NCBI RefSeq assembly: GCF_019428685.1
Contig: NZ_CP080096.1
Span: 1,674,001 to 1,738,000 of the forward strand
DNA: 64,000 bases
DNA from: Paraburkholderia edwinii
Lineage (GTDB): Bacteria; Pseudomonadota; Gammaproteobacteria; Burkholderiales; Burkholderiaceae
Reading direction: 5' to 3'
This document shows positions 1-64,000 of the stretch, piece after piece (within the stretch, counting starts at the first letter, position 1; each line of letters starts with the position of its first letter). A model generated the notes under the pieces. It was not told where the DNA came from, did no database searches, and was given only the letters and a program-made list of their open reading frames with translations. The translations under genes and the position numbers were made by a program.

Positions 1-58
1 CTTCTTACTCTGCTCGACGTGCCGCCCATGCAATTGGGGCCGGTAGAATCGCGCGGAT

Positions 59-86
59 TTTAAGCCTCGTTTAAGTTTCACTTAAG
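59..86 (+). promoter_or_regulatory. Triple YTTAAG direct repeat (PmrA/QseB-type box)
   Basis: Half-sites TTTAAG (59-64), TTTAAG (70-75) and CTTAAG (81-86) are separated by exactly 5 bp, giving an 11-bp pitch on one face of the helix. YTTAAK-N5-YTTAAK is the pattern bound by PmrA/BasR and related QseB response regulators. The site is about 210 bp upstream of a murein-hydrolase operon, so control of that operon by a PmrA-like regulator is an inference. The regulator gene is not in the window. Confidence 0.5.
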
Positions 87-295
87 CTTCGCACCTTACG
101 GTTTGGCCTTCCCCGACCTCATGGCCAAGCCAGCCGTCTCCATGCCGTCGCTACCATTCAGTCGATTCGCCGCGCACGTCGTTCGTGCGTGCGTGCAGCG
201 GGAATAGGGGCAGTGCGCTCGCCGTCACACGCCGATGCGCACCTGCCGCAAGCAGGCTCGTCGATCCCGCTCCCTGTTTTTCCGCTTTCTTCTCC

Positions 296-1507
296 ATGCC
301 TTTTCCCGTCGTGGCGGCGCTTTCGACGCGCGCCAGCAAAGTCATACTCCTCTGTGCGATCAGTTCGGCCTGCACAGCGTTGCTGATCAACGAGCCGTTT
401 TCCGTCCCCCATACGAAGCCGCGTGCCGATAGCGACGATGCGGACGCGTTGCCCGCGCAACCGATGAGCCGCGATGCCGATGCCGATGCGTCGCGCGCCG
501 CGCGCTCGGCTGAGGCGTCGAACCTGGCGTCGAGCGCGCCGGAGAATGCGGCCGTGGCATCGAGCCGGGCGTCGAGCGCGCCGGCGATCGCAACTGCCGC
601 TGATGCCGCTTCAAGCGTTGCCTCCGCCGATAGCGGCGCAAACGCTGCGAGTGGCGCAAGCGGCGCCGCACCCGCGCCGCCTTCGATGACGGTGCGCACC
701 GTGCCCTTGCAAACGAGCTTCGACGATGCGCTGAAGCGTCTGGGCGTCGACGCGCGCACGGCCTCGCTGCTCGAGCGTTCGTATGCGGGTGTGATCGACT
801 TTCGCCGCGATTTGCGGCAGGGCGATACAGTCAGCGTGGTGCTCGCGCCGCGCGCACCCAGCGGGCCTGGTGACGCAAGAGCGGGCACCACAGCCGATGC
901 AGCGAAACCCGTGGTGCGTGAGCCCCTCGCGGTGCGTGTGCAGCATGGCGCCGCGTCGCACGATCTGTTTCTGCATCGCAATCTGCAGGGCGAACCGTTC
1001 TATTACACGAAGCGCGGCACAACCGCCACGCCGTCGTTTGCGCGCTATCCGCTTGCGTACACGCGCGTGTCGTCGGGCTTCGCGCTGCGCCGCCTCGACC
1101 CGGTGACGCGTCGTTGGCAGAGCCACGACGGCGTCGATCTCGCGGCGCCGGCCGGTACGCCCGTGCATGCGACCGCGCGCGGCACGGTCGCGTTTATCGG
1201 CCGCGAGACCGGCTACGGCAGGATCGTCGTGCTCGACAACATGCCGCCGTATCAGACCGCGTTCGCGCATCTGTCGCGTTTCGCGAAAGGTTTGCACATC
1301 GGCAGCCACGTGCATCGCGGGCAGGTGATCGGCTATGTCGGCTCGAGCGGCTGGGCCACGGGCCCGCATCTGCATTTCGAGGTGCGCGTCAACGACGTGC
1401 CGCGCGATCCGCTCACGGTTGCCTTGCCCGGCGACGGCTCGGGGCTGCACGGCGATGAACGCAAGCGCTTCGCCGCGCAGGCGCGGCGTCTGTCGGCGCT
1501 GCTATGA
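296..1507 (+). CDS. M23 family metallopeptidase (LytM-type murein endopeptidase)
   Basis: A 403-residue envelope protein. Residues about 12-32 form a hydrophobic signal or anchor segment, followed by a long Ala/Ser/Asp-rich low-complexity stretch, a LysM/OapA-like region around residues 135-180, and a C-terminal M23 domain. Zinc ligands are visible as H277/D281 (HDGVD) and H358-L-H360-F-E. The family cleaves peptide cross-links in peptidoglycan. I chose the ATG at 296 because the signal-like segment begins there; an in-frame start at 185 would add 37 charged residues. Its stop overlaps the next gene's ATG (ATGA), so the two murein enzymes are probably co-translated. Confidence 0.85.
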   Translation: MPFPVVAALSTRASKVILLCAISSACTALLINEPFSVPHTKPRADSDDADALPAQPMSRDADADASRAARSAEASNLASSAPENAAVASSRASSAPAIATAADAASSVASADSGANAASGASGAAPAPPSMTVRTVPLQTSFDDALKRLGVDARTASLLERSYAGVIDFRRDLRQGDTVSVVLAPRAPSGPGDARAGTTADAAKPVVREPLAVRVQHGAASHDLFLHRNLQGEPFYYTKRGTTATPSFARYPLAYTRVSSGFALRRLDPVTRRWQSHDGVDLAAPAGTPVHATARGTVAFIGRETGYGRIVVLDNMPPYQTAFAHLSRFAKGLHIGSHVHRGQVIGYVGSSGWATGPHLHFEVRVNDVPRDPLTVALPGDGSGLHGDERKRFAAQARRLSALL

Positions 1508-2436
1508 GGCACGCTTTGCCGCTTTTGCTACCTGCGTTGCCAAAGCCGCCGCGGCCGCCGCGGCGCCCGGGCCTGTTTGTGCCTCGCGCGCCGCGCATGC
1601 GGCAACTCCTCACGGTGGTCGTGATCCTCGCGTGCCTCGTTCCCGCACTCGTGCTCGCGAAGCGCGCGATGCCGCGGCCGGCCGTGCTGGCCCGCGCGGC
1701 GATGGTCGTCGATCTCGCGACCGGCCGCACGCTTTACGCGAAACATGCGGACCAACGGTTGCCGATCGCGTCGCTGACCAAGCTGCTCACCGCGATGGTC
1801 GTGCTCGATTCGAAACGCTCGCTGCTGCGCCCCGCGCGCATCACGAACGACGACGTCGATCGTCTGAAGTGGTCGCGCTCGCGTCTGCCCGTGGGCTCGC
1901 TGCTGTTGCGCAAGACCATGCTGCATATCGCGCTGATGTCGTCGGAGAACCGCGCGGCGTTTGCGTTGAGCCGCGACTATGCGGGCGGGCGGGGCGGCTT
2001 CGTGCGCGCGATGAACCGTACGGCGCGGCGGTTGCATATGCGGCACAGCCATTTCGTGGACCCGACGGGGCTCTCGCCGCGCAACGTCTCGACGGCCAGC
2101 GATCTCACGCGGCTCGCGCGTGCCGCGTATCGCTACGCGACAATCCGCAAGTACTCGACGTCGGAAGGCCAGCTCGTGCTCGGCGGCGCGGGCCCGCTCA
2201 TGTATCACAACACCGACCCGCTCGTGCGCCGCGCCGCGTGGCATGTCGGCCTGCAGAAGACCGGCTTCACGAACGAGGCCGGCCATTGCCTGATCATCGT
2301 CACGCAAGTGCGCGGACACGCGATGCTGTTTGTGCTGCTCGGCGACCCGACACCGACGGCGCACTTCCAGGACGCGATCGATCTGCGGCGGTGGCTGCTC
2401 AGCCGGCCGCCGACTCACGCGGCGCACACGCTTTAA
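1504..2436 (+). CDS. pbpG: Serine-type D-Ala-D-Ala peptidase, S11 family (PBP7-like)
   Basis: A 310-residue penicillin-binding protein of the S11 family, with a membrane segment at about residues 33-52. The three active-site motifs are present: S90-L-T-K93, S147-E-N149 and K252-T-G254. PBP7-type enzymes act as DD-endopeptidases or carboxypeptidases on murein in the periplasm. The ATG overlaps the stop of the M23 peptidase by ATGA, giving a two-gene cell-wall hydrolase operon. Its TAA overlaps by three bases the stop codon of the convergent CAP-domain gene, leaving no room for a separate terminator. Confidence 0.88.
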   Translation: MRHALPLLLPALPKPPRPPRRPGLFVPRAPRMRQLLTVVVILACLVPALVLAKRAMPRPAVLARAAMVVDLATGRTLYAKHADQRLPIASLTKLLTAMVVLDSKRSLLRPARITNDDVDRLKWSRSRLPVGSLLLRKTMLHIALMSSENRAAFALSRDYAGGRGGFVRAMNRTARRLHMRHSHFVDPTGLSPRNVSTASDLTRLARAAYRYATIRKYSTSEGQLVLGGAGPLMYHNTDPLVRRAAWHVGLQKTGFTNEAGHCLIIVTQVRGHAMLFVLLGDPTPTAHFQDAIDLRRWLLSRPPTHAAHTL

Positions 2437-4442
2437 CGTTGGCCCATGGCGATCGGAGCCGTCGAGTCACCCGATTGATCGGTTGACGTTTGGGTCTTCG
2501 CTGAAGACGCTCCAGAAGCGTGCCTCGACGTCGTATCCGAAACATGGCCTGAAACCGATCCTGGGAACAGGATCGGGGACGGTGCATCGATCGGAGTCTT
2601 TCCCGGAATATCGATCGGCAATGTTCCCTTGATTCCCTTCTCAACGACGGGAGTCGTGGCATGAATCGGAGCCGTCCCCGGAATCTCGACCGGTAACACA
2701 CCCTTGATCGAACCAGGCTTCTGCGTCCGAGCCGGAGCCGGAGCCGGAGTCGGCTTCGGTCGGTGCGTCGACGGTGTACCCGGGCGGAAAATCGGCGACG
2801 GCGCGTCGATCGGAGTCCTCCCCGGGATATCGATCGGCAATGTTCCCTTGATTCCCTTCTCAACGACCGGAGTCGTGGCATGAATCGGAGCCGTCCCCGG
2901 GATCTCGACCGGTAACACGCCCTTGATCGAACCAGGCTTCTGCGTCCGAGTCGGAGCCGGAGTCGGCTTCGGTCGGTGCGTCGACGGTGTACCCGGGCGG
3001 AAAATCGGCGACGGTGCATCGATCGGAGTCTTTCCGGGGATATCGATCGGCAATGTTCCCTTGATCCCTTTCTCAGCGACCGGAGTCGTGGCATGAATCG
3101 GAGCTGTCCCCGGGATCTCGACCGGTAACACGCCCTTGATCGAACCAGGATTTCGCGTCGGAGCCGGAGCCGGCTTCGGTTGGGACGTCGAAGGTGCACC
3201 CGGGCGGAAAATCGGCGACGGCGCGTCGATCGGAGTCTTTCCCGGGATATCGATCGGCAATGTTCCCTTGATTCCCTTCTCAACAACCGGAGTCGTGGCA
3301 TGAATCGGAGCCGTCCCCGGGATCTCGACCGGTAACGCGCCCTTGATCGAATCAGGATTTTCCGTCGGAGTCGGAGCGGGAGTCGGTGTAGGTTTCGGTT
3401 GAGGCTTCGGTTGAGGCTTCGGTTGGGGTGTCGGTTGAGGATTCGTCGGATCCGGAAACGGGGTACCCGTCGCCAGATCGTTTTCCGTCGTCATCGTAAA
3501 GTTACGCGAGAATGGCGTGCCATTCACCGTGCCGTTGATTGAGACCGCATACTGAGTGCTCGGCTGTATGTTATTCAGGTCGTTCGCCGTCACATACGCG
3601 ACGCTCTGGAACGGCTGGAGCAGTTTGTTCGGGTCATTTGCCGAATCGAGCAGCGTCAAGGTAAACGAGCCACCGGTTGATGAGATCATCGTTCCCGACG
3701 TCAGGACGATACGGTCCGACGCGTTACCCATGACAAGTATTTCCGGCCCGACTGTGCCAAACTCGCCCCCGCTAGCCGGGATATTCAACGACTGCGAATT
3801 CGTCATCGCCACGTTCGTGGAACCCGCGCAGGGAAACGTAATCGGCGACGAAGCGATGGGTTGAGTCGCCGTATCGAAAACATCCATGGTTACGAATGCT
3901 GTTTGTCCGGCCTGGATTGAGCTATTTCCCGCCACGCCCACCAGATTCACCGGGGTGAACAGATTCGTAGCGCTATAGACGTCTGCGAGCAGATCAAAAT
4001 CAAGTGCCTCCTGTGCCACGATATCGGCATCGGCCGCGAGGATCGTCTCTTCTGAGCTTGCGCCGCCGCCGACAGCATTACTGGGGAAACCAAAGTGTTC
4101 GGCACGGGCGAGCGCCGTGGCGCCGGTGAAACCGGACTTGCCGGCCACTTCGGTGTCGGCCCCGGTCGAGTTGGCTACCTGATACTTCTGATGGGCCTCG
4201 GCGGCCTGATCCAGTAGGGTGTTTTCCTGCAGCGCCGGGAAACCACACTCATTTCTGGCCTGATTCAGATGCTGGAACAGTGCGAGTTGCACGCTGCCGG
4301 CGGGATACGCAGGCGATGACAGCGTGCCTGAAACTGCTTGTGGCATGGCAGCGGTAGCCGCAGCAAGGCTGGCGACAGGAGCCGACAGGGCGAGAGAACA
4401 TGCGATGGCTATTGCGGAGTAGTTACGCTTTGCGTCTTTCAT
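2433..4442 (-). CDS. Secreted CAP/SCP-like protein with four proline-rich repeats
   Basis: A 669-residue exported protein. Residues about 10-28 form a signal peptide ending in an Ala-rich cleavage region. A CAP (SCP/PR1)-like region follows at about residues 45-140 (LFQHLNQARNECGFPAL), then a beta-rich part to about residue 330, then a Pro-Lys-Gln linker. The C-terminal half is four copies of a 69-73 residue unit built on IKGxLPVEIPGTAPIHATTP and KGIKGTLPIDIPG. I chose the second of two adjacent ATGs because AGGG is 6 bases upstream of it. CAP-like proteins are often secreted, but the role of this one is unknown. Repeat unit and overall architecture look lineage-specific. Confidence 0.75.
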   Translation of the reverse strand: MKDAKRNYSAIAIACSLALSAPVASLAAATAAMPQAVSGTLSSPAYPAGSVQLALFQHLNQARNECGFPALQENTLLDQAAEAHQKYQVANSTGADTEVAGKSGFTGATALARAEHFGFPSNAVGGGASSEETILAADADIVAQEALDFDLLADVYSATNLFTPVNLVGVAGNSSIQAGQTAFVTMDVFDTATQPIASSPITFPCAGSTNVAMTNSQSLNIPASGGEFGTVGPEILVMGNASDRIVLTSGTMISSTGGSFTLTLLDSANDPNKLLQPFQSVAYVTANDLNNIQPSTQYAVSINGTVNGTPFSRNFTMTTENDLATGTPFPDPTNPQPTPQPKPQPKPQPKPTPTPAPTPTENPDSIKGALPVEIPGTAPIHATTPVVEKGIKGTLPIDIPGKTPIDAPSPIFRPGAPSTSQPKPAPAPTRNPGSIKGVLPVEIPGTAPIHATTPVAEKGIKGTLPIDIPGKTPIDAPSPIFRPGTPSTHRPKPTPAPTRTQKPGSIKGVLPVEIPGTAPIHATTPVVEKGIKGTLPIDIPGRTPIDAPSPIFRPGTPSTHRPKPTPAPAPARTQKPGSIKGVLPVEIPGTAPIHATTPVVEKGIKGTLPIDIPGKTPIDAPSPILFPGSVSGHVSDTTSRHASGASSAKTQTSTDQSGDSTAPIAMGQR
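2561..3352 (-). repeat. Four coding tandem repeats of 207-219 bp
   Basis: The same landmark (ATGAATCGGAGC on the plus strand) recurs at 2661, 2880, 3093 and 3300, giving periods of 219, 213 and 207 bp. The length steps of 6 bp match gain or loss of Pro-Ala/Pro-Thr dipeptides in the linker between units. Copies are nearly identical at the DNA level, which suggests recent duplication or ongoing recombination. The copy number may vary between strains. Confidence 0.9.
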
Positions 4443-5052
4443 CATTTTCCCTTTAGTTATTGCGACGTGTTTTATTAATCGAATAAATTTTAACGACATG
4501 GCGATTTTTTTATCGAATCAATAGTTGTATCTAAATATTGGCGTAAGTTTTCTTGTTGAATCTATTTTTAGATGCCTATTAATTATCATCATCTTTTTAA
4601 AATTAAAATCAGACATCGACAAAAACCCGTCACATATTATTTATAATCATTTATTCCGAAAAAACCGCTCGCATAATCAAAACGGAAATATCCGGAAAGA
4701 AACCGCTCGCATAATCAAAAATTGAAATGGCGCAACGCCAGGCCCGAGCAAACCCGGTCATCCGCCCGTTCATCAAGCGGTGCGGATTGAACCGGTCACT
4801 GCTTGTGTTAGCGATTTCCAGGTCCGCCAGGTTGCGCAGGTTTCGTTAGGGTCAGTTAAGACGCTTCGTCAAACAGGCAACGCCTGGTTTCCCGTTTCGC
4901 TCCATCCGGCGGCGGCAATGCAGGGAATGAACAGTCCGTGCCAGGCGTTCCATTGATTGCGCGGTTTCGAATAACATCGGTTGGCTCGACGTCGAGCCCG
5001 ATGCCGATGTTAGTCGGGCCGCCTTGTCCGCCATCAAGGAGTGAACGAAATC
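4443..5052. other. 610-bp intergenic region, AT-rich in its left part
   Basis: The first ~280 bp (4450-4730) is strikingly AT-rich compared with the GC-rich surroundings and carries a duplicated element at 4663 and 4701. It must contain the promoters of the CAP-repeat gene (leftward). The rest, up to the cupin, has ordinary GC content and no convincing reading frame. The AT-rich block may be a horizontally gained or H-NS-type silenced promoter region; that is an inference. Confidence 0.6.
4663..4720 (+). repeat. 20-bp direct repeat, 38-bp period, in AT-rich promoter region
   Basis: An identical 20-bp element with core CCGCTCGCATAATC occurs at 4663-4682 and 4701-4720. Similar TCCGRAAA sequence precedes each copy, so the duplicated unit is nearly 30 bp. 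It lies about 220 bp upstream of the CAP-repeat gene. It could be a pair of regulator sites or a local duplication; nothing in the window decides. Confidence 0.7.
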
Positions 5053-5604
5053 ATGCAAGCCAACGCCGCGGCCCGTGCCCGTTTTTTCAATTCAGACCGT
5101 TTCGGCCAGTTCGACCATCCTGCTGTGCGCCAGCCGGCGCAGCGCCGCCGCGCGTTGGTGCGCGGCTCGCTCGCCGCGCTCGGCGCCGGCCTCGGCATCG
5201 CCTTCGCCGGCGCGGCCTTCGCGCAACAGCCGGCGCAGCAGGCCCCGCAGCAGGCTTCATCGGGCATCAAGGTCGAAACCCTGCTCAAAACCACCAAGTC
5301 GTGGGACGGCACGCCCTACAAGGGCTATCCGTCGGGTTCGCCGCAACTGTCGGTGCTGAAGATCGAGATTCCCGCGCATTCGGTGCTGCCATGGCATACG
5401 CATCCGATGCCGAACGCGGGCTATGTCGTGTCGGGCGAGATCACCGTCGAAAAGAAGGACGGCGAGAAACAGACGGTTAAAGCCGGGCAGGTCTTGCCCG
5501 AAACGGTGGGCAGCGTTCATCGCGGTGTAACCGGTGATAGTCCGGTTACGCTGATCGTGTTCTATGCGGGCACCGAGGGAATGCCGCTTTCTCAACATCC
5601 GTAA
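5053..5604 (+). CDS. Cupin-domain protein with Tat-like signal
   Basis: A 183-residue protein with an N-terminal RRRALVRGSLAALGAG segment and an AFA-Q cleavage region, resembling a twin-arginine export signal. The C-terminal half is a single cupin barrel with metal-ligand candidates in HSVLPWHTHPMPNAGYV and a later HRG. Such cupins bind a metal and small ligands; no substrate is apparent. AAGGAG ends 11 bases before the ATG at 5053; a GTG at 5041 would be an alternative. It is followed by a strong hairpin and then a sulfate-binding protein. Confidence 0.75.
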   Translation: MQANAAARARFFNSDRFGQFDHPAVRQPAQRRRALVRGSLAALGAGLGIAFAGAAFAQQPAQQAPQQASSGIKVETLLKTTKSWDGTPYKGYPSGSPQLSVLKIEIPAHSVLPWHTHPMPNAGYVVSGEITVEKKDGEKQTVKAGQVLPETVGSVHRGVTGDSPVTLIVFYAGTEGMPLSQHP

Positions 5605-5648
5605 GCGGCTTCGCGAATAATAGCGGGCCGGCGGCTTTGATATCGGTT

Positions 5649-5679
5649 GCGGACGGCTGCACGCTGTGCAGCCGTCCGC
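5649..5679 (+). terminator. Perfect 14-bp hairpin after the cupin gene
   Basis: GCGGACGGCTGCAC pairs perfectly with GTGCAGCCGTCCGC around a 3-base loop. It lies 45 bp after the cupin stop and about 50 bp before the next start. There is no T-run, so it could be a Rho-assisted terminator, an RNA-stabilising hairpin, or a leader structure for the sulfate-binding gene. Confidence 0.6.
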
Positions 5680-5731
5680 GAGCATTCGCCGGTTTGTATT
5701 TGTCAATAGAGCGACCCTCAACGGAGAAAAA

Positions 5732-6775
5732 ATGACTGGCAAGACGGCTCAAGCACGTCCGCTCGCCGCCGCGCGCTTCGCGCTTGCGGCGGCCGCGGCA
5801 CTGGCACTGTGGCAAGGCGCACCGCAAGCGGCGCATGCGGATACGACGCTGCTCAACGTGTCGTACGACGTGGCGCGCGAACTCTATAAGGACATCGACC
5901 CGGCCTTCACCGCCGAATACAAGCAGAAGACCGGCGAGACCGTCAACGTGCGCCAGTCGCACGGCGCGTCGAGCGCGCAGGCGTTGTCGGTGCTGCAGGG
6001 CCTGCCGGCCGACGTCGTCACGATGAACCAGCAGAACGATATCGATCTGCTCGCGCAGCAGGGTCATCTGCTGCCCGAGAACTGGCGCACACTCTTGCCG
6101 CACGACAGCGCGCCGTATACGACGACGATGGTGTTCCTCGTGCGCAAGGGCAATCCGAAGCACATTCAGGATTGGGACGATCTCGCGAAACCCGGCGTGC
6201 AGGTCGTGATTCCGAATCCGAAGACGGCCGGCAATGGCCGCTATTCGTATCTGGCCGCGTGGGGCTACAAGAAGCTGCATGGCGCGACCGACGCGCAGGC
6301 GCTCGACTTCGAGAAAGCGATCTTCCGCAATGTGCCGGTGCTCGATACGGGCGGACGCGGCGCGACCACCACCTTCACGCAGCGCGGCATCGGCGATGTG
6401 CTCGTGACCTTCGAAAACGAGGTGTCGCTGATCGATAGCGGTGTGGGCGGCGGCGGCTTCGATGTCGTGTATCCGTCGATGAGCATTCTTGCGGCGCCGC
6501 CCGTTGCGGTGGTCGACAAGGTGGTCGACAAGCGCGGCACGCGCAAGGAGGCGCAGGCGTTCGTCGACTTCCTGTATTCGCCCGCCGGCCAGGAAATCAT
6601 GGCGAAGCACCATCTGCGTCCGACCGATCCGACCGTGCTCGCTAAGCACGCCAGCGAGTTCAAGCCTATCAAGACTTTCACGATCGAGCAGGTATTCGGC
6701 AACTGGCAGAACGCGCAAAAGGTGCATTTCGCCGACGGCGGTACCTTCGACCAGATCATCGTCGACCGGAAGTAA
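5732..6775 (+). CDS. sbp: Sulfate ABC transporter substrate-binding protein
   Basis: A 347-residue periplasmic binding protein of the Sbp/CysP family. It has a signal peptide ending at AAHA and typical family sequence: LLNVSYDVARELY, SHGASSAQA, VVTMNQQNDIDLLA and NPKTAGNGRYSYLAAWGY. It binds sulfate or thiosulfate for import. GGAG lies just upstream of the ATG at 5732. The membrane and ATPase genes (cysTWA) are not adjacent, so it either serves a transporter elsewhere or supplements one. A small GC hairpin at 6783-6802 follows. Confidence 0.9.
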   Translation: MTGKTAQARPLAAARFALAAAAALALWQGAPQAAHADTTLLNVSYDVARELYKDIDPAFTAEYKQKTGETVNVRQSHGASSAQALSVLQGLPADVVTMNQQNDIDLLAQQGHLLPENWRTLLPHDSAPYTTTMVFLVRKGNPKHIQDWDDLAKPGVQVVIPNPKTAGNGRYSYLAAWGYKKLHGATDAQALDFEKAIFRNVPVLDTGGRGATTTFTQRGIGDVLVTFENEVSLIDSGVGGGGFDVVYPSMSILAAPPVAVVDKVVDKRGTRKEAQAFVDFLYSPAGQEIMAKHHLRPTDPTVLAKHASEFKPIKTFTIEQVFGNWQNAQKVHFADGGTFDQIIVDRK

Positions 6776-7228
6776 TCGCGCTGCGCGGGTGCAGGCCCGC
6801 GCGCTTCTCATCCCAAGTCATCATCGCGGGTCCCATCCCGCTTCCGCATCGCGGTTCTCATCGCGATTCAGCATCGCAATTCATCGCGTCCCTTCGCTAC
6901 GCAGGCCCAGCGCTTGCGCAGCGACTTCGCGGCGACTTGTTTCCGTGTTCGGAACTAATTCGCCACGCGATCAATCACGTACTACTTTCAGGCCATCAAC
7001 AGATGGCGCCTTTCCGGACATTCCGGATTTCCGGGCATTTGCGTGCGTGAATGCGCCGTGCGGTTTCGAGGCAATGCGCGGCTTCCGCCTGCAATTTCCG
7101 CTCCCGGCGAGCCGAACGCCGCAACAGGTTCGCTCGCGCGCGGTGAGTCCGGCCGTGAGTCCTCGCGTCAGATTGTTCGACAGTGAAGCGTCGGGCACGA
7201 GTGCGTCCCTACAGGAGAGTCACTTCGT
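6776..7228. other. 453-bp intergenic region with hairpin and degenerate CATCGCG repeats
   Basis: A 7-bp GC stem (6783-6789 with 6796-6802) directly follows sbp and may end its transcript. From 6816 to about 6890 there are five degenerate copies of CATCGCGR spaced 12-20 bp. No reading frame with a good ribosome site was found. The promoter and the GGAG site of the glycosyltransferase lie at the right end. Confidence 0.5.
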
Positions 7229-8194
7229 ATGACAACGGAAACCAAAGTCTCCATTTGCCTGCCGACGTATCAGCGTCCGGATCTTATCGTCCAGTGCCTC
7301 GATTCGTGTCTTTCGCAGACGTACCCGAATATCGAAGTGTTGATCGGCGACGATTCGAAAGACGACCGCACCAAAGCGCTGATCGAAACGCGCTATGCGA
7401 ACGAGCCGCGCATCCGTTACCGGAAGCACGAGCCATCGCTGAAGCAGCCGCGCAATATCGCGAGCCTGTTCGCGCGCGCGACCGGCGACAAGATCGTACT
7501 GATTCACGACGACGACTATCTCGCACACGACTGTGTGGACCGGCTGCTGCGTGCATGGACCCTGAGCCCCGGTATCGACGTGGCGTTCGGCGATCAGTAC
7601 GAGGTGGACGAGGCTGGCAAGATCGATATCGAAGGCAGCGCGCGGCTCAATGTCGCGTATTTCCGTACCGCAGCGGCGCAGGGCCTGCAACGTCTGCCGG
7701 GACGCACCGGCGTGATCCAGATGTTGCCGAATAACGGCTGGATGGCGAACGCCGATCTGGTCAAACGCATCAGCTACAAGGAGCGTTACGGTCTCGGCTG
7801 CGAGTACGTGTTCGGCACGGAAGTATGTCTCGCGGCGCGCGGCGTGTACTACCTCAAGGAGTACGTGTCGTATTACCGGAAGACCGGCGTGTCGATCACG
7901 ACCGCGACGCGCGCGTCGCTCGGCGCGGCAACGATGCTGGCCTACGATTTTCTCGTGCACCTGGCGTTGCCGCCGCCGCTCGAGCCCGCGCGCCGCATCG
8001 CCTTGCGGCGCATGGTGCCGATCGTCGTGTCGATTTACTCGAAGAACGGCGCGCCGCTGCGCGCGCTGCGGGTCGCGTTGACGCATCTGTATGCCTACCG
8101 CTACGGCCTCGACCGGCGGCTTTATTTCCACCTCGCGAGGATCGCCGTCGCGTCGCTAAAGCCTAGCCACGGCGTGCCGCAGCGCGCCGATTGA
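7229..8194 (+). CDS. Family-2 glycosyltransferase
   Basis: A 321-residue cytoplasmic GT-A glycosyltransferase. The nucleotide-sugar fold is clear: VSICLPTYQRPDLIVQCLDS at the N-terminus, GDDSKDD at about residue 45, and a metal-binding DDD (IHDDDY) at about residue 98. Family members add sugars to cell-surface polysaccharide, lipid or protein acceptors. There is an AGGAG ribosome site 12 bases before the ATG. It stands alone, with no other polysaccharide genes beside it, so donor and acceptor are unknown. Its stop is only two bases from the convergent ABC ATPase stop. Confidence 0.85.
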   Translation: MTTETKVSICLPTYQRPDLIVQCLDSCLSQTYPNIEVLIGDDSKDDRTKALIETRYANEPRIRYRKHEPSLKQPRNIASLFARATGDKIVLIHDDDYLAHDCVDRLLRAWTLSPGIDVAFGDQYEVDEAGKIDIEGSARLNVAYFRTAAAQGLQRLPGRTGVIQMLPNNGWMANADLVKRISYKERYGLGCEYVFGTEVCLAARGVYYLKEYVSYYRKTGVSITTATRASLGAATMLAYDFLVHLALPPPLEPARRIALRRMVPIVVSIYSKNGAPLRALRVALTHLYAYRYGLDRRLYFHLARIAVASLKPSHGVPQRAD

Positions 8195-8196
8195 GC

Positions 8197-9039
8197 TCAG
8201 CCTTTGTTGAAGCGCGCGAGAAACTGCTGCGCGCGCGGTGACTTCGGCGCGCCGAAAAACTGTTCGGGCGGCGCGCTCTCGACAACCTGCCCGCCGTCCA
8301 TAAACACCACGCGCGTCGCGACCTGGCGCGCGAATTCCATTTCGTGCGTGACGATGATCATCGTCGCGCCTTCGGCGGCTAGCGATTTCATCACGGCCAG
8401 CACTTCGCCGACGAGTTCCGGGTCGAGTGCGCTGGTCGGTTCGTCGAACAGCAGTACGTCGGGTTTCATCGCCAGCGCCCGCGCGATGCCGACGCGCTGC
8501 TTCTGGCCGCCCGACAGCCGCGACGGAAACTGATCGCGCTTTTCGGCGAGGCCGACGCGCGCGAGCAGCGCTTCGGCTTCCGCGCGCACGCTCGCGCGGT
8601 CGCGTTTCAACACGTGGAGCGGCGCTTCCATCACATTTTCGAGCACGGTCAGATGCGGCCACAACGCGAAATGCTGGAACACCATGCCGATCTTCGCGCG
8701 CATCCCGGCGAGGTCCGCATCGCTCATCTTGATGCGCGTGTTGTCGCGCACGCCCATGCGTTTGCCGGAAATATGCACGCTGCCCGCATCGGGCGTTTCG
8801 AGCCAGTTGATGCAGCGAAGCAGGGTGGACTTGCCGCAGCCGGATGGCCCCAGCAGGCAGATCGTTTCGCCTTGCGCGACTTGCAGCGATACGTCGCGCA
8901 ACACGAGATTGCTGCCGAACGACTTCGAGATGCCGCTTAGCATCACGACGGGGCGTGCGTCATCTTGCGCGGCAAGCGTGGCATCGTGCAGGGTTTGCAT
9001 GGTTTTAGCGGCAGCCCACGAAGCGGTAGGGGAGTTCAC
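8197..9039 (-). CDS. Amino-acid-type ABC transporter ATPase (HisP/GlnQ-like)
   Basis: A 280-residue ATPase with Walker [10 protein letters not shown], signature LSGGQKQR and Walker [13 protein letters not shown], closest in style to the polar amino-acid importers. The start is a GTG at 9039 that overlaps the stop of the upstream permease (GTGA) and has GAGGAA 8 bases before it; an ATG at 9000 lacks a ribosome site. It is the last gene of a four-gene importer operon (binding protein, permease, permease, ATPase). The operon lies next to a MarR regulator and the catabolic island, so the substrate may be a ureide or N-heterocycle rather than an amino acid. Confidence 0.9.
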
Positions 9040-9695
9040 GCGCGGCGTTCCTCGGCAAGTTTGTTTAATGCACCGGTGCCGGCCTCGATTGCGAGGCATA
9101 CGCACCAGTAAAGCAGCACGGCCGTGACGAAGGCCGCGAACGGAATGAAGTAGGTCGACTGGATGCCGGTCATTTCATGTGTAAGTTCGTTGACGGCGAT
9201 GACAGTTAGAAACGCGCTGTCCTTCACGATCTGAATAATCTGGTTGCCGATCATCGGCATCGCACGCAGGAAGATCGGCGGCAGGATGATCCGGCGCAGC
9301 AGCGTGAAACCGGAAAAGCCGTAGGCCTTGCCCGATTCGATCAGCGTGACGGGCAGTTCGTGCCATGCGCCGCGCAGCAGTTCGGCCATATAGGCCGTGT
9401 TGTACAGAATCAGCGCGATCGCGCCGGCCCACCAGTTCGACAAGCTGATGCCTAGCGTCGGCAAACCGAAATAGATCAGATAGACGAACAGCAGGAACGG
9501 GGCGCAGCGCATCGCATCGACGTAAGCCGTCGCCGCGCGCGCGATCGGCTTGCGCTTCGACATCAGCATCGGCGTCAACAGAGCGCCGAGCACGAGCGAC
9601 GCGAGCGCCGACGACACCAGCAGAATCACGGTGTTCAGCAGGCCCGACAGCACGTCGGCGCGCTGCGCCCAGATGGTCGCGAAGTCGTGAATCAT
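9036..9695 (-). CDS. ABC transporter permease, polar amino-acid type (second)
   Basis: A 219-residue inner-membrane protein of the HisM/GlnP family with about five membrane helices. The EAA-loop region is visible as [22 protein letters not shown]. It forms the channel with the other permease. Its ATG overlaps the stop of the upstream permease (ATGA) and its own stop overlaps the ATPase GTG. Tight coupling fits equal amounts of the two permeases. Confidence 0.88.
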
Positions 9696-10336
9696 GCGGC
9701 TTCTCCTTGCCGCATACGTGATTCGATGCTTCGTTGCACGCGCAACAATACATAGACAATCACACCGTACAGCACGAGCGCGAACACGAAGGGCGGCAGC
9801 GGCTCGTACGTGTTCGAACCCACGCGCAGCGCCGCACGCGTGATTTCCACAATGCCGATCACAGCGACGGCCGGCGTCGATTTGATCTGCAGCGTCATCT
9901 CGTTGACGAGGCCCGGCAGGCTCGCGCGCCAGACCTGCGGCAGCACGATGCGGCGCATGCGGGTGAGCCGCGGCATCGCGAACGACAGCGCCGCGTCGTA
10001 CTGATCGCGCGGAAACTCGATCAGCGCGCTGCGCCATACTTCGCAATTGAACGCGGACGTGCTGATCGTCAGCGCGACGATGGCCGCGGGCACCGGGTCG
10101 AGCGACAGACCGAACTGCGGCAGCGCGAAAAAGATCAGCAGCGTGAGCGTGACGGTCGGGCACGAGCGGACGATGCTGACGTACGAATACACCGCGCGGT
10201 CGAGCACCGGCACGCGCGCCCAGCGGATCAGCGCGAGCGCGAGGCCGAGCGGCACGCCGAGCACAATGCTCGCGAGCGACAGCGAGATTGTCGACAGCGC
10301 GCCGCGCGTGATGCTCCAATAGTCGAAGGCGGTCAT
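9692..10336 (-). CDS. ABC transporter permease, polar amino-acid type (first)
   Basis: A 214-residue inner-membrane protein of the same family as its neighbour, with helices at about residues 12-38, 55-75, 82-102 and 186-205. The EAA-like loop is at QYDAALSFAMPRLTRMRRIVLP. It starts 21 bp after the binding-protein gene and overlaps the second permease by four bases, so the operon is clear. Confidence 0.88.
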   Translation of the reverse strand: MTAFDYWSITRGALSTISLSLASIVLGVPLGLALALIRWARVPVLDRAVYSYVSIVRSCPTVTLTLLIFFALPQFGLSLDPVPAAIVALTISTSAFNCEVWRSALIEFPRDQYDAALSFAMPRLTRMRRIVLPQVWRASLPGLVNEMTLQIKSTPAVAVIGIVEITRAALRVGSNTYEPLPPFVFALVLYGVIVYVLLRVQRSIESRMRQGEAA

Positions 10337-10357
10337 CAGGCGGGCTCGTCTACGGAA

Positions 10358-11266
10358 TCAGTTGATCGACTGCGGCATCGACTCGAAGCTCGCGCCGAAC
10401 CACTTCTTCTGCATCGCGTACATTTCGCCGCTCTTGCGCAGATCGAACAACACGGCGTTGATCATCTGCAGTGCGGCCGTATTGCCTTTCTTCACGGCCC
10501 ACGCAATGTAGACGGGCTGGCCGAGCGCCTGGCCGAGTGCGAAATTGTCGGGGCGCGTCTTGATCAGCGAGTTCAGATTGATCTGCGTGTTCGCGACCGC
10601 ATCGAGCCGGCCCACGCCGAGATCCTGATAAGCCTCCGGATACGACTGGTATTCGACGATCTGCTTGATGCCCTGGCCGCCATGCTTCTTTTTGAGGGCT
10701 TCGTCGTAGGCCTTCAGGTCGGCCAGCATCGCGCTGCCGGTCTGCACGCCGACCACCTTGCCCACGAGGTCGTCGCCCGATTTGATGCTCGAGCCTTTCT
10801 TCGTTGCGTAGTACGTCGTCGATTCGACGAGCGGCGTCGTGAAGTCGAAGGTGTTCTTGCGCTCAGGCGTGACGAGCACCGCGGTCACCGCCATGTCGTA
10901 CTTGCCCGTCGTCACGCCGGGCAGAATGCCGGGCCACGGCATGATCTGCTGGCGCACCTCGACCGGCAGCTTCTTCTTCACAAGCGCGAGCATCTCGTTG
11001 TCGTAGCCGGTCGGCTTGCCGTCGTCGACGAATTCGAACGGCTTGAAGTCGTCTTCGGTCGCGACCGTCAGATAGCCGCGTGCCTTGATGTCGTCGGCGC
11101 CGGCCGCGTGGGCGGGCTTCGCGAAGCCGAGCCCGAGACTCGAGGCGGCGAGCGCCGCGAACAGCGTCAGGACGACGGCGCGCCGGGCGGATGCGTGCGG
11201 TCGCGTGGCGATGGCGGTAACGGCGGTGAAGCTGGACGTGAAGCGGGATGTGAAGCGGGACGGCAT
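10358..11266 (-). CDS. ABC transporter substrate-binding protein, family 3
   Basis: A 302-residue periplasmic protein. It has a signal peptide ending at AHA-AG and a family-3 solute-binding fold: GYLTVATEDDFKPFEFVD, GYDNEMLALV, GVTTGKYDMAVTAVLVTPER. The family binds amino acids, opines and related nitrogen compounds. AAAGGGG lies 7 bases upstream of the ATG at 11266. It heads the importer operon and is divergent from a MarR regulator, which is the usual layout for a substrate-induced importer. Confidence 0.88.
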   Translation of the reverse strand: MPSRFTSRFTSSFTAVTAIATRPHASARRAVVLTLFAALAASSLGLGFAKPAHAAGADDIKARGYLTVATEDDFKPFEFVDDGKPTGYDNEMLALVKKKLPVEVRQQIMPWPGILPGVTTGKYDMAVTAVLVTPERKNTFDFTTPLVESTTYYATKKGSSIKSGDDLVGKVVGVQTGSAMLADLKAYDEALKKKHGGQGIKQIVEYQSYPEAYQDLGVGRLDAVANTQINLNSLIKTRPDNFALGQALGQPVYIAWAVKKGNTAALQMINAVLFDLRKSGEMYAMQKKWFGASFESMPQSIN

Positions 11267-11742
11267 GTCATTCCCCTTTGCGGTTTGGATGCGGCGGTCG
11301 ATAAGTTGTCGCTGGGTCGTCGCTGCGTTGTCGGTACGAGACAGCGATATTTGTTTGCACACTTACGAGTTCTGTCGCGTCGATGCAAATGACATGCCAG
11401 TGATGAGTATTTCCGCGTTAGCGACGCGCGGCTGCGGCGTGCGCGTGCAAGGAGCGTCTTGACCGCGAATAGGGAAACGGCACGACGCACCAAAGCATCG
11501 CCGGAATGCACGCAGTACTACGTGTTTTGCACTTGTTTGGACGGGAAAAGCGAATGACGTTCGCTGATGGCGCGTATGCCTTCAAAAGCAAATCGGAGCA
11601 ATCGCAGCACTTGCAAACGCAGCGCGACAGTCCGCAACCGGAAGCATTTCTTCCTGATACGATGTGTACTGACGAAATCGCGAACGAGAGGAGATCGGAT
11701 GATGATCGAGGCGATCCACCACGGCACAAAAGGTTGCGCGCA
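11267..11742. promoter_or_regulatory. Divergent control region of importer and MarR gene, with near-palindrome
   Basis: This 476-bp region separates the importer operon (left) from a MarR gene (right). A 16-bp near-palindrome CACGCAGTACTACGTG at 11509-11524 has 7 of 8 pairs matched and is a candidate MarR operator. AAAAGG at 11728-11733 is the ribosome site of the MarR gene. In-frame starts further upstream of 11743 exist but code for sequence unlike MarR proteins. Confidence 0.45.
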
Positions 11743-12342
11743 ATGACCGTTCGCGCGCCCGGCAAACGGACTGCCGCTAAACCGGCGCAAGCAGCGCGCG
11801 CCAGGGTCGCGGCGCCGGCGCATACCGACGCGGACGCCACCGATCCGTCGGAATGGCGGCACACCACGCTCGACGCGCGGCCCGGTTTTCTGATCCGCCG
11901 TTTGCATCAGATTCACGTCGCGCTGTTTATCGAGGAATGCGCGCCGGAAGGGATCACGCCGGTGCAATACAGCATCCTCACGGCGCTCGATCAGATGGGG
12001 CCATCCGAGCAGATTGCCTTGTCGAACGCGGTCGGGCTCGATCGCGCGAATACCGCCGATGTGATCGCGCGGCTTGCCGAGCGGCGCTTTATCCAGCGGC
12101 GCGGTTCGCGTACCGACAAGCGCAAGAAAGTCGCGGAGCTGACCGATGTGGGCCGCGCGCTGCTTGCGCGGCTCGAGGTTGGCGTCGAGCGCGCGCATGA
12201 ACGCACGCTGGCCGCGCTGCCGCCGAAAGATCGCAAGCAGTTTATGGCGTACCTCGTGCGGCTCGTCGATACGAACAACGAACTGAGCCGCACGCCGATC
12301 AGGCGCGAGCGCAAGCATGGCGGCGCGGCAGACGATGCGTGA
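11743..12342 (+). CDS. MarR-family regulator (NicR-like), first copy
   Basis: A 199-residue winged-helix repressor. After a basic, Ala-rich N-terminal tail of about 45 residues come the dimer helix FLIRRLHQIHVALFIEE, a helix-turn-helix (QIALSNAVGLDRANTADVIARL) and a wing (RRGSRTDKRKKVAELT). The FLIRRxHQIHxxLFxEE signature resembles the nicotinate-pathway repressor NicR group. It is divergent from the importer operon and convergent with the amidase gene. It is related to the regulator at 21838, so the island carries two copies of one regulator type. It probably responds to a pathway compound. Confidence 0.82.
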   Translation: MTVRAPGKRTAAKPAQAARARVAAPAHTDADATDPSEWRHTTLDARPGFLIRRLHQIHVALFIEECAPEGITPVQYSILTALDQMGPSEQIALSNAVGLDRANTADVIARLAERRFIQRRGSRTDKRKKVAELTDVGRALLARLEVGVERAHERTLAALPPKDRKQFMAYLVRLVDTNNELSRTPIRRERKHGGAADDA

Positions 12343-12367
12343 CGGGCCCCGCGCTGAGTCTTAGGTC

Positions 12368-13633
12368 CTAAGCGTCCGGTTGCGCGCTCGCCAGCGCGTC
12401 ATGCACGGCTTGCGCGACGGCGAGCACGCCTTCGTCGTCGCCATGCGCACCGATCACCGAGAGCCCGAGCGGCGCGCCGTCGAACGATGTCCACGGCAGG
12501 CTCACCTGCGGCAACCCGGCGAGCCCCGCGATGCACAGCATCTGCTGCGAGCGCACGCGCACTTCGTCCACTTCCGCGCCCGACGTGCCGATCAGCGGTG
12601 AGATCCATGGCAGCGTCGGCATCACGATATAGGTATCGGGTTCCTCGAAGACGCGCGCGAGTGCGCGGATCGCATCGACGCGCACGCGTTGCGCATCGTG
12701 CACCTGGGCGGGGTGGATCGTGACCGCGGCCTGCAGGCGTTGGCGGATATCGGCGCCGAAGCTGTCGAGATGTCGCATCGCCCATGCGCCATGCTGTTGC
12801 GCGATCTCGGCCGCCTGCAGCACGCGAAAGCTTTGCGCCCATGTTTCGGGTTTGAGGCTCGCCGACGAGAGCAGGCTCATTTCGAAGCGCTCCGACAAGG
12901 TGTCGAATGCGGTGGCGAATGCGGTGCGCACGCGCATATGCAGCAGCGTGACGATGTCGTCGGGCAGGCACAGCATCACGCGTTCGGGCAGGGTTTGCGT
13001 GTCGGTCTGCGCGAGCACGTTGAAGACATCGGCAAGCAATGCGCCGTCGCGTGCGAACCAGCCGACTGTATCGAAGCTGTGCGCGAGCGCGAAGCATCCA
13101 TTGGCGGCGATGCGGCCGTGCGTGGGCCGGATGCCCCAGATACCGCAATAGCTGGCGGGCAGCCGGATCGAGCCGCCGCAGTCGGTGCCGAGGCCTATGT
13201 CCGCGAAACCGGCCGCGACCGCGACGGCCGAGCCCGACGACGACCCGCCCGGTATGCGCGCCGGGCTCGCCGGATTGCGCGGCGTGCCGTAGTGGACGTT
13301 GATGCCGGCGAGGCTGTAGGTGAGTTCGTCGGTGACGGTCTTGCCGACCCATTGCGCGCCTTCTTCGAGCAGCGCGCGCACGGCAAGCGCGGTTGACGTG
13401 GCGACGGGCTGTGCGTCGGCCCAGGTCGGATTGCCGCCGCCGGCGCGCAGGCCTTCGATATCGTACACATCCTTGACCGCGAGCCGCTGACCGGCGAGCG
13501 CGGCCACATGCGATGCTGGCTGCGCGGCGAGATGCACGGCGACCTCGATCGCGACGGGCGCGGGCAATGCGTTGAAGCCGTCGCGGACGAAGGCTCCGTT
13601 AAAGCCCGGTTCGAGCAGCGTGTTCTGGTTCAT
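12368..13633 (-). CDS. Amidase-signature hydrolase
   Basis: A 421-residue amidase. The Ser-cisSer-Lys triad is visible: K54 (LAVKD), S131 (GGSSSGS) and S155 (DCGGSIRLP). The family hydrolyses amide or carbamoyl bonds. Its ATG overlaps the stop of an HpxZ/AtzH-like gene (ATGA). Amidase plus HpxZ/AtzH pairs are known from oxalurate (HpxY-HpxZ) and cyanuric acid (AtzE-AtzH) breakdown, where the amidase acts on a carboxylated urea. The small AtzG/HpxX partner usually found with AtzE is not seen here. Last gene of the catabolic operon. Substrate unknown. Confidence 0.85.
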   Translation of the reverse strand: MNQNTLLEPGFNGAFVRDGFNALPAPVAIEVAVHLAAQPASHVAALAGQRLAVKDVYDIEGLRAGGGNPTWADAQPVATSTALAVRALLEEGAQWVGKTVTDELTYSLAGINVHYGTPRNPASPARIPGGSSSGSAVAVAAGFADIGLGTDCGGSIRLPASYCGIWGIRPTHGRIAANGCFALAHSFDTVGWFARDGALLADVFNVLAQTDTQTLPERVMLCLPDDIVTLLHMRVRTAFATAFDTLSERFEMSLLSSASLKPETWAQSFRVLQAAEIAQQHGAWAMRHLDSFGADIRQRLQAAVTIHPAQVHDAQRVRVDAIRALARVFEEPDTYIVMPTLPWISPLIGTSGAEVDEVRVRSQQMLCIAGLAGLPQVSLPWTSFDGAPLGLSVIGAHGDDEGVLAVAQAVHDALASAQPDA

Positions 13634-14007
13634 TTGTCCATCCAGCTGACGTGCGCGGCGACGACACGCCATTCGTGATCGATCTTCACCCAGGTCTGCG
13701 ACTGTCGCCCGATGCGCGCTTCGCCTGCGCGCGTGAACGTGATGTTCGCGACAGCGTAGTCGTGCCCAAATGTCGTAATCGAACGGTCGACGACGGTGCG
13801 CATCAGATTGGCGCCTGGCCGACGCGCGCGAAATGCGCGAATTTCGTCATATCCGTGCAGATTCTCGGTTGCTCCATAACGCAGTGTATGCGGGCTGTTC
13901 CAGAACAGCGTGTCGAGCATCGCGACATCGTTGGTGGTGAGCGCGGTCTCGTACGCGTCGAACGCGGCGCTGACGGCAGCGTAGGTGGCGGGGTCGTTGA
14001 TCAGCAT
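13630..14007 (-). CDS. HpxZ/AtzH-like protein (DUF3225)
   Basis: A 125-residue protein with an SnoaL/NTF2-like fold: AVSAAFDAYETALTTNDV, LDTLFWNSPHTLRYG, HGYDEIRAFRARRP and a C-terminal QSQTWVKIDHEWRVVAAHVS. This matches the HpxZ/AtzH family, linked to oxalurate and cyanuric-acid catabolism; AtzH acts on a dicarboxyurea-type intermediate. It is translationally coupled to the amidase. It follows the DUF1116 gene after an 89-bp gap. Family assignment is firm on sequence pattern, and the exact reaction here is inferred. Confidence 0.82.
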   Translation of the reverse strand: MLINDPATYAAVSAAFDAYETALTTNDVAMLDTLFWNSPHTLRYGATENLHGYDEIRAFRARRPGANLMRTVVDRSITTFGHDYAVANITFTRAGEARIGRQSQTWVKIDHEWRVVAAHVSWMDK

Positions 14008-14096
14008 AGGGAAAACGAGTAAGTGCGATGCGTGGTGATCCGGACGTTCAGTTTCGCAAGAAAAGACGGCACATGTATACAGCTTGCGACGCGGCG

Positions 14097-15374
14097 TCAG
14101 CGTGCCTGCAGCGCGGCCTTGAACAACGCGACGGGCGCCGCATACACGCCGCGGCCGATAAGGCCCGTGCGTCCGTCGGCGCCGATCATCGCGATTGCGG
14201 CCAGCGGTTCGACGCTTCGCCGCACGACGGCGGCGGCATCGAGCACGCCATGCAATCTGGCATCGAAGGCCGGATGCTGGCCGGTGAGCACGGTCGGTTG
14301 CGAATCGCGCCAGCCGGCGGGCAACCATGCGGCGAATGCGGTTGCGGGTTCGGGTGCCAGTACGAAGGCGTGCGCGCCGAAGCCGGCTGCGTCGATCACG
14401 CCGCTGTCGCCGGTCAGCGGTGCGGCGGCGATGTGCGCGGCGACCGTGTCGAGGCGCGGCCCGGCGGGTGCCGCGGCCGGACATGTAGTCCACACGTCCG
14501 GCTGACCGGCGAGGCGCACGCCGACTTCGCGGCCGTTGCCGGCCAGCGCGATGACGAGCGTTGACGCTGCGTCGGTGTCAGCGCTTTCGTTATCGCCGTG
14601 CGCTGCTGCCGACATCATCAGATGACACGCAGCCATCCACAGCGTCAGAAAAAAGAGCGGCGTATCGGCGAGCATCGCGGCAACGGACGGTTCGTCGATA
14701 AACGGCGATAGTTGCGCCCGCAACGCCGCGGTGGCCGACGTCGTGCGTGCGTGCAGGTCGTCGCCGGCTGCGAGGCCCGCGGCCGCGAGCGGGAACAGAT
14801 CGATCGGACCCGCGCGCTCGAGGGCCGCGGCAAGCTCGCTTGCGAGCACGGTGTCGCGCCATGCGAGCCGCGCAAGCACTTGCGGGTTGCGGCTGCCGAA
14901 GCGGATTTGCGGGCCCGCGCCGCTGCCGGTCAGCGACCAGGCGCGGCGCGCGGTGGGCGACGCGTTTGCATCCACCACTTCGACGAGCGTCGACGATGGC
15001 GACACCACGGCGGCAAGCGGTGTCACCACGCCGAACGATTGCGCGCTGAGCAGTTTCACCTGGCCGGTTGCGATCAGTTGCTCGGCTTGCGCTTCGGTCG
15101 TCGCCCATTTTTCGTAGAGGCAGCACAGCACCGCCGATGAAAGGACCGGTGGCGCTGGATTGCAAGGGTCCGTATAGGGCGGGCCGGCATGCAGCAGCGT
15201 GAAGTCCGGCAGGCCGACGGCATCGCGCGCGCAGGCGACGGCGCGCCAATGCGGGCGCACGGCGTATAGGCGGGCGAGGGCTTGCTGCGTTGCGAGGGCG
15301 GGTGAATTCACGCGCGTGTCTGTATCTGCGTTTGCGTTTGGGTTACGAGGCGCTTCGTTGTTTATCGCGGTCAT
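14097..15374 (-). CDS. DUF1116 protein (AllG/YlbE-like)
   Basis: A 425-residue cytoplasmic protein with the DUF1116 pattern: LLHAGPP at about residue 60, a run AVLCCLYEKWATTEAQAEQLI, TPLAAVVSPSS, PLAAAGLAAGDDLHARTT and LALAGNGREVGVRLAGQPD. The E. coli homologue YlbE/AllG works with FdrA (AllF) and YlbF (AllH) as oxamate carbamoyltransferase in allantoin breakdown. Neither partner is present here. The gene overlaps the CoxG-like gene by ATGA, so it belongs to the molybdenum-hydroxylase operon. Role here: probably carbamoyl-group handling, but this is an inference. Divergent from classical members in the conserved motifs. Confidence 0.72.
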   Translation of the reverse strand: MTAINNEAPRNPNANADTDTRVNSPALATQQALARLYAVRPHWRAVACARDAVGLPDFTLLHAGPPYTDPCNPAPPVLSSAVLCCLYEKWATTEAQAEQLIATGQVKLLSAQSFGVVTPLAAVVSPSSTLVEVVDANASPTARRAWSLTGSGAGPQIRFGSRNPQVLARLAWRDTVLASELAAALERAGPIDLFPLAAAGLAAGDDLHARTTSATAALRAQLSPFIDEPSVAAMLADTPLFFLTLWMAACHLMMSAAAHGDNESADTDAASTLVIALAGNGREVGVRLAGQPDVWTTCPAAAPAGPRLDTVAAHIAAAPLTGDSGVIDAAGFGAHAFVLAPEPATAFAAWLPAGWRDSQPTVLTGQHPAFDARLHGVLDAAAVVRRSVEPLAAIAMIGADGRTGLIGRGVYAAPVALFKAALQAR

Positions 15375-16207
15375 CGTGAACTCACGCCGGGACGCAGCCA
15401 GCCGCGAATGCGCGACCACAGCATTTTCCAGAACAGATTGCCGAGGTCGAGTGGGGCACTGACGGGAGGCTCGGCAGACGGAGTTGCGGCGCGAATCGAA
15501 GGCGCGGAAGCCGCTGTTGTACCCATTGCGCTCATCGTGCTCATAGCACCCGTTGTACTCGCGTTCGGCGTGTCCGCGGCCTGCATTGTGCGAGTCTCAG
15601 TGTCTCCCGATGTCCGCGCGCTGAGCGTGTCTTCGACGTGCGCCTGTTTCAATGTGGTGGGCGAGGGCGTGGTTGCATCCGGCGCTTCGTTCTGCGCTTC
15701 GTTTAGCGCCTTGCCTTGCACTTCGCTTTGCGCTTCGTTTTGTCCGACTGCATGCTGCCGTGCGTCGAGCTTCGCTTTCAGATTCTGCGCAAATGCATCC
15801 GTTAGACGCGTCGCGAGTTCCTTCACGATGCCGCCGCGAGAAAACTGCGCGAGCGTGCCGGCAATCGTGTAATCGACCTTCACGTCCACGCGCGTTTCGG
15901 CCGGCGACATCGCATGCAAGGCAAACGCGGCCACGCCTTTCACGCGCGATGCGCTCTTGCGATCGACACCGCCGCCGCTGACGCTGCCGCGCCGGCCGGT
16001 TTCGTCGAGCGTCATTTCTCCGTCGCCCGCGAAGCTCGCGACGATCGGGCCGAGCTTGACGGTCATCGCGAGCTTGAGCGCGCCGTTTTCGGGCGGTGCG
16101 GTTAGCGACGCGCCAGGCAGGCACGCGACGATGCCGGACGTGTCGTGAAACGAGGTCCACACGTCGTCAAGCGGATAGGCGACGGTAAAGCTTTGTTCGA
16201 TTTCCAT
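15371..16207 (-). CDS. CoxG-like SRPBCC protein with membrane-binding tail
   Basis: A 278-residue protein. Residues 1-150 are a CoxG-type SRPBCC domain (FTVAYPLDDVWTSFHD, ACLPGASL, VDYTIAGTLAQFSRGGIV). A 100-residue low-complexity linker rich in Thr, Ala, Ser and Gln follows. The C-terminus is an amphipathic Trp-rich helix (LFWKMLWSRIRGWLRPG). CoxG of CO dehydrogenase clusters links the enzyme to the membrane and has been tied to quinone transfer. It lies directly downstream of the coxSML-type genes, so electron transfer from the molybdenum hydroxylase to the membrane is a reasonable inference. Confidence 0.78.
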   Translation of the reverse strand: MEIEQSFTVAYPLDDVWTSFHDTSGIVACLPGASLTAPPENGALKLAMTVKLGPIVASFAGDGEMTLDETGRRGSVSGGGVDRKSASRVKGVAAFALHAMSPAETRVDVKVDYTIAGTLAQFSRGGIVKELATRLTDAFAQNLKAKLDARQHAVGQNEAQSEVQGKALNEAQNEAPDATTPSPTTLKQAHVEDTLSARTSGDTETRTMQAADTPNASTTGAMSTMSAMGTTAASAPSIRAATPSAEPPVSAPLDLGNLFWKMLWSRIRGWLRPGVSSR

Positions 16208-16286
16208 TGCGTCTCGCGAGCGTCAAGGATTAAAAGGCGGCTTATGTGGCGAACCGAAGCGTGGCCGCGGCGTGTCCGAGGGGCAC

Positions 16287-16823
16287 TCAGACCGCGCCGG
16301 CCGAGGCCATCGCCGCGGCATGCGCCACCGGCTGCGCGCCCGCGGCACGGCGCGCATCGAGCACGCGCCGAATCGCGCGGACGATGCCGACATAGCCCGT
16401 GCAGCGGCACAGATTGCCCGCGAGTTCGTAACGCACGCGCGCATCGTCGGCGTCAGGCAGGCGGGTCACGATGTCGCGCGCGGTCACGAGCATGCCCGGC
16501 GTGCAATAGCCGCACTGCAGCGCATGCTCGGCGGAAAACGCGGCGCGCAGCTCGTTCATCAGGGCATCGTCGTCGAAGCCTTCGATCGTGCGCACCTGCG
16601 CCCCCGCGCAGGCGATAGCCGGCGTGATGCACGAGCGGGCCGGCGCGCCGTCGACCTGCACCGTGCAGGCGCCGCACACGCCCTGTTCGCAGCCGATATT
16701 CGTGCCGGTCAGCCCTTGCGTTTCGCGCAGGAAGTCGGCGAGATTCGTGCGCGGTTCGACGAATGCGGCGACCGGCATCTGGTTGACGGTCAGTTGCAGC
16801 GGCTTTTTGGGCGCGTCGTTCAT
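16287..16823 (-). CDS. Molybdenum hydroxylase small subunit, [2Fe-2S] (CoxS-type)
   Basis: A 178-residue two-cluster ferredoxin subunit. The plant-type cluster uses C45, C50, C53 and C65 (GCEQGVCGAC), and the second cluster uses C104, C107, C139 and C141 (CGYC and CRC). All eight ligands are present. It passes electrons from the molybdenum centre to FAD. Its ATG overlaps the stop of the FAD subunit gene. An Ala-rich tail of about 20 residues extends beyond the usual end. Confidence 0.93.
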   Translation of the reverse strand: MNDAPKKPLQLTVNQMPVAAFVEPRTNLADFLRETQGLTGTNIGCEQGVCGACTVQVDGAPARSCITPAIACAGAQVRTIEGFDDDALMNELRAAFSAEHALQCGYCTPGMLVTARDIVTRLPDADDARVRYELAGNLCRCTGYVGIVRAIRRVLDARRAAGAQPVAHAAAMASAGAV

Positions 16824-17665
16824 TGCGGGTTCCTGCCTTTGCCTTGAGTGCCTTGAGTGCGGAGCGTCGCGGCCGCGCGTTCGAGCGCGACGCGATGTAC
16901 CTGGTATTCGTAGCTGCCCGATTCGAGGCCCGCGTCGAGCAGATGCGGTTCGAGTGCGGTGGGCGTTGGAGCGTCGATCAAGGCGCGTGCGTCTGCGATC
17001 AGGTGAGGCGGGCCGTCGAGCGCGCCGATCACCGCGCGGCACACGCCGGCCGCCGGATCGTCGATAAAGAGCGCGATCGCTTCCGCGAATTCACCGGGCT
17101 TGCGGTTGAACTTGTAGTAGCTCCAGCGTGCGTTAGCCATCAGCTTCCGGATGCGCACGCCGGTCAGCAACTCGTCGGGTTCGAGCGCGGTCGTGAACGC
17201 GCCGGACATCCAGTCGGCGCTTTTGACGACGCGCTCGCCTTGCGCGCCCGCGACAAGGAAATCCGCATCGAGTCCGCACATCACATTGATCCAGTCCGCG
17301 GCCGGGTCGGCATGCGCGAGACTGCCGCCGAGCGTGCCGCGATTGCGCACCGCGCGATAGGCGATGCCGCGCGCAACGTGGGGCATCAGGCCTTGCGTGT
17401 AGTCGTCGACTGCGCGGTCTTCGATTTGCGCGTGCGTAATGCCCGCTCCCAGTACGCCGTGCGCGCCTTCGTCGCGGCATGCGCGCAACGCGGCAATGCC
17501 GCGCACATCGACAAGCTGCTCCGGCTGCGCGAAACGCAGGTTCATCATCGGGCCGAGCGACTGACTGCCGGCGACGAATTTCGCCATGCCGGCGCTGGCT
17601 GCAACGAGGCGTACCGCGTCGTCGTAGTCCTGCGGCTTTTCGTAGTCGAATACGGCGGCTTTCAT
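16820..17665 (-). CDS. Molybdenum hydroxylase FAD subunit (CoxM-type)
   Basis: A 281-residue FAD-binding subunit of the xanthine dehydrogenase family. The FAD contacts are visible at residues about 32-40 (AGSQSLGPMMNLR) and about 105-122 (TLGGSLAHADPAADW). It accepts electrons from the iron-sulfur subunit. It is translationally coupled on both sides (ATGA with the large subunit upstream and the small subunit downstream), so the enzyme is an L-M-S type three-subunit hydroxylase. Confidence 0.92.
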   Translation of the reverse strand: MKAAVFDYEKPQDYDDAVRLVAASAGMAKFVAGSQSLGPMMNLRFAQPEQLVDVRGIAALRACRDEGAHGVLGAGITHAQIEDRAVDDYTQGLMPHVARGIAYRAVRNRGTLGGSLAHADPAADWINVMCGLDADFLVAGAQGERVVKSADWMSGAFTTALEPDELLTGVRIRKLMANARWSYYKFNRKPGEFAEAIALFIDDPAAGVCRAVIGALDGPPHLIADARALIDAPTPTALEPHLLDAGLESGSYEYQVHRVALERAAATLRTQGTQGKGRNPQ

Positions 17666-20088
17666 GCGGTCACTCCTTTCGCGGCATTGTGGTGCGCTGC
17701 GCCCGCTCGCGCGATCGCTTCGAGCACGGCGCGCGGCGAGAGCGGCAGGCGCGTGACTTCGGCGCCCAGGGGTCGCAGCGCATCGTTGACCGCATTCGCC
17801 AGCGCGGCGGTCGAGCCGATTGCGCCCGATTCGCCGATGCCTTTCTGGCCGAACTCGGTATAGGGAGCCGGCGTTTCCATATGTTCGATGCGGATCGGCG
17901 GCACCTCGGTCGCGCCGGGCAGCAGATAGTCGGCGAGCGTCGATGCGAGCGGCTGGCCGTCTTCGCTGTACGGCATCGCTTCGTAGAGCGCGGTGCCGAT
18001 GCCTTGCGCGGCGCCGCCGTACACCTGGCCGTCGACGACCATCGGATTGATCAGCACGCCGCCGTCTTCGACGATTACATAGTCGAGAATTTCCGTGAGC
18101 CCGAGCGCGGTATCGACCGCCACGACGACCGCATGGCACGCATAGCTGAAGGTGCCGGTATCGCGCTTCGCCTGATACGAGGTCGCGACTTCGAGTCCGC
18201 GCGGATCGACGTCGGGCGGTAGCAGTTGCGGTTTGAGGTACCACGTGTGCGCGATCTGCTCGAGCGCGCACGTTGCGCCATTGGGACTGACCACGGCGCC
18301 GTGCTGCCAGCTCACATCTTCCACCGGCGTTTTCAGCAGCCATGCGCCGATCTTCAGCAGGCGTTGCCTGAGCTCTTTCGCTGCCTGTCCGACCGCGCCG
18401 CCCGCCATCACGATCGAGCGCGAGCCCCAGGTGCCGGTCGAGTAGGGCGTGACGCCGGTGTCGCCGAGCACGATGCGCACGCGCTCCGTATCGATGCCGA
18501 GCACGTCGTGCGCGATCTGCGCGAGCGTCGTCTCCATGCTCTGGCCGTGCGAGTGGACGCCCGCGCGCACTTCGAGCACGCCGTCGGGCGTCAGGCGCAG
18601 CACGGCGGGCTCGCGGCCCGGCACCATCGGGATGCCCCAGCCGTGATAAACGGAGGTGCCGTGCGCGCCCTGTTCGCAGAACACCGCGATGCCGAAGCCG
18701 ATCCGGCGCCCGTCCGCTTCGCCGCGCCGCTGCCGCGCGCGCACCGCGGGCAGATCGATGGCGGCGACCGCGCGGCGCACCGCTTCCGGATAGTCCCCGC
18801 TATCGAAATGCTTGTTCGTGATGTTGTCGAACGGCATTTCGTGCGGCTCGACGAGATTGCGCAGCCGCACTTCATGCGGCTCCAGGCCGGCGGCCACCGC
18901 GATCGTGTCCATCATCGTTTCAATCGCATAGCAGACGCCCGTGCGCGCGACACCCCGATACGGCAGAATCGGCGGCTTGTTCGTCGCGACCGACCATGTG
19001 CGGCAGCGATAGCGGTCCATCTTGTACGGGCCCGGCAGAATGCTGCCGACTTGCGCCGCTTCGAGGCACGCGGAAAACGGATACGACGAGTAGGCACCCG
19101 AATCGACGGTCGCTTCGCATTCGACGGCGATGAGACGCCCGTCGCGGTCCGCATACGCGGTGATGTCGTAGTCGTGCTCGCGGCAATTTGCGTTCGCGGT
19201 CAGTTGCTCGCGGCGATCTTCGATCCAGCGGATCGGCCGCTCGAGCTGCATCGCGAGCCAGCCGCAGCACACTTCTTCAGGCAGCAGAATGCCTTTGTAA
19301 CCGAAGCCGCCGCCCACGTCGGGCGCGATGACGCGCACCTGGCCTTCGTCGAGATCGAGACACTGTGCGAGACCCGTGCGCGTGATATGCGGCATCTGCG
19401 CCGAGGTGTGGACGATCAGTTGCGCGAGCCGCCTGTCCCAGTGCGCAACGACGCCGCGGCCTTCCATCGGCGCCATGCTCTGGCGCGAGGTGCGCAGCTT
19501 GCGCTGTACGCGGATCGGCGCGGTGCGGCGGATTCCGTCGAGGTCGATCGCCGTCTCGGGGGCGGTTTTTGTGTGTGTGTCGACGAAGGTTTCGAGGAAC
19601 ACGTTGTCGCCCCAATGCTCGTGCACGAGCGCCGAGCCTTCGCGGCGCGCATCGAGCATATCGACGACCGCGGGCAATTCCTCGAAGTCCACGAACACCT
19701 GCGCGGCGATATCTTCGGCTTCGGCGCGCGTGGCGGCGACGCACATCGCGATCATTTCGCCTACCTGACGAACCTTGCCGTGCGCGAGAACGGGCTGCTC
19801 CGACGACTTGAAGCCCGGCAGCCCCGAGTTGGCGACAATCGGTTGCACGCCGTCGAGATCGGCATGCGTATAAACCGCGTGCTCGAAGCCCGCGGGTTTT
19901 TCGATGCCGACGATATGGCCGTGCGCAATCGGACTGCGCACGAACGCGACATCGAGCATGCCGACCATGCGGATATTGCCGACGTATTCGCCGCGCCCGT
20001 GCATGAAGCGCGCGTCTTCCTTGCGCTCGAGCGACGCGCCGATGCCTTGCGGGCGGTCGGACGGTTGCCTGACGGGTCGTTTGATCAT
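17662..20088 (-). CDS. Molybdenum hydroxylase large subunit (CoxL-like, not CO dehydrogenase)
   Basis: An 808-residue molybdopterin-binding catalytic subunit. Family motifs include GGGFGYKG at about residue 258, the active-site loop P376-Y-R-G-V-A-R, and the catalytic glutamate E753 in GQKGIGESG. True form I CO dehydrogenase has AYxCSFR with a copper-binding Cys in this loop; that Cys is absent, so CO oxidation is unlikely. Such form II enzymes hydroxylate N-heterocycles or aldehydes. The neighbours (amidohydrolase, carbamoyl and ureide enzymes) favour an N-heterocycle. The substrate cannot be read from the sequence. Confidence 0.92.
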   Translation of the reverse strand: MIKRPVRQPSDRPQGIGASLERKEDARFMHGRGEYVGNIRMVGMLDVAFVRSPIAHGHIVGIEKPAGFEHAVYTHADLDGVQPIVANSGLPGFKSSEQPVLAHGKVRQVGEMIAMCVAATRAEAEDIAAQVFVDFEELPAVVDMLDARREGSALVHEHWGDNVFLETFVDTHTKTAPETAIDLDGIRRTAPIRVQRKLRTSRQSMAPMEGRGVVAHWDRRLAQLIVHTSAQMPHITRTGLAQCLDLDEGQVRVIAPDVGGGFGYKGILLPEEVCCGWLAMQLERPIRWIEDRREQLTANANCREHDYDITAYADRDGRLIAVECEATVDSGAYSSYPFSACLEAAQVGSILPGPYKMDRYRCRTWSVATNKPPILPYRGVARTGVCYAIETMMDTIAVAAGLEPHEVRLRNLVEPHEMPFDNITNKHFDSGDYPEAVRRAVAAIDLPAVRARQRRGEADGRRIGFGIAVFCEQGAHGTSVYHGWGIPMVPGREPAVLRLTPDGVLEVRAGVHSHGQSMETTLAQIAHDVLGIDTERVRIVLGDTGVTPYSTGTWGSRSIVMAGGAVGQAAKELRQRLLKIGAWLLKTPVEDVSWQHGAVVSPNGATCALEQIAHTWYLKPQLLPPDVDPRGLEVATSYQAKRDTGTFSYACHAVVVAVDTALGLTEILDYVIVEDGGVLINPMVVDGQVYGGAAQGIGTALYEAMPYSEDGQPLASTLADYLLPGATEVPPIRIEHMETPAPYTEFGQKGIGESGAIGSTAALANAVNDALRPLGAEVTRLPLSPRAVLEAIARAGAAHHNAAKGVTA

Positions 20089-20149
20089 CTGTGGTGTTCC
20101 TTGCGGCGTGATGTGTTTAAAGCCGTGTTAACGCGAAAACCGCTGGCGC

Positions 20150-21412
20150 TTAAGCGGCCCGGGCGAGCGGCAGGCTCGGCGAGTTCGCGTCGTAGCGCAC
20201 GCCGTCGCGCACGCAGAGCACCGGTGTCAGCATCCGGTCGGTAACGATCTGCGTGCCTTCGTTGTCTTCGAGCACCCAGCGGCCGCGGCGGTCTTCGAGC
20301 ACGCTGATGTCGGCCACGCCGCCCACTTTCAGGGTACCGAGCTCGCCTTCCATGCCGACCATGCGCGCCGCGTTCGACGTCACCATCCGCACGACGTGGT
20401 CGAGCGGCAGGCCGAGCGCGAGCATGCTCGTCATCGCACTGACGAGACTGAACTGCGTGCGACCGAGAAACGAGTGTTCTTCGTCCGGGTGGCTATCGGG
20501 CGTGCCCGCGGGCGCCGGCACGTGCGTGTTGTAGCCGTGCATATCGGCGCCGAGCGTGTCGGGTACGACGCCCGCGTCGAGCACGATGCGCGCGGTTTTC
20601 AAGCTGAAGTGCGAGCCGTGGCCGACGTCCACTTTCAGCCCACGCGCGATCGCTTCGGGCACGAGCGGATGCAGCTTGCCGTTTTCTTCGACGAAGCCGC
20701 CCGGATGCCGGCTGAACGGGTGCGCGAGGATATCGCCGGGCTTCAGCGTTTCGACGACCTGATTGAAGATCGAATCCGGATTGACGGGCAGGCTGCCGCT
20801 TTCAGGCTTTGGCCATAGCTGCCCGAAATGGATATACACGGGCAGTTGCGCATCGCGGCCGATCTGCGATGCGATCTTCATGACGTTGAGGCCCCAGCGC
20901 GCAAAGCCGCCTATTTCGGCGTGCGCCTTTACGCCTTTTACGAGGTCCGCGTTCGCCTGCGCGGCTTTCACGGTCGCGGACGCATCGAGACATTCGGGGC
21001 GGTAAAGCTCGGGGTAGTAGTGCCCTTCGAGCCCGCCGACGATATACGCGGAAATAAACGCGAGCACGCGCGTTTTCGACGGTTCGGCGATAAAGCTGCG
21101 AAACCCCGGAATCGTGATGCAACTCGGGCCGCCCTGATCGACGAGCGTCGTAACCCCCGAGCGCACGCCGCACATATCGGCGTTGAGCCCGAAGCGTCCG
21201 GTCACATACTGATAGACGTGCGCGTGCGTATCGATCAGGCCCGGCAGCACGAGCCGGTCCTTGCAGTCGATGATTTCGGCAATCGGCGCAGTGGCGGCGA
21301 GGTTGGGGCCGATCGCGGCAATGCGCGGGCCGTCGACAAGAATGTCGAGTGTCGCGTCGAGACCGGCTGCGGGATCGATCACTCGGCCGCCTTTCAGTAG
21401 AACCTGGGTCAT
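20150..21412 (-). CDS. Amidohydrolase/deacetylase-family metal hydrolase (cyclic amide type)
   Basis: A 420-residue amidohydrolase-superfamily enzyme. Metal ligands are suggested by DTHAHVY at about residue 60, VKAHAEIG, ILAHPFSRH, DVGHGSHFS and GADMHGYN. The superfamily includes dihydroorotase, hydantoinase and allantoinase, which open cyclic amide rings. First gene of the leftward operon, 61 bp before the hydroxylase large subunit; the start at 21412 follows a 425-bp control region. In context it would open the ring made by the hydroxylase; this is an inference. Confidence 0.82.
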   Translation of the reverse strand: MTQVLLKGGRVIDPAAGLDATLDILVDGPRIAAIGPNLAATAPIAEIIDCKDRLVLPGLIDTHAHVYQYVTGRFGLNADMCGVRSGVTTLVDQGGPSCITIPGFRSFIAEPSKTRVLAFISAYIVGGLEGHYYPELYRPECLDASATVKAAQANADLVKGVKAHAEIGGFARWGLNVMKIASQIGRDAQLPVYIHFGQLWPKPESGSLPVNPDSIFNQVVETLKPGDILAHPFSRHPGGFVEENGKLHPLVPEAIARGLKVDVGHGSHFSLKTARIVLDAGVVPDTLGADMHGYNTHVPAPAGTPDSHPDEEHSFLGRTQFSLVSAMTSMLALGLPLDHVVRMVTSNAARMVGMEGELGTLKVGGVADISVLEDRRGRWVLEDNEGTQIVTDRMLTPVLCVRDGVRYDANSPSLPLARAA

Positions 21413-21837
21413 AGCGGATATCGGGCTGGTTGGCTGGGTGGGGAAATGCGTGGTGTACCGCAAATACCATGCCGGTTTCCGCGAGGGACGGGAGAAGTAC
21501 CTGAATAGCCGCAACGTCATGCGGTGTTCGAGGGTCCGCGCGGCATTTGCATGGAGATGCTTCGGCATGCTGCCGGCCTGCTCTCGACGCCTGCATGGTG
21601 CGGTCGCGCACCGGATCAAGGCGCTGCGCATGATTATGGTGAATTGTGTGGTGTACCCCGAGTATTTATTCGGGCGCGCGGATTCGCTAGAATGCAGCGC
21701 ATCCGTGTGCCGCGTTTGCGTTGCGCGGCTGTGCGTTCGCGAGTGCGCGGGCGGCGGGTTTGCCAGTGGTTTTTCCGGCGAGTCTGTCAGTGGATTTGCC
21801 AGTGGGTTTTCCAGCGAGTTTGCCAGGACAGAAATCA
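21413..21837. promoter_or_regulatory. Divergent control region of hydroxylase operon and second MarR gene
   Basis: The element TGGTGTACC with similar flanks (TGYGTGGTGTACCSCRARTA) occurs at 21451-21459 and 21649-21657. In the first copy it is part of an inverted repeat TGGT-N11-ACCA (21451-21469). One copy lies 40 bp from the operon start and the other about 190 bp from the MarR start. These are good candidates for MarR operators. A small hairpin GGTGCG/CGCACC is at 21597-21612. Confidence 0.5.
21759..21827 (+). repeat. 24-bp imperfect direct repeats in the MarR leader
   Basis: TTTGCCAGTGG starts a 24-bp unit at 21759-21782 that recurs with two mismatches at 21795-21818 (period 36). A partial third copy, TTTGCCAGGA at 21819-21828, contains the ribosome site of the MarR gene. 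The repeats could affect translation or mark a local duplication. Confidence 0.7.
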
Positions 21838-22365
21838 ATGTCGACTACGATCAACGATGAAACCGATTCGCGCTCGGTGCGCGAAGCACTTGAGGCATGG
21901 CAGGCGCGCTCGCCGCTGTTTAGCCGGCCCGGCTTTCTGATTCGCCGCATGCATCAGATTCACGGCTTTCTGTTTGCCGAGGAAACGGCGCAATTCGATG
22001 TGACGCCCGTGCAATACAGCCTGCTCACGGCGCTCGACGCGCTCGGCGAGATCGATCAGAACTCGCTCGCGATCGAAATCGGGCTCGAGCGTTCGAGCGT
22101 GGCCGAGGTCATGCCGCGTCTCGAAGGGCGCGGGCTGATCGAGCGCCGCCAGGCCGACTACGACCGGCGCGTGAAGCTGGTCAAGCTGACGCGCCAGGGC
22201 AAGCGCCTCGTCGCGAAGATGGCGCCCGCCGTGCAGCGCGCGCACGACCGCACGATCGAGCATTTGCCGCCCGACGAGCGCGATCTGTTTATGCTGCAGC
22301 TGATCCGGCTCGTCGAGGCGAACAACGCGAACAGCGTGGTGCCGTTCCGGTTGCCGCAGGATTGA
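21838..22365 (+). CDS. MarR-family regulator (NicR-like), second copy
   Basis: A 175-residue winged-helix protein with the same FLIRRMHQIHGFLFAEE signature as the regulator at 11743. Helix-turn-helix is at about residues 75-97 (SLAIEIGLERSSVAEVMPRL) with wing RRQADYDRRVKLVKLT. It is divergent from the leftward operon, consistent with autoregulation and repression of the pathway. The start follows AGGA by 8 bases. Two regulators of one type suggest separate control of import and breakdown. Confidence 0.85.
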   Translation: MSTTINDETDSRSVREALEAWQARSPLFSRPGFLIRRMHQIHGFLFAEETAQFDVTPVQYSLLTALDALGEIDQNSLAIEIGLERSSVAEVMPRLEGRGLIERRQADYDRRVKLVKLTRQGKRLVAKMAPAVQRAHDRTIEHLPPDERDLFMLQLIRLVEANNANSVVPFRLPQD

Positions 22366-22433
22366 TTGAGTGGAAAGCACCCGCGCGGCTCAGCGATAAC
22401 GCAGCCACGCGGTTAAGTGCGCACGCGGCTACG

Positions 22434-23165
22434 TTATGCGAGCACCGCGAATTCCACTTCCACCGGATGCAACGCGTTGATCGGCACGATATCTTGCGGA
22501 CATGCGGAAAACACAAACACGCAATCCATCGCGGCCTTGATATCGACGTAGTCGCCGGCCTTCGACACGGCCGGCAGCCATTCGATCGAGTAATCGGACT
22601 TCACCGGAATATTCATCCACAGGTTGAACGGTTGCGGCACTTCGCGTGCGCGCAGGCCGATTGCCTTGAGCGCGAGCCGCATATTGTCCGCGCAATTGTC
22701 GTGATAGCCGGTTACGCCGAGGTTCTTGTAGCGGTGCAGGTCGCAGGCGGCGATCAGCGTGTCGTGCACACCCGGCGATGTGTCGGCGGTCAGTTCCGCG
22801 ATCGGGCGGCGCTGGTTCGTCACAAGCGGATCGCCCACCTGCGGAATCACCTTGTCGATATAGGCGCGCGTGTGCTCGAACGACAGAAACTCGTTCAGAT
22901 GCGCGGCGTTGAAGATCCACGTATCGCAGACCTGTGTGCCGTGCGTGTTCGTCACGCGGATCGTTTGGCCCGCTTTCACGCGCACCGCGCGGCCGCAGCG
23001 CGCGGGAACCGTGTAGGTGCGGCCCGGCTCGGGCGTGCCGTCGGCGGAAATCGGCTCATGCAGCGTGGCGTTTTCGCCGAGCGCCGTGCCGTTGTCGTCA
23101 TGCGTGTGCGTGTGGGATTGCGCTTGCGTTGGGGTCTCGGTAGCGGTCAGGGTCGTGGTGGTCAT
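22434..23165 (-). CDS. DUF1989 (urea-carboxylase-associated) protein
   Basis: A 243-residue protein. A Thr/His-rich leader is followed by the DUF1989 domain: VRVKAGQTIRVTNTHGTQVCDTWIFN, SPGVHDTLIAACDLHRYKNL, DNCADNMRLAL and PFNLWMNIPV. The family is metal-binding and occurs next to urea carboxylase and allophanate hydrolase genes, where its reaction is not settled. Here it sits 89 bp downstream of an M20 carbamoyl hydrolase. Urea carboxylase itself is not in the window. Confidence 0.85.
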   Translation of the reverse strand: MTTTTLTATETPTQAQSHTHTHDDNGTALGENATLHEPISADGTPEPGRTYTVPARCGRAVRVKAGQTIRVTNTHGTQVCDTWIFNAAHLNEFLSFEHTRAYIDKVIPQVGDPLVTNQRRPIAELTADTSPGVHDTLIAACDLHRYKNLGVTGYHDNCADNMRLALKAIGLRAREVPQPFNLWMNIPVKSDYSIEWLPAVSKAGDYVDIKAAMDCVFVFSACPQDIVPINALHPVEVEFAVLA

Positions 23166-23254
23166 CGCGGGTTCCTTGGTGCGGGTGGTGTCCGGTTCGA
23201 AGAGCGTGTGTGTATCAGTGAATCAGTGGGCGGCTTGTGGCGCGGGTGGTGTTA

Positions 23255-24535
23255 TCAAGGCGCTTCGTTGCAAAGTTCGACGAGGCAATGTGCGAGCGCG
23301 CGCGTGCCCAGCACGAGGTGTTCGTCATCGGTTGCCTCGAGCGGGTTGTGACTGATGCCGTCGCGGCTCGGCACGAAGATCATCGCGGTCGCGCATTGCT
23401 TCGCCAGATGCAGCGCGTCGTGAAACGCACCGGAAACGATCGGCTGCGAGCGCACGCCTAACGCATCGCAGGCCGCGCGCACGCGCGAAATTGCGGAATC
23501 GGCGAAATGCACAGGCGGATGCTCGAATAGCGGTTCGAGATGCACGTCGGCGCCGTGCTGCGCGATGCACTCCGCGAGCGCTGCGTCAAAGCGCGCGAGC
23601 ACTGCGGGCTCCGGATGACGGAAGTCGACCGTGAACGTGACCGCCGACGGAATCGTGTTGATCGAGTTCGGCTCGATATGCCAACTGCCGAAGGTGATCC
23701 GCGCCGCGTCGCCGCCGAGTTCGAGCGCGAATGCTTCGATCGCGCCGCGCACGCGCACGGCGAGCGTCATCGCGTCGCGGCGCACCGCCATCGGCGTCGT
23801 GCCCGCATGTGCGGCCGCACCGGTGCAGCGGATCGAATGCCAGCGCACGCCCTGAATACCGGTTACCACGCCAAGTGGCGTTCCAGCCATTTCGAGCAGC
23901 GGCCCCTGTTCGATGTGCAGTTCGATAAATGCGTGGACGGCGCCCGGTGCACGTGTGGCGAGCGTGGGAAACGCGCTGCGATGCGCATCGAGCGTCGCGC
24001 CGAACGTGACGCCGGCCGCGTCGCTGACCGTGCGGAAGCCCTCGAGCCGCGACGGGTCGACGAAGGTGCTCGAGCCCATCGCGCCGGGCTGAAAGCGCGA
24101 GCCTTCCTCGTTGGTCCAGATCGCGACTTCGAGCGGGCGGCGCGTGCGGATATTTGCATCGGCCAGCGCGGCGAGGCATTCGAATCCGGCCAGCACACCG
24201 TACGCGCCGTCGAGCCGGCCGCCGGTCGGTTGCGTGTCGATATGGCTGCCGGTCATCACGGGCGGCAAGTCTTCGTTGCCCGCGCGGCGGAAAAACAGGT
24301 TCGCGCAGGCGTCGGTCGAGACCGTGCAGCCGAGTGCTTGCGCGCGTTCGATCAGGCCGCGCCGCGCGCTGAAGTCGAGCGCCGAAAGCGCGGGGCGGTC
24401 GACGCCGCCGTCGCTGCGCGCACCGATCGTTGCGAGCGCATCGATCGCGTCGGTCAGGCGGGCGGGGTCGACGTGTTCGGCTGCATCGTCGGCTGCACTT
24501 CGGGCGCTTGCCGTGTCGTAGGAGAGTTGGGTCAT
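23255..24535 (-). CDS. M20-family N-carbamoyl-amino-acid/allantoate amidohydrolase
   Basis: A 426-residue dinuclear metal hydrolase. Ligand motifs are GSHIDTQPTGGRLDG at about residue 95, TNEEGSRF, ELHIEQGPLLE and a C-terminal GISHNPLEATD. The family removes carbamoyl groups from N-carbamoyl amino acids, beta-ureidopropionate or allantoate. It probably forms a two-gene unit with the DUF1989 gene and acts after ring opening in the island pathway. Upstream, 298 bp separates it from a divergent cupin gene. Confidence 0.87.
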   Translation of the reverse strand: MTQLSYDTASARSAADDAAEHVDPARLTDAIDALATIGARSDGGVDRPALSALDFSARRGLIERAQALGCTVSTDACANLFFRRAGNEDLPPVMTGSHIDTQPTGGRLDGAYGVLAGFECLAALADANIRTRRPLEVAIWTNEEGSRFQPGAMGSSTFVDPSRLEGFRTVSDAAGVTFGATLDAHRSAFPTLATRAPGAVHAFIELHIEQGPLLEMAGTPLGVVTGIQGVRWHSIRCTGAAAHAGTTPMAVRRDAMTLAVRVRGAIEAFALELGGDAARITFGSWHIEPNSINTIPSAVTFTVDFRHPEPAVLARFDAALAECIAQHGADVHLEPLFEHPPVHFADSAISRVRAACDALGVRSQPIVSGAFHDALHLAKQCATAMIFVPSRDGISHNPLEATDDEHLVLGTRALAHCLVELCNEAP

Positions 24536-24833
24536 GTCGTTTGTGTGTCGGTGCGCCGCGGGCGCGTCGCGTGGCCGATCCGCTGAACGTCGTCTGGTTG
24601 CGAGTGCTGTTGTCGCATGATGTCGAGAGGCAAAAGCGGGCAAATGCGCGGGCGAAGCGCGCGGATCGGATGCCAGTTCAAGAATAGTGAAAGCGTGCGA
24701 TCGCTGTGCACGAATCGCACGAAGCGATGCTTCAAGCATGATGTATGCCGGAATGTCTGCCCGCGTGAGCGATGGCCCCGATATTTTTCGTCTAAGCTGA
24801 ACCGTCCTGATCGATCATCATGGAGAGCTTCGA

Positions 24834-25475
24834 ATGACCAACACGAAGCGCCGGCGCGTCAGCGCCGCGATCGCCGCGCGTGGGCTCGCCGGCGGTTTGT
24901 TGCCGGCTGCGTTGAGTCGCGCGGCGAGCGATGCGTCGGGCGACGCGTCTTTGTCTACGCCTCCCGTGCAGCCCGAAACGTTGAGCTTCGAACCCAACGG
25001 CTGGATTCCGAATAATCAGCGCTTGCCGGTGCTCGTTTATCGTGCGGCCGTGCCGATTTCGGGCAGCGACCCCGCGGCGTCGTTCGAGCAGGCGTTCGCG
25101 CGCAACGGCTGGCCGCCGCAATGGCGCAACGGCATTTACAGCTTTCACCATTTCCATCCGTCGACGCATGAGGTGCTCGGTTTCGCGGGCGGCAGCGCGC
25201 GGCTTGTGCTCGGCGGTCCCGACCCGATCGGGCGCGAGGTGCAAGTGAATGCGGGCGATGTCGTCGTGCTGCCGGCGGGCACCGGTCATTGCAAGCTCGA
25301 AGCGAGCGCGGATTTTCTCGTGGTCGGCGCGTATCCGCCCGATGAAGATATCGGTATCAGCCGTGTCGGTTTATCCGCGGCGCAGTTGCAGGCGATGCGG
25401 CAGGTCGTGTTTCCGGCGTCGGACCCGTTGACGGGGCGGGACGGGCCGCTGGCGAAGTTGTGGCGGACGGCGTGA
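24834..25475 (+). CDS. Secreted or periplasmic cupin-like protein
   Basis: A 213-residue protein with a basic N-terminus and hydrophobic stretch ([16 protein letters not shown]) that looks like a signal peptide. The cupin core has [13 protein letters not shown], and [18 protein letters not shown], giving the usual His ligands. It resembles RmlC-like cupins that are annotated as hypothetical. A GGAG site precedes the ATG. It is divergent from the M20 hydrolase; a link to the pathway is possible but unsupported. Confidence 0.72.
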
Positions 25476-25610
25476 GTTCTTTCAGTGCCGATCGCGTGCT
25501 TCGAATACTCGCGCGGACGTGGGCGGCCTGAGTTTCGGCGGCGAGCACTCGCCAGCGATGGTGGGGCAGACGGTTTAGCAACACCGTGGCTCGAGGCGAG
25601 TTCTCGCGCG

Positions 25611-26600
25611 TTAGCCTTCCGTATGAAACTCGGGCAGCACAAATTCCGCGAGTTCTTCGATTACTTCGCGCGGCGGCCGCGGCGACGAAGGCAGATTCAG
25701 CGACACATGATGTGTGCCGTGCGCGCGCATCGCGCGCAATAGCGCCGCGAGTGCATGCCGCCCCGCGCGGTAGCCGAGCGCGACCGGCGTCGCGGCTTCG
25801 TCGGGATCGTCGCTGAGTTCGAGTCGCAGCGCTGCGCCGAATGCGCGGAACTCGCCGGGCGCCGCTCGTTCGACGGCCGCGCGCCACATGCTGTGGCGTG
25901 CCTGCTGCGCGTCGGGCTCGCGATGGTAGGTCATCCAGCCGATCGAATGACGCGCGATCCAGTCGACGCTTTGCCCGCCCGAGCCGACCGCGAGCAGCGA
26001 CACGGGCCGCGGCGGCTGCGGCAGCAGCATGAATTCGGGCGCGCCGTCGGGTGCCTGGTCCGGAATCACGCGCGATGCGGAGCCGACCGCGGCCGCGACC
26101 GTTTCCCAATGGCGCTTATACAATTCGCGGCGCGCGTCGCCGTCAGCACCGAATGCTGCGTATTCAGGCGGACGGTCGCCGGAGCCGAGGCCCAGAATAA
26201 AGCGGCCGCGCGATAAGGCCTGCACGGAGATCGCGCCCTTCGCGATATGCAGCGGATGACGCAGCGTCAACACGATCGCGCCGCTCACAAGCGCAATGCG
26301 GGTCGTATTTGCCGCGAGCGCGCCAAGCAGCACCCACGGGTCCAGATGTCCGACCGGGTCCGCATAGTCGGCGCTATTGAGCGGCACATCGCGGACCCAC
26401 AATGCGCGATAGCCGAGGGCATCCGCATGTTGGGCGAGGGCAATCTGTTCGTTGAAGTCCGCGACGATCTGCCCGGCCGGCAGCATCGGCAGCGTCAGGC
26501 CGATCGAAAGATGGCCCGCGCGGAATACGCGCTGTTCGATCGGTTCAGGTGATGGGCTGCTGGCGCGAGTGCTGGTGGCTTCGACGGCTTGAGCGGGCAT
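25611..26600 (-). CDS. Luciferase-like (LLM-class) flavin oxidoreductase
   Basis: A 329-residue TIM-barrel protein of the bacterial luciferase-like family, close in pattern to the TIGR03571 subgroup: GLTLPMLPAGQ near residue 34, YRALWVRDVPL, AIVLTLRHPLHIAKGA and GRFILGLGSGDRP. Such enzymes use FMNH2 or F420-like cofactors to oxidise small molecules. A separate small flavin reductase is not beside it. Gene is alone in its transcript as far as can be seen. Substrate unknown. Confidence 0.8.
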   Translation of the reverse strand: MPAQAVEATSTRASSPSPEPIEQRVFRAGHLSIGLTLPMLPAGQIVADFNEQIALAQHADALGYRALWVRDVPLNSADYADPVGHLDPWVLLGALAANTTRIALVSGAIVLTLRHPLHIAKGAISVQALSRGRFILGLGSGDRPPEYAAFGADGDARRELYKRHWETVAAAVGSASRVIPDQAPDGAPEFMLLPQPPRPVSLLAVGSGGQSVDWIARHSIGWMTYHREPDAQQARHSMWRAAVERAAPGEFRAFGAALRLELSDDPDEAATPVALGYRAGRHALAALLRAMRAHGTHHVSLNLPSSPRPPREVIEELAEFVLPEFHTEG

Positions 26601-26806
26601 CGGATTCTATCGGTCAGGGCGGGGCGGGAGAGGCGTGCTCGATGTGGATCGATGGTAGCACCGCGCTTTGTTATGTGACGGCATGTGGCCGTGCTTGTGC
26701 TCCTGCTCTTGCTTGCGCGGGCGTTCGCATCCCGCGGGTGGTCGCACGGCTGCTCGGCGGCTGCCTGCGCCTACCTGTGTCCGCCGCCAGCTGCGAGACG
26801 ACCACG

Positions 26807-27496
26807 CTACGCGACCACCGCCTCCACTGCGTGCCGGCTCAGCTCGCGAATATCGCGCGTCTCGAGCACGGGTTGCGGCGCGCCTTCGCGCGCCAGCGTG
26901 AGCATCGCGAGGCCGATGTCCTGCGTCGACAGCACGAGGTTCGGTAGCAGCACGCGCAACGGTGTGAGCAGCGGCGTGAGCAATGCGTAGATCGCGCGGT
27001 AGAGGCGTGTCTTCGAGCGAATTCCGTGCAAAGGCTGAATCACACCGGGGCGCATCAGATACACGGCCTTGAACGGCAAACGACGCAGCGCGTTCTCGGT
27101 GCGGCCCTTGACGCGCGCCCACATCGTGCGGCCTTGCTCGGTGCTGTCGGTGCTCGCGCCCGATACGAACACGAAGGTCATGCGCGGATTCAGGCGCGCG
27201 AGCGTTTGTGCGGCGGCCATCGTGAAGTCGTAGGTGATACGCGTATAGTCCGCTTCGCTCATGCCCACCGACGAGATGCCGAGGCAAAAGAAACACGCAT
27301 CGAAGCCGCGCAGCGATCCTTCGATCGAACGGAAGTCGGTGAAGTCGCGATGCACGAGATCGTAGAGCCGCGGGTCGAGCTGGCCGGTCGGCGCGCGGCC
27401 GACGGTCTGCACATACTGCACGTCGGGTGCGCGCAGGCATTCGCGCAGCACACCCTGGCCGACCATGCCGGTCGCGCCGAATATCAGGATTCTCAT
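26807..27496 (-). CDS. NAD(P)-binding Rossmann protein (atypical SDR)
   Basis: A 229-residue protein beginning with a nucleotide-binding GATGMVGQGV motif at residues 7-16. Later sequence FVFVSGASTDSTEQGRTMW and VYLMRPGVIQPL fits atypical short-chain dehydrogenases of the YbjT/HTATIP2 type. It likely binds NADP(H); activity unknown. It lies 58 bp downstream of a TetR gene in the same direction, so the TetR probably controls it. Confidence 0.8.
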   Translation of the reverse strand: MRILIFGATGMVGQGVLRECLRAPDVQYVQTVGRAPTGQLDPRLYDLVHRDFTDFRSIEGSLRGFDACFFCLGISSVGMSEADYTRITYDFTMAAAQTLARLNPRMTFVFVSGASTDSTEQGRTMWARVKGRTENALRRLPFKAVYLMRPGVIQPLHGIRSKTRLYRAIYALLTPLLTPLRVLLPNLVLSTQDIGLAMLTLAREGAPQPVLETRDIRELSRHAVEAVVA

Positions 27497-27554
27497 GGCG
27501 GGAGTGTCAACCTCATATGAATGTGTACTCACTCAACTAAAAGTCCCAAAAAAC

Positions 27555-28124
27555 TCACTTCGAAATCGCATTCCAGAACGCCTCGAAGCCGGCGTTGCGA
27601 TAGCGTTCCGCGTGAGCGGGGTCGCGTGTCATGAATTCCATCGTGGTTTCCGCGAGCGCGCTCATGATGGCCGAAATAAACGCGGGCGGGTGATCGCGCA
27701 GCACGCCCTTCGCAATGCTTTCCTGCACGAGCAGATTGACGTCCGCGAACGCCTGCATGCCGGCCGTCTTCGCCTGTTCGGAAACGCGCTCCGACACCGA
27801 CAACTGTGCGAGCGCGCGCCGCTTCGCCGGGTGCGCCACGCCCCATTCGACAAAGCGCTGCCATATATGGCGTGCGCGCGCTTGCAGGCTACCTGCCTTC
27901 GGATACTGCGCCATCATCACCTCGCGCATCTCGGCCTTCAGTTCGAGGTAAATCTGGTTGAGCAGATCGTCCTTGGTGTCGAAGTACGTAAACAGCGTGC
28001 CTTCCGCGACGCCCGCAAGCTTCGCGATACGCGAGGTGGGCGCACCGAGCCCTTGCTCAGCGATCACTTCGATCGCGGCGGCAAGAATGGCATTGCGCTT
28101 GTCTTCGCTTCTCGGTCGGGCCAT
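27555..28124 (-). CDS. TetR-family regulator
   Basis: A 189-residue repressor. The helix-turn-helix is at residues about 24-45 (PTSRIAKLAGVAEGTLFTYF). The C-terminal ligand domain is typical in length. I chose the ATG at 28124 because the DNA-binding domain begins right after it (ARPRSEDKRNAIL). It appears to form an operon with the Rossmann protein downstream, the common TetR-plus-reductase layout. Confidence 0.85.
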   Translation of the reverse strand: MARPRSEDKRNAILAAAIEVIAEQGLGAPTSRIAKLAGVAEGTLFTYFDTKDDLLNQIYLELKAEMREVMMAQYPKAGSLQARARHIWQRFVEWGVAHPAKRRALAQLSVSERVSEQAKTAGMQAFADVNLLVQESIAKGVLRDHPPAFISAIMSALAETTMEFMTRDPAHAERYRNAGFEAFWNAISK

Positions 28125-28220
28125 GCGGAAACGCGCCGTGGGGTTAAGCAGGTTGATAAATGAGTTCGGGCTCAATAATAACGCGGTGTGCGTGCGAGCC
28201 GCAAGTGCTTTCGAACCACC

Positions 28221-29111
28221 TCAACGGCGGCTCGCCTCGATCACGAAATCGACGAAGCGCCGCACGCGCGCCGGCATCTGCGTACGCTGCGGGTAGTACA
28301 TGAAGATGCTCAGACGCGCAGTGGATAGCTGCGGCAAAAGCGGCATCAGCGTGCCGTCTTTCAGGTCCTGCTCGATCATGTAAGTCGCGAGTTGCCCGAT
28401 GCCGATTCCGTTGCGCACCGCTTCGACTTCGGTGGCGACATCGTTGAACGTCGCGACCGCGGGCACTTCCTGGTAAACGATTTCGTTGCCTTTCTGCAAT
28501 TCCCATAGCATGGTCTTGCCGGTATTCGGGTGGCGAAAACCCGTGCAACGGTGCTTGAGCAATTGCGCAAGCGAAGCCGGCTTGCCGTTTGCCTCGATAT
28601 ACGCGGGCGATGCGCAGATCACGAGCCGCACTTCGCGCAGTTTGCGCGCGACCACGTTGCGCTCGGCCGAGGTGCCGACACGAAAGCCGACGTCGACGCG
28701 TGCTTCGACGAGGTCGGTGAAGCGATCGTCGAGCAACACATCGAAGCGCGCGGACGGGTGCTGCAGCTGATAGTCGCGAATCAGCGGCACGAGCAGCTTG
28801 CCGCCCAGCGACGGCGGCGCGACGACGCGTATCGTGCCGCCCGCCGCTTCTCGGCTCGCGTGGACCTGCTCGACGGCGTCGTCGAGCATGCGCATGCCGG
28901 GGTCGGCCAGTTCGAACAGACGCGAACCTTCGTCGGTCATGCTGAGCTTGCGTGTGGTTCGATGCAGCAGGCGCACGTTCAGATGCGCTTCGAGCTGGCG
29001 GACCGCCTTGCTCATCGCCTGCGGCGTGAGGCCGGCTTCGACCGCGGCGCGGCTGAAGCTGCCGGCGCGCACGACCGCGAGAAAGAGCGTCAGGGCACGG
29101 GTTTGGTCCAC
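28221..29111 (-). CDS. LysR-family regulator
   Basis: A 296-residue LysR protein with N-terminal helix-turn-helix (FSRAAVEAGLTPQAMSKAVRQLE) and a periplasmic-binding-like effector domain (GTIRVVAPPSLGGKLLVPL). It belongs to the large group that lacks an obvious adjacent target. Left neighbour is the TetR gene; right is a 460-bp region with no gene. Target and inducer unknown. Confidence 0.88.
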   Translation of the reverse strand: MDQTRALTLFLAVVRAGSFSRAAVEAGLTPQAMSKAVRQLEAHLNVRLLHRTTRKLSMTDEGSRLFELADPGMRMLDDAVEQVHASREAAGGTIRVVAPPSLGGKLLVPLIRDYQLQHPSARFDVLLDDRFTDLVEARVDVGFRVGTSAERNVVARKLREVRLVICASPAYIEANGKPASLAQLLKHRCTGFRHPNTGKTMLWELQKGNEIVYQEVPAVATFNDVATEVEAVRNGIGIGQLATYMIEQDLKDGTLMPLLPQLSTARLSIFMYYPQRTQMPARVRRFVDFVIEASRR

Positions 29112-29573
29112 TGCGTTTTTATGTCCGATGTCCGTGTTCGATATGCCCGCCAGTCTACTCGATCAGTCCGCGTGAGCATCGCGCGGTTCGGGCTTCGTTC
29201 GCTTGCTTCGCAAGCGAAGCGACGGCAATCGTTCGGCCACCTGGAAGATTTTTCGTGTGTACGCGCCCTGAAGGTAGAAAGCGCGCCGATCATGCGCAGA
29301 AAACCACAACGAAACGGAGATTGCATGAATCGATCGGTACATCGAATCAGATCGTGGTTCAAACGCCGCGGGCGCTGCACGACTCGCGCGCATCCGGAGC
29401 GCACGTTATAGCCGGTCCAAATAACGAACCGGATACGCGTCGCTGTCCTTCTGGACAACCGACCATTCTTTCCGGCCCATCTCAACGACAAACATCGATA
29501 CGCGATGCACGCTATCCAGGCGCGAGCCTGGCGCGCCTGTTTCGCGGCCGTTTGCATTTTCGGAGCACGGCGC
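29112..29573. other. 462-bp region without a supported gene
   Basis: Reading frames here are GC-driven and lack ribosome sites or family patterns. The region must hold the divergent promoters for the LysR gene (left) and the small membrane protein (right). No clear repeat or hairpin was noticed. Confidence 0.4.
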
Positions 29574-30074
29574 ATGTACACCTATGAGACGCTCGAATCC
29601 GCGATTAACGCTTACTTTCACGCGCAGCGCTTTGTCGGCACGATCGGTTCGATCGTCGCGCTGCTGATCTTCGTCGCGGCTGTGGCGATGCTGTGGTTCG
29701 GCGACGCGTTCATGCGCGGCCTGTCCGTCATGCTGATGGTGATCGCGCTGGCCGGCGGCGGTTCGTGCGCGACGCTTGCGGTTCGCGATACGTCAGGCGC
29801 AGGCACGATGCTGCACGTGCGCGACAGCTTCTCGGTCAAGCAGGAGGCTGCGCGTATGGAGCGCAGGATCAATCGCTATCGCTACTATCACGTTGGGCTC
29901 GCGGGCGTTGCGTGCGTCGCGGTCATGATGCTGCTCGTGACGATGGCGCCGATCTGGCAGGGCGTGGCGGTCGGCATGCTGGTGCTGGCGGGGCTCGGTC
30001 TCACGTTCGAGCATTTCGACTTGCAGCAGTCGATCGTGTATCTCGCAGCGTTAAAGCCGTCGCGCTGCGTGTAG
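29574..30074 (+). CDS. Small inner-membrane protein, unknown function
   Basis: A 166-residue protein with four likely membrane helices: residues about 21-40, 44-64, 103-123 and 127-145. A charged cytoplasmic or periplasmic stretch (VKQEAARMERRINRYRYY) lies between the pairs. GGAG precedes the ATG at 29574. I do not recognise the family. It is next to the two-component cluster but transcribed separately. Confidence 0.6.
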   Translation: MYTYETLESAINAYFHAQRFVGTIGSIVALLIFVAAVAMLWFGDAFMRGLSVMLMVIALAGGGSCATLAVRDTSGAGTMLHVRDSFSVKQEAARMERRINRYRYYHVGLAGVACVAVMMLLVTMAPIWQGVAVGMLVLAGLGLTFEHFDLQQSIVYLAALKPSRCV

Positions 30075-30236
30075 CACGCTATAACGATACCCGACCTGTG
30101 CGACAGGCACTCATGGCAATGCAATGCTTGCGTCGATGCGAAGGCGATGTGTTTATACCAATGTATAGTGCCGGCGCGCCGCGTTAGACGTGTCGCATCT
30201 CATGCATGTCGCGCATGTGACGCCGGGCGTGCGAAT

Positions 30237-30632
30237 CTAGTGGCCGCTGCAGCCTCGGCGATTGATTGCGCGATCGATGCACGCAAGAATCGTTTCGCCG
30301 TCGACGGGCTTCGTCAGAAAGCAGGTTGCACCATTCGCTTCGGCGACGCTGCGCAGTTCATGATCGGGAAACGCGGTGATGAACACCATCGGAATCGGCA
30401 ATTGCCGCTCGCGCAACGCGGTCTGCAAGTCGATGCCGCTCATGCCGGGCATCTGCATGTCCGAGATCACGCATGCGGTGTGATCGAGGTATCCGGACGC
30501 GAGAAACGCTTCCACTGATATGAACGTGCGGCTTTGCACGCCGAACGAGCGAAGAAGATTAGCGGTGGCGAGACGAACCGATTCGTCGTCGTCGATGATC
30601 GACACCACCTGAGAGGGAAGCAAACTCGGCAT
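30237..30632 (-). CDS. Receiver-only response regulator
   Basis: A 131-residue stand-alone receiver domain. Acidic pocket D14-D15-D16, phosphorylation site D58 (ISDMQMPG), T86 and K108 are all present. There is no output domain. It lies 129 bp downstream of a FixJ-like regulator in the same direction. Such proteins can act as a phosphate sink, competing with the main regulator, or relay to another partner. Its receiver resembles FixJ-type ones, which favours the same kinase. Confidence 0.87.
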   Translation of the reverse strand: MPSLLPSQVVSIIDDDESVRLATANLLRSFGVQSRTFISVEAFLASGYLDHTACVISDMQMPGMSGIDLQTALRERQLPIPMVFITAFPDHELRSVAEANGATCFLTKPVDGETILACIDRAINRRGCSGH

Positions 30633-30761
30633 TGCGAACCTGAATTACAAAAAAATGCCGTTGCTGTTGCAACGAGCCATCACAGGTTACCGGACGCGCT
30701 TCGCTTCACAACTATATATAGGTATAAGTGCAGCGCGCTGTCTGCCATGCGACGCTTCGCG

Positions 30762-31448
30762 TCATGCCTGCTCTTCGCGGATTTTCAATACCACTGCCTG
30801 ATGCAGCAAGTCCGCGAGTGTGCGCGCGCCCATCTTCTTCATCGCCTGTCCGCGATGAACTTTCACGGTGATTTCACTCAAGCCGAGTTCGGCGGCGATC
30901 TGCTTGTTGAGCAGGCCCTTTGCGACCATGGTCATGACCTGCTGTTCACGAGCCGACAGCGACTGGAAACGCAGCTTGAGTTCGGTGAGCGATTTCTGCG
31001 ACTCGCGCCGCACACGGTCGTTGCTGATCGCGCGCGTGACTGCATCGAGCAGATCCTGGTCGCGAAAAGGCTTGGTGAGGAAGTCGACCGCGCCGGCTTT
31101 CATCGCCTGCACGGTCATCGGAATATCACCATATCCGGTCATGAAGATGATCGGCAGTTCGACGCCCGCGCGGGCGAGGTCGTTTTGCACGGTGAGTCCG
31201 CTGTCCGCTTTCAGGCGCACATCGAGCACGATGCAGGCGGGCGCGTCGGGCCAGTTCGTGGTGAGCAGGTTCTGCGCGGAGGCGAATGCTTCGACGTGCA
31301 TGCCGACCGAGCGCAACAGGTTCGTGAGCGCGCCGCGAAACGAATCGTCGTCGTCGACGACAAACACGACCGGATCGGGGTCGATCGGTTTGCCGTTGCC
31401 GTCGCGGGATGCGGCGCCCTTCGCGGTTGCATGGGGAAGTTGGGCCAT
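30762..31448 (-). CDS. FixJ-type LuxR response regulator
   Basis: A 228-residue regulator. Residues 1-25 are a short leader; the receiver domain has D32-D35, D76 (VLDVRLK), T104 and K126. The LuxR-type helix-turn-helix is at residues about 164-205 (LSAREQQVMTMVAKG, NKQIAAELGLSEITVKVHR). It is divergent from the PAS histidine kinase at 31712, the standard kinase/regulator pairing. It lacks the MPGMSG run usual after the aspartate. Confidence 0.9.
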   Translation of the reverse strand: MAQLPHATAKGAASRDGNGKPIDPDPVVFVVDDDDSFRGALTNLLRSVGMHVEAFASAQNLLTTNWPDAPACIVLDVRLKADSGLTVQNDLARAGVELPIIFMTGYGDIPMTVQAMKAGAVDFLTKPFRDQDLLDAVTRAISNDRVRRESQKSLTELKLRFQSLSAREQQVMTMVAKGLLNKQIAAELGLSEITVKVHRGQAMKKMGARTLADLLHQAVVLKIREEQA

Positions 31449-31711
31449 AATTGAATTCGCGTTTGTATTCGCTCGCATGCGGCGCCGCTGGCGGACCCTG
31501 GCCGCCGTTGGCCGTCGTTTGCTCGAGAGGGCTGCGTGCAGAATGCAAGGTGCGCGACGCCCGCGTGTGCTTCGGGCCGCGCGTTGCACGAAACAAGCCG
31601 GCGCGGCGAAAACAGGCTACTGCAATATCTTCGCATGTCTGATCGTTGCGCGCATCCAGCATGCGAACGTCACGCGCCGATGCGGTCGACAATTCTGGAG
31701 ACGCCGAAAAA

Positions 31712-34063
31712 ATGTCTGATCTAAACGGCCGCCGCGCGTCGTCTTCCGGTTTGCCTGGCGCGAGCGCGCCAGGCGCTGCCCGCGCCCCGGGCACGGCGGC
31801 AGCGCAGACACAGCGACAGATGCCAGGCGGCACGCGCCTGCGCTGCCAGAGCCCCGAGCCCGATACGCCGCGCCGAATCCGCTCGCGCATCGCCATCGCG
31901 GCCGCGATCGCCGCCGCGATCTTTACGCTCGATGCGCTGACGCCGCTCGATATCGCTGTCGCGGTGCTTTATGTTGTCGTTGTCCTGATCGTCGCGCCGA
32001 TCTGTTCGCGGCGCTCGATGATCGCCGTGTGCTGCGCGCTGATGTCGATGACGGTGATCGCCTTCGTGATGTCGCACGGCGGCACTTATGCGGCGGCGCC
32101 AGTCGCCCGCTGCATCGTGAGTCTCGCGGCGCTCGCGATCAGCGGTTTTCTCACGCTGAAAAACATCGCGGCGACCGACGTATTGCGCGAGCAGGTCACG
32201 CTGCTCGATCTGACGAGCGATGCGCTCGTCGTCTACGACATGAAGCGCCGCATCTGTTTCTGGAACCGCGGGGCGCATGCACTCTACGGCGTGGCCGCCG
32301 AAGACGCGATCGGCCGCGCGCCGCATGAAATCGTGCGCACGGCGTTTGAGCGGCCGCTTGCCGCGATGCTTGCCGAACTGTTGCGCACGGGCCGCTGGGA
32401 AGGCGAGCTTGCGCAGACGTGCCGCGACGGCCGCGAGCTGATCGTCGCGAGCCGCTGGACGCTGCAGCGCGATGCGCAGGGCCATCCGCTCGCGGTGCTC
32501 GTCACGAATAACGACATCACGCAGCGCAAGCGGATGGAGCTCGAGATCGAGCGGCAGCAGCAGGAAATTCGCGCGGCGATCGATGCGATTCCGGCGATGG
32601 TGTGGGTGTCGTCGGCGGACGGGCGGCCGGTGTTCGTCAACGAGCGCTGGTCGGAGTTCGGTGTGCCGCTCGACCGGATCGGCGACAGCTGGCATACGCT
32701 CGTCCATCCCGACGATCTGCCGCAGATGCAGCGCGACTGGCGCCACGCGCTGGCGACCGGCACATCGCTCGAAAACGAGTCGCGCGTGCGGCGCGGCGAC
32801 GGCGCATGGCGCTGGTCGCTGCTGCGCGCTACGCCGCTGATCGACGAACTCGGCCATATCGTGCGCTGGTATGGCGTGACGACCGATATCGAGGAGCCCA
32901 AGCGCGCGGCCGAGGCGCTGGCGCGCAGCGAGTCGTTCCTCGCCGAAGCGGAGACGCTGAGCGAGACCGGCAGTATCGGTTTTTCGGTGCCGCGCTTCGA
33001 GATGTTCTGGTCGAAGCAGGCGTACCGCATTTTTGGCTACCCGGACGACGCCGAGCCGTCGCTGCAGGCGATGCTCGCGCGCGTGCATCCCGACGATCAC
33101 GCACGCGTGTCGTCGCTGATGAAAACCGCGGCCACCGATCGCAATGACATCGATGCCGAGTTCCGGTTGCTGATGCCTGACGACGATGTCAAACGCGTGC
33201 ATCTCGTCGCGCATGCGGTGGCGCACGTGGCCAAAACGGGCGGTGAGCAGAGCGAATATCGCGGCGCGTTGATGGACGTGACCGAAGCGCGCAACGTGCA
33301 GGATGCGCTGCATCGCTCGCTCGCGGAGCTTGCGCATGTGACGCGCATCACGACGCTCGGCGAACTGTCCGCATCGATTGCGCACGAAGTGAGTCAGCCG
33401 ATCGCCGCGATCATGACGAATGGCGATGCGGGCATGCGCTGGCTCGAGCGCGACGAACCACAGCTGGATGAAGTGCGCGAAGCATTGAACAACATGCTGC
33501 GCGATGCACGGCGCGCGGGCGGCATCGTGCAGCGCATTCGCATGCTGGCAAAAAAGAGCGCGCCGAATCGCGTGCCGTTCGACCTCAATGCGCTGATCGA
33601 GGAGTCGGCGGTGCTTGTGCAGCGCGAGATCGGCGTGCATGCGATCGAGCTTCGCTTACAGCTTGCGCAAGGCGTGCTTACGATTGTCGGCGACCGTGTG
33701 CAGTTGCAGCAGGTCGTGATCAATCTGATGATGAACGCGATCCAGGCGATGGCGTCGACCACGGGGCGGCCGCGGCGTCTTGCCGTGTGTTCGTCGTGCA
33801 CACAGGCAAACGAAGTGCGGGTGGATGTCGAAGACAGCGGCCCGGGCATCGCCGAAGCGGATTTGCAGCGGCTGTTTCAGCCGTTCTTCACGACGCGCGC
33901 CGAAGGGATGGGCATGGGCCTGTCGATCTGCCGTTCGATTGTCGAGTCGCACGGCGGCAAAATTCGTGCATACGCGCAACCGGGACTCGGCGCGACGATG
34001 AGTTTCGTCCTCCCGAATTCCTCTTCTCTCCTTTCAGTTGCGGTGGATGGTACCAAAGTATAG
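31712..34063 (+). CDS. Membrane PAS-domain sensor histidine kinase (FixL-like)
   Basis: A 783-residue kinase. Four likely membrane helices lie at about residues 55-150, followed by three PAS modules (about 160-275, 285-400 and 415-530). The phospho-acceptor is H558 in SASIAHEVSQPIAA, and the ATPase region has NLMMNAIQAM, DSGPGIA and GMGMGLSICRSIVESHGG. The second PAS is of the PAC type that binds small ligands, but no haem-ligand pattern could be confirmed. It faces the FixJ-like gene across a 263-bp control region. Signal unknown. Confidence 0.9.
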   Translation: MSDLNGRRASSSGLPGASAPGAARAPGTAAAQTQRQMPGGTRLRCQSPEPDTPRRIRSRIAIAAAIAAAIFTLDALTPLDIAVAVLYVVVVLIVAPICSRRSMIAVCCALMSMTVIAFVMSHGGTYAAAPVARCIVSLAALAISGFLTLKNIAATDVLREQVTLLDLTSDALVVYDMKRRICFWNRGAHALYGVAAEDAIGRAPHEIVRTAFERPLAAMLAELLRTGRWEGELAQTCRDGRELIVASRWTLQRDAQGHPLAVLVTNNDITQRKRMELEIERQQQEIRAAIDAIPAMVWVSSADGRPVFVNERWSEFGVPLDRIGDSWHTLVHPDDLPQMQRDWRHALATGTSLENESRVRRGDGAWRWSLLRATPLIDELGHIVRWYGVTTDIEEPKRAAEALARSESFLAEAETLSETGSIGFSVPRFEMFWSKQAYRIFGYPDDAEPSLQAMLARVHPDDHARVSSLMKTAATDRNDIDAEFRLLMPDDDVKRVHLVAHAVAHVAKTGGEQSEYRGALMDVTEARNVQDALHRSLAELAHVTRITTLGELSASIAHEVSQPIAAIMTNGDAGMRWLERDEPQLDEVREALNNMLRDARRAGGIVQRIRMLAKKSAPNRVPFDLNALIEESAVLVQREIGVHAIELRLQLAQGVLTIVGDRVQLQQVVINLMMNAIQAMASTTGRPRRLAVCSSCTQANEVRVDVEDSGPGIAEADLQRLFQPFFTTRAEGMGMGLSICRSIVESHGGKIRAYAQPGLGATMSFVLPNSSSLLSVAVDGTKV

Positions 34064-34209
34064 GTCGATGACACCTAAACACCGATGCAAGGAACCTTTG
34101 TACGATAGAGCGCCACGCTTTTCTCCACTACCTTTGATGCCATACAGCGGTGAGGCGATTTGCATACCGCCGCGGCATTCGATAGTTGAAGGTACCAGGA
34201 GCGTGGACC

Positions 34210-35205
34210 ATGGAAGCATCCTCTTCGCCTGCCGGCGGTTCGCTGGCGGATTCGCTGAAATCCTACATACGTAACGAGGACGCGTGGCGGCTGCCGGCGC
34301 AGGCCGATGCCTCGGGCGCTGCTGCGTCGGGCGCGGCCTCGGCCATCTCGGCGCATCTGGCGCTTTCGCGTTGGGCGGTGGCGGGCATTGGCGCGGGCTT
34401 ACCTCCGCAGGAACTGTCTGCCACGACGCCCGCGGACAGCTATACGGTCGGCGTGAATCTGCGTTCGACCGACATCACGTTCCTGCATGACGGCCGTCTC
34501 ACGTACGAGGGCCGCGTGATGCCGGGCATGTTCCAGGTGACTTCTCCGGGCCATTCGGCACGTGCGGTGTTTCATGCGGCGTGCGATGTGCTGCATCTGT
34601 ATGTGCCGCAAGCGGTGCTCGATGCGTGCCACCGCGAAGTGTCGGGCAACGAATCGGCCGTCAGCGTGCTGATCGACGACCCGGCGGTTTCGCACGATCC
34701 CTGCATCGAGCGGCTCGGCCAGGCGCTGCTGCTGGCCGACGAAGCGTTCACGTCGTTCGGCCAGATGTATGTCGACAGCATCAACCTCGCGCTCGTGAGC
34801 CGCCTGCTCGAGCTACGCATGCGCTCGCCGACGGGCGGCCGGCCCGGACAGCCGAAGATGCGCAAGTCCGCCTTGCCGAAATGGCGGCTGAAGCGCGCGG
34901 TCGACTATATCGACTCGCACCTTGCCGAAGCGATCGGTCTCGAAGACGTCGCGAATGCGGCGGGGCTCACTCGCATGCACTTTGCCGCGCAGTTCCGCGC
35001 GGCGACCGGTTTGCGTCCGCACGAGTATCTGCTGCGGCGGCGCATCGAGTGCGCGCAGCAACTGCTCGCTGACGAAGAGTATTCGCTGCTCGATGCGGCG
35101 CAGCTCGCGGGCTTCCGCTCGCAAGCCCACTTCACGACGGTGTTCAAGCGCATGGTGGGCTCGACACCGAAGCGCTGGAGGGACACGCAAGATGCCGGCG
35201 CGTGA
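34210..35205 (+). CDS. AraC-family regulator
   Basis: A 331-residue regulator with a cupin-like N-terminal domain and a C-terminal double helix-turn-helix (AIGLEDVANAAGLTRMHFAAQF and YSLLDAAQLAGFRSQAHFTTVFKR). AGGAG is 8 bases upstream of the ATG at 34210. It is 146 bp downstream of the kinase gene and may be a downstream target of that system. The first 35 residues are low complexity. Confidence 0.87.
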   Translation: MEASSSPAGGSLADSLKSYIRNEDAWRLPAQADASGAAASGAASAISAHLALSRWAVAGIGAGLPPQELSATTPADSYTVGVNLRSTDITFLHDGRLTYEGRVMPGMFQVTSPGHSARAVFHAACDVLHLYVPQAVLDACHREVSGNESAVSVLIDDPAVSHDPCIERLGQALLLADEAFTSFGQMYVDSINLALVSRLLELRMRSPTGGRPGQPKMRKSALPKWRLKRAVDYIDSHLAEAIGLEDVANAAGLTRMHFAAQFRAATGLRPHEYLLRRRIECAQQLLADEEYSLLDAAQLAGFRSQAHFTTVFKRMVGSTPKRWRDTQDAGA

Positions 35206-35467
35206 CTTACTGCGCTGGCTGAGCCGCGCTCGCTGCGGCGCGCTCGGCCCCTCGGCGCATGCGGGCCGCGCAGCGTTGTATGCGGCTGCCCATCGTCGGG
35301 AATCCTGTCTTGTGCGTCTCTTCGATGAGAGAAGGCGCGCTCGATGCCGCTGCGGTCCGCCAGGCCGCCGGCGCTCTGACGTCAGCCGCATCGCGGCCGG
35401 ACGCCGCTGTGATGACATGTGACAAGGCAGTGCCGCGTCGCCGCGGCCGCCGCCAGGAGCCTGGAAA

Positions 35468-35881
35468 ATGTCAGACGTTGCCCGTTGTGATCCGTGGTCC
35501 CAAACTTTGAGCCTGTTGTCTTCGCTGTCGCAAGGCACGAGCGGCTTGCCGCGCGCGCGGCGCGTCAGATGCGGCGCGCTGCGCATGTCGGACGATGTGC
35601 CGTGCACGGGCACGGCGCGGCTCGTCGAGCGGGTCGGCGAGCGGCTGCTCACGGTCAGCTGGAGCGATCCGACATCGTGCTGCTATCCCGATCAACCGTG
35701 GGTCGTGGCGATTGCACGGCGCGATGGTGTGTGCGCGCTCAGCGGCGAGCCGATCTCGTATGGTGACCCGATCTTCCGTCCGCGCGCGGCGAAGCTGATG
35801 CCGACAAACTCGCAGGCCATGATGCTGGCGAGCGCGGTGAACAAGGCCATGCCTGCGCCGCCGCCGGGGTGCTGGCTTTGA
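35468..35881 (+). CDS. DUF3331-like protein
   Basis: A 137-residue protein with the pattern CALSGEPISYGDPIFRPR near residue 90 and a CCYPDQPWVVAIARRDGVC stretch before it, matching small Burkholderiaceae proteins of the DUF3331 type. Conserved Cys residues may bind a metal. Function unknown. GGAG precedes the start by about 10 bases. Downstream of the AraC gene after 262 bp. Confidence 0.68.
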   Translation: MSDVARCDPWSQTLSLLSSLSQGTSGLPRARRVRCGALRMSDDVPCTGTARLVERVGERLLTVSWSDPTSCCYPDQPWVVAIARRDGVCALSGEPISYGDPIFRPRAAKLMPTNSQAMMLASAVNKAMPAPPPGCWL

Positions 35882-35982
35882 GTGTGTCGAGTTGGATCCG
35901 GATGGCTTCGAGCTCCACGAGCTGCGAGGCCTGATGGTTTTGGGCGGCCGGGCTTTGAGTTGGAACCGAGGTAACTGAGGGC

Positions 35983-36435
35983 TCAGGTCCAGTGCTTGAA
36001 GTCTTCGTAGCGGATCTTGCGCACCACGCCGGGCGTGCGGTCGCGCGCATCGCGGCCGGTCTCGCGCGCGCCCGATGCGTCTTTCGATTCCCAGATTCCC
36101 TGATGATGCGGCCCGTCTTGCGCCGAGCCTAATGACTGCCGGTGCGGCGTCTGCAGCGGCCGCAAGGGTGAAGCGTCGCCCGGTAAATCGCTGCTGTGCG
36201 ACGGATTGCGTGCGAGTTTGCGCGCGCGGGTTTCACGATGCACGGGGGTCATCAAATCGTCATCGATTTTCACCTGCTCGACCGCTAGCGTTTCAAGCGG
36301 CGTTTGCGCATCCGCACCGACCTTGCTGAACACATCGGCCAAACCGGCCGGCATGCCGATATAGACACCGGCTGCGACGCACGCCGCACCAAACAGCAGC
36401 CCGCGGCCAAACAGGGCGAATCGGCGTGTGTCCAT
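35983..36435 (-). CDS. Hypothetical protein with one membrane helix
   Basis: A 150-residue protein with a membrane or signal segment at residues about 9-31 (GRGLLFGAACVAAGVYIG) and a hydrophilic, Asp/Arg-rich remainder. GGAGAAGG lies just before the ATG. No family recognised. Its promoter region on the right contains a 13-bp tandem repeat array. Confidence 0.55.
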   Translation of the reverse strand: MDTRRFALFGRGLLFGAACVAAGVYIGMPAGLADVFSKVGADAQTPLETLAVEQVKIDDDLMTPVHRETRARKLARNPSHSSDLPGDASPLRPLQTPHRQSLGSAQDGPHHQGIWESKDASGARETGRDARDRTPGVVRKIRYEDFKHWT

Positions 36436-36793
36436 GATCCTTCTCCAGTCCTACTCGAGCGGCGTCGCGCTCAGGCTTCAGAACAGAAGCAGCAAGGCGT
36501 TGGAAGCGCTGCGTCAGACGTGGAATGCGCTTCTTAAGCGAAAATCTAAAGCGAATTTCTAAAGCGAATTTCTAAAGCGAACTTCTAGAGCGAATTTCTA
36601 AAGCGGGTAAGCAGGTGCCGCATGATTTGGGCAGCGGCGTATGCAGTATCGACCGCGCGTCCATGCGCGTCTTTTGGCGCTGCACGCTTGCTTTGAGATT
36701 CGCACCGATCGGTGTCCGTAGCGTGTCGCCTGCTTTAGCGTCTGTTCTGCGTGCGTTCCGCGCGCTTTCAGGCGTAGATTTCGCGTGTTTCAT
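36436..36793. other. 358-bp region with tandem repeats, no firm gene
   Basis: Holds a six-copy 13-bp tandem array at 36533-36606. A 73-codon leftward frame starts at 36793, immediately at the stop of the upstream gene (TAAATG), and runs into the array; I do not call it because it resembles no family and ends in repeat sequence. Confidence 0.45.
36533..36606 (+). repeat. Six-copy 13-bp tandem repeat
   Basis: AAGCGAATTTCTA recurs with an exact 13-bp pitch: AAGCG begins at 36536, 36549, 36562, 36575, (GAGCG) 36588 and 36601. The array is AT-richer than its flanks. A 13-bp pitch is not a whole number of codons per unit, and the array lies between genes. Confidence 0.85.
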
Positions 36794-37042
36794 TTATGCC
36801 GCGAGTGCATCGATACCCAGAGACGGACGCACATCGTGCGGCGGAAAGACGCGCCAGCAGCCGTCCTGATGACGGAAGAAGAACATGCCGCGCGGTCCGG
36901 CCGGTGTCGCCGTTTCGATATAGACGAAGCGCGCGCGTTGCGCAGGCATGCGGCCTGAACGCACGACGCGCACGTGCAGGACGGTAGCCGGCGCGAGCCA
37001 TTTGTCGACGAGCCTATGCAGGCATGCTTCGCGGCTCTTCAT
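36794..37042 (-). CDS. Small hypothetical protein
   Basis: An 82-residue protein with AAGGAG 7 bases before its ATG. Sequence begins MKSREACLHRLVDKWLAPA and ends in a GMFFFRHQDGCWRVFPP region, looking like a small single-domain cytoplasmic protein. No family recognised. Ribosome site and even codon use support a real gene. Confidence 0.6.
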   Translation of the reverse strand: MKSREACLHRLVDKWLAPATVLHVRVVRSGRMPAQRARFVYIETATPAGPRGMFFFRHQDGCWRVFPPHDVRPSLGIDALAA

Positions 37043-37263
37043 GACGAACTCCTTCTTCAGTCGCGCCGCGCAACGTCGGTGTGCGTAGCGCGCCTGCCGC
37101 ATCGCATTGATTCACGGCATGACTGAAGCGTAGGGCGGCGTACCCAGGATAACAGTTAATGTTTTTCATGGATACGATAGGTTTTCGTTTATGAAAGCAT
37201 AGGTGTCCGACGCGCCGTTATTCGACAGCGGGACGCCGGATCAGGCGAACGAGGCTGGCTGGC

Positions 37264-37482
37264 TCACGAAACCGTGTCTTCGGTCGGCGCGCAATCCTTG
37301 ACGTCGCGGCTGCCCGGCGGCGCGGGCAAGTCTTCGCAGCGCACCCGCTGCTCGATGATCGCGCGCGCGAAATTGACGAGCGACGACACGGACCCATGCA
37401 CGCTGTGGTACTCGGCGTTGCCGATGCGTGCGTCCAGCACGACGAGCATGCCGGACTCCTGGGCCAGTTTGAGGATATCCAT
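37264..37482 (-). CDS. Small hypothetical protein (DILKLAQESGMLVVLDARIG type)
   Basis: A 72-residue protein; a GGAG site is 8 bases before the ATG at 37482. The pattern LAQESGMLVVLDARIGNAEYHSVHGS looks like a conserved small Burkholderiaceae protein. An upstream start would add unrelated residues. Function unknown. Confidence 0.62.
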   Translation of the reverse strand: MDILKLAQESGMLVVLDARIGNAEYHSVHGSVSSLVNFARAIIEQRVRCEDLPAPPGSRDVKDCAPTEDTVS

Positions 37483-37937
37483 GTAGGTCTCCGGGTTTGT
37501 TGCACATGCACACGCAAGAAGCGGGCCGATATGAAACGCTGTGCTCATGTTGAAACGCATGGCTCGGGCATCGTTGCGCAAATGAAGTCTGCGTTTCGCA
37601 AATGCCCGCCACCGCCGGTCGGCCGCGGCGACGGTTGCGCTGTGCTGCTTCGCGCATTCGCCATGTGTGCTCCTCTCGACCTTGTGGCGACCTTTACGCT
37701 CGACAAGACGCAAAAATCGAAATGCTGTCGTGCGAATTGTGAAGTTGCGTGACGCGTAAAAAATCACTCGGGGCATTCTCGTTCTACTGTGATATCCACG
37801 GGATCCGCAGCGAGGCTCCCGGCGGCACGCACCGCAACGCTCGTCAATCCGCTGACATGTCGGCGGAATAAAACAATGCAATGAGACGGTAAACAGGCGG
37901 CGAGCAAAGTGCGCGCAACCACCCGGAGGGGCTGTCC
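37483..37937. other. 455-bp region without a supported gene
   Basis: Lies between divergent small genes and must contain both promoters. Frames here lack ribosome sites. No repeat or hairpin stood out. Confidence 0.4.
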
Positions 37938-38342
37938 ATGTTCCTGTCGTTGAATCATGAAAATCGTCGCAGTTTGACTGCCTTGCGCACCGTGCTTGGC
38001 GCGGTGCTGGCCTGGTCGTTGATCGAAACGCCGTTCGAACTCGCGGCGTGCGTGTCGGACACTCAGAGCGCCGCGCTCGTGTTTTCGAAATTTTTGCTCG
38101 TTATCCTGATTGCGTGTGCGGGCAGCCGTGCATCGATCGCGCCGTTCGCGAGGCTGATTGCGCTATTCGTCTGCGGCGCGAGCGTGCTCGCGATCGTGCC
38201 TGCGTTGCCGAGCGAATTCCGCTACGACCGGATCGGTTTCGTGCTGTCGACCGTCGAATGTGCGCTGAAGGCGCTCGCCATCGCGGTGCTCGTGACGCGC
38301 GATGCTGGCGTGCGGCTGTGGAGCGACTGGCAGCGGTCCTGA
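37938..38342 (+). CDS. Small membrane protein, unknown function
   Basis: A 134-residue protein with four likely membrane helices (residues about 15-35, 45-62, 68-87 and 100-120). GGAGGGG precedes the ATG. The pattern is that of a small integral membrane protein of the DoxX-like size class, but no motif assigns it. Confidence 0.6.
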   Translation: MFLSLNHENRRSLTALRTVLGAVLAWSLIETPFELAACVSDTQSAALVFSKFLLVILIACAGSRASIAPFARLIALFVCGASVLAIVPALPSEFRYDRIGFVLSTVECALKALAIAVLVTRDAGVRLWSDWQRS

Positions 38343-38415
38343 TGTATGGCTCCTGAAGTGCGCGGTCCTGATGCGGGGTTCTGATCCGCTCAGGCGACCA
38401 TATCAGGCAGCCATA

Positions 38416-39471
38416 TCAGGCAGCCATATTCGTCTGCTGTTCGATCACGCCGTACCATCCCATGCCACGATACGTCTCATAGCCGGGTGTCAGTGCGTAA
38501 CCGACGAGCGATCCGTTGCTGCTCCGATAATTACCCGTGTTGTCGCGGTTCGGCGGCAGATCGAAGCGCGCCGGCTCGCGGCCTGCTTCCTTTGAATCCG
38601 CGATGACGCGTCCGCTTGCATCGACGATCATGCAACGCGTGCGCGCGCGTTCTTCGTCGGTAAGACGCACGCTGCCGACCACCGCGGACGCCTGTTTCGC
38701 CCAGTCGAAAAACACCGCTAGCACGCCGACGATGCGGCCGTCGGCCGCGCCGTTCTCGCGGACCGCGGTCGCATAGGTCGCGACCTGCGCGCTTTGCAGC
38801 TGGGCGAGCGCATCGACGTTCGCGGTCGCGTATTCGTCGCCCGAGCGGGTGCGCAGCGCGGCGGCGAACCATTCGTGCTGCGCCGCGTTGACCGCGCCCG
38901 CAACCGGAAACTGCGCCGGCCGTCCGCTCGCCACGACATGCCCTTGCAGATCGAGCACCCAGATGTCGAGATAAACCGTGTAGCTGTCGAGAATGACCGA
39001 CAGGCGCTTCGATGCATAGGCGGCCGATTCGCCGGAGCCGCTCATCGAGCAGTCGACGATAGCCGCATCGGTAGCCCACCAGCGCACGTCGCACGAGCGC
39101 TCGTAGAGATTGCGGTCGATCACGTCGATCATATTCAGCGCGAGGTCCGTGAGACGCTGTCCTTGCTGGCGTTCGAGCTCCGTCACCATGCGTTCGGAGA
39201 GGCCGTTCAGTTCCTTGCCGAGTTCGCCGGTCAGCTGGCCGATGCGGCCCGAGACGTTCTTCACCTGGTTCGCGACCACCGCGAAGCCGCGGCCCGCTTC
39301 GCCGGCGCGCGCCGCTTCGATCAGCGCGTTGATCGCGAGGTAAGTGGCTTCGCGGTTGATCAGATCGATGTCCGAAATCTTGTCTCGCGAGATCTTGCGA
39401 ACTTCGCGCGAGAGTTCGGCGATCGCCGAACCTTGTGACGATTGACGACGCTTTTCCAACAGGGTGGACAT
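38416..39471 (-). CDS. Chemoreceptor-like protein with inverted domain order
   Basis: A 351-residue protein. Unlike normal chemoreceptors, the signalling tip comes first (residues about 45-75, YLAINALIEAARAGEAGRGFAVVANQV) and the sensor follows: a Cache-like domain at about residues 150-345 (YLDIWVLDLQGHVVASGRP, GVLAVFFDWAKQASAVVG). No clear membrane helix is visible, so it may be cytoplasmic. The N-terminal helical arm is only about 45 residues, far shorter than the usual methylation bundle. Its C-terminal stop lies in a short GCAGCCATATCAG repeat. No che genes are near. Confidence 0.8.
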   Translation of the reverse strand: MSTLLEKRRQSSQGSAIAELSREVRKISRDKISDIDLINREATYLAINALIEAARAGEAGRGFAVVANQVKNVSGRIGQLTGELGKELNGLSERMVTELERQQGQRLTDLALNMIDVIDRNLYERSCDVRWWATDAAIVDCSMSGSGESAAYASKRLSVILDSYTVYLDIWVLDLQGHVVASGRPAQFPVAGAVNAAQHEWFAAALRTRSGDEYATANVDALAQLQSAQVATYATAVRENGAADGRIVGVLAVFFDWAKQASAVVGSVRLTDEERARTRCMIVDASGRVIADSKEAGREPARFDLPPNRDNTGNYRSSNGSLVGYALTPGYETYRGMGWYGVIEQQTNMAA

Positions 39472-39910
39472 AGTGGGAATCCGGTGGCGGAAGGTGGAGC
39501 GCTCAGTAACGTCTTCGGTAAAGTCTTCGATTAATTAATCGCCGTTTACGGCAAGGTAAATTGAATACTTAAGCTTCCCTGAATAAATTTCGCTTTAAAA
39601 CTTTCACCGGTTTCTAGTTGCACCGGGCCTGTGCGGAGCGTGTTTCTTTTTAAGCTTTTTCAGTGCATCGATGAGCCGGAATGGGGCGCACCGCGCTGGG
39701 GCGTCGCCGTGCCTGTCCCACTTGCCGGGATGGCGGTTGGTCGCGCCTGTCCGCGCGGATCATGAGTTTTTTGTCATGCTGGCGTAAGATCTTGCTTTAT
39801 AAGAGGTGAAACCGTTTCCAGCCGGACCGGCTGCGAGCGAGTTTTTACCGAAGCGTCCGGCTTTTCCGGATCAATACGCGTATAGCGCGCATCAACGATA
39901 GGGCAGATAA
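39472..39910. promoter_or_regulatory. Divergent control region with two palindromes
   Basis: A 439-bp region between the chemoreceptor (left) and a LysR gene (right). GCCGTTTACGGC at 39541-39552 is a perfect inverted repeat near the chemoreceptor start. CAGCCGG-A-CCGGCTG at 39819-39833 is a 15-bp perfect palindrome 78 bp before the LysR start. The central part is AT-richer. The palindromes are seen; their roles as operators are inferred. Confidence 0.5.
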
Positions 39911-40834
39911 ATGGACCGCTTGGAGGCAATGGAGATATTCACGCGCGTAGTCGAAGCGAACAGTTTTTCAAAGGTGTCGGAATCGCTCGAATTGCCTCGG
40001 GCCAAGGTCAGCCGAACCATTCAGGCGCTCGAGGAGCATGTCGGCGTGCGCCTCCTGAACCGCTCGACGCGCCAGGTGAACGTCACGGAAGACGGCGCGC
40101 TCTTTTACGACCGTTGCGTGCGCATTCTCGCGGACGTTTCCGATGCGGAATCGTCGCTGTCGAACAAGCGCGAAACGCCGGCCGGCACGATCCGCGTCGA
40201 TACGTCGGGCACCCTGGCGCGCGCGCTGCTGCTGCCGGCGCTCGACGATTTCTACCGCAAGTTTCCGCAAATCGACGTGCGGCTCGGGCTTGCGGACCGC
40301 AATATCGATCTGATTCAGGACGGCGCCGATTGCGTGATCCGCATGGGCCGGCTTGAAGAATCGAGCCTTGTCGCGCGCCGTATCGGCAATGCGCGCATCG
40401 TCACGTGCGCGGCGCCCGCGTATCTCGAGAAATACGGCACGCCGAAAACGCTCGACGATCTGAACGAGCATCGGGCAGTGAATTATGTATCCGCGCGCAG
40501 CGGCAAGACCTTTCCGTTCGAATACGAAGTGGGCGGCGAGACCGTCAAGGTGCAGATGAAGGGCGTGCTCGCGGTCAACGACGGTAGTGTGTATATCGGT
40601 GCGGCCGCGCTCGGGCACGGCATCATCCAGCCGTCGCGCTTCATGGTGGCCGAACTGATCGACAAGGGTGCGTTGACGGAAATTCTCGGCGATTTCACGT
40701 GCCCGTCGACGCCGCTGTCGATCGTCTATCCGCATCGCCGCAATCTGAGTTCGCGGCTGCGGGCGTTTACGGGCTGGGTCAGCGAACTGGCGGAGCAGCA
40801 TCCTGACCTGAACGGCAACGCCGCGCAGGAGTAA
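39911..40834 (+). CDS. LysR-family regulator
   Basis: A 307-residue LysR protein of the group with DRLEAMEIFTRVVEANSF at the start. The helix-turn-helix is at residues about 18-40 (FSKVSESLELPRAKVSRTIQ) and the effector domain begins at about 90 (GTIRVDTSGTLARALLLPAL). Many of these repress themselves and a divergent gene; here the divergent gene is the chemoreceptor, but a functional link is unproven. Its stop is inside a strong terminator hairpin. Confidence 0.88.
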   Translation: MDRLEAMEIFTRVVEANSFSKVSESLELPRAKVSRTIQALEEHVGVRLLNRSTRQVNVTEDGALFYDRCVRILADVSDAESSLSNKRETPAGTIRVDTSGTLARALLLPALDDFYRKFPQIDVRLGLADRNIDLIQDGADCVIRMGRLEESSLVARRIGNARIVTCAAPAYLEKYGTPKTLDDLNEHRAVNYVSARSGKTFPFEYEVGGETVKVQMKGVLAVNDGSVYIGAAALGHGIIQPSRFMVAELIDKGALTEILGDFTCPSTPLSIVYPHRRNLSSRLRAFTGWVSELAEQHPDLNGNAAQE

Positions 40835-40853
40835 CGCTGACTCCTGCGCGGCG
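40819..40853 (+). terminator. 13-bp hairpin enclosing the LysR stop codon
   Basis: CGCCGCGCAGGAG pairs perfectly with CTCCTGCGCGGCG around a 9-base loop that contains the TAA stop (40832-40834). There is no T-run. Overlap with the last codons means the gene's C-terminus is tied to the terminator sequence. Confidence 0.7.
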
Positions 40854-40961
40854 CATCGGGAAGGCTGGGTTGGTTGAGACAGGGCGGCGGGTTCGCGCTT
40901 GTGCGGGTTAGCGTCGTTCGCGTTAGTTCGAGCTGGCTTGCTTTGCTGACGCGACCTGGCT

Positions 40962-41741
40962 TTAGCGAACCGTGCTGCCGGGCAACCAGCCTTCACTGAC
41001 GCCGATATCCGCAATCTGCTTCGCGATCTTGTTGCCGAGGCGCTTTGCATCTTCGCCAACGGTGTCATGCCTCGTTTCCGACACCGCGTGCATGCCGCCG
41101 CCCATCGCTACCGACGTGGCGATATGTCCGGCCGCCGCGCCGACGCCCGCGGTTTCGGCGACGCCCGGTGCCTTGCCGCTATCCGCATTCGCATCGAAGC
41201 TCTGCACGAGCGTCGGCGTACCGCCGGCCGGCTTGTACAGCACCTGCACGGTCGTGCCGACCTCGCTTTCGCCGGCGCCCAGGCCGATCATCGTGCGGCG
41301 GCGGCGATTGCCGGCGTCGATCTTGTCGAAGCTGCCTTGCACGAGCAGCACGTTCTGATCGGCGGGCGGAGGCGCGTCGGTGCGCACCGCGTGCAAGCCC
41401 ATCGATTGCAGCTTGCGCACGATTTCATCGGCGACCTGTTGCTGGACCTGAACCGCGTCGGCGGCCTGCTGCGGTTGGTCGGAGCTGCCGGACATGTGCG
41501 AGATCAGCTTGTGCGCGAGGCCGCCGCTGTCGAGCTTCACCTGTTCGGCGCTGCTTGCGAAGGAATACACATAGATGTTGTCGGGCCGCACCTGCGTTTG
41601 CGTGACGACCGGATTCGGGCTTGCGTTCGCGACGTTGGTGATACCGCTTGCGCAGCCGGTCAGCAGGATCGCGCTGAACAGCAGGGCGGACGAAGCGTGG
41701 CGGGCGGTTTTGGTGCCGATGGATTTGAGCGTCGTGAACAT
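40962..41741 (-). CDS. DUF4410 lipoprotein
   Basis: A 259-residue outer-surface or periplasmic lipoprotein. Signal peptide ends at lipobox LLTGC, so Cys is lipidated. The DUF4410 pattern follows: IYVYSFASSAEQVKLD, DEIVRKLQSMGLHAV, VLLVQGSFDKIDAGNRRRRTMIGLGAG. The start at 41741 was chosen for its signal peptide. Function of the family is unknown; it is widespread in Burkholderiaceae. Confidence 0.82.
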   Translation of the reverse strand: MFTTLKSIGTKTARHASSALLFSAILLTGCASGITNVANASPNPVVTQTQVRPDNIYVYSFASSAEQVKLDSGGLAHKLISHMSGSSDQPQQAADAVQVQQQVADEIVRKLQSMGLHAVRTDAPPPADQNVLLVQGSFDKIDAGNRRRRTMIGLGAGESEVGTTVQVLYKPAGGTPTLVQSFDANADSGKAPGVAETAGVGAAAGHIATSVAMGGGMHAVSETRHDTVGEDAKRLGNKIAKQIADIGVSEGWLPGSTVR

Positions 41742-42005
41742 GATGGACTGACCTGTGAGTTGTGCGTAAAAGTGCAATGAGAGTGCGATAAGAGAGCGAT
41801 GAGTGGCTTGAACTTATCGTCCGATGATTGCGGCGATGTCACCTGTTGCGTGACTTGCCTGATCGGATCTGCACTTGCGTTTTCATCAGGTCGGCCCGCG
41901 GAAGCGAGTATGGTCGACACACTTCGCTCCCGCCATCCGTCAATTATGTCGAGCCATGTCAGCGCCGCGTGAGCCTTGCGGCGCATGGCTCACGGCGATA
42001 TCGGC

Positions 42006-42170
42006 TCAGCTCTTGCGCGAGGTCTTCACGACGAATTGTGTAGGCAGGTGCTGAACTTTTTCGCTGCCGCATTTGGGGCAGGCGGGGTGCGCGGTCGGGT
42101 GCTCGCTGATGTGCTCGGCGTGCTCGAATTTTTCGCCGCACTGTTCGCAGCGGTACTCGTAGGTCGGCAT
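42006..42170 (-). CDS. FmdB-type zinc-ribbon protein
   Basis: A 54-residue protein with two CxxC knuckles (CEQC at residues 8-11 and CPKC at 31-34) in the FmdB pattern MPTYEYRCEQCGEKFE. The family binds zinc and is of uncertain role. A GGAGG site precedes the ATG. A short gene, complete. Confidence 0.85.
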   Translation of the reverse strand: MPTYEYRCEQCGEKFEHAEHISEHPTAHPACPKCGSEKVQHLPTQFVVKTSRKS

Positions 42171-42313
42171 GGCAAACCTCCTGCTGAAACGGGCGGGAGA
42201 AGAAGAGCCGTGGAAAGGACGCACGGCATGCGCGCGGCGGCTGCGGCAAGCGGGAACACGCGCGTTGCGTGCGCTGCTTGCCGGGTGGTGGCCGGGCAAA
42301 TTTATTCTAGTGC

Positions 42314-43273
42314 TCAACGCGCGTCTGCGTCGAACCGATAAAGCGTCTGCGGTGAACGCGTGAGGATCGTCTCGCGCTGCGCTGCGTCCGGCACCCAAAC
42401 GTCGAGCGCCATACGCGTCGCGTCGTAGTCGACGGATTGCCGATACTCGGTATGCGGCCAGTCGCTGCCCCAGACGAGCCGCTCGGGCGTGAACGCCTTG
42501 AGCAGCGGTGCGGCGAGTCGCGCGCCGAGTTCGGTGCCGTCGCTATCGTGCCCGTTTCCAGTGGGTGTACTGACCGATTTCACACTTCGGTAAGCGCCGG
42601 AGAGTTTGACCCACACGCGCCCCGTCGACGCCACCGACAGCAGATAACGGAAACCCGGATCGTCAGCGCCAAGCTCGGGCGAGGGCCGCCCGAAATGATC
42701 GACGACCACCGTGCAGCGGTGCGCGAGCAGCGCGCCGACCAGCGCGGGAAGATCCGCCGCTGCGCGATGCACTTCGACATGCCAACCAAGCGCATTGACG
42801 TGCGCAAGCAGGTTGCGCCACTCGGGCTGCGCCAGGTCCGGAAGCGGCAGGCCGATCAGGTTCAGCCGGATGCCGGCGACACCTGCTTGCGCGAGTTCGT
42901 CGAGTTCAGCGTCCCCGGCCGAAGGCGCGACGACCGCCACGCCGCGCAAGCGGTGCGGGTAGCACCGCATGACGTCGACGAAGAAGCGGTTGTCGGTGCC
43001 GAGGAAGCTCGGTTGCACGAGCACGGCATGCGAGAGCCCATTCGGCGCCAGATAGCTCGCATACGTTTCGACTGTTGCATCGTATTCGGGCGCATGCCGG
43101 CGTTGTGCGGCAAGCGGCAGGCCGCGGACGAACACGTGTGCATGCGTGTCCACCGCGACCAGCGCCGGGTGTGTCGCGCCAAGCCAGCCGGTCGGGGCGC
43201 CGGCCGGCGCATGCGTGCCGGAGCACGCGTCCTGCAGGAAAGAGGTCGGGCATTCGATCGCTTTGCTGTTCAT
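42314..43273 (-). CDS. Amidohydrolase-2 family hydrolase (2-pyrone dicarboxylate lactonase-like)
   Basis: A 319-residue metal hydrolase: DTHAHVF near residue 43, WHVEVH, VVVDHFGRP and LVWGSDWPHTEY in order, as in the 2-pyrone-4,6-dicarboxylate hydrolase group. These open lactone rings in aromatic-acid breakdown. It lies downstream of an MFS transporter in the same direction, with a 15-bp tandem array between them, so transport plus hydrolysis of one carboxylate is likely. A LysR is divergent to the transporter. Confidence 0.8.
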   Translation of the reverse strand: MNSKAIECPTSFLQDACSGTHAPAGAPTGWLGATHPALVAVDTHAHVFVRGLPLAAQRRHAPEYDATVETYASYLAPNGLSHAVLVQPSFLGTDNRFFVDVMRCYPHRLRGVAVVAPSAGDAELDELAQAGVAGIRLNLIGLPLPDLAQPEWRNLLAHVNALGWHVEVHRAAADLPALVGALLAHRCTVVVDHFGRPSPELGADDPGFRYLLSVASTGRVWVKLSGAYRSVKSVSTPTGNGHDSDGTELGARLAAPLLKAFTPERLVWGSDWPHTEYRQSVDYDATRMALDVWVPDAAQRETILTRSPQTLYRFDADAR

Positions 43274-43403
43274 GGAAATCTTTGACAACGGTGTTGCGCC
43301 GCGCGTCGGTTACGCGCGATGTGACGGGGTGGCTTCTGCTTCTTTGTGCAGCGCGCGTGCGATTTGCGACATGTGTTTCCGTGCCGTGCGCTTTCGCGCC
43401 GTG

Positions 43404-43490
43404 CGCGTTTGCAACCTGCGCGTTTGCAACGTGAGCGTTTGCAACGTGAGCGTTTGCAACGTGAGCGTTTGCAACGTGAGCGTTTACGAC
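43404..43490 (+). repeat. 15-bp tandem repeat at the MFS gene end
   Basis: GTTTGCAACGTGAGC recurs at an exact 15-bp pitch (GTTTGCAAC at 43407, 43422, 43437, 43452 and 43467; degenerate GTTTACGAC at 43482). The MFS stop codon TAA (43484-43486) lies in the degenerate last copy. Because 15 is a multiple of 3, slippage would not shift a frame. Confidence 0.85.
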
Positions 43491-44815
43491 GCGCGCGCTT
43501 CGTGTGCTTTTTGCGCGTCGCGCGACGCGCCTGCTACGTGCGCCGCGTCGGCCTGCCTGTTTTGCGTGCCCGGATCGCTGGATGAACGCGTTTCGGCGAT
43601 CTTGCGGCCCTTCGTTTCGGGCAGCATTAATGCGGCGATCACCACGAGTCCATACGCCGCGCCGGCGTCGATGCCGAGCGCGGAGCCGATCGGCATCGAA
43701 TTGCCCATATGGCCGACGAGCACCGGAAAACCCGCCGACACGATGCGGCCAAAGTTGTAGCAGAAACCGACGCCGGTGCCGCGAACGCCTTGCGGATAGA
43801 GCTCGTTGAAAAGCGCGCCGAGCGTGGCCGGAATGCCTGCCGAAAACAGACCAAGCGGGAAGCTCAGCGCAAGCATCGCGGTGTCGCCGATTGGCAGGAA
43901 TACGTACAGATTGACGGTGATGGCGCAGCACAGTGCGAACAGGATCAGATTCAGGCGCCGGCCGATGCGATCCTGCAGCCATGCGCTCACGAAGCATCCG
44001 CAAATGAACGCGACGATCACGACCGCAAGGTAGCCGCCCGTGCCGAGTACCGACAGATGCCGCTGCGTTTTCAGATAGGTCGGCAGCCACGTGGTGATCG
44101 CGTGATAGCCGCCGTGCGCGCCGAGCCCGATCAGGCCGCCGACGATCGTCGTGCGGATTACCGAGCGATCGAAAATGCCCAGCACCGGCAGCTTCGCGTC
44201 GAGCTTGAGCGTGGTGGCGCTCGTGTCGCGCGGCGGCTCGGGCACGTTGCGCCGCGCATAGAGCACGAGCACCGCGGGGATCGCGCCGAGCGCGAACAGC
44301 ACGCGCCAGGCCCATTGCGGCGAAACCCATGAGAACACGATGGCGTAGAGCAGCACCGCGCCGGCCCAGCCGAAGCCCCACGCGCTTTGCACGATGCCGA
44401 GCGCCTTGCCGCGATGCTTCGCGCGGATCGTTTCGCTCAGCAACACCGAGCCCGCGGTCCATTCGCCGCCGAAACCGAGCCCTTGCAGCGACTTGAGCAC
44501 GAGCAACTGCTCGTAGTTCTGCGCGCAGGCGGACAGCAGCGTGAACAGCGAAAACCACAAGACGGTGATCTGCAACGCGCGCACGCGGCCGTAACGGTCC
44601 GACAGCACGCCGGCGAAGAGGCCACCCAACGCACCGGCGACGAGCGTCGCGCCGCCGATCAGACCCGCCTGACCCTTGCTGATTCCCCAGGTTGCAATCA
44701 ATGCGGGAATCACGAGGCTGAATGCCTGTGTATCGACCGCGTCGAGTGCCCAACCGCCGAAGCATGTCCATAAGGTGCTCTTTTCCGTTGGCGAGATTTC
44801 CCGATACCAGTTCAT
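43484..44815 (-). CDS. MFS transporter (carboxylate-proton symporter type)
   Basis: A 443-residue 12-helix carrier with the MFS loop motif GVLSDRYGRVRAL after helix 2 and ALDAVDTQAFSLVIPALI in helix 1, as in the sugar/aromatic-acid symporter families. The C-terminal cytoplasmic tail of about 50 residues is polar (SSSDPGTQNRQAD). It precedes the amidohydrolase and is divergent from a LysR. The substrate is probably an organic acid. Confidence 0.85.
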   Translation of the reverse strand: MNWYREISPTEKSTLWTCFGGWALDAVDTQAFSLVIPALIATWGISKGQAGLIGGATLVAGALGGLFAGVLSDRYGRVRALQITVLWFSLFTLLSACAQNYEQLLVLKSLQGLGFGGEWTAGSVLLSETIRAKHRGKALGIVQSAWGFGWAGAVLLYAIVFSWVSPQWAWRVLFALGAIPAVLVLYARRNVPEPPRDTSATTLKLDAKLPVLGIFDRSVIRTTIVGGLIGLGAHGGYHAITTWLPTYLKTQRHLSVLGTGGYLAVVIVAFICGCFVSAWLQDRIGRRLNLILFALCCAITVNLYVFLPIGDTAMLALSFPLGLFSAGIPATLGALFNELYPQGVRGTGVGFCYNFGRIVSAGFPVLVGHMGNSMPIGSALGIDAGAAYGLVVIAALMLPETKGRKIAETRSSSDPGTQNRQADAAHVAGASRDAQKAHEARAS

Positions 44816-44975
44816 CGCGTCTCCAGGCGGCGCCGACTGCAGGTTGCGGCCGGACATTGCATTGTTAGAAGAGAGGCGACCGCGCGCTGCACCACGGTGG
44901 CCCATGCCCCGCATTCTAGGGACTCGGTGGATATCGTTGTATTATGAAAACGATCAATATTCATATTGCGGCGAT

Positions 44976-45869
44976 ATGGAAACGCGTAGCCTCAAGTACT
45001 TTCTTGCGATTGCGGATGCAGGCAGCGTGACGCGTGCCGCCGATATTCTCGGCGTCGCACAGCCGGCCTTGAGCCAGGCGCTGACGCGCATGGAAAAGGA
45101 GTGGGGCGTGAAGCTGTTCGAGCGCAGCCGGCGCGGCGCAGCGCTGACGCCCGCGGGGCTCGCAATTGTCGATGACATCCGGCTCTCGGTGGCGCGTATC
45201 GACGCTGCGTCGCTGCGCGCGCATGCGATCGGCGCGGACCGCGCGGGGCGGCTGACCATCGGCTTTGCATCGGCGGCGCTGTTCGATGTGCTGCCGCGCA
45301 CGATCGCGGCGTTGCGCGACGCGGTCCCCGGTGTCGAACTCGTGTTGCGCGAGATGAGCAATGCGGAGCAGGTCAACGCGCTAGAGAAGGGCGAGATCGA
45401 CCTCGGGCTTTTGCATACGCCGGTGGCCGTCAGCGGCAAGATGAAGGAAAAGCTGATCGCGCGCGAACGGCTGCTGGCGGTGCTGCCCGATTCGTTTCCG
45501 CGTAACGGCGATGCGCCTTTGCTGCTGCGCGATCTCGCGGCGCACGGGTTCGTCTGGTTTCCTCACGATCAGCTGCCCGTGATTCGCGCGGGCATTCTGA
45601 GCGCGTTTCGCCAGGCCGGCTGCGAGATCGAGATCGTGCAGAACGCGAACCGGTCGCTGACCGTGCTCGCCTGCGTGGCCGCGGGCTGCGGCGTGTCGCT
45701 GTTGCCGAGGTCGGTGCGCACGCTGCAATTCAGCGGCGTGCGCCTATGCGAGATTGCCGATGGCGATGCGTTGCCGCGCTTCGAACTGAGCGCGATCTGG
45801 CCGGCGCGCGCGCGGCCGACGCTCGCGGACCGGTTCGCGGAGCTGATCAGGCCTTATGACCCGGAGTAG
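44976..45869 (+). CDS. LysR-family regulator
   Basis: A 297-residue LysR protein starting METRSLKYFLAIADAGSVTRAAD with the helix-turn-helix at residues about 15-40 and effector domain from about 90. It is divergent from the MFS gene, 160 bp away, the usual layout of a regulator that controls the transporter/hydrolase operon. Similar to the CbbR/CatR-like subgroup regulating aromatic-acid genes. Confidence 0.88.
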   Translation: METRSLKYFLAIADAGSVTRAADILGVAQPALSQALTRMEKEWGVKLFERSRRGAALTPAGLAIVDDIRLSVARIDAASLRAHAIGADRAGRLTIGFASAALFDVLPRTIAALRDAVPGVELVLREMSNAEQVNALEKGEIDLGLLHTPVAVSGKMKEKLIARERLLAVLPDSFPRNGDAPLLLRDLAAHGFVWFPHDQLPVIRAGILSAFRQAGCEIEIVQNANRSLTVLACVAAGCGVSLLPRSVRTLQFSGVRLCEIADGDALPRFELSAIWPARARPTLADRFAELIRPYDPE

Positions 45870-45885
45870 TGGGAGCGGTGGATGC

Positions 45886-46668
45886 TCACCACGCGGACAG
45901 GAATTCGCCGAGCACGGTCAGATAAAGCTCTGCTTCCTCGAGGTTCGGATAGTGGCCCGAACGCTGCATGACGATGAATTCCGAGTCCGTGATGCGGTCC
46001 GCGCAATCGCGCCCGTCCTGCACCGGGTTCAGCACGTCGTGCTTGCCCGACATCACGAGCGTGTGCGCCTTGATGGCAGGCAGCCGGGGACGCAGATCGA
46101 AATTCGTTAGCGCGCCCACCGCGGCTGCCATTTCCGTTTCACTGAGCGGCGCGCTAAACACCCTTTCCGCGGCTGCCTGCTTCACTTCCGCGCTGGCGTA
46201 GGGGCCAAACGCGCGAGCGTGCAGGAAGCGCTGCTTTTCCTCGAAGGTTTTGTTCGCGAGTTCGTCCGCGTGCTCGGCAAGCAGGCGCGCCGAGGACGAC
46301 GTGGTGCCATGGCTTTTCGCCACGATCAGCGCGAGACTGCGCACGCGCTCCGGCTGCGCGGCCGCGACACCTTGCGCGACGTAGCTGCCCATCGATGTGC
46401 CGATCACGTTGATTTCGCCATAGCCGAGCGTGTCGGCAAGCGCGATCGCGTCGTCGATATGATCTTGCAGCGTGTAGCGCGCGGGCCTCGTCGAAGCGCC
46501 GTGACCGCGTGCGTCAAATGCGACGGTGGTAAAGAACGGGCTGAAATGCCGCACTTCTTCTTCCCAGCGTTGCAGGCGGTCGCCGAGGCCATGCAATAGC
46601 AGCAGCGGCGGGCCTTCTCCTTCGATCGATACGTTGAGGTCGATACCGTTGGCGTGAATGATCGGCAT
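45886..46668 (-). CDS. Alpha/beta hydrolase (3-oxoadipate enol-lactonase-like)
   Basis: A 260-residue hydrolase. Nucleophile elbow GTSMGS with S92, acid D in SGKHDVL and His in RSGHYPNLE form a complete triad; oxyanion HGLGD is at residue 26. The PcaD-like family hydrolyses lactones or esters. It is convergent with the LysR gene. A link to the nearby transporter and amidohydrolase is plausible for an aromatic or lactone pathway. Confidence 0.83.
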   Translation of the reverse strand: MPIIHANGIDLNVSIEGEGPPLLLLHGLGDRLQRWEEEVRHFSPFFTTVAFDARGHGASTRPARYTLQDHIDDAIALADTLGYGEINVIGTSMGSYVAQGVAAAQPERVRSLALIVAKSHGTTSSSARLLAEHADELANKTFEEKQRFLHARAFGPYASAEVKQAAAERVFSAPLSETEMAAAVGALTNFDLRPRLPAIKAHTLVMSGKHDVLNPVQDGRDCADRITDSEFIVMQRSGHYPNLEEAELYLTVLGEFLSAW

Positions 46669-46808
46669 GCTCGAAATGGATCGGTAATCAATTGTTCAAT
46701 GCGCGGCCGGCCCGTCGGAATCGATTCCGCGCGCCGGCTGCTCCCGTAGGAATAACAATCGATGCCGCGCAAAATTCCGTCCGGCGGGCGCGAAGCGGGC
46801 GAGCGGAT

Positions 46809-47384
46809 CTAGGTCAAATCGTGAAGCGCCTTGTCAGAAGGCGCGCCGACGCTGAACGAATCGAACTCGACCACCAGCCCGCCTCGTTCGGGCGTACAGC
46901 ACATCGGGCCGACGAAGTAGCTGGCCGCCTGTGGGAACGGCGCGAGGCGCAGCAGCGGCCAGTGCGCGCCGTCGACCGAGTACTGCAAGCGCAAGACGCG
47001 TTTCGCGACGCTCGCGCGCAGCCAGAAGCCGTTTGCACCATCGATACGCGTGGCGATCGCCCAATCGGACTGGCCAACCGTCAGCACGCTGCTCAATACC
47101 AATGCACCATCGGTGAATTCGACGCCGGCCTTGACCCATTGCGTCGCGTCGATGCGCACCATCAGGCCCGCCTGATCGTAGAGCGTTTCGAACTGCCCTT
47201 GTACATGAACCTGCGCGGTGAAATCGCCCGCGGTGCGCGCGCCGTAACAGTGCCCGGTGTCGCGCGTAAAGCCGTAATGGGTTTCGCGCCAGAAGTCCGT
47301 GGCGCGGTCGGTCGTGACTTGCAGGCGCTCGTTCTTGAGCGTCCAGCTCGCGGGTTCGTTTAGCCATTCGCATTGTTCGAACAC
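46809..47384 (-). CDS. DUF1349 (concanavalin-like) protein
   Basis: A 191-residue beta-sandwich protein of the DUF1349 type: DFWRETHYGF, YDQAGLMVRIDATQWVKAGVEF, WLRASVAKRVLRLQYSVDGAHW. The family resembles carbohydrate-binding or enolase-regulation proteins; no activity is proven. Stands alone between two unrelated genes. Confidence 0.8.
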   Translation of the reverse strand: MFEQCEWLNEPASWTLKNERLQVTTDRATDFWRETHYGFTRDTGHCYGARTAGDFTAQVHVQGQFETLYDQAGLMVRIDATQWVKAGVEFTDGALVLSSVLTVGQSDWAIATRIDGANGFWLRASVAKRVLRLQYSVDGAHWPLLRLAPFPQAASYFVGPMCCTPERGGLVVEFDSFSVGAPSDKALHDLT

Positions 47385-47496
47385 GTTTGTCTCCTCGGGG
47401 TCGTTGCTCAGGGGCGTTGCTCAAGGTCATTGCGATGCGGGCAAGCGCCAGCATAAAGCAAGCGTCAGGTGTCGTGCGAGGCCTGGGGACGCGGCG

Positions 47497-47916
47497 TCAG
47501 TCGCGGTCTTCTACGAATTCGGTGCGCACGCCGTGCGGCAACCACGGCTCGCGATGACAGCACCAGAGTTCATACGTCGGTTCGAAGATGCCGGTGCGAT
47601 CGAACGAGCCGAGCGGCAGATCGATCTCGGTCCGGTCGGTGTATTCCATGAACGCAACCGAGCCGCATACCGGGCAGAAATGACGGCGGCCCAACGCTGA
47701 ACTTTCCCAGGCTCGAGTCGAGCCTGACCACTCGACATTGGCGTGCTCGTAGATCGCGTACGAGCCGAACGCCGAGCCATGAATGTGGCGGCATGTCATG
47801 CAATGACACATGCCGACGCGTTTGGGCGTGCCGTGCGCGCGAAAGCGCAAGGCGCCGCATGCGCAACTGCCTTCATGGACGACTGTCTGCGGCTGGGTGT
47901 CTGGTAGCGCTTCCAC
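47497..47916 (-). CDS. GFA-family zinc protein
   Basis: A 139-residue protein of the glutathione-dependent formaldehyde-activating (GFA/CENP-V) family, with Cys pairs CAC (residues 18-20), CHCMTC (37-42) and CPVC near 80 as zinc ligands. The family name overstates activity; many members are uncharacterised. A solitary gene. Confidence 0.85.
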   Translation of the reverse strand: MEALPDTQPQTVVHEGSCACGALRFRAHGTPKRVGMCHCMTCRHIHGSAFGSYAIYEHANVEWSGSTRAWESSALGRRHFCPVCGSVAFMEYTDRTEIDLPLGSFDRTGIFEPTYELWCCHREPWLPHGVRTEFVEDRD

Positions 47917-48295
47917 ATCGATCTCCTCGTTCGTCGTAGGCGTCGAATGATCAGCAAACTATAGACCGTAAGGATTCCATCTAATTTAATCCGTCGCTCC
48001 ACAGGCATATGTCTGCATCATGACAGCAGTGCTTAATGAATGCCTCTGGCGCGGCACGATTTGCCGGGTGGATATGCAGATCAATGCAAGAGTTTCCGAC
48101 GCGACGATTTGGCGCAAAAAAGATGCATGAAGAGGGAGGCATACCAATTGAAATAACCGGTTTGCCGCATTAGGATGGGGTCCCCGGTGACGACCGTCCG
48201 CTATCTAAGCGTTCCGGACGACAGCGGTATCGTCAGTTTTAAATGGTTACTGTCGCAATGCCTTATGGCGAAGCAGCCATCGATAGGAGACTCGC
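47917..48295. other. 379-bp region without a supported gene
   Basis: Contains the promoter and GGAG site of the 66-residue gene at its right end. Slightly AT-rich between 48090 and 48180. No repeat or stable hairpin was noticed. Confidence 0.4.
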
Positions 48296-48496
48296 ATGCT
48301 AAGCCCCCATGAGTTTGCAACGCTCATGCTCGTCAAGCACGCCGAACAATCGATTGATTTTGATCGGGCCGACCTTCACACGCTCGTCGAACGCAAGCTT
48401 GTCGAATTCGACAGCGGCGCCTGTGCAACCGACCTGCTGCCGCGCGTGACCGACCGCGGTCACGCGTTGCTCGCGCGCTTTCACGCGCTCCGTTAA
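48296..48496 (+). CDS. Small hypothetical protein near phasin
   Basis: A 66-residue protein with AGGAGA before its ATG. Sequence looks like a small winged-helix-like or all-helical protein (FATLMLVKHAEQSIDFDRADLHTLVERKLVEF). It lies 58 bp upstream of the phasin gene in the same direction. No family recognised. Confidence 0.6.
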   Translation: MLSPHEFATLMLVKHAEQSIDFDRADLHTLVERKLVEFDSGACATDLLPRVTDRGHALLARFHALR

Positions 48497-48554
48497 ACCG
48501 ATAGGGCGATGCCGTGCCCGGAAGAGCGGCGTCGCAATAATGAGGGATAGCCAG

Positions 48555-49112
48555 ATGACTTACATTTCTCCCGAGCAATTCGCGAATGCACAGAAGGCGA
48601 ATGTCGATGCGATGTATCGGTTCGCATTCGAGGCCCTCAACAGCTTCGAAAAGCTCGTGACACTGAACATGCAAACGATCAAGACCTCGCTCGATGTCAA
48701 TGCGGCGCGCTGGCAAGGCGCGTTGTCGGGCAAAGGGGCGCAGGCATTCTTCGAGGTGCCGGAAGGGGCGCAACCGCTTGTCGAACGCATTGCGGCCTAC
48801 AACCGTCAAGTGTTCGACATCCTGATGAATACGCATGCCGCATTGACCGAGCAGGCCGGTGCTCAATACGAACGCCAGACGCGCAAGGTGCAATCGGGCA
48901 TCGACGAAGCGGCAAAGAGTGCGCCGGTCGGGTCGGAAGCGGCCGTTGCCGCGCTGAACTCCGTGATCCATGCGACCAACTCGTGGTACGACAGCCTGTT
49001 CAAGACCGCACGCCAAGCGGTTGAAACGGCGGAATCGAATATGAATGTGGTGGCGGGGGCGGCGAAGCGCGCTCAGTCGAGCGTGCCTCAAGCGGTGGCC
49101 GGCAGGAAGTAG
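48555..49112 (+). CDS. phaP: Phasin
   Basis: A 185-residue helical protein of the phasin family: MTYISPEQFANAQKAN start, central helices and an Ala-rich tail AVAGRK. Phasins coat polyhydroxyalkanoate granules. Only this PHA gene is in the window. The start at 48555 is the phasin start; four codons upstream give no phasin sequence. It is followed by a strong terminator. Confidence 0.9.
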   Translation: MTYISPEQFANAQKANVDAMYRFAFEALNSFEKLVTLNMQTIKTSLDVNAARWQGALSGKGAQAFFEVPEGAQPLVERIAAYNRQVFDILMNTHAALTEQAGAQYERQTRKVQSGIDEAAKSAPVGSEAAVAALNSVIHATNSWYDSLFKTARQAVETAESNMNVVAGAAKRAQSSVPQAVAGRK

Positions 49113-49158
49113 AACAGTGTGGTAACCCGGGCGCGATCCCCGCGTCCAGGCGCTTTTC

Positions 49159-49186
49159 TGGCCCACCATCTGGTGGGCCATTTTTT
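49159..49186 (+). terminator. Rho-independent terminator after phasin
   Basis: A 9-bp stem TGGCCCACC/GGTGGGCCA with a 4-base loop is followed by TTTTTT. This is the clearest intrinsic terminator in the window and ends the phasin transcript. Confidence 0.9.
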
Positions 49187-49218
49187 ATGCTACTTACAGG
49201 CTGTTTCGGGACTTAGGT

Positions 49219-49800
49219 TCAGCGGCGCGGCACGAGCGCATCGACGAGGGCCGATGCCGTTTGACGCAAGCGCTTCGGATCTTCGTAGACGCGTTCCATC
49301 ACCGCGATGCCGCGCGTCATCGTGACGATCAGCGTGGCGGCCTGCTGCGGCGGCACCGCCAGTTGCGCGCGTGCTTCCTTCGTGTTCAGCACTTCGAGCA
49401 AGGTGGTTTCGAGATCGTCGAGCATGGTTTGCACTGCTTCACGCAAACGCGGCGAATCGGGGTCGATCTCGACTGCCGTTTTGGTGGACAGGCAACCGCG
49501 CGTGGGCGTGCCCTGCGAGATCGAACGGATTGCGAACGTGAAGAACGAGACGAGCGCGTCGTGCAGATCGGGCTTGTCGAGCGCCTTGCGCGCATCGGCT
49601 AGAAAGCGGCCCGTATAGCGCTCGAATACGCGGACGAAGATTTCTTCCTTGTCGCCGTATGCGTTGTATAGCGAGCCGCGCTGCACGCCGGTGGCTTCGG
49701 CGAGGTCCAGCATCGACGTCGCGCGGAAACCCTTGCGCCAGAAAACCTCGAGCGCGTCGGAGAACGCGGTGTCTTCATCGAACTGTCGGACTCCTGCCAT
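49219..49800 (-). CDS. TetR-family regulator
   Basis: A 193-residue TetR protein: helix-turn-helix SMLDLAEATGVQRGSLYNAYGDKEEI at about residues 27-50. The pattern resembles AcrR/NemR-like regulators of oxidoreductases. AGAGGAAAG precedes the ATG at 49800. No adjacent target is in the same operon; it lies between the phasin terminator and the ligase gene. Confidence 0.86.
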   Translation of the reverse strand: MAGVRQFDEDTAFSDALEVFWRKGFRATSMLDLAEATGVQRGSLYNAYGDKEEIFVRVFERYTGRFLADARKALDKPDLHDALVSFFTFAIRSISQGTPTRGCLSTKTAVEIDPDSPRLREAVQTMLDDLETTLLEVLNTKEARAQLAVPPQQAATLIVTMTRGIAVMERVYEDPKRLRQTASALVDALVPRR

Positions 49801-49978
49801 GGCTTTCCTCTTATGACGAACGTGTACGCTCGTATTTTGACATCGATGGCGAAAATGCGCAAAGCTCATTTCGCAATGAACCTGTGCGTTTTTTGCTTCG
49901 TGCATAAGAATGTCAATTCGATAAACGCTGTGCGTGGCCGGCCTGGTTGACTCCGCCAAATTAACGGTTACTTACGGG

Positions 49979-51730
49979 TTATTGCGCTGCCGGATCGATG
50001 AATCCCTTGAGCATCGCTAACGTGTCGGCATCGTCGATATGCTTGTCGGTGCGCCAGCGCAGCATGCGCGGAAATCTCACGGCGACGCCGGATTTGTGCC
50101 GGCTGCTTGCCTGGATGCCTTCGAAGCCGATCTCGAAAACGAGCGTCGGCGTGACGCTGCGCACCGGTCCGAATTTTTCGACGGTGGTCCTGCGCACGAT
50201 CGCATCGACTTCGCGCATTTCTTCGTCGGTCAGGCCCGAGTACGCTTTTGCGAACGGCACTAGCGTACGTATGCCGTTCGCTTCGTCCCATACTGCGAAC
50301 GTGAAATCGGTATACAGGCTCGCGCGACGGCCGTGGCCGCGTTGCGCATAGACGAGCACCGCGTCGACCGCATAAGGGTCGATCTTCCATTTCCACCAGG
50401 TGCCCGCCGCTTTCGTGCGGCCGACACCGTACAGCGATTGCCGCTCCTTGAGCATCAAACCTTCGACGCCGCGCGCGCGGCTCTGTGCGCGCAGCTCGGC
50501 TAGTGCGGACCAGCTCCCCGCATCGACGAGCGGGGATACGCGCAGCAGATCGCGCGCGAGCGTGCCGGCAAGCGCATCGGCCAAGGCGTCGAGCCTCGCG
50601 CGCCGTTCGGCAAGCGGCGTCATGCGAAGGTCGGCGCCGTGCGCTTCGAGCAGGTCGTAGGCGAGAAACGCGGCGGGAGAATCGGCGAGTACCTTTTTTG
50701 TCAGGGATTTGCGTGTGATGCGCGGCTGCAGGCGCGCGAACGGCAGCGGCGCCTGCGCGCCGGGCTGCCACGCGAGTATTTCGCCGTCGATCACGAAACC
50801 CTCGGGCAAGGCGTCGCCGAGCGCGACCACTTCGGGAAAACGCTCGGTAATCAGGTCTTCGCCGCGCGACCAGATCCACACGCGGCCATCGCGTTTGACG
50901 ATCTGGGCGCGTATGCCGTCCCACTTCCATTCCGCGAGCCAGTGCGCGGGGTCGCCGAGCGTTTCGGGCGCGGCCTGCAGCGGATGCGCGAGAAAAAACG
51001 GGTAGGGCAGCGCGCGTTCGGCTTCGTATGCCGCCTGTGCGGCCTGGGTGGATTGGTCTGATGCATCGTGTGTGTTGCTCTCGTGGTCCGCGTCCTGCGC
51101 TCCACCGGCACCTTGCGCGCCGGGCGACGGAGGCGACGCGGCGGGCGCGATCAGCCGCAGGTAGCGCGCCGCATCGGGCGGCTGCCGCGTATCGGTCCAG
51201 CCTACCATTCGTTGTGCGATCAACTTGTGGTCGACGCCCGCCACGTCGGCGAGCGCCCGCACGACGAGCTGCCGCGCGACGCCGACGCGAAATCCGCCGC
51301 CGATCAGTTTCGTCAGCAGGAAGCGGCCGCTCCAGTCGAGCTCGTCCCAATACTCGACAAGCCGCATGCGCAACGCGTCGGGCGATGCGCCGCGCAAGGT
51401 CAGCACGCGCTCCTCGACCCATTGCGTGAGCCCGAGTTCTGAGCTGCGCGAGGCCGGCGGCAGCACATGCGCAATGGTTTCGGCGAGGTCTCCGACGGCC
51501 TGGTATGACTCGTCGAAGAGCCATTCGGGCAAACCCGCGCGCTCGCGGGCGACTTCGGTGAGAAGCCGCGTCGGCACCGTTTGCCGCGGCTTGCCGCCGG
51601 CGAGAAAGTACGACGCCCATGCGGCGTCTTCCGGCGGCGCGGCGGAAAAATAGGTTGTGAGCGCATCGAGTTTGTCGCGAGTCGAGGTCGTCGCGTCGAG
51701 CGCTGCATAGAGCGCGGCAAAGCGCTTCAT
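49979..51730 (-). CDS. ATP-dependent DNA ligase
   Basis: A 583-residue ligase. The catalytic lysine K269 is in EWKWDGIR, with downstream FVIDGEILAWQ, EGLMLKERQSLY and TWWKWK motifs. N-terminal DNA-binding domain is at residues 1-220. It is translationally coupled (ATGA) to a metallo-beta-lactamase nuclease, the known ligase-associated DNA processing pair. The helicase and phosphoesterase partners found in fuller versions are not in the window. The role is thought to be in DNA repair. Confidence 0.93.
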   Translation of the reverse strand: MKRFAALYAALDATTSTRDKLDALTTYFSAAPPEDAAWASYFLAGGKPRQTVPTRLLTEVARERAGLPEWLFDESYQAVGDLAETIAHVLPPASRSSELGLTQWVEERVLTLRGASPDALRMRLVEYWDELDWSGRFLLTKLIGGGFRVGVARQLVVRALADVAGVDHKLIAQRMVGWTDTRQPPDAARYLRLIAPAASPPSPGAQGAGGAQDADHESNTHDASDQSTQAAQAAYEAERALPYPFFLAHPLQAAPETLGDPAHWLAEWKWDGIRAQIVKRDGRVWIWSRGEDLITERFPEVVALGDALPEGFVIDGEILAWQPGAQAPLPFARLQPRITRKSLTKKVLADSPAAFLAYDLLEAHGADLRMTPLAERRARLDALADALAGTLARDLLRVSPLVDAGSWSALAELRAQSRARGVEGLMLKERQSLYGVGRTKAAGTWWKWKIDPYAVDAVLVYAQRGHGRRASLYTDFTFAVWDEANGIRTLVPFAKAYSGLTDEEMREVDAIVRRTTVEKFGPVRSVTPTLVFEIGFEGIQASSRHKSGVAVRFPRMLRWRTDKHIDDADTLAMLKGFIDPAAQ

Positions 51731-52845
51731 TGCGTGGGCGTCTCCGTGTCTTCGGTATCGCTTGCCGGCAGCTGGGGTAAGGCGGTTGGCAAGGACGGCG
51801 AAGCAGCGGCTGCGTCGGCGCTTGCGCCTTGCGTGTCGGCTTCGACGTTGTCGCCGCCGTATTCGGTTGCGAATGCGCCGGCGTCGAGGCCCTGTTCGCG
51901 CAGCCACCGGACCATCGGTTCCACCTGGCCATGCGTGACGATGACGCGCGTCGCGCCGGTTGCGGCAATGGCCGTCTGCAGCGAGGGCCAGTCGGCGTGG
52001 TCGGACAATACGAAGCCGCGGTCGACGCCGCGCCTTCGCCGCGTGCCGCGCAGACGCATCCAGCCCGATGCGAACGCGTCGCTATAGTCGCCGAAGCGGC
52101 GCAGCCATGCGCTGCCTTGCGCCGACGGCGGCGCGACGATCAACGCTTCGTTGAAGATGGCCTTGTCTTTCGCGGGGACTTCCGCCGCGCTGCGTGTGTC
52201 CGGCAATGCGACGCCGGCCGCGCGGTACGCGTGGTTGAGCGGTTCGACCGCGCCGTGGCAGAAGATCGGGCCGATCGCGGCGTCGACGCTCGCGAGAACG
52301 CGCTGCGCCTTGCCGAAGCTGTAGCAGAACACGACCGACGCGCGCTTTTGTGCCGCGTTGTGCCGCCACCATGCGTCGATGCCGGCGAAGATGGCTTGCG
52401 GCATATCCCATCGGTAGATCGGCAAGCCGAAGGTCGATTCCGTGATGAACGTATTACAGCGCACGGGTTCGAATGGCGCGCAGGTCGGATCGGCGTCGAG
52501 CTTGTAGTCGCCCGATGCGACCCATACCTCGCCGCGCGATTCGACGCGGACCTGCGCGGAGCCGAGCACGTGGCCGGCCGGGTGCAGCGACACATCGACG
52601 CCGTTAATCGTGACGCGTTCGCCGTAGTCGAGCGCCCGCAGGCTGATGCCCGGCAAACGCGACTGCAATACGCCGGCGCCCGCCGCCGATGCGAGGTAAT
52701 GACGATGGCCGAAGCGGGCGTGATCGGAATGCGCGTGGGTAATGACCGCCCGCTCGACCGGTTGCCAGGGGTCGATATAAAAGTCGCCCGCGGCGCAATA
52801 CAGGCCTTCGGGACGCGCGACGATCAGGTCTTCGGGTTTCGCCAA
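51727..52845 (-). CDS. Ligase-associated metallo-beta-lactamase exonuclease
   Basis: A 372-residue nuclease of the beta-CASP/SNM1 type. Zinc motif HAHSDHA at residues 38-44, PAGHVLGSAQV and FVLSDHADWPSL are visible. In this family the enzyme trims DNA before the partner ligase seals it. Its stop overlaps the ligase ATG. The Ala/Ser-rich tail of about 35 residues is unusual. Confidence 0.92.
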   Translation of the reverse strand: MAKPEDLIVARPEGLYCAAGDFYIDPWQPVERAVITHAHSDHARFGHRHYLASAAGAGVLQSRLPGISLRALDYGERVTINGVDVSLHPAGHVLGSAQVRVESRGEVWVASGDYKLDADPTCAPFEPVRCNTFITESTFGLPIYRWDMPQAIFAGIDAWWRHNAAQKRASVVFCYSFGKAQRVLASVDAAIGPIFCHGAVEPLNHAYRAAGVALPDTRSAAEVPAKDKAIFNEALIVAPPSAQGSAWLRRFGDYSDAFASGWMRLRGTRRRRGVDRGFVLSDHADWPSLQTAIAATGATRVIVTHGQVEPMVRWLREQGLDAGAFATEYGGDNVEADTQGASADAAAASPSLPTALPQLPASDTEDTETPTQ

Positions 52846-53168
52846 TCGTCATCTCCGTGGTGCGCGATCTGTAATGCGTGTGTGACGAATCTAACTGCGG
52901 AACCTAACTGCGGAACCCTACCTGAGCAGTTTAACCGTGGCTGTGTGTTGGGCGATGCGACGGGACGATGCGATGATGGTTGACAGTGTTGGCAAAGTCT
53001 CCATTCGATTGTCTTCGTTCGATTCATTCGGTTAGATGCAATCGATATGGCAAGGCGCAGACATGAAGCGGCGCGCCCGCGTGAAGGCGACGCGCCGTCG
53101 ATTGCATCGTTTACTGCGTGCTAATGCGGGTCTGGGCCTTATCGGCCCTCACTGACCCTCACTCGCCC
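52846..53168. other. 323-bp region with a nested inverted repeat
   Basis: Contains a 13-bp direct duplication (CTAACTGCGGAAC at 52891 and 52904) and a 74-bp nested inverted repeat at 53035-53108. No reading frame is supported. Confidence 0.5.
53035..53108. repeat. Nested inverted repeat (10-bp outer, 7-bp inner arms)
   Basis: Outer arms GATGCAATCG (53035-53044) and CGATTGCATC (53099-53108) are perfect inverted copies. Inner arms CGGCGCG (53069-53075) and CGCGCCG (53091-53097) form a second stem. Together they could make a long RNA or cruciform structure downstream of the glycine-rich gene. It may act as its terminator. Confidence 0.65.
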
Positions 53169-53573
53169 TTACTGGCCATTGCGCATCGTATCGCCAGACG
53201 TGCCCGGCTGCTGCATGCCGTTGCCGGGCGCCATGCCATTGCCCGGCGCCATGCCGCGGTTCGCCGGCGCCGGCGTTGCACCTGTCCCTGTGCCTACGCC
53301 GCCGCCGGTACCGGTCGTCCCTGGGGTGCCATAGCCGCCATCCGGGGACGTCCCCCGATTCATGCCGCGATTGGGGACGGTGCCCGGTGTGGCAACGCCG
53401 CCAGCGCCGCCCGTCGTGCCGCCGCCGGCGCCGATACCCGAGCCGTTACCGGCCGAGCCGCCGCCCGACGAGCCGCCGCCTGCGCCACCGCCGGCGCCTG
53501 CTTGGGCATAGACGCCGCCGGAAAGTGCCATCACCAGCGCTGATGCAAGAATCTTCTTCACAGTGCTTTTCAT
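53169..53573 (-). CDS. Secreted glycine-rich repeat protein
   Basis: A 134-residue protein: signal peptide (residues 1-23, ends VYAQA) then Gly/Ser/Thr-rich low complexity with GGG, GTG and MAPGNG repeats. GGAGGA precedes the ATG. Similar secreted Gly-rich proteins are common in Burkholderiaceae with unknown function. Adjacent to a 14-bp tandem array upstream. Confidence 0.75.
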   Translation of the reverse strand: MKSTVKKILASALVMALSGGVYAQAGAGGGAGGGSSGGGSAGNGSGIGAGGGTTGGAGGVATPGTVPNRGMNRGTSPDGGYGTPGTTGTGGGVGTGTGATPAPANRGMAPGNGMAPGNGMQQPGTSGDTMRNGQ

Positions 53574-53670
53574 CGTCGGATCCTCCGGGAAGGGTTCATG
53601 AACGCGAGCGGTTGTCGCTCGCCTCGCCTTACATCGCGCAAGCAGTGTGCCGCGTGCGAGGGTTGTTCCC

Positions 53671-53740
53671 GAGGGGTAGTCCCGGATGGGTAGTCCCGGA
53701 TGGGTAGTCCCGGATGGGTAGTCCCGGATGGGTAGTCCCC
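53671..53740 (+). repeat. Five-copy 14-bp tandem repeat between divergent genes
   Basis: GGGTAGTCCCGGAT repeats at an exact 14-bp pitch (GGGTAG at 53674, 53688, 53702, 53716 and 53730). Each unit carries the inverted half-sites GGG-N4-CCC. It lies in the divergent promoter region of the glycine-rich gene and the 125-residue gene. Tandem palindromic units could be operator sites; this is inferred. Confidence 0.85.
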
Positions 53741-53813
53741 ACTCGCCGCGGGAACAGCCGTTGCGCGGCGCGCATTGCAGAACTTGCAATGCCTTCGCAA
53801 CGGAGAAATGCAT

Positions 53814-54191
53814 ATGAAGCAATCGATCGATATGGAGCAGCGGCTGACCGAAATCGAACATGCGCTGTCGCGGCGCTTCGCCTCGCCGTCAACGTCGGTC
53901 ACGCATCTGGCCGATTCGAAGGGACATTTGACGTTTCAGGTCTCGTGGGTCGAGTCCGCGGCGCAAATGAACATTCTCGATGCGCGCTGTGCGCTGAGTG
54001 TCGTGCTCGCGTCGCGCACGATGAACCGCTATGCGTCGATGAGTGCCGCGGATCGCGTACGCGCGCGGGAGCGGCTGTGCGGCATTGCGCGCGACAAGGC
54101 GCGCGATGCGCAACGCGAGCCGCATACGGCCGGCTGCAATACGACGCTCGATGTGAGCGAGCCGATGCTCGAGGATGCCGCGCGCGCCTAG
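53814..54191 (+). CDS. Hypothetical Burkholderiaceae protein (DUF3022-like)
   Basis: A 125-residue protein with the pattern SIDMEQRLTEIEHALSRRF and TFQVSWVESAAQMNILDARC, which I connect tentatively with a Burkholderiaceae-only family (DUF3022-like). Two closely spaced ATGs follow GGAG; the one at 53814 has the better spacing (8 bases) and the next (53832) is less likely. Function unknown. Confidence 0.6.
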   Translation: MKQSIDMEQRLTEIEHALSRRFASPSTSVTHLADSKGHLTFQVSWVESAAQMNILDARCALSVVLASRTMNRYASMSAADRVRARERLCGIARDKARDAQREPHTAGCNTTLDVSEPMLEDAARA

Positions 54192-54417
54192 CCCGCGTGT
54201 TGCCGCGTGCGCGTTAGCGCCAGGTCTGCGGTATGTGCTACCTGTTCGATCGCTTTGCGTCAGCGACTTTGCCCCAGCGGCTTTGACCCAGCGCGCCCGG
54301 CGTGTGTTTCGGGAACAGCGGTTGCAGCGCGACCGTAGGATGCGCGACTAGCAGGCCTCTCAGCCTCTGTGCGCCCTCGAACGCAGCATGCGTCCCGACA
54401 ATAAAGGAGCACATCGA

Positions 54418-56529
54418 ATGGCAACCAAACCCCGCAATGCCCACTCCGGTTCGTCCGGTTCCTCCGCGGCCGATCCGAAATCCCAGGCGCTCGAAGCGTC
54501 GCGCGCGCGACCTGCGAACGAGGCGCTTCGCACGAATCAGGGCGTAAAAATCGCCGACAACCAGAACACGTTACGCGCGGGTGCGCGTGGTCCGTCGCTG
54601 CTCGAAGATTTCATCATGCGTGAAAAAATCACGCACTTCGACCACGAGCGCATTCCGGAGCGCATCGTCCATGCGCGCGGTTCCGCGGCGCACGGCGTGT
54701 TTCAGGTCTACGAGCCGATGACCGAATTTACGAAGGCGGCTTTCCTGCAGGATCCCGCGGTGCAGACACCTGTGTATGTGCGCTTTTCGACCGTGCAGGG
54801 GCCGCGCGGGTCGGCGGATACGGTGCGCGACGTGCGCGGCTTTGCCGTGAAGTTTTATACGAGCGAGGGCAATTACGACCTCGTCGGCAACAATATGCCC
54901 GTGTTCTTTATTCAGGATGCGATCAAGTTTCCCGACTTCGTGCACGCGGTGAAGCCCGAGGCGCCGAACGAAATGCCGACCGGCGGTTCCGCGCACGATA
55001 CGTTCTGGGATTTTGTTTCGCTGGTGCCCGAATCGACGCATATGGTGTTGTGGACGATGTCCGATCGCGCGATTCCGCGCAGCCTTCGCACGATGGAAGG
55101 CTTCGGCGTGCATACGTTCCGCTTCGTAAACGCCGAGGGCAGGGCGCGTTTTGTGAAGTTCCATTGGCGGCCGGTGCTCGGTTCGTATTCGCTGCTGTGG
55201 GACGAAGCGCAGAAGATCGCGGGTAAGGATCCGGACTTCCACCGGCGCGACTTGTGGGAAGCGATTGAGCGTGGCGACTTCCCCGAATTCGAACTCGGCG
55301 TGCAGCTGGTCGAAGAGAAAGACGAGCACACGCTCGGTTTCGATCTGCTCGATCCGACCAAGCTGATTCCTGAGGAAATCGTGCCGGTCAGAATCGTCGG
55401 CAAGATGACCTTGAACCGCAATCCGGACAATTTCTTTGCCGAGACCGAACAGGTTGCGTTTCACCCCGGGCATGTCGTGCCCGGCATCGATTTCTCGAAC
55501 GATCCGCTCCTGCAAGGGCGTTTGTTCTCATACACCGATACGCAGATCAGCCGGCTCGGCGGCGCGAACTTCCATGAGATTCCGATCAACCGGCCGCTGT
55601 CGCCGAACGTGAACAATCAGCGCGACGGTATGCACCGGCAGACGATCAACGTCGGTCAGGCGTCTTACGAGCCGAATTCGTTGAATGATGCGTGGCCTAA
55701 GGAAACCGATCCGGCGCCGCGCGATGGCGGCTTCGAGAGTTATCCGGAAGCTGTCGAGGGAACGAAGATTCGGGTGCGCAGCGAGTCGTTCGCCGATCAT
55801 TTTTCACAAGCGGCGCTGTTCTATCAGAGCATGAGCGACGTCGAGAAGGAGCATATCGTTGCCGCCTATCAGTTCGAGCTCGGCAAGGTGACGCGGCCGG
55901 AGATTCGCGCGCGCGTCGTCAACGAGATCCTCGCCAACTACGACCTCGATCTGGCGAAGAAGGTAGCGGAAGGGCTCGGTCTTCCCGCGCCTAAAAAGGG
56001 CGCTAAAGCGGTCGGTCAACAGCAGTCTTCGCCGGCGTTGAGCCTGCTTAATCGCGTCAAGCCGGGCATCAGGACGCGCAAGATTGCGCTGCTCGCCGCG
56101 CCGGGCGTCGACGAAACGTCGTTCAAGGCGCTGCGCAAGAAGCTCGAAGACGAAGGCGCGGCACCGCTGCTGATTGCGCCCACGCTTGCGCCGGTCGCCG
56201 GTGCGCATCCCGATGCGACGATCGCGGGAATGCCGTCGATCATGTTCGACGCGGTGATCGTATGCGGCGGCGAGGCGAGTGCGAAGACGCTTGCGCAATC
56301 GGGCGACGCGCGGCACTTCGTGCTCGAAGCGTTCAAGCATCTGAAGGCGATTGCGGCGCTCGGCGCGGGCCGCGAGGTATTGAAGGCGGCGCACCTGCCT
56401 GATCAGGCCGACGGTGTTGCGACCGGCGGCGATGGCGATGTCGATACGGTGCTGAAGAAGTTTATCGAAGCGGCCGGTCAGCACCGTGTGTGGTCGCGGC
56501 GTGCGATGGCCGAGACGGTGCCGGCATAA
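54418..56529 (+). CDS. katE: Catalase HPII (monofunctional, large subunit)
   Basis: A 703-residue haem catalase. The active-site His is H85 in ERIVHARG, with haem-binding [14 protein letters not shown] further on. The N-terminal extension and the C-terminal flavodoxin-like domain (about residues 550-700, [12 protein letters not shown]) mark the large HPII type. It removes hydrogen peroxide in the cytoplasm, often under stationary-phase or stress control. AAAGGAG precedes the start. A perfect hairpin follows the stop. Confidence 0.95.
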
Positions 56530-56546
56530 AACGATGTGGTGGTTCA

Positions 56547-56574
56547 ATGGCGAGCGCGCGGATGCGCTCGCCAT
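56547..56574. terminator. 11-bp hairpin between convergent katE and hypothetical gene
   Basis: ATGGCGAGCGC pairs perfectly with GCGCTCGCCAT around a 6-base loop, 17 bp after the katE stop and 18 bp from the next gene's stop. No T-run. Its place suits a bidirectional terminator. Confidence 0.75.
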
Positions 56575-56591
56575 CTCCGCGCGTCGCCACC

Positions 56592-57008
56592 TTAGCGGCC
56601 GCGCGGCCGGCCTGACTCGCTTGAGTGCGTGGCCGGCAGTTTGCCCGCCGGCGGCATGCGTGTTGCACCCACGGCACCCGCGGGCCGCTCGACCGCGCGC
56701 AGCCGCCAGTAGCCGTCGACCGGTCCATGCCGCACGCCTGAAGACATCCACCGTGCTCCGCCCTGCGCGGATGCGACATTGCCGCGACGGTCCACCCGCA
56801 TGCCGTACAGCGTGACGAACGGTTCGTCGCAACCGTGTTCGCAGAGCGTGAGCACGCCATCGATATCGCGCATTTCGCCCGTCGCCGGCAGTTCGATGCC
56901 GCGGCGCGCGTCCACCACCCAGTCGCGGTTTGCCGTGTCAAGCCACAGCACCGCGTAGTCGTGGCCCGCCGTCGGATCGGGCGTGTTAATCAGAATGGAC
57001 AGACGCAT
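56592..57008 (-). CDS. Hypothetical protein
   Basis: A 138-residue soluble protein (HDYAVLWLDTANRDWVVDARRG, FVTLYGMRVDRRGNVASAQ). CGGAGG is right before the ATG. It looks like a small conserved hypothetical with a Pro/Arg-rich tail. Function unknown. Confidence 0.58.
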   Translation of the reverse strand: MRLSILINTPDPTAGHDYAVLWLDTANRDWVVDARRGIELPATGEMRDIDGVLTLCEHGCDEPFVTLYGMRVDRRGNVASAQGGARWMSSGVRHGPVDGYWRLRAVERPAGAVGATRMPPAGKLPATHSSESGRPRGR

Positions 57009-57538
57009 AAGGCCTCCGCGTGAAGTAAGTCGGTGGTTCGGCGGTGACGACTGTCCTGCTTGACACCGTTGCGTGTGTTGCGCTTTGCATGACCCGGCCT
57101 TGGCCCTTTAGTGGCCCTTTAAGCGGGCCTTTGCGTGCGTTTCGAGCACGTTTTCCAGAGCATTTTCAAAGTTGAGTCCAGCGCAAAAACTTAGGTCATC
57201 CATTTCAAGGCTAGTTCCGCAACCTTGTATTTCAAGCAACGGCCGTTCCAATGTGAGCGTGCAACAGGTGCGTATCAGGTGCGCAACAACGGCTTCGCGC
57301 AGCCACGCGGCAAATCGGCGCAGCGGCTCGGATTGACCTGCTGCCGTCGAATTGCCCGGTACAAACTTCAAATCACGCGTCCTTATTTACGCAGGTTGGT
57401 TCGTACACCTTTTGCAATGCGACCGGATCTGTCGGGTTTGCATGACCGGGTATGTCGAATGCTGTTTCCGCGCATCCTCAACGCGGTGCGTTTGCGTTCG
57501 CGCTTCGCACGGTCATTCCCAAATAAAAGGACTTTACG
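57009..57538. other. 530-bp region without a supported gene
   Basis: Holds the promoter of the phosphoesterase. A leftward 87-codon frame beginning with TTG at 57371 has AAGGA upstream but no recognisable sequence, so I do not call it. No repeat noticed. Confidence 0.4.
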
Positions 57539-59107
57539 ATGAGCGCATCGTCTTTCGACAAGCAGAACGAATTTGCACAAGGCGCCGGCGAACCAGATCT
57601 CGTACGCAGGCAAATCGTCGCGGCGATCGTCGGTTCGTTCGCGCTATCGGCGTGCGGCGGCGGGGGCGGCGGCGGAAGCAGCGATCCCGGCTCGGGCACG
57701 CCGCCGAACCAGAGCATTGGGCAGATTCCGCCGGACCGCGCTAATCTTCCGCGTCCGGCGCTGCCCGTGCCGGGTTCGTCGGGCATCGACCATATCGTGC
57801 TCGTCACGATGGAGAACCGTTCGTTCGATCATCTGCTCGGCTGGGTACCGAACGCGGAAGGCTTGCCGGCAGGCCGGCAATTTACCGATGCCTTCGGTGA
57901 AGCGCAGGCGCCGTTCGCGCTATCGGCGAATCCTGCGTATGGTTTCCAGGGCTGCTCGTTCGCGGACCCCGATCATGCGTACGATGCGGGCCGCGTGCAT
58001 CTTGCAAACGGCGCGATGAACGGCTTCCTGCTCACCCCGAATACGAACCAGACGCGCGGCGACTTGCTGCCGATCGGCTTCTTCCAGCAGGCGGACCTCG
58101 ATTTCTATCGCGGCGCGGTGCCGCTCTACACGGTCTGCGACTATTACATGAGCGGCATCCTCGCGGATACGTTCCCGAATCGCGTGTACCTGCACAGCGG
58201 CGAAACGGACCGCTTGAGCGATACGCTCGATACGTCGCAACTGCCGACCATCTGGGATCGGCTCGACGCGAAGGGCATCACGTCGACCTACTATTTCCAT
58301 GACGTGCCGTTCACCGCGCTTTATGGCGCGCGTTATGTGAGCCGCTCGAAGCTCTTCAACGATTTTCTGACGGATGCGGCCGCCGGTGCGCTGCCATCGT
58401 TCTGCATGGTCGACCCGAGTTTCGGCGGCGAAGCACAGGGCATCTCGAACGACGACCATCCGCATGCGGACGTGCGCAACGGGCAGGTGCTGTTGGGGCA
58501 GATCTACGAGGCGTTGCGCACGAGCCCGACCTGGAGTTCGACGCTGATGATCGTCGTCTACGACGAGTGGGGCGGGTTTATGGAGCATGTCGCGTCGCCG
58601 GTCAAGCCGGTCTCGGCGGCAGAGCAGGCGCTCGGCAACGACGGGCGCCTCGGCTTTCGCGTGCCGTGCATGCTGCTGGGTCCGCGCGTGGGTGCGAACC
58701 AGGTCGCGCGCTATCCGTTCGACCCGAGTTCGATCCATCAACTGCTGCAATGGCGTTTCGGTCTCGATCCGCTCGGTGTGCGCGCAAGCGACCCGACTAC
58801 GTTCAATCTCGCCTATGCACTCGATCTGACCCAGCCGCCGCGCACCGATGCGCCCGCGGTCGCCGTTGCGCCGGGGCCGTTCGGCACGGCGTGTGCGCTC
58901 GTGCCGCCGGGCGGCAGCGGCATCGGCTCGATCGACAACGCGCAGCAGACCGGCGCGCCGGCGTCAGGCGCCGCGGCGTCGGGTACGGCTGCATCCGGCA
59001 CCCCTGCATCGGGCACGTCCGCTTCGAGCGAGCTCAAGCAGAGCGTGCCGGGCGGGCGCTTTTCCGATCTGCGCGCGAAAGCGACGGCGCTCGGCTTCCC
59101 GCAATAA
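57539..59107 (+). CDS. Phospholipase C-like phosphoesterase (lipoprotein-type signal)
   Basis: A 522-residue secreted enzyme of the phosphoesterase/phospholipase C family: DHIVLVTMENRSFDHLLGW at residues about 83-101, the NDDHPHADVRNGQ metal region and VVYDEWGGFMEHV. N-terminal RRQIVAAIVGSFALSACGGGG resembles a Tat signal or lipobox. The C-terminus has ASGT repeats (about residues 475-500). It may hydrolyse phospholipids or phosphodiesters outside the cell. AAAAGG precedes the start. Confidence 0.85.
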   Translation: MSASSFDKQNEFAQGAGEPDLVRRQIVAAIVGSFALSACGGGGGGGSSDPGSGTPPNQSIGQIPPDRANLPRPALPVPGSSGIDHIVLVTMENRSFDHLLGWVPNAEGLPAGRQFTDAFGEAQAPFALSANPAYGFQGCSFADPDHAYDAGRVHLANGAMNGFLLTPNTNQTRGDLLPIGFFQQADLDFYRGAVPLYTVCDYYMSGILADTFPNRVYLHSGETDRLSDTLDTSQLPTIWDRLDAKGITSTYYFHDVPFTALYGARYVSRSKLFNDFLTDAAAGALPSFCMVDPSFGGEAQGISNDDHPHADVRNGQVLLGQIYEALRTSPTWSSTLMIVVYDEWGGFMEHVASPVKPVSAAEQALGNDGRLGFRVPCMLLGPRVGANQVARYPFDPSSIHQLLQWRFGLDPLGVRASDPTTFNLAYALDLTQPPRTDAPAVAVAPGPFGTACALVPPGGSGIGSIDNAQQTGAPASGAAASGTAASGTPASGTSASSELKQSVPGGRFSDLRAKATALGFPQ

Positions 59108-59256
59108 CGCGCATGCGCGCGCTTAGGCATATCGAGGCGCGCGCACATCGGCACACGTGGCGCCCACATGGGCAGCCACGCGCATCGTGCGCGCGACGAT
59201 GAATCTTCGATGACCGCCTTGCACATGGCAGGGCCATATCTGCTATCGTCGCGGGC

Positions 59257-60182
<926 letters not shown>

Positions 60183-60186
<4 letters not shown>

Positions 60187-60944
60187 ACCTGCATGCGATC
60201 CGCGCGATTTACCGCTTCGAAATGGCGCGCACCGGGCGCACGCTGATGCAAAGCATCGTCGCGCCCGTCATTTCCACCTCGCTTTACTTCGTCGTGTTCG
60301 GCGCGGCGATCGGCTCGCGGATTCGCGAAGTCGAAGGCGTCAGCTATGGCTCGTTTATCGTGCCAGGGCTCATCATGCTGTCGTTGCTGTCGCAAAGCAT
60401 TTCGAATGCGTCGTTCGGCATCTACTTTCCGCGCTTCACCGGCACCATTTACGAACTGCTTTCGGCGCCTGTGTCGTATCTCGAGATCGTCATCAGCTAT
60501 GTCGGTGCGGCGGCAACGAAGTCGATCATTCTCGGGCTCATCATTCTCGCGACGGCGGGGCTGTTCGTGCCGCTGCAGATTCAGCATCCGCTGTGGATGG
60601 TGCTGTTTCTCGTGCTGACGTCGGTGACGTTCAGTCTGCTCGGATTCATCATAGGCATCTGGGCCGATAACTTCGAGAAGCTGCAGATCGTGCCGCTCCT
60701 GATCATCACGCCGCTCACGTTTCTCGGCGGCAGTTTCTATTCGGTCGCGATGCTGCCGCCGGGCTGGCGCATCGTGGCGCTGTTCAATCCGATCGTTTAT
60801 CTGATTAGCGGCTTCCGCTGGAGCTTCTACGGGCTGGCCGATGTCAGCGTCGGCATCAGCCTCGGCATGACGGCCCTATTTCTTGCGGTGTTTCTCGTGG
60901 TGATCGCGTGGATCTTTAAAACGGGGTACCGGTTGAAGTCGTAG
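60183..60944 (+). CDS. ABC-2 type transporter permease (YadH-like)
   Basis: A 253-residue inner-membrane protein with about six helices and the ABC-2 family region [29 protein letters not shown]. It forms the channel of the exporter with the preceding ATPase, whose stop overlaps its start (ATGA). Confidence 0.9.
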
Positions 60945-61025
60945 TAGGATGGACGTTCGTCACGGCCCGGCACAGTCGTTGCCGGTCCGTTTGCCTTCCG
61001 CCGTGCTCCGTCGCAAGGTGCTGCC

Positions 61026-62243
61026 ATGGCTCTCAAACCATCACAACCGCTGCGTCTCTTTGCCGAGCATCTGCGCGAACAGCGCATCAATCTGACCGAG
61101 CGATGGATGAAGGCCGTGTTCAACGACGCGGACCTGACCGAGTCGGACCGGCTGACTTACGAACAGCTGGCCGACCACGTTCCCGCCATTCTCGAAGAAC
61201 TCTGCAGCGCGCTCGAAGATCAGGATCTCGACCAGGTCGAGCCGTCGATCGAGCGCAACGCGAAGCTGCACGGCAGGCTGCGCTGGAAGCAGGGCTATCG
61301 CATCGACGAACTCGTGCGCGAGCTCGATTTGCTGCGTCAGGTGTTGCTGGGCGCGATTTTCGGCTATGCAGAGCAGTATCCGGCGTTCACGCGGCGGCAC
61401 GAGGAACGTGCGCGCTATTTTATCGACGAGGCGATCAGCTTCGTGACGCTCACGTCGATTCGCGAGGTCATGACCGAGCGCGACCGCAAGATCGACGAAT
61501 ACACGGGGCGGCTCGAACGCGCGAATCACGAACTGCTGCTCAAGCAGAAGCTCGTCGGCGAATTGTATGAATCGCGGATGCAGCTCACGCGCAGCGTCGT
61601 GCACGATCTGCGCAACTTTCTCAATGTGTTTTCGATGGCGCTGCAGATGATTGCGCGCGCGCCGGCCAGGACCGATACGGCGCTCGCGCTCGCGAACCGG
61701 CAGGTCGGCGATATGAAGACGCTCGTCGACGAGCTCGTCGAATATTCGATCGTGCTCGGCGATACGAATGCGTTCGCCACCGAGGCAATCGATCTGCGTG
61801 CGCTGTTCGACGAACTGGTTGCGGCCTGTGTGCCCACGGTGGAGGCGAAAGGCTTGCGCCTCGTGCAACGTTTCGATCGCGAGCTCGGGACGGTCGTGTC
61901 GAACCGGCTCAAGCTCAAGCAGATCGCGCTCAATCTGCTGTCCAATGCGGCCAAGTACACGAAGGTGGGCGAGGTCGAGTTCGATATGCACGTGTGCGGT
62001 GAGAGCCAGTGGTGCCTGCGCGTGTCCGATACCGGCGTCGGCATCGGCGCGGCGGACCAGGAGCGCGTGTTCAAGGAGTTCGAGCGCGCGAACCATGAGG
62101 ATGTGCCCGGCGTCGGGCTTGGTCTTGCGATCGTGCGCGAGCTGTGCCGCACGCTGCATGGGGACTTACGATTCGCGTCGCACGAAGGCGAGGGGACGAC
62201 GTTCGAGATTATCTTTCCGCTGCGGCTCGATACGGATGGTTGA
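61026..62243 (+). CDS. Soluble sensor histidine kinase with RsbRD-like N-terminus
   Basis: A 405-residue kinase without membrane helices. Residues 1-150 are a helical domain like RsbRD (RWMKAVFNDADLTESDRL, HGRLRWKQGYRIDELVREL), which in other proteins senses stress inputs. A coiled coil is at about residues 150-185, the phospho-acceptor is H193 (SVVHDLRNFLNVF), and the ATPase region has NAAKYT, DTGVGIG and VGLGLAIVREL. No response regulator is adjacent. Ends at a strong hairpin. Confidence 0.87.
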   Translation: MALKPSQPLRLFAEHLREQRINLTERWMKAVFNDADLTESDRLTYEQLADHVPAILEELCSALEDQDLDQVEPSIERNAKLHGRLRWKQGYRIDELVRELDLLRQVLLGAIFGYAEQYPAFTRRHEERARYFIDEAISFVTLTSIREVMTERDRKIDEYTGRLERANHELLLKQKLVGELYESRMQLTRSVVHDLRNFLNVFSMALQMIARAPARTDTALALANRQVGDMKTLVDELVEYSIVLGDTNAFATEAIDLRALFDELVAACVPTVEAKGLRLVQRFDRELGTVVSNRLKLKQIALNLLSNAAKYTKVGEVEFDMHVCGESQWCLRVSDTGVGIGAADQERVFKEFERANHEDVPGVGLGLAIVRELCRTLHGDLRFASHEGEGTTFEIIFPLRLDTDG

Positions 62244-62268
62244 TGCGGGAAGCGAAGCGCAAACGAAA

Positions 62269-62299
62269 AAGGCCGGGCATCGCGCCCGGCCTTACTTTT
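62269..62299. terminator. Bidirectional 10-bp hairpin with flanking A and T runs
   Basis: AAGGCCGGGC pairs with GCCCGGCCTT around a 5-base loop, preceded by AAAAA and followed by ACTTTTA. It serves the kinase (rightward) and the small/large MFS pair (leftward). Confidence 0.85.
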
Positions 62300-62345
62300 A
62301 TTCGCTTCGGCGAATTTTACGAATTCAACGAAGCGAGCGTGCAGC

Positions 62346-62474
62346 TCAACCGAACAGCTTGACGGCCTGCAGCAGCGTATTGGTCACGCCCCATGCGAGC
62401 GGAATCAGGACGTACAGCCAGAAGATAACGAGCAGGCCCTTGTTGGACGGATGCTCCTGAGTCGTGGTGTTCAT
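62346..62474 (-). CDS. MFS transporter small subunit (42 residues)
   Basis: A 42-residue single-helix protein: polar start (NTTTQEHPSNKG), then LLVIFWLYVLIPLAWGVTNT as one membrane helix and a short tail. GAGGA (62480-62484) is 6 bases before the ATG, and it follows the MFS stop by 11 bp. Small partners of this kind are annotated next to oxalate/formate-type MFS carriers in beta-proteobacteria. The exact role is not known; it could be a stabilising subunit. Confidence 0.8.
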   Translation of the reverse strand: MNTTTQEHPSNKGLLVIFWLYVLIPLAWGVTNTLLQAVKLFG

Positions 62475-62485
62475 AAGGGTCCTCT

Positions 62486-63889
62486 TTATTTCTCGGCGGC
62501 CAGTTGGGCTTCGGTCATATGGTGCTTGTCGTCGACGCGCTTCACCAGCAGGTTGCAGATGAAACCGACCACGAGCAGCACGGCCATCAGGTGCACGGTC
62601 AGCGTGTACGCATCGGCTTTTGCGACGCCGTGCGCGACTTCATACGCACGGATGTAGTTCACGAGCACCGGACCCGCCACGCCTGCCGCGGCCCATGCGG
62701 TGAGCAGCCGGCCATGGATGCCGCCGACGAACGCGGTGCCGAACATGTCGGCGAGATACGCCGGCACGGTCGAGAAGCCGCCGCCGTACATCGACAGGAT
62801 CACGCAGTACGACAGCACGAAGAGCGCGATATTGCCCGAATCCGCGAAAGTCGGCACGAAGTAGTACAGCACCGCGCCGAGCACGAAGAAGATGAAGTAC
62901 GTGTTCTTGCGGCCGACCCAGTCCGACGCCGACGCCCAGATAAAGCGGCCGCCCATGTTGAACAGCGACAGCAGGCCCACGAAGCCGGCGGCGGCCGCGG
63001 CCGTCACCGTGCTCTTGAAGCTCTCCTGAATCATCACCGAGGCCTGGCCGAGAATGCCGATGCCGGCCGTCACGTTCAGGAACAGCACGAGCCAGATCAG
63101 ATAGAACTGCGGCGTCTTCAGCGCCTGGTCGATATGCACGTGGTTGCGCGTGATCATCTTCGTCGTCGTGGTCGCGGGCGGCGTCCAGCCGGCCGGCTTC
63201 CAGTCCGCCGGCGGCACGCGGATCGCGAGCGAGCCGATCGTCATCGAGATGAAGTACGCGATGCCGAGCACGATGAACGTTTCAGCGACGCCGATGCTCG
63301 TGGCGCTCTTGAAGTGGTTCATCAGCGCGACCGACAGCGGCGCGGCGATCATCGCGCCGCCGCCGAAGCCCATGATCGCCATGCCGGTCGCCATGCCGCG
63401 GCGGTCCGGGAACCAGCGGATCAGCGTCGAGACCGGCGAAACGTAGCCGAGGCCCAGACCGATGCCGCCGATCACGCCGTAGCCGAGGTACAGCAACCAG
63501 ATCTGGTGCGTCCACACGCCGACGGCGGAGACGAGAAAGCCGCCGCCGAAGCAGCAGGCCGCGGTAAACATCGTGCGGCGCGGACCGACGTGCTCGAGCC
63601 ACTTGCCGGCGAACGCGGCCGACAGGCCGAGGAACACGATCGCGAGCGAGAAGATCCAGCCGAGGGTGGTCAGCGTCCAGTCGTCCGGTGCGGACTGCGT
63701 AATGCCGATGACCTTGGTCAGCGGTCCGTTGAACACGGAAAACGCGTAGGCCTGGCCGATACACAGGTGCACGGCGAGGGCGGCCGGCGGCACCATCCAG
63801 CGCGAGAAGCCTGGGCGGGCGACGGTAGCCTGCTTGGAAAAGAAGGAAGGCGAACCGGATTTATCGCCGGGTTTTGCAATACTGCTCAT
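62486..63889 (-). CDS. OxlT-type MFS transporter
   Basis: A 467-residue 12-helix carrier of the oxalate:formate antiporter family: LCIGQAYAFSVFNGPLTKV in helix 1, SPVSTLIRWFPDRRGMATGMA and AYLADMFGTAFVGGIHGRLL. It probably exchanges or imports small carboxylates; family members vary in substrate. The first gene of a two-gene unit with the 42-residue peptide. Its promoter lies at the right edge of the window. Confidence 0.88.
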   Translation of the reverse strand: MSSIAKPGDKSGSPSFFSKQATVARPGFSRWMVPPAALAVHLCIGQAYAFSVFNGPLTKVIGITQSAPDDWTLTTLGWIFSLAIVFLGLSAAFAGKWLEHVGPRRTMFTAACCFGGGFLVSAVGVWTHQIWLLYLGYGVIGGIGLGLGYVSPVSTLIRWFPDRRGMATGMAIMGFGGGAMIAAPLSVALMNHFKSATSIGVAETFIVLGIAYFISMTIGSLAIRVPPADWKPAGWTPPATTTTKMITRNHVHIDQALKTPQFYLIWLVLFLNVTAGIGILGQASVMIQESFKSTVTAAAAAGFVGLLSLFNMGGRFIWASASDWVGRKNTYFIFFVLGAVLYYFVPTFADSGNIALFVLSYCVILSMYGGGFSTVPAYLADMFGTAFVGGIHGRLLTAWAAAGVAGPVLVNYIRAYEVAHGVAKADAYTLTVHLMAVLLVVGFICNLLVKRVDDKHHMTEAQLAAEK

Positions 63890-64000
63890 GTGGTCGGTCT
63901 CCGATGGGGTGCGTCTTGTTCGTTATCGGTCGTCAGCTCTTTAACTTGAGCTTTTCATGGACGGCCTGTTATCGGACCAAAATGCGGACCAAAAAAACTC

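Follow-up and report, generated by a model that had tools for sequence, protein, structure and literature searches.

At positions 8197-24535 of the window, the whole 64,000-nucleotide stretch of Paraburkholderia edwinii DNA that was analysed, we found every one of the families named in an earlier sequence-only reading (an importer, two MarR regulators, CoxS/M/L with CoxG, an amidohydrolase, M20, DUF1989, DUF1116, HpxZ/AtzH and an amidase), each matched by a Pfam or NCBIfam profile at the coordinates given for it. The features are as follows.

8197..9039, minus strand: ABC transporter ATPase (PF00005; proposed GTG start, GAGG upstream)
9036..9695, minus strand: ABC permease 2, start approximate (PF00528 at residues 242-419 of the long ORF 9036-10319)
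9692..10336, minus strand: ABC permease 1 (PF00528)
10358..11266, minus strand: periplasmic binding protein of family 3, SBP3 (PF00497)
11506..12342, plus strand: MarR-type regulator 1, as ORF with the true start internal (PF01047)
12368..13633, minus strand: amidase-signature amidase, PRK08310 type (PF01425; NF006169, 497.4 bits, cut-off 391)
13630..14007, minus strand: HpxZ/AtzH-like protein with AtzH pocket residues (NF033625, 181.8 bits, cut-off 135)
14097..15374, minus strand: stand-alone AllG, earlier named DUF1116 (PF06545)
15371..16207, minus strand: CoxG-like (SRPBCC) accessory protein (PF06240)
16287..16823, minus strand: CoxS, 2Fe-2S subunit, start proposed (PF01799)
16820..17665, minus strand: CoxM, FAD subunit (PF00941)
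17662..20088, minus strand: CoxL, molybdenum subunit, loop YRGVAR (PF02738/PF20256; best PDB chain 1t3q_B, 472.7 bits)
20150..21412, minus strand: metal amidohydrolase, PRK09237 type, ligands HxH, Lys, His, His, Asp (NF006689, 415.1 bits, cut-off 371)
21452..21459, unstranded: operator-like site GGTGTACC, a near palindrome, amidohydrolase-proximal (motif scan)
21650..21657, unstranded: second copy of GGTGTACC (motif scan)
21721..22365, plus strand: MarR-type regulator 2, divergent from the amidohydrolase, as ORF with the true start internal (PF01047)
22434..23165, minus strand: DUF1989 protein, a lineage-specific extra by the locus tally (PF09347; 3oru, 234 bits)
23255..24535, minus strand: M20 hydantoinase/carbamoylase-family hydrolase, a lineage-specific extra by the locus tally (TIGR01879, 371.9 bits, cut-off 204)

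With the proposed starts, the start and stop codons of adjoining minus-strand genes overlap at CoxL/CoxM (17662-17665), CoxM/CoxS (16820-16823), CoxG/AllG (15371-15374) and HpxZ/amidase (13630-13633). The GGTGTACC operator-like motif recurs 5' of the amidohydrolase gene, and a GGTATACC-like motif is present in 23 of 24 promoter regions, compared with a mean of 3.0 and a maximum of 7 after shuffling, a figure that belongs to a motif chosen by eye from these same 24 sequences, to related loci and to shuffles that preserve single-base content. The best reading of the cluster is that of a candidate MarR-controlled, inducible catabolic operon.

Comparison with the PDB placed CoxL closest to quinoline 2-oxidoreductase (1t3q), the YRGV loop and the KGxGES stretch being common to both, and by sequence it may be an N-heterocycle molybdenum hydroxylase of this class. 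Aerobic CO dehydrogenase (CoxL form I) was excluded, both by score (TIGR02416, 458.3 bits against a cut-off of 991) and by the PYRGVAR loop, which aligns with YRCSFR of CutL and has no CSFR; xanthine dehydrogenase XdhA was also excluded (NF043082, 376.4 bits against 780). Of 27 CoxL relatives matching at 54-56% identity, four loci were examined, and in all four the gene stands beside homologs of NicE, NicD, NicX and NicF. These four proteins lie inside the wider CoxL clade, with a support of 88 for their grouping with Azospirillum, in a quickly built tree whose outgroup branches are long and whose order is weak at the clade base. The objection foreseen in the sequence-only reading, that CoxL might belong to a clade of known but unrelated substrate, is touched in part by these nic-type pyridine-cluster enzymes in the wider clade, although their chemistry is a related one and is known here from gene context. 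A Rieske oxygenase and reductase occur without CoxL in eight gammaproteobacterial loci of six genera, this pair replacing the molybdenum hydroxylase in some relatives.

The amidohydrolase scores above the PRK09237-type cut-off, has subtype I metal ligands and resembles the dihydroorotase and hydantoinase folds. The HHKHHD ligand set is complete in 46 of 56 loci, and the other 10, which are partial matches, show no departure at the positions covered; judged by its family, the enzyme would open a ring. The binding protein retains the arginine of TPERK and carries Asn-Thr at a position where amino-acid binders usually have an aspartate (R-N-T in 30 of 31 loci, R-N-N in one), from which we infer that the imported compound is probably a heterocyclic acid. 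The M20 protein falls within the hydantoinase/carbamoylase family, but the more specific assignment as allantoate deiminase AllC was rejected (TIGR03176, 246.9 bits against 597.75), as was that of the DUF1989 protein as urea amidolyase-associated UAAP1/2 (TIGR03424/TIGR03425, 102.5/72.4 bits against 284.7/205.95).

The DUF1116 gene of the sequence-only reading is present, but its family has since been renamed AllG, a subunit of oxamate carbamoyltransferase, and the protein has the fold of 3clq. It shares family and fold with the AllG of the E. coli AllFGH oxamic transcarbamylase, yet this three-subunit enzyme was rejected here, as the subunits were not found together in the 79 loci described below or in the window's genome. 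AllF and AllH gave no match at E 1e-4 in the 79 loci, with L047-L049 as positive controls and the pairwise AllH search weak between distant AllH proteins; in the genome the best AllF match reached only 49 bits, and the PF11392 profile found no AllH, the E. coli control being positive. The AllG here is 29-33% identical to those of L047-L049, which adjoin AllF and AllH. In 29 of 29 loci the HpxZ protein has Y, R, R, R, R, F, R and Q of the AtzH pocket, and in 25 of these the full set of nine pocket residues is retained. Matched by number, not by alignment to AtzH, to the residues listed in PMC6219798, it has the Tyr22, Arg46 and arginine-rich pocket of an AtzH-type decarboxylase, with seven residues same-numbered and two Gln shifted by one. 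For the neighboring amidase, an AtzE/HpxY identity was rejected (TIGR02715, 200.6 bits against 425.75).

Relatives add a gamma-glutamyltransferase-like (HpxW-like) gene, closest to PDB 5hft, which we take to be HpxW; this likeness was established with one representative (354 and 281 bits to two 5hft chains), which the proteins of the other loci match at 52-100% identity. HpxW is an oxamate amidohydrolase. The same name is given to hpxW in PMC12625717, where hpxY appears under two different names. No close HpxW was found in the window's genome, the best match being 37%. The sequence-only reading had related these families mostly to purine, pyrimidine, s-triazine or nicotinate pathways; an oxalurate-type module of AllG, amidase and HpxZ, with the HpxW-like enzyme in relatives, fits more closely than purine, pyrimidine or s-triazine pathways in general.

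Within the family, the amidohydrolase clade is present in 19 of 299 genomes, and in all 19 AllG is at most 10 kb away, with a CoxL of at least 63% identity in 18; because these genomes are related to each other, the 19 are not to be taken as independent events. The count includes the AllGs of G249 and G159 (37-40% identity) by their place adjoining the amidohydrolase and leaves out the other 15 of 34 AllG-bearing family genomes (31-38% identity). The scan of relatives kept 80 of 98, corresponding to 79 distinct loci, of which 29 are below 20 kb and too short to show every gene, and the tallies are confined to L051-L129 because L031-L046 and L051-L129 share many contigs. Across the 79 loci, which span many genera, the recurring set is amidohydrolase (55), CoxL (50), amidase (30), HpxZ (28) and HpxW-like enzyme (14), and the named relatives that carry it are beta-, gamma- and alphaproteobacteria. 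The content and much of the order are thus kept across genera, so the objection of non-conservation foreseen in the sequence-only reading falls, and its view of a single catabolic unit is supported by core co-occurrence in 19 of 19 genomes, recurring order and overlapping start and stop codons.

Not every component belongs to this core. With many loci on short contigs, M20 was seen in three of the 79, all close relatives, and DUF1989 of either type in eight; both M20 and the DUF1989 of the window are lineage-specific additions, and hence a scheme in which M20 removes carbamoyl groups stepwise cannot hold in general. Many loci that retain the amidohydrolase and AllG are without HpxZ and the amidase, so that the oxalurate step is not shared by all, and in eight of the 50 long loci nothing but CoxL, the amidohydrolase and a Liv-type importer was seen. 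In M. radiotolerans and on a Geminicoccaceae plasmid an alpha/beta hydrolase separates the amidohydrolase from CoxLMS, and neither stretch gave a match to AllG, HpxZ or the amidase; this points to a simple amide or ester step as a workable alternative.

We give an even chance to the explanation that, as a whole, the locus is an inducible operon for import of a heterocyclic acid, ring hydroxylation, hydrolysis and nitrogen removal via an oxalurate-type acylureide or imide. The importer would take up the acid, and CoxLMS, or the Rieske oxygenase and reductase in some relatives, would hydroxylate a ring carbon, after which the metal amidohydrolase would hydrolyze a cyclic or acyl amide. AllG without AllF or AllH, together with the amidase and HpxZ, would then break the acylureide or imide, the amidase releasing ammonia and HpxZ decarboxylating the resulting carbamate, as is thought for AtzE and AtzH, to leave an oxamate-type amide that the HpxW-like enzyme may hydrolyze in many relatives. 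The reactions, their order and the oxalurate-type intermediate are all proposals, and the families found are compatible with the earlier sequence of import, ring hydroxylation, hydrolysis and nitrogen removal.

Parts of this scheme recall known systems. The Klebsiella hpx oxalurate genes (HpxY amidase, HpxZ, HpxW) have counterparts in an HpxZ above the curated cut-off, an amidase adjoining it and the HpxW-like gene of relatives, but here the amidase is below the AtzE-family cut-off, the window's genome is without a close HpxW, and a molybdenum hydroxylase, an amidohydrolase and AllG are added. Ring hydrolysis followed by an amidase and AtzH-type decarboxylation is shared with the AtzD-G-E-H-F cyanuric acid pathway, whereas the cluster would start with an oxidation, none of its identified genes resembles AtzD or AtzF, and HpxZ and the amidase lie too close together to accommodate AtzG. 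We could not match the enzyme combination to any described pathway: among the literature matches listed, judged by titles and abstract starts, the set is undescribed, and no paper was found on DUF1116 together with DUF1989, in searches with most subscription journals outside their scope. Oxalyl-CoA decarboxylase, expected if oxalate were the end product, is present in 11 of 19 cluster genomes and 132 of 280 others, so this marker is not associated with the cluster.

A different substrate would be a pyridine carboxylate or one of its N-methylated relatives, similar to picolinate or homarine, with AllG, HpxZ and the amidase acting on N-acyl amides from the opened ring and not on ureides. The related CoxLMS of nic/pic clusters and the nic neighbors of CoxL relatives argue for it, as do the nic-type genes adjoining the amidohydrolase in A. 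brasilense and A. argentinense, the carboxylate arginine without aspartate in the binding protein, and the Rieske and sarcosine oxidase genes that accompany the Ruegeria AllG. In A. ramasamyi, however, the whole cluster is present and the nic genes do not adjoin it, and homologs of NicC, NicD, NicE and NicX occur in none of the 79 loci at E 1e-10; one weak isochorismatase-family match (L113) was seen. The 2,5-dihydroxypyridine dioxygenase NicX, required by the nic pathway, has no match in the window's genome, while the same query finds L157, L158, L159 and L165; we also know of no role for an HpxW-like gene in a nic-type pathway. We consider this substrate unlikely, though it deserves some weight. 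Oxidative pyrimidine breakdown seems less probable still: CoxLMS or the Rieske enzyme would yield a barbiturate, the amidohydrolase, as a new type of barbiturase, malonurate, and AllG, amidase and HpxZ malonamate. In its favor, malonurate is the one-carbon homologue of oxalurate, and the likeness of the amidohydrolase to dihydroorotase and hydantoinase folds is in keeping with it. In the oxidative uracil pathway (barbiturase, ureidomalonase) a hydroxylase likewise acts before cyclic amide hydrolysis, but the amidohydrolase here is not of the barbiturase (AtzD) family. Barbiturase is described as an AtzD homolog in PMC6219798. Against the pyrimidine route, malonyl-CoA decarboxylase is not linked to the cluster, being present in 6 of the 19 genomes that carry the cluster and in 100 of the other 280, and a search of the window's genome found none. 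The HpxW-like protein, by the function of 5hft, indicates oxamate and not malonamate.

That several independent small operons merely lie side by side, with no common substrate, we regard as very improbable; the restriction of M20 to three close relatives, the sparse DUF1989 and the alternation of the importer between SBP3 and Liv types are what such an arrangement would give, but the co-occurrence in 19 of 19 genomes, the recurring order, the codon overlaps and the one recurring operator-like motif speak against it. Going beyond the operon for a heterocyclic acid proposed above, we tentatively suggest, at somewhat less than even confidence, a widespread and hitherto undescribed aerobic route from an N-heterocyclic acid to an oxalurate-type intermediate, in which the molybdenum hydroxylase and Rieske enzymes are interchangeable and AllG is complete alone, with a second function outside AllFGH. 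If true, plant-associated, soil and marine bacteria would be shown to have a new way of degrading a nitrogen heterocycle, and a first role would be assigned to stand-alone AllG proteins and to a conserved molybdenum hydroxylase clade. The strict core and interchangeable oxygenase make the substrate search tractable by a growth and transcript screen. In plasmid records, members of the conserved CoxL clade are annotated simply as xanthine dehydrogenase family.

The sequence-only reading had named a set of families between 8197 and 24535, and all of them are present by Pfam and NCBIfam profiles. The 8.3-Mb genome comprises two contigs, and the window lies at G000:C2:1674001-1738000 (G000 being this genome).

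Genes of the cluster by Pfam/NCBIfam; minus-strand genes run from right to left
minus, M20 hydrolase
minus, DUF1989
minus, amidohydrolase
minus, CoxL
minus, CoxM
minus, CoxS
minus, CoxG
minus, AllG, previously called DUF1116
minus, HpxZ
minus, amidase
minus, binding protein
minus, two permeases
minus, ATPase
plus, two MarR genes

With the proposed gene starts, start and stop codons overlap at four junctions, which would fit a translationally coupled operon. The cluster is a real, conserved pathway assembled from known families, and our literature search found no description of it. Conservation of the gene set, which the earlier reading had proposed as a check, was borne out among 299 Burkholderiaceae genomes: AllG is encoded in 34 and the amidohydrolase clade (E <= 1e-100) in 19, and in all 19 of the latter the two genes share a contig and lie no more than 10 kb apart, with CoxL at >=63% identity in 18 (G203 being the exception). 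Such a CoxL also occurs in two genomes outside the 19, G281 and G004.

Paraburkholderia are the closest named relatives at this locus in a scan of named genomes by AllG alignment, from which we also took 79 loci and tallied neighbors up to 10 kb around; the genera include Paraburkholderia, Caballeronia, Cupriavidus, Herbaspirillum, Azoarcus, Pseudomonas, Stutzerimonas, Amphritea, Marinobacter, Polynucleobacter and Azospirillum. AllG is accompanied by the amidohydrolase in 55/79, CoxL in 50, CoxG in 44, the amidase in 30, HpxZ in 28, a PhyH oxygenase in 21 and a γ-glutamyltransferase-like (HpxW-like) protein, found also on Azospirillum plasmids, in 14; the importer has an SBP3-type binding protein in 30 and a Liv-type one in 18. 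M20 and DUF1989, also counted earlier as members, are present in the window but uncommon in relatives (3/79 and 8/79), and because of this rarity we regard M20 and the window's DUF1989 type as local extras. Among 50 loci of at least 20 kb, the seven with DUF1989 have neither PhyH (0/7) nor an HpxW-like protein (0/7), a weak hint that these are alternatives.

AllF and AllH, the partners of AllG in E. coli oxamic transcarbamylase, gave no match in the 79 loci, where positive controls worked, and were not found in the window's genome (best AllF score, 49 bits); AllG in this cluster must therefore act in another mode or with some unknown partner. In Cupriavidus gilardii and C. cauae (L083, 11.3-13 kb; also L080 and L085), AllG is followed by genes resembling GTP cyclohydrolase I and DsbA.

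Among solved structures CoxL scores best against quinoline 2-oxidoreductase (472.7 bits versus 418.7 for a CO dehydrogenase), and its loop reads YRGVAR, whereas the two CO dehydrogenases compared have YACSFR or YRCSFR. The KGIGESG stretch, which holds the catalytic Glu, is retained. We inspected four of 27 Burkholderiaceae CoxL matches at 54-56% identity, and all four adjoin homologs of NicE, NicD, NicX and NicF (names assigned here from database annotations), with an Amidohydro_2 gene in the three tested. The proposed phylogenetic comparison gave a mixed answer: in a quick tree these nic-type CoxLs group with Azospirillum proteins (support 88), and a well-supported wider clade encloses both this group and the window's CoxL (support 100). 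The clade's substrates may be heteroaromatic acids, as this placement suggests. At L158 and L159 (6-19 kb), a Rieske ring-hydroxylating oxygenase and an Amidohydro_2 protein join CoxLMS and nic-type genes, a set that resembles a picolinate pathway. A CoxL paralog at G000:C2 111240-113573 (L145) is matched across one in-frame TGA.

CoxL is sometimes replaced. Eight gammaproteobacterial loci from six genera (L074, L075, L081, L082, L087, L098, L108 and L111) gave no CoxL match and share a two-gene pair, the first a VanA-type Rieske oxygenase (6/6 tested by Pfam) and the second a ferredoxin-NAD type reductase (3/3 tested), and the Caballeronia locus of G203 (L036/L067) has luciferase-like flavin monooxygenases and no CoxL. 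With such swaps, the oxidizing enzyme seems exchangeable, and oxidation seems to lie upstream of the amidohydrolase and AllG steps. A cupin gene (24834-25475) and a TIGR03571-type luciferase-like monooxygenase (25611-26600) flank the window's cluster, and one or the other stands at the locus edge in P. humisilvae, P. rhizosphaerae and P. solisilvae; the flavin monooxygenases of the CoxL-less Caballeronia locus are different ones. AllG is repeatedly found next to oxygenases with no AllF, as at L160 (603-5444), where it adjoins a short-chain dehydrogenase, a VanA-type Rieske oxygenase and a ferredoxin reductase and the amidohydrolase is absent. On a Ruegeria conchae plasmid (L153, 9352-14465) AllG has an amidase on one side and, on the other, a Rieske oxygenase with two hypothetical genes; genes for sarcosine oxidase, PhyH and aldehyde dehydrogenase lie nearby, and the whole has the look of a distinct pathway for an N-methyl heterocycle.

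In the amidohydrolase family six residues ligate the binuclear center, and the corresponding H63, H65, K162, H195, H231 and D290 are kept wherever covered in 56 loci (46 complete). The single HpxW-like protein tested scored 354 and 281 bits against the two chains of 5hft, presumably Klebsiella HpxW. In PMC12625717, hpxW is named as oxamate amidohydrolase. HpxZ retains all nine AtzH pocket residues, described for 1,3-dicarboxyurea in PMC6219798, in 25/29 loci and eight of nine in 4/29. In the AtzH pathway, AtzE takes ammonia off 1-carboxybiuret, and the product is proposed to be decarboxylated by AtzH; because the amidase adjoins HpxZ, the analogy suggests that the two may form such a reaction pair on a related acylureide. 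Three families thus point to oxalurate or a close analog.

In the best-supported scheme, every reaction of which we infer, a heterocyclic acid would be imported, its ring hydroxylated and the product hydrolyzed by the amidohydrolase; AllG would then cleave, the amidase and HpxZ would deaminate and decarboxylate, and in relatives an oxamate-type amide would be hydrolyzed. Its points of interest are the stand-alone AllG, an oxalurate-type module joined to a ring hydroxylase and the exchangeable oxidizing enzyme. Two end-product markers, oxalyl-CoA decarboxylase (11/19 cluster genomes versus 132/280 others) and malonyl-CoA decarboxylase (6/19 versus 100/280), gave negative tests of association with the cluster. 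Gene contexts elsewhere would also fit other substrates: nic-type genes adjoin the amidohydrolase in two Azospirillum species and are absent there in a third; an α/β hydrolase lies between the amidohydrolase and CoxL in Methylobacterium radiotolerans and on a Geminicoccaceae plasmid, stretches in which AllG, HpxZ and amidase gave no match; and at L116 a UbiD decarboxylase sits between AllG and the amidohydrolase. In A. brasilense and A. argentinense (L137, 530-11811; L155, 1752-13577) the nic-type pyridine genes follow the amidohydrolase on its downstream side and run divergently from the Cox/HpxZ/AllG operon.

In amino acid-binding proteins an arginine holds the ligand carboxylate, and an Asp is usual where Asn-Thr stands here; the cluster's binding protein keeps the arginine (R-N-T in 30/31 loci, R-N-N in one), and it is a fair guess from these residues that its ligand is an acid without a free α-amino group. 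A near palindrome akin to GGTATACC lies upstream of the amidohydrolase in 23/24 loci (shuffles: mean 3.0, maximum 7/24), a count that overstates its weight, the motif having been chosen on the same 24 sequences. The window holds no exact match, and one-mismatch matches within its 5-30 kb occur only at 21452 and 21650, both in the amidohydrolase promoter region. An SBP_bac_11-type periplasmic binding protein is encoded at 5666-6775, with a cupin gene immediately upstream, and this type adjoins the importer at L031/L052 and L053 as well.
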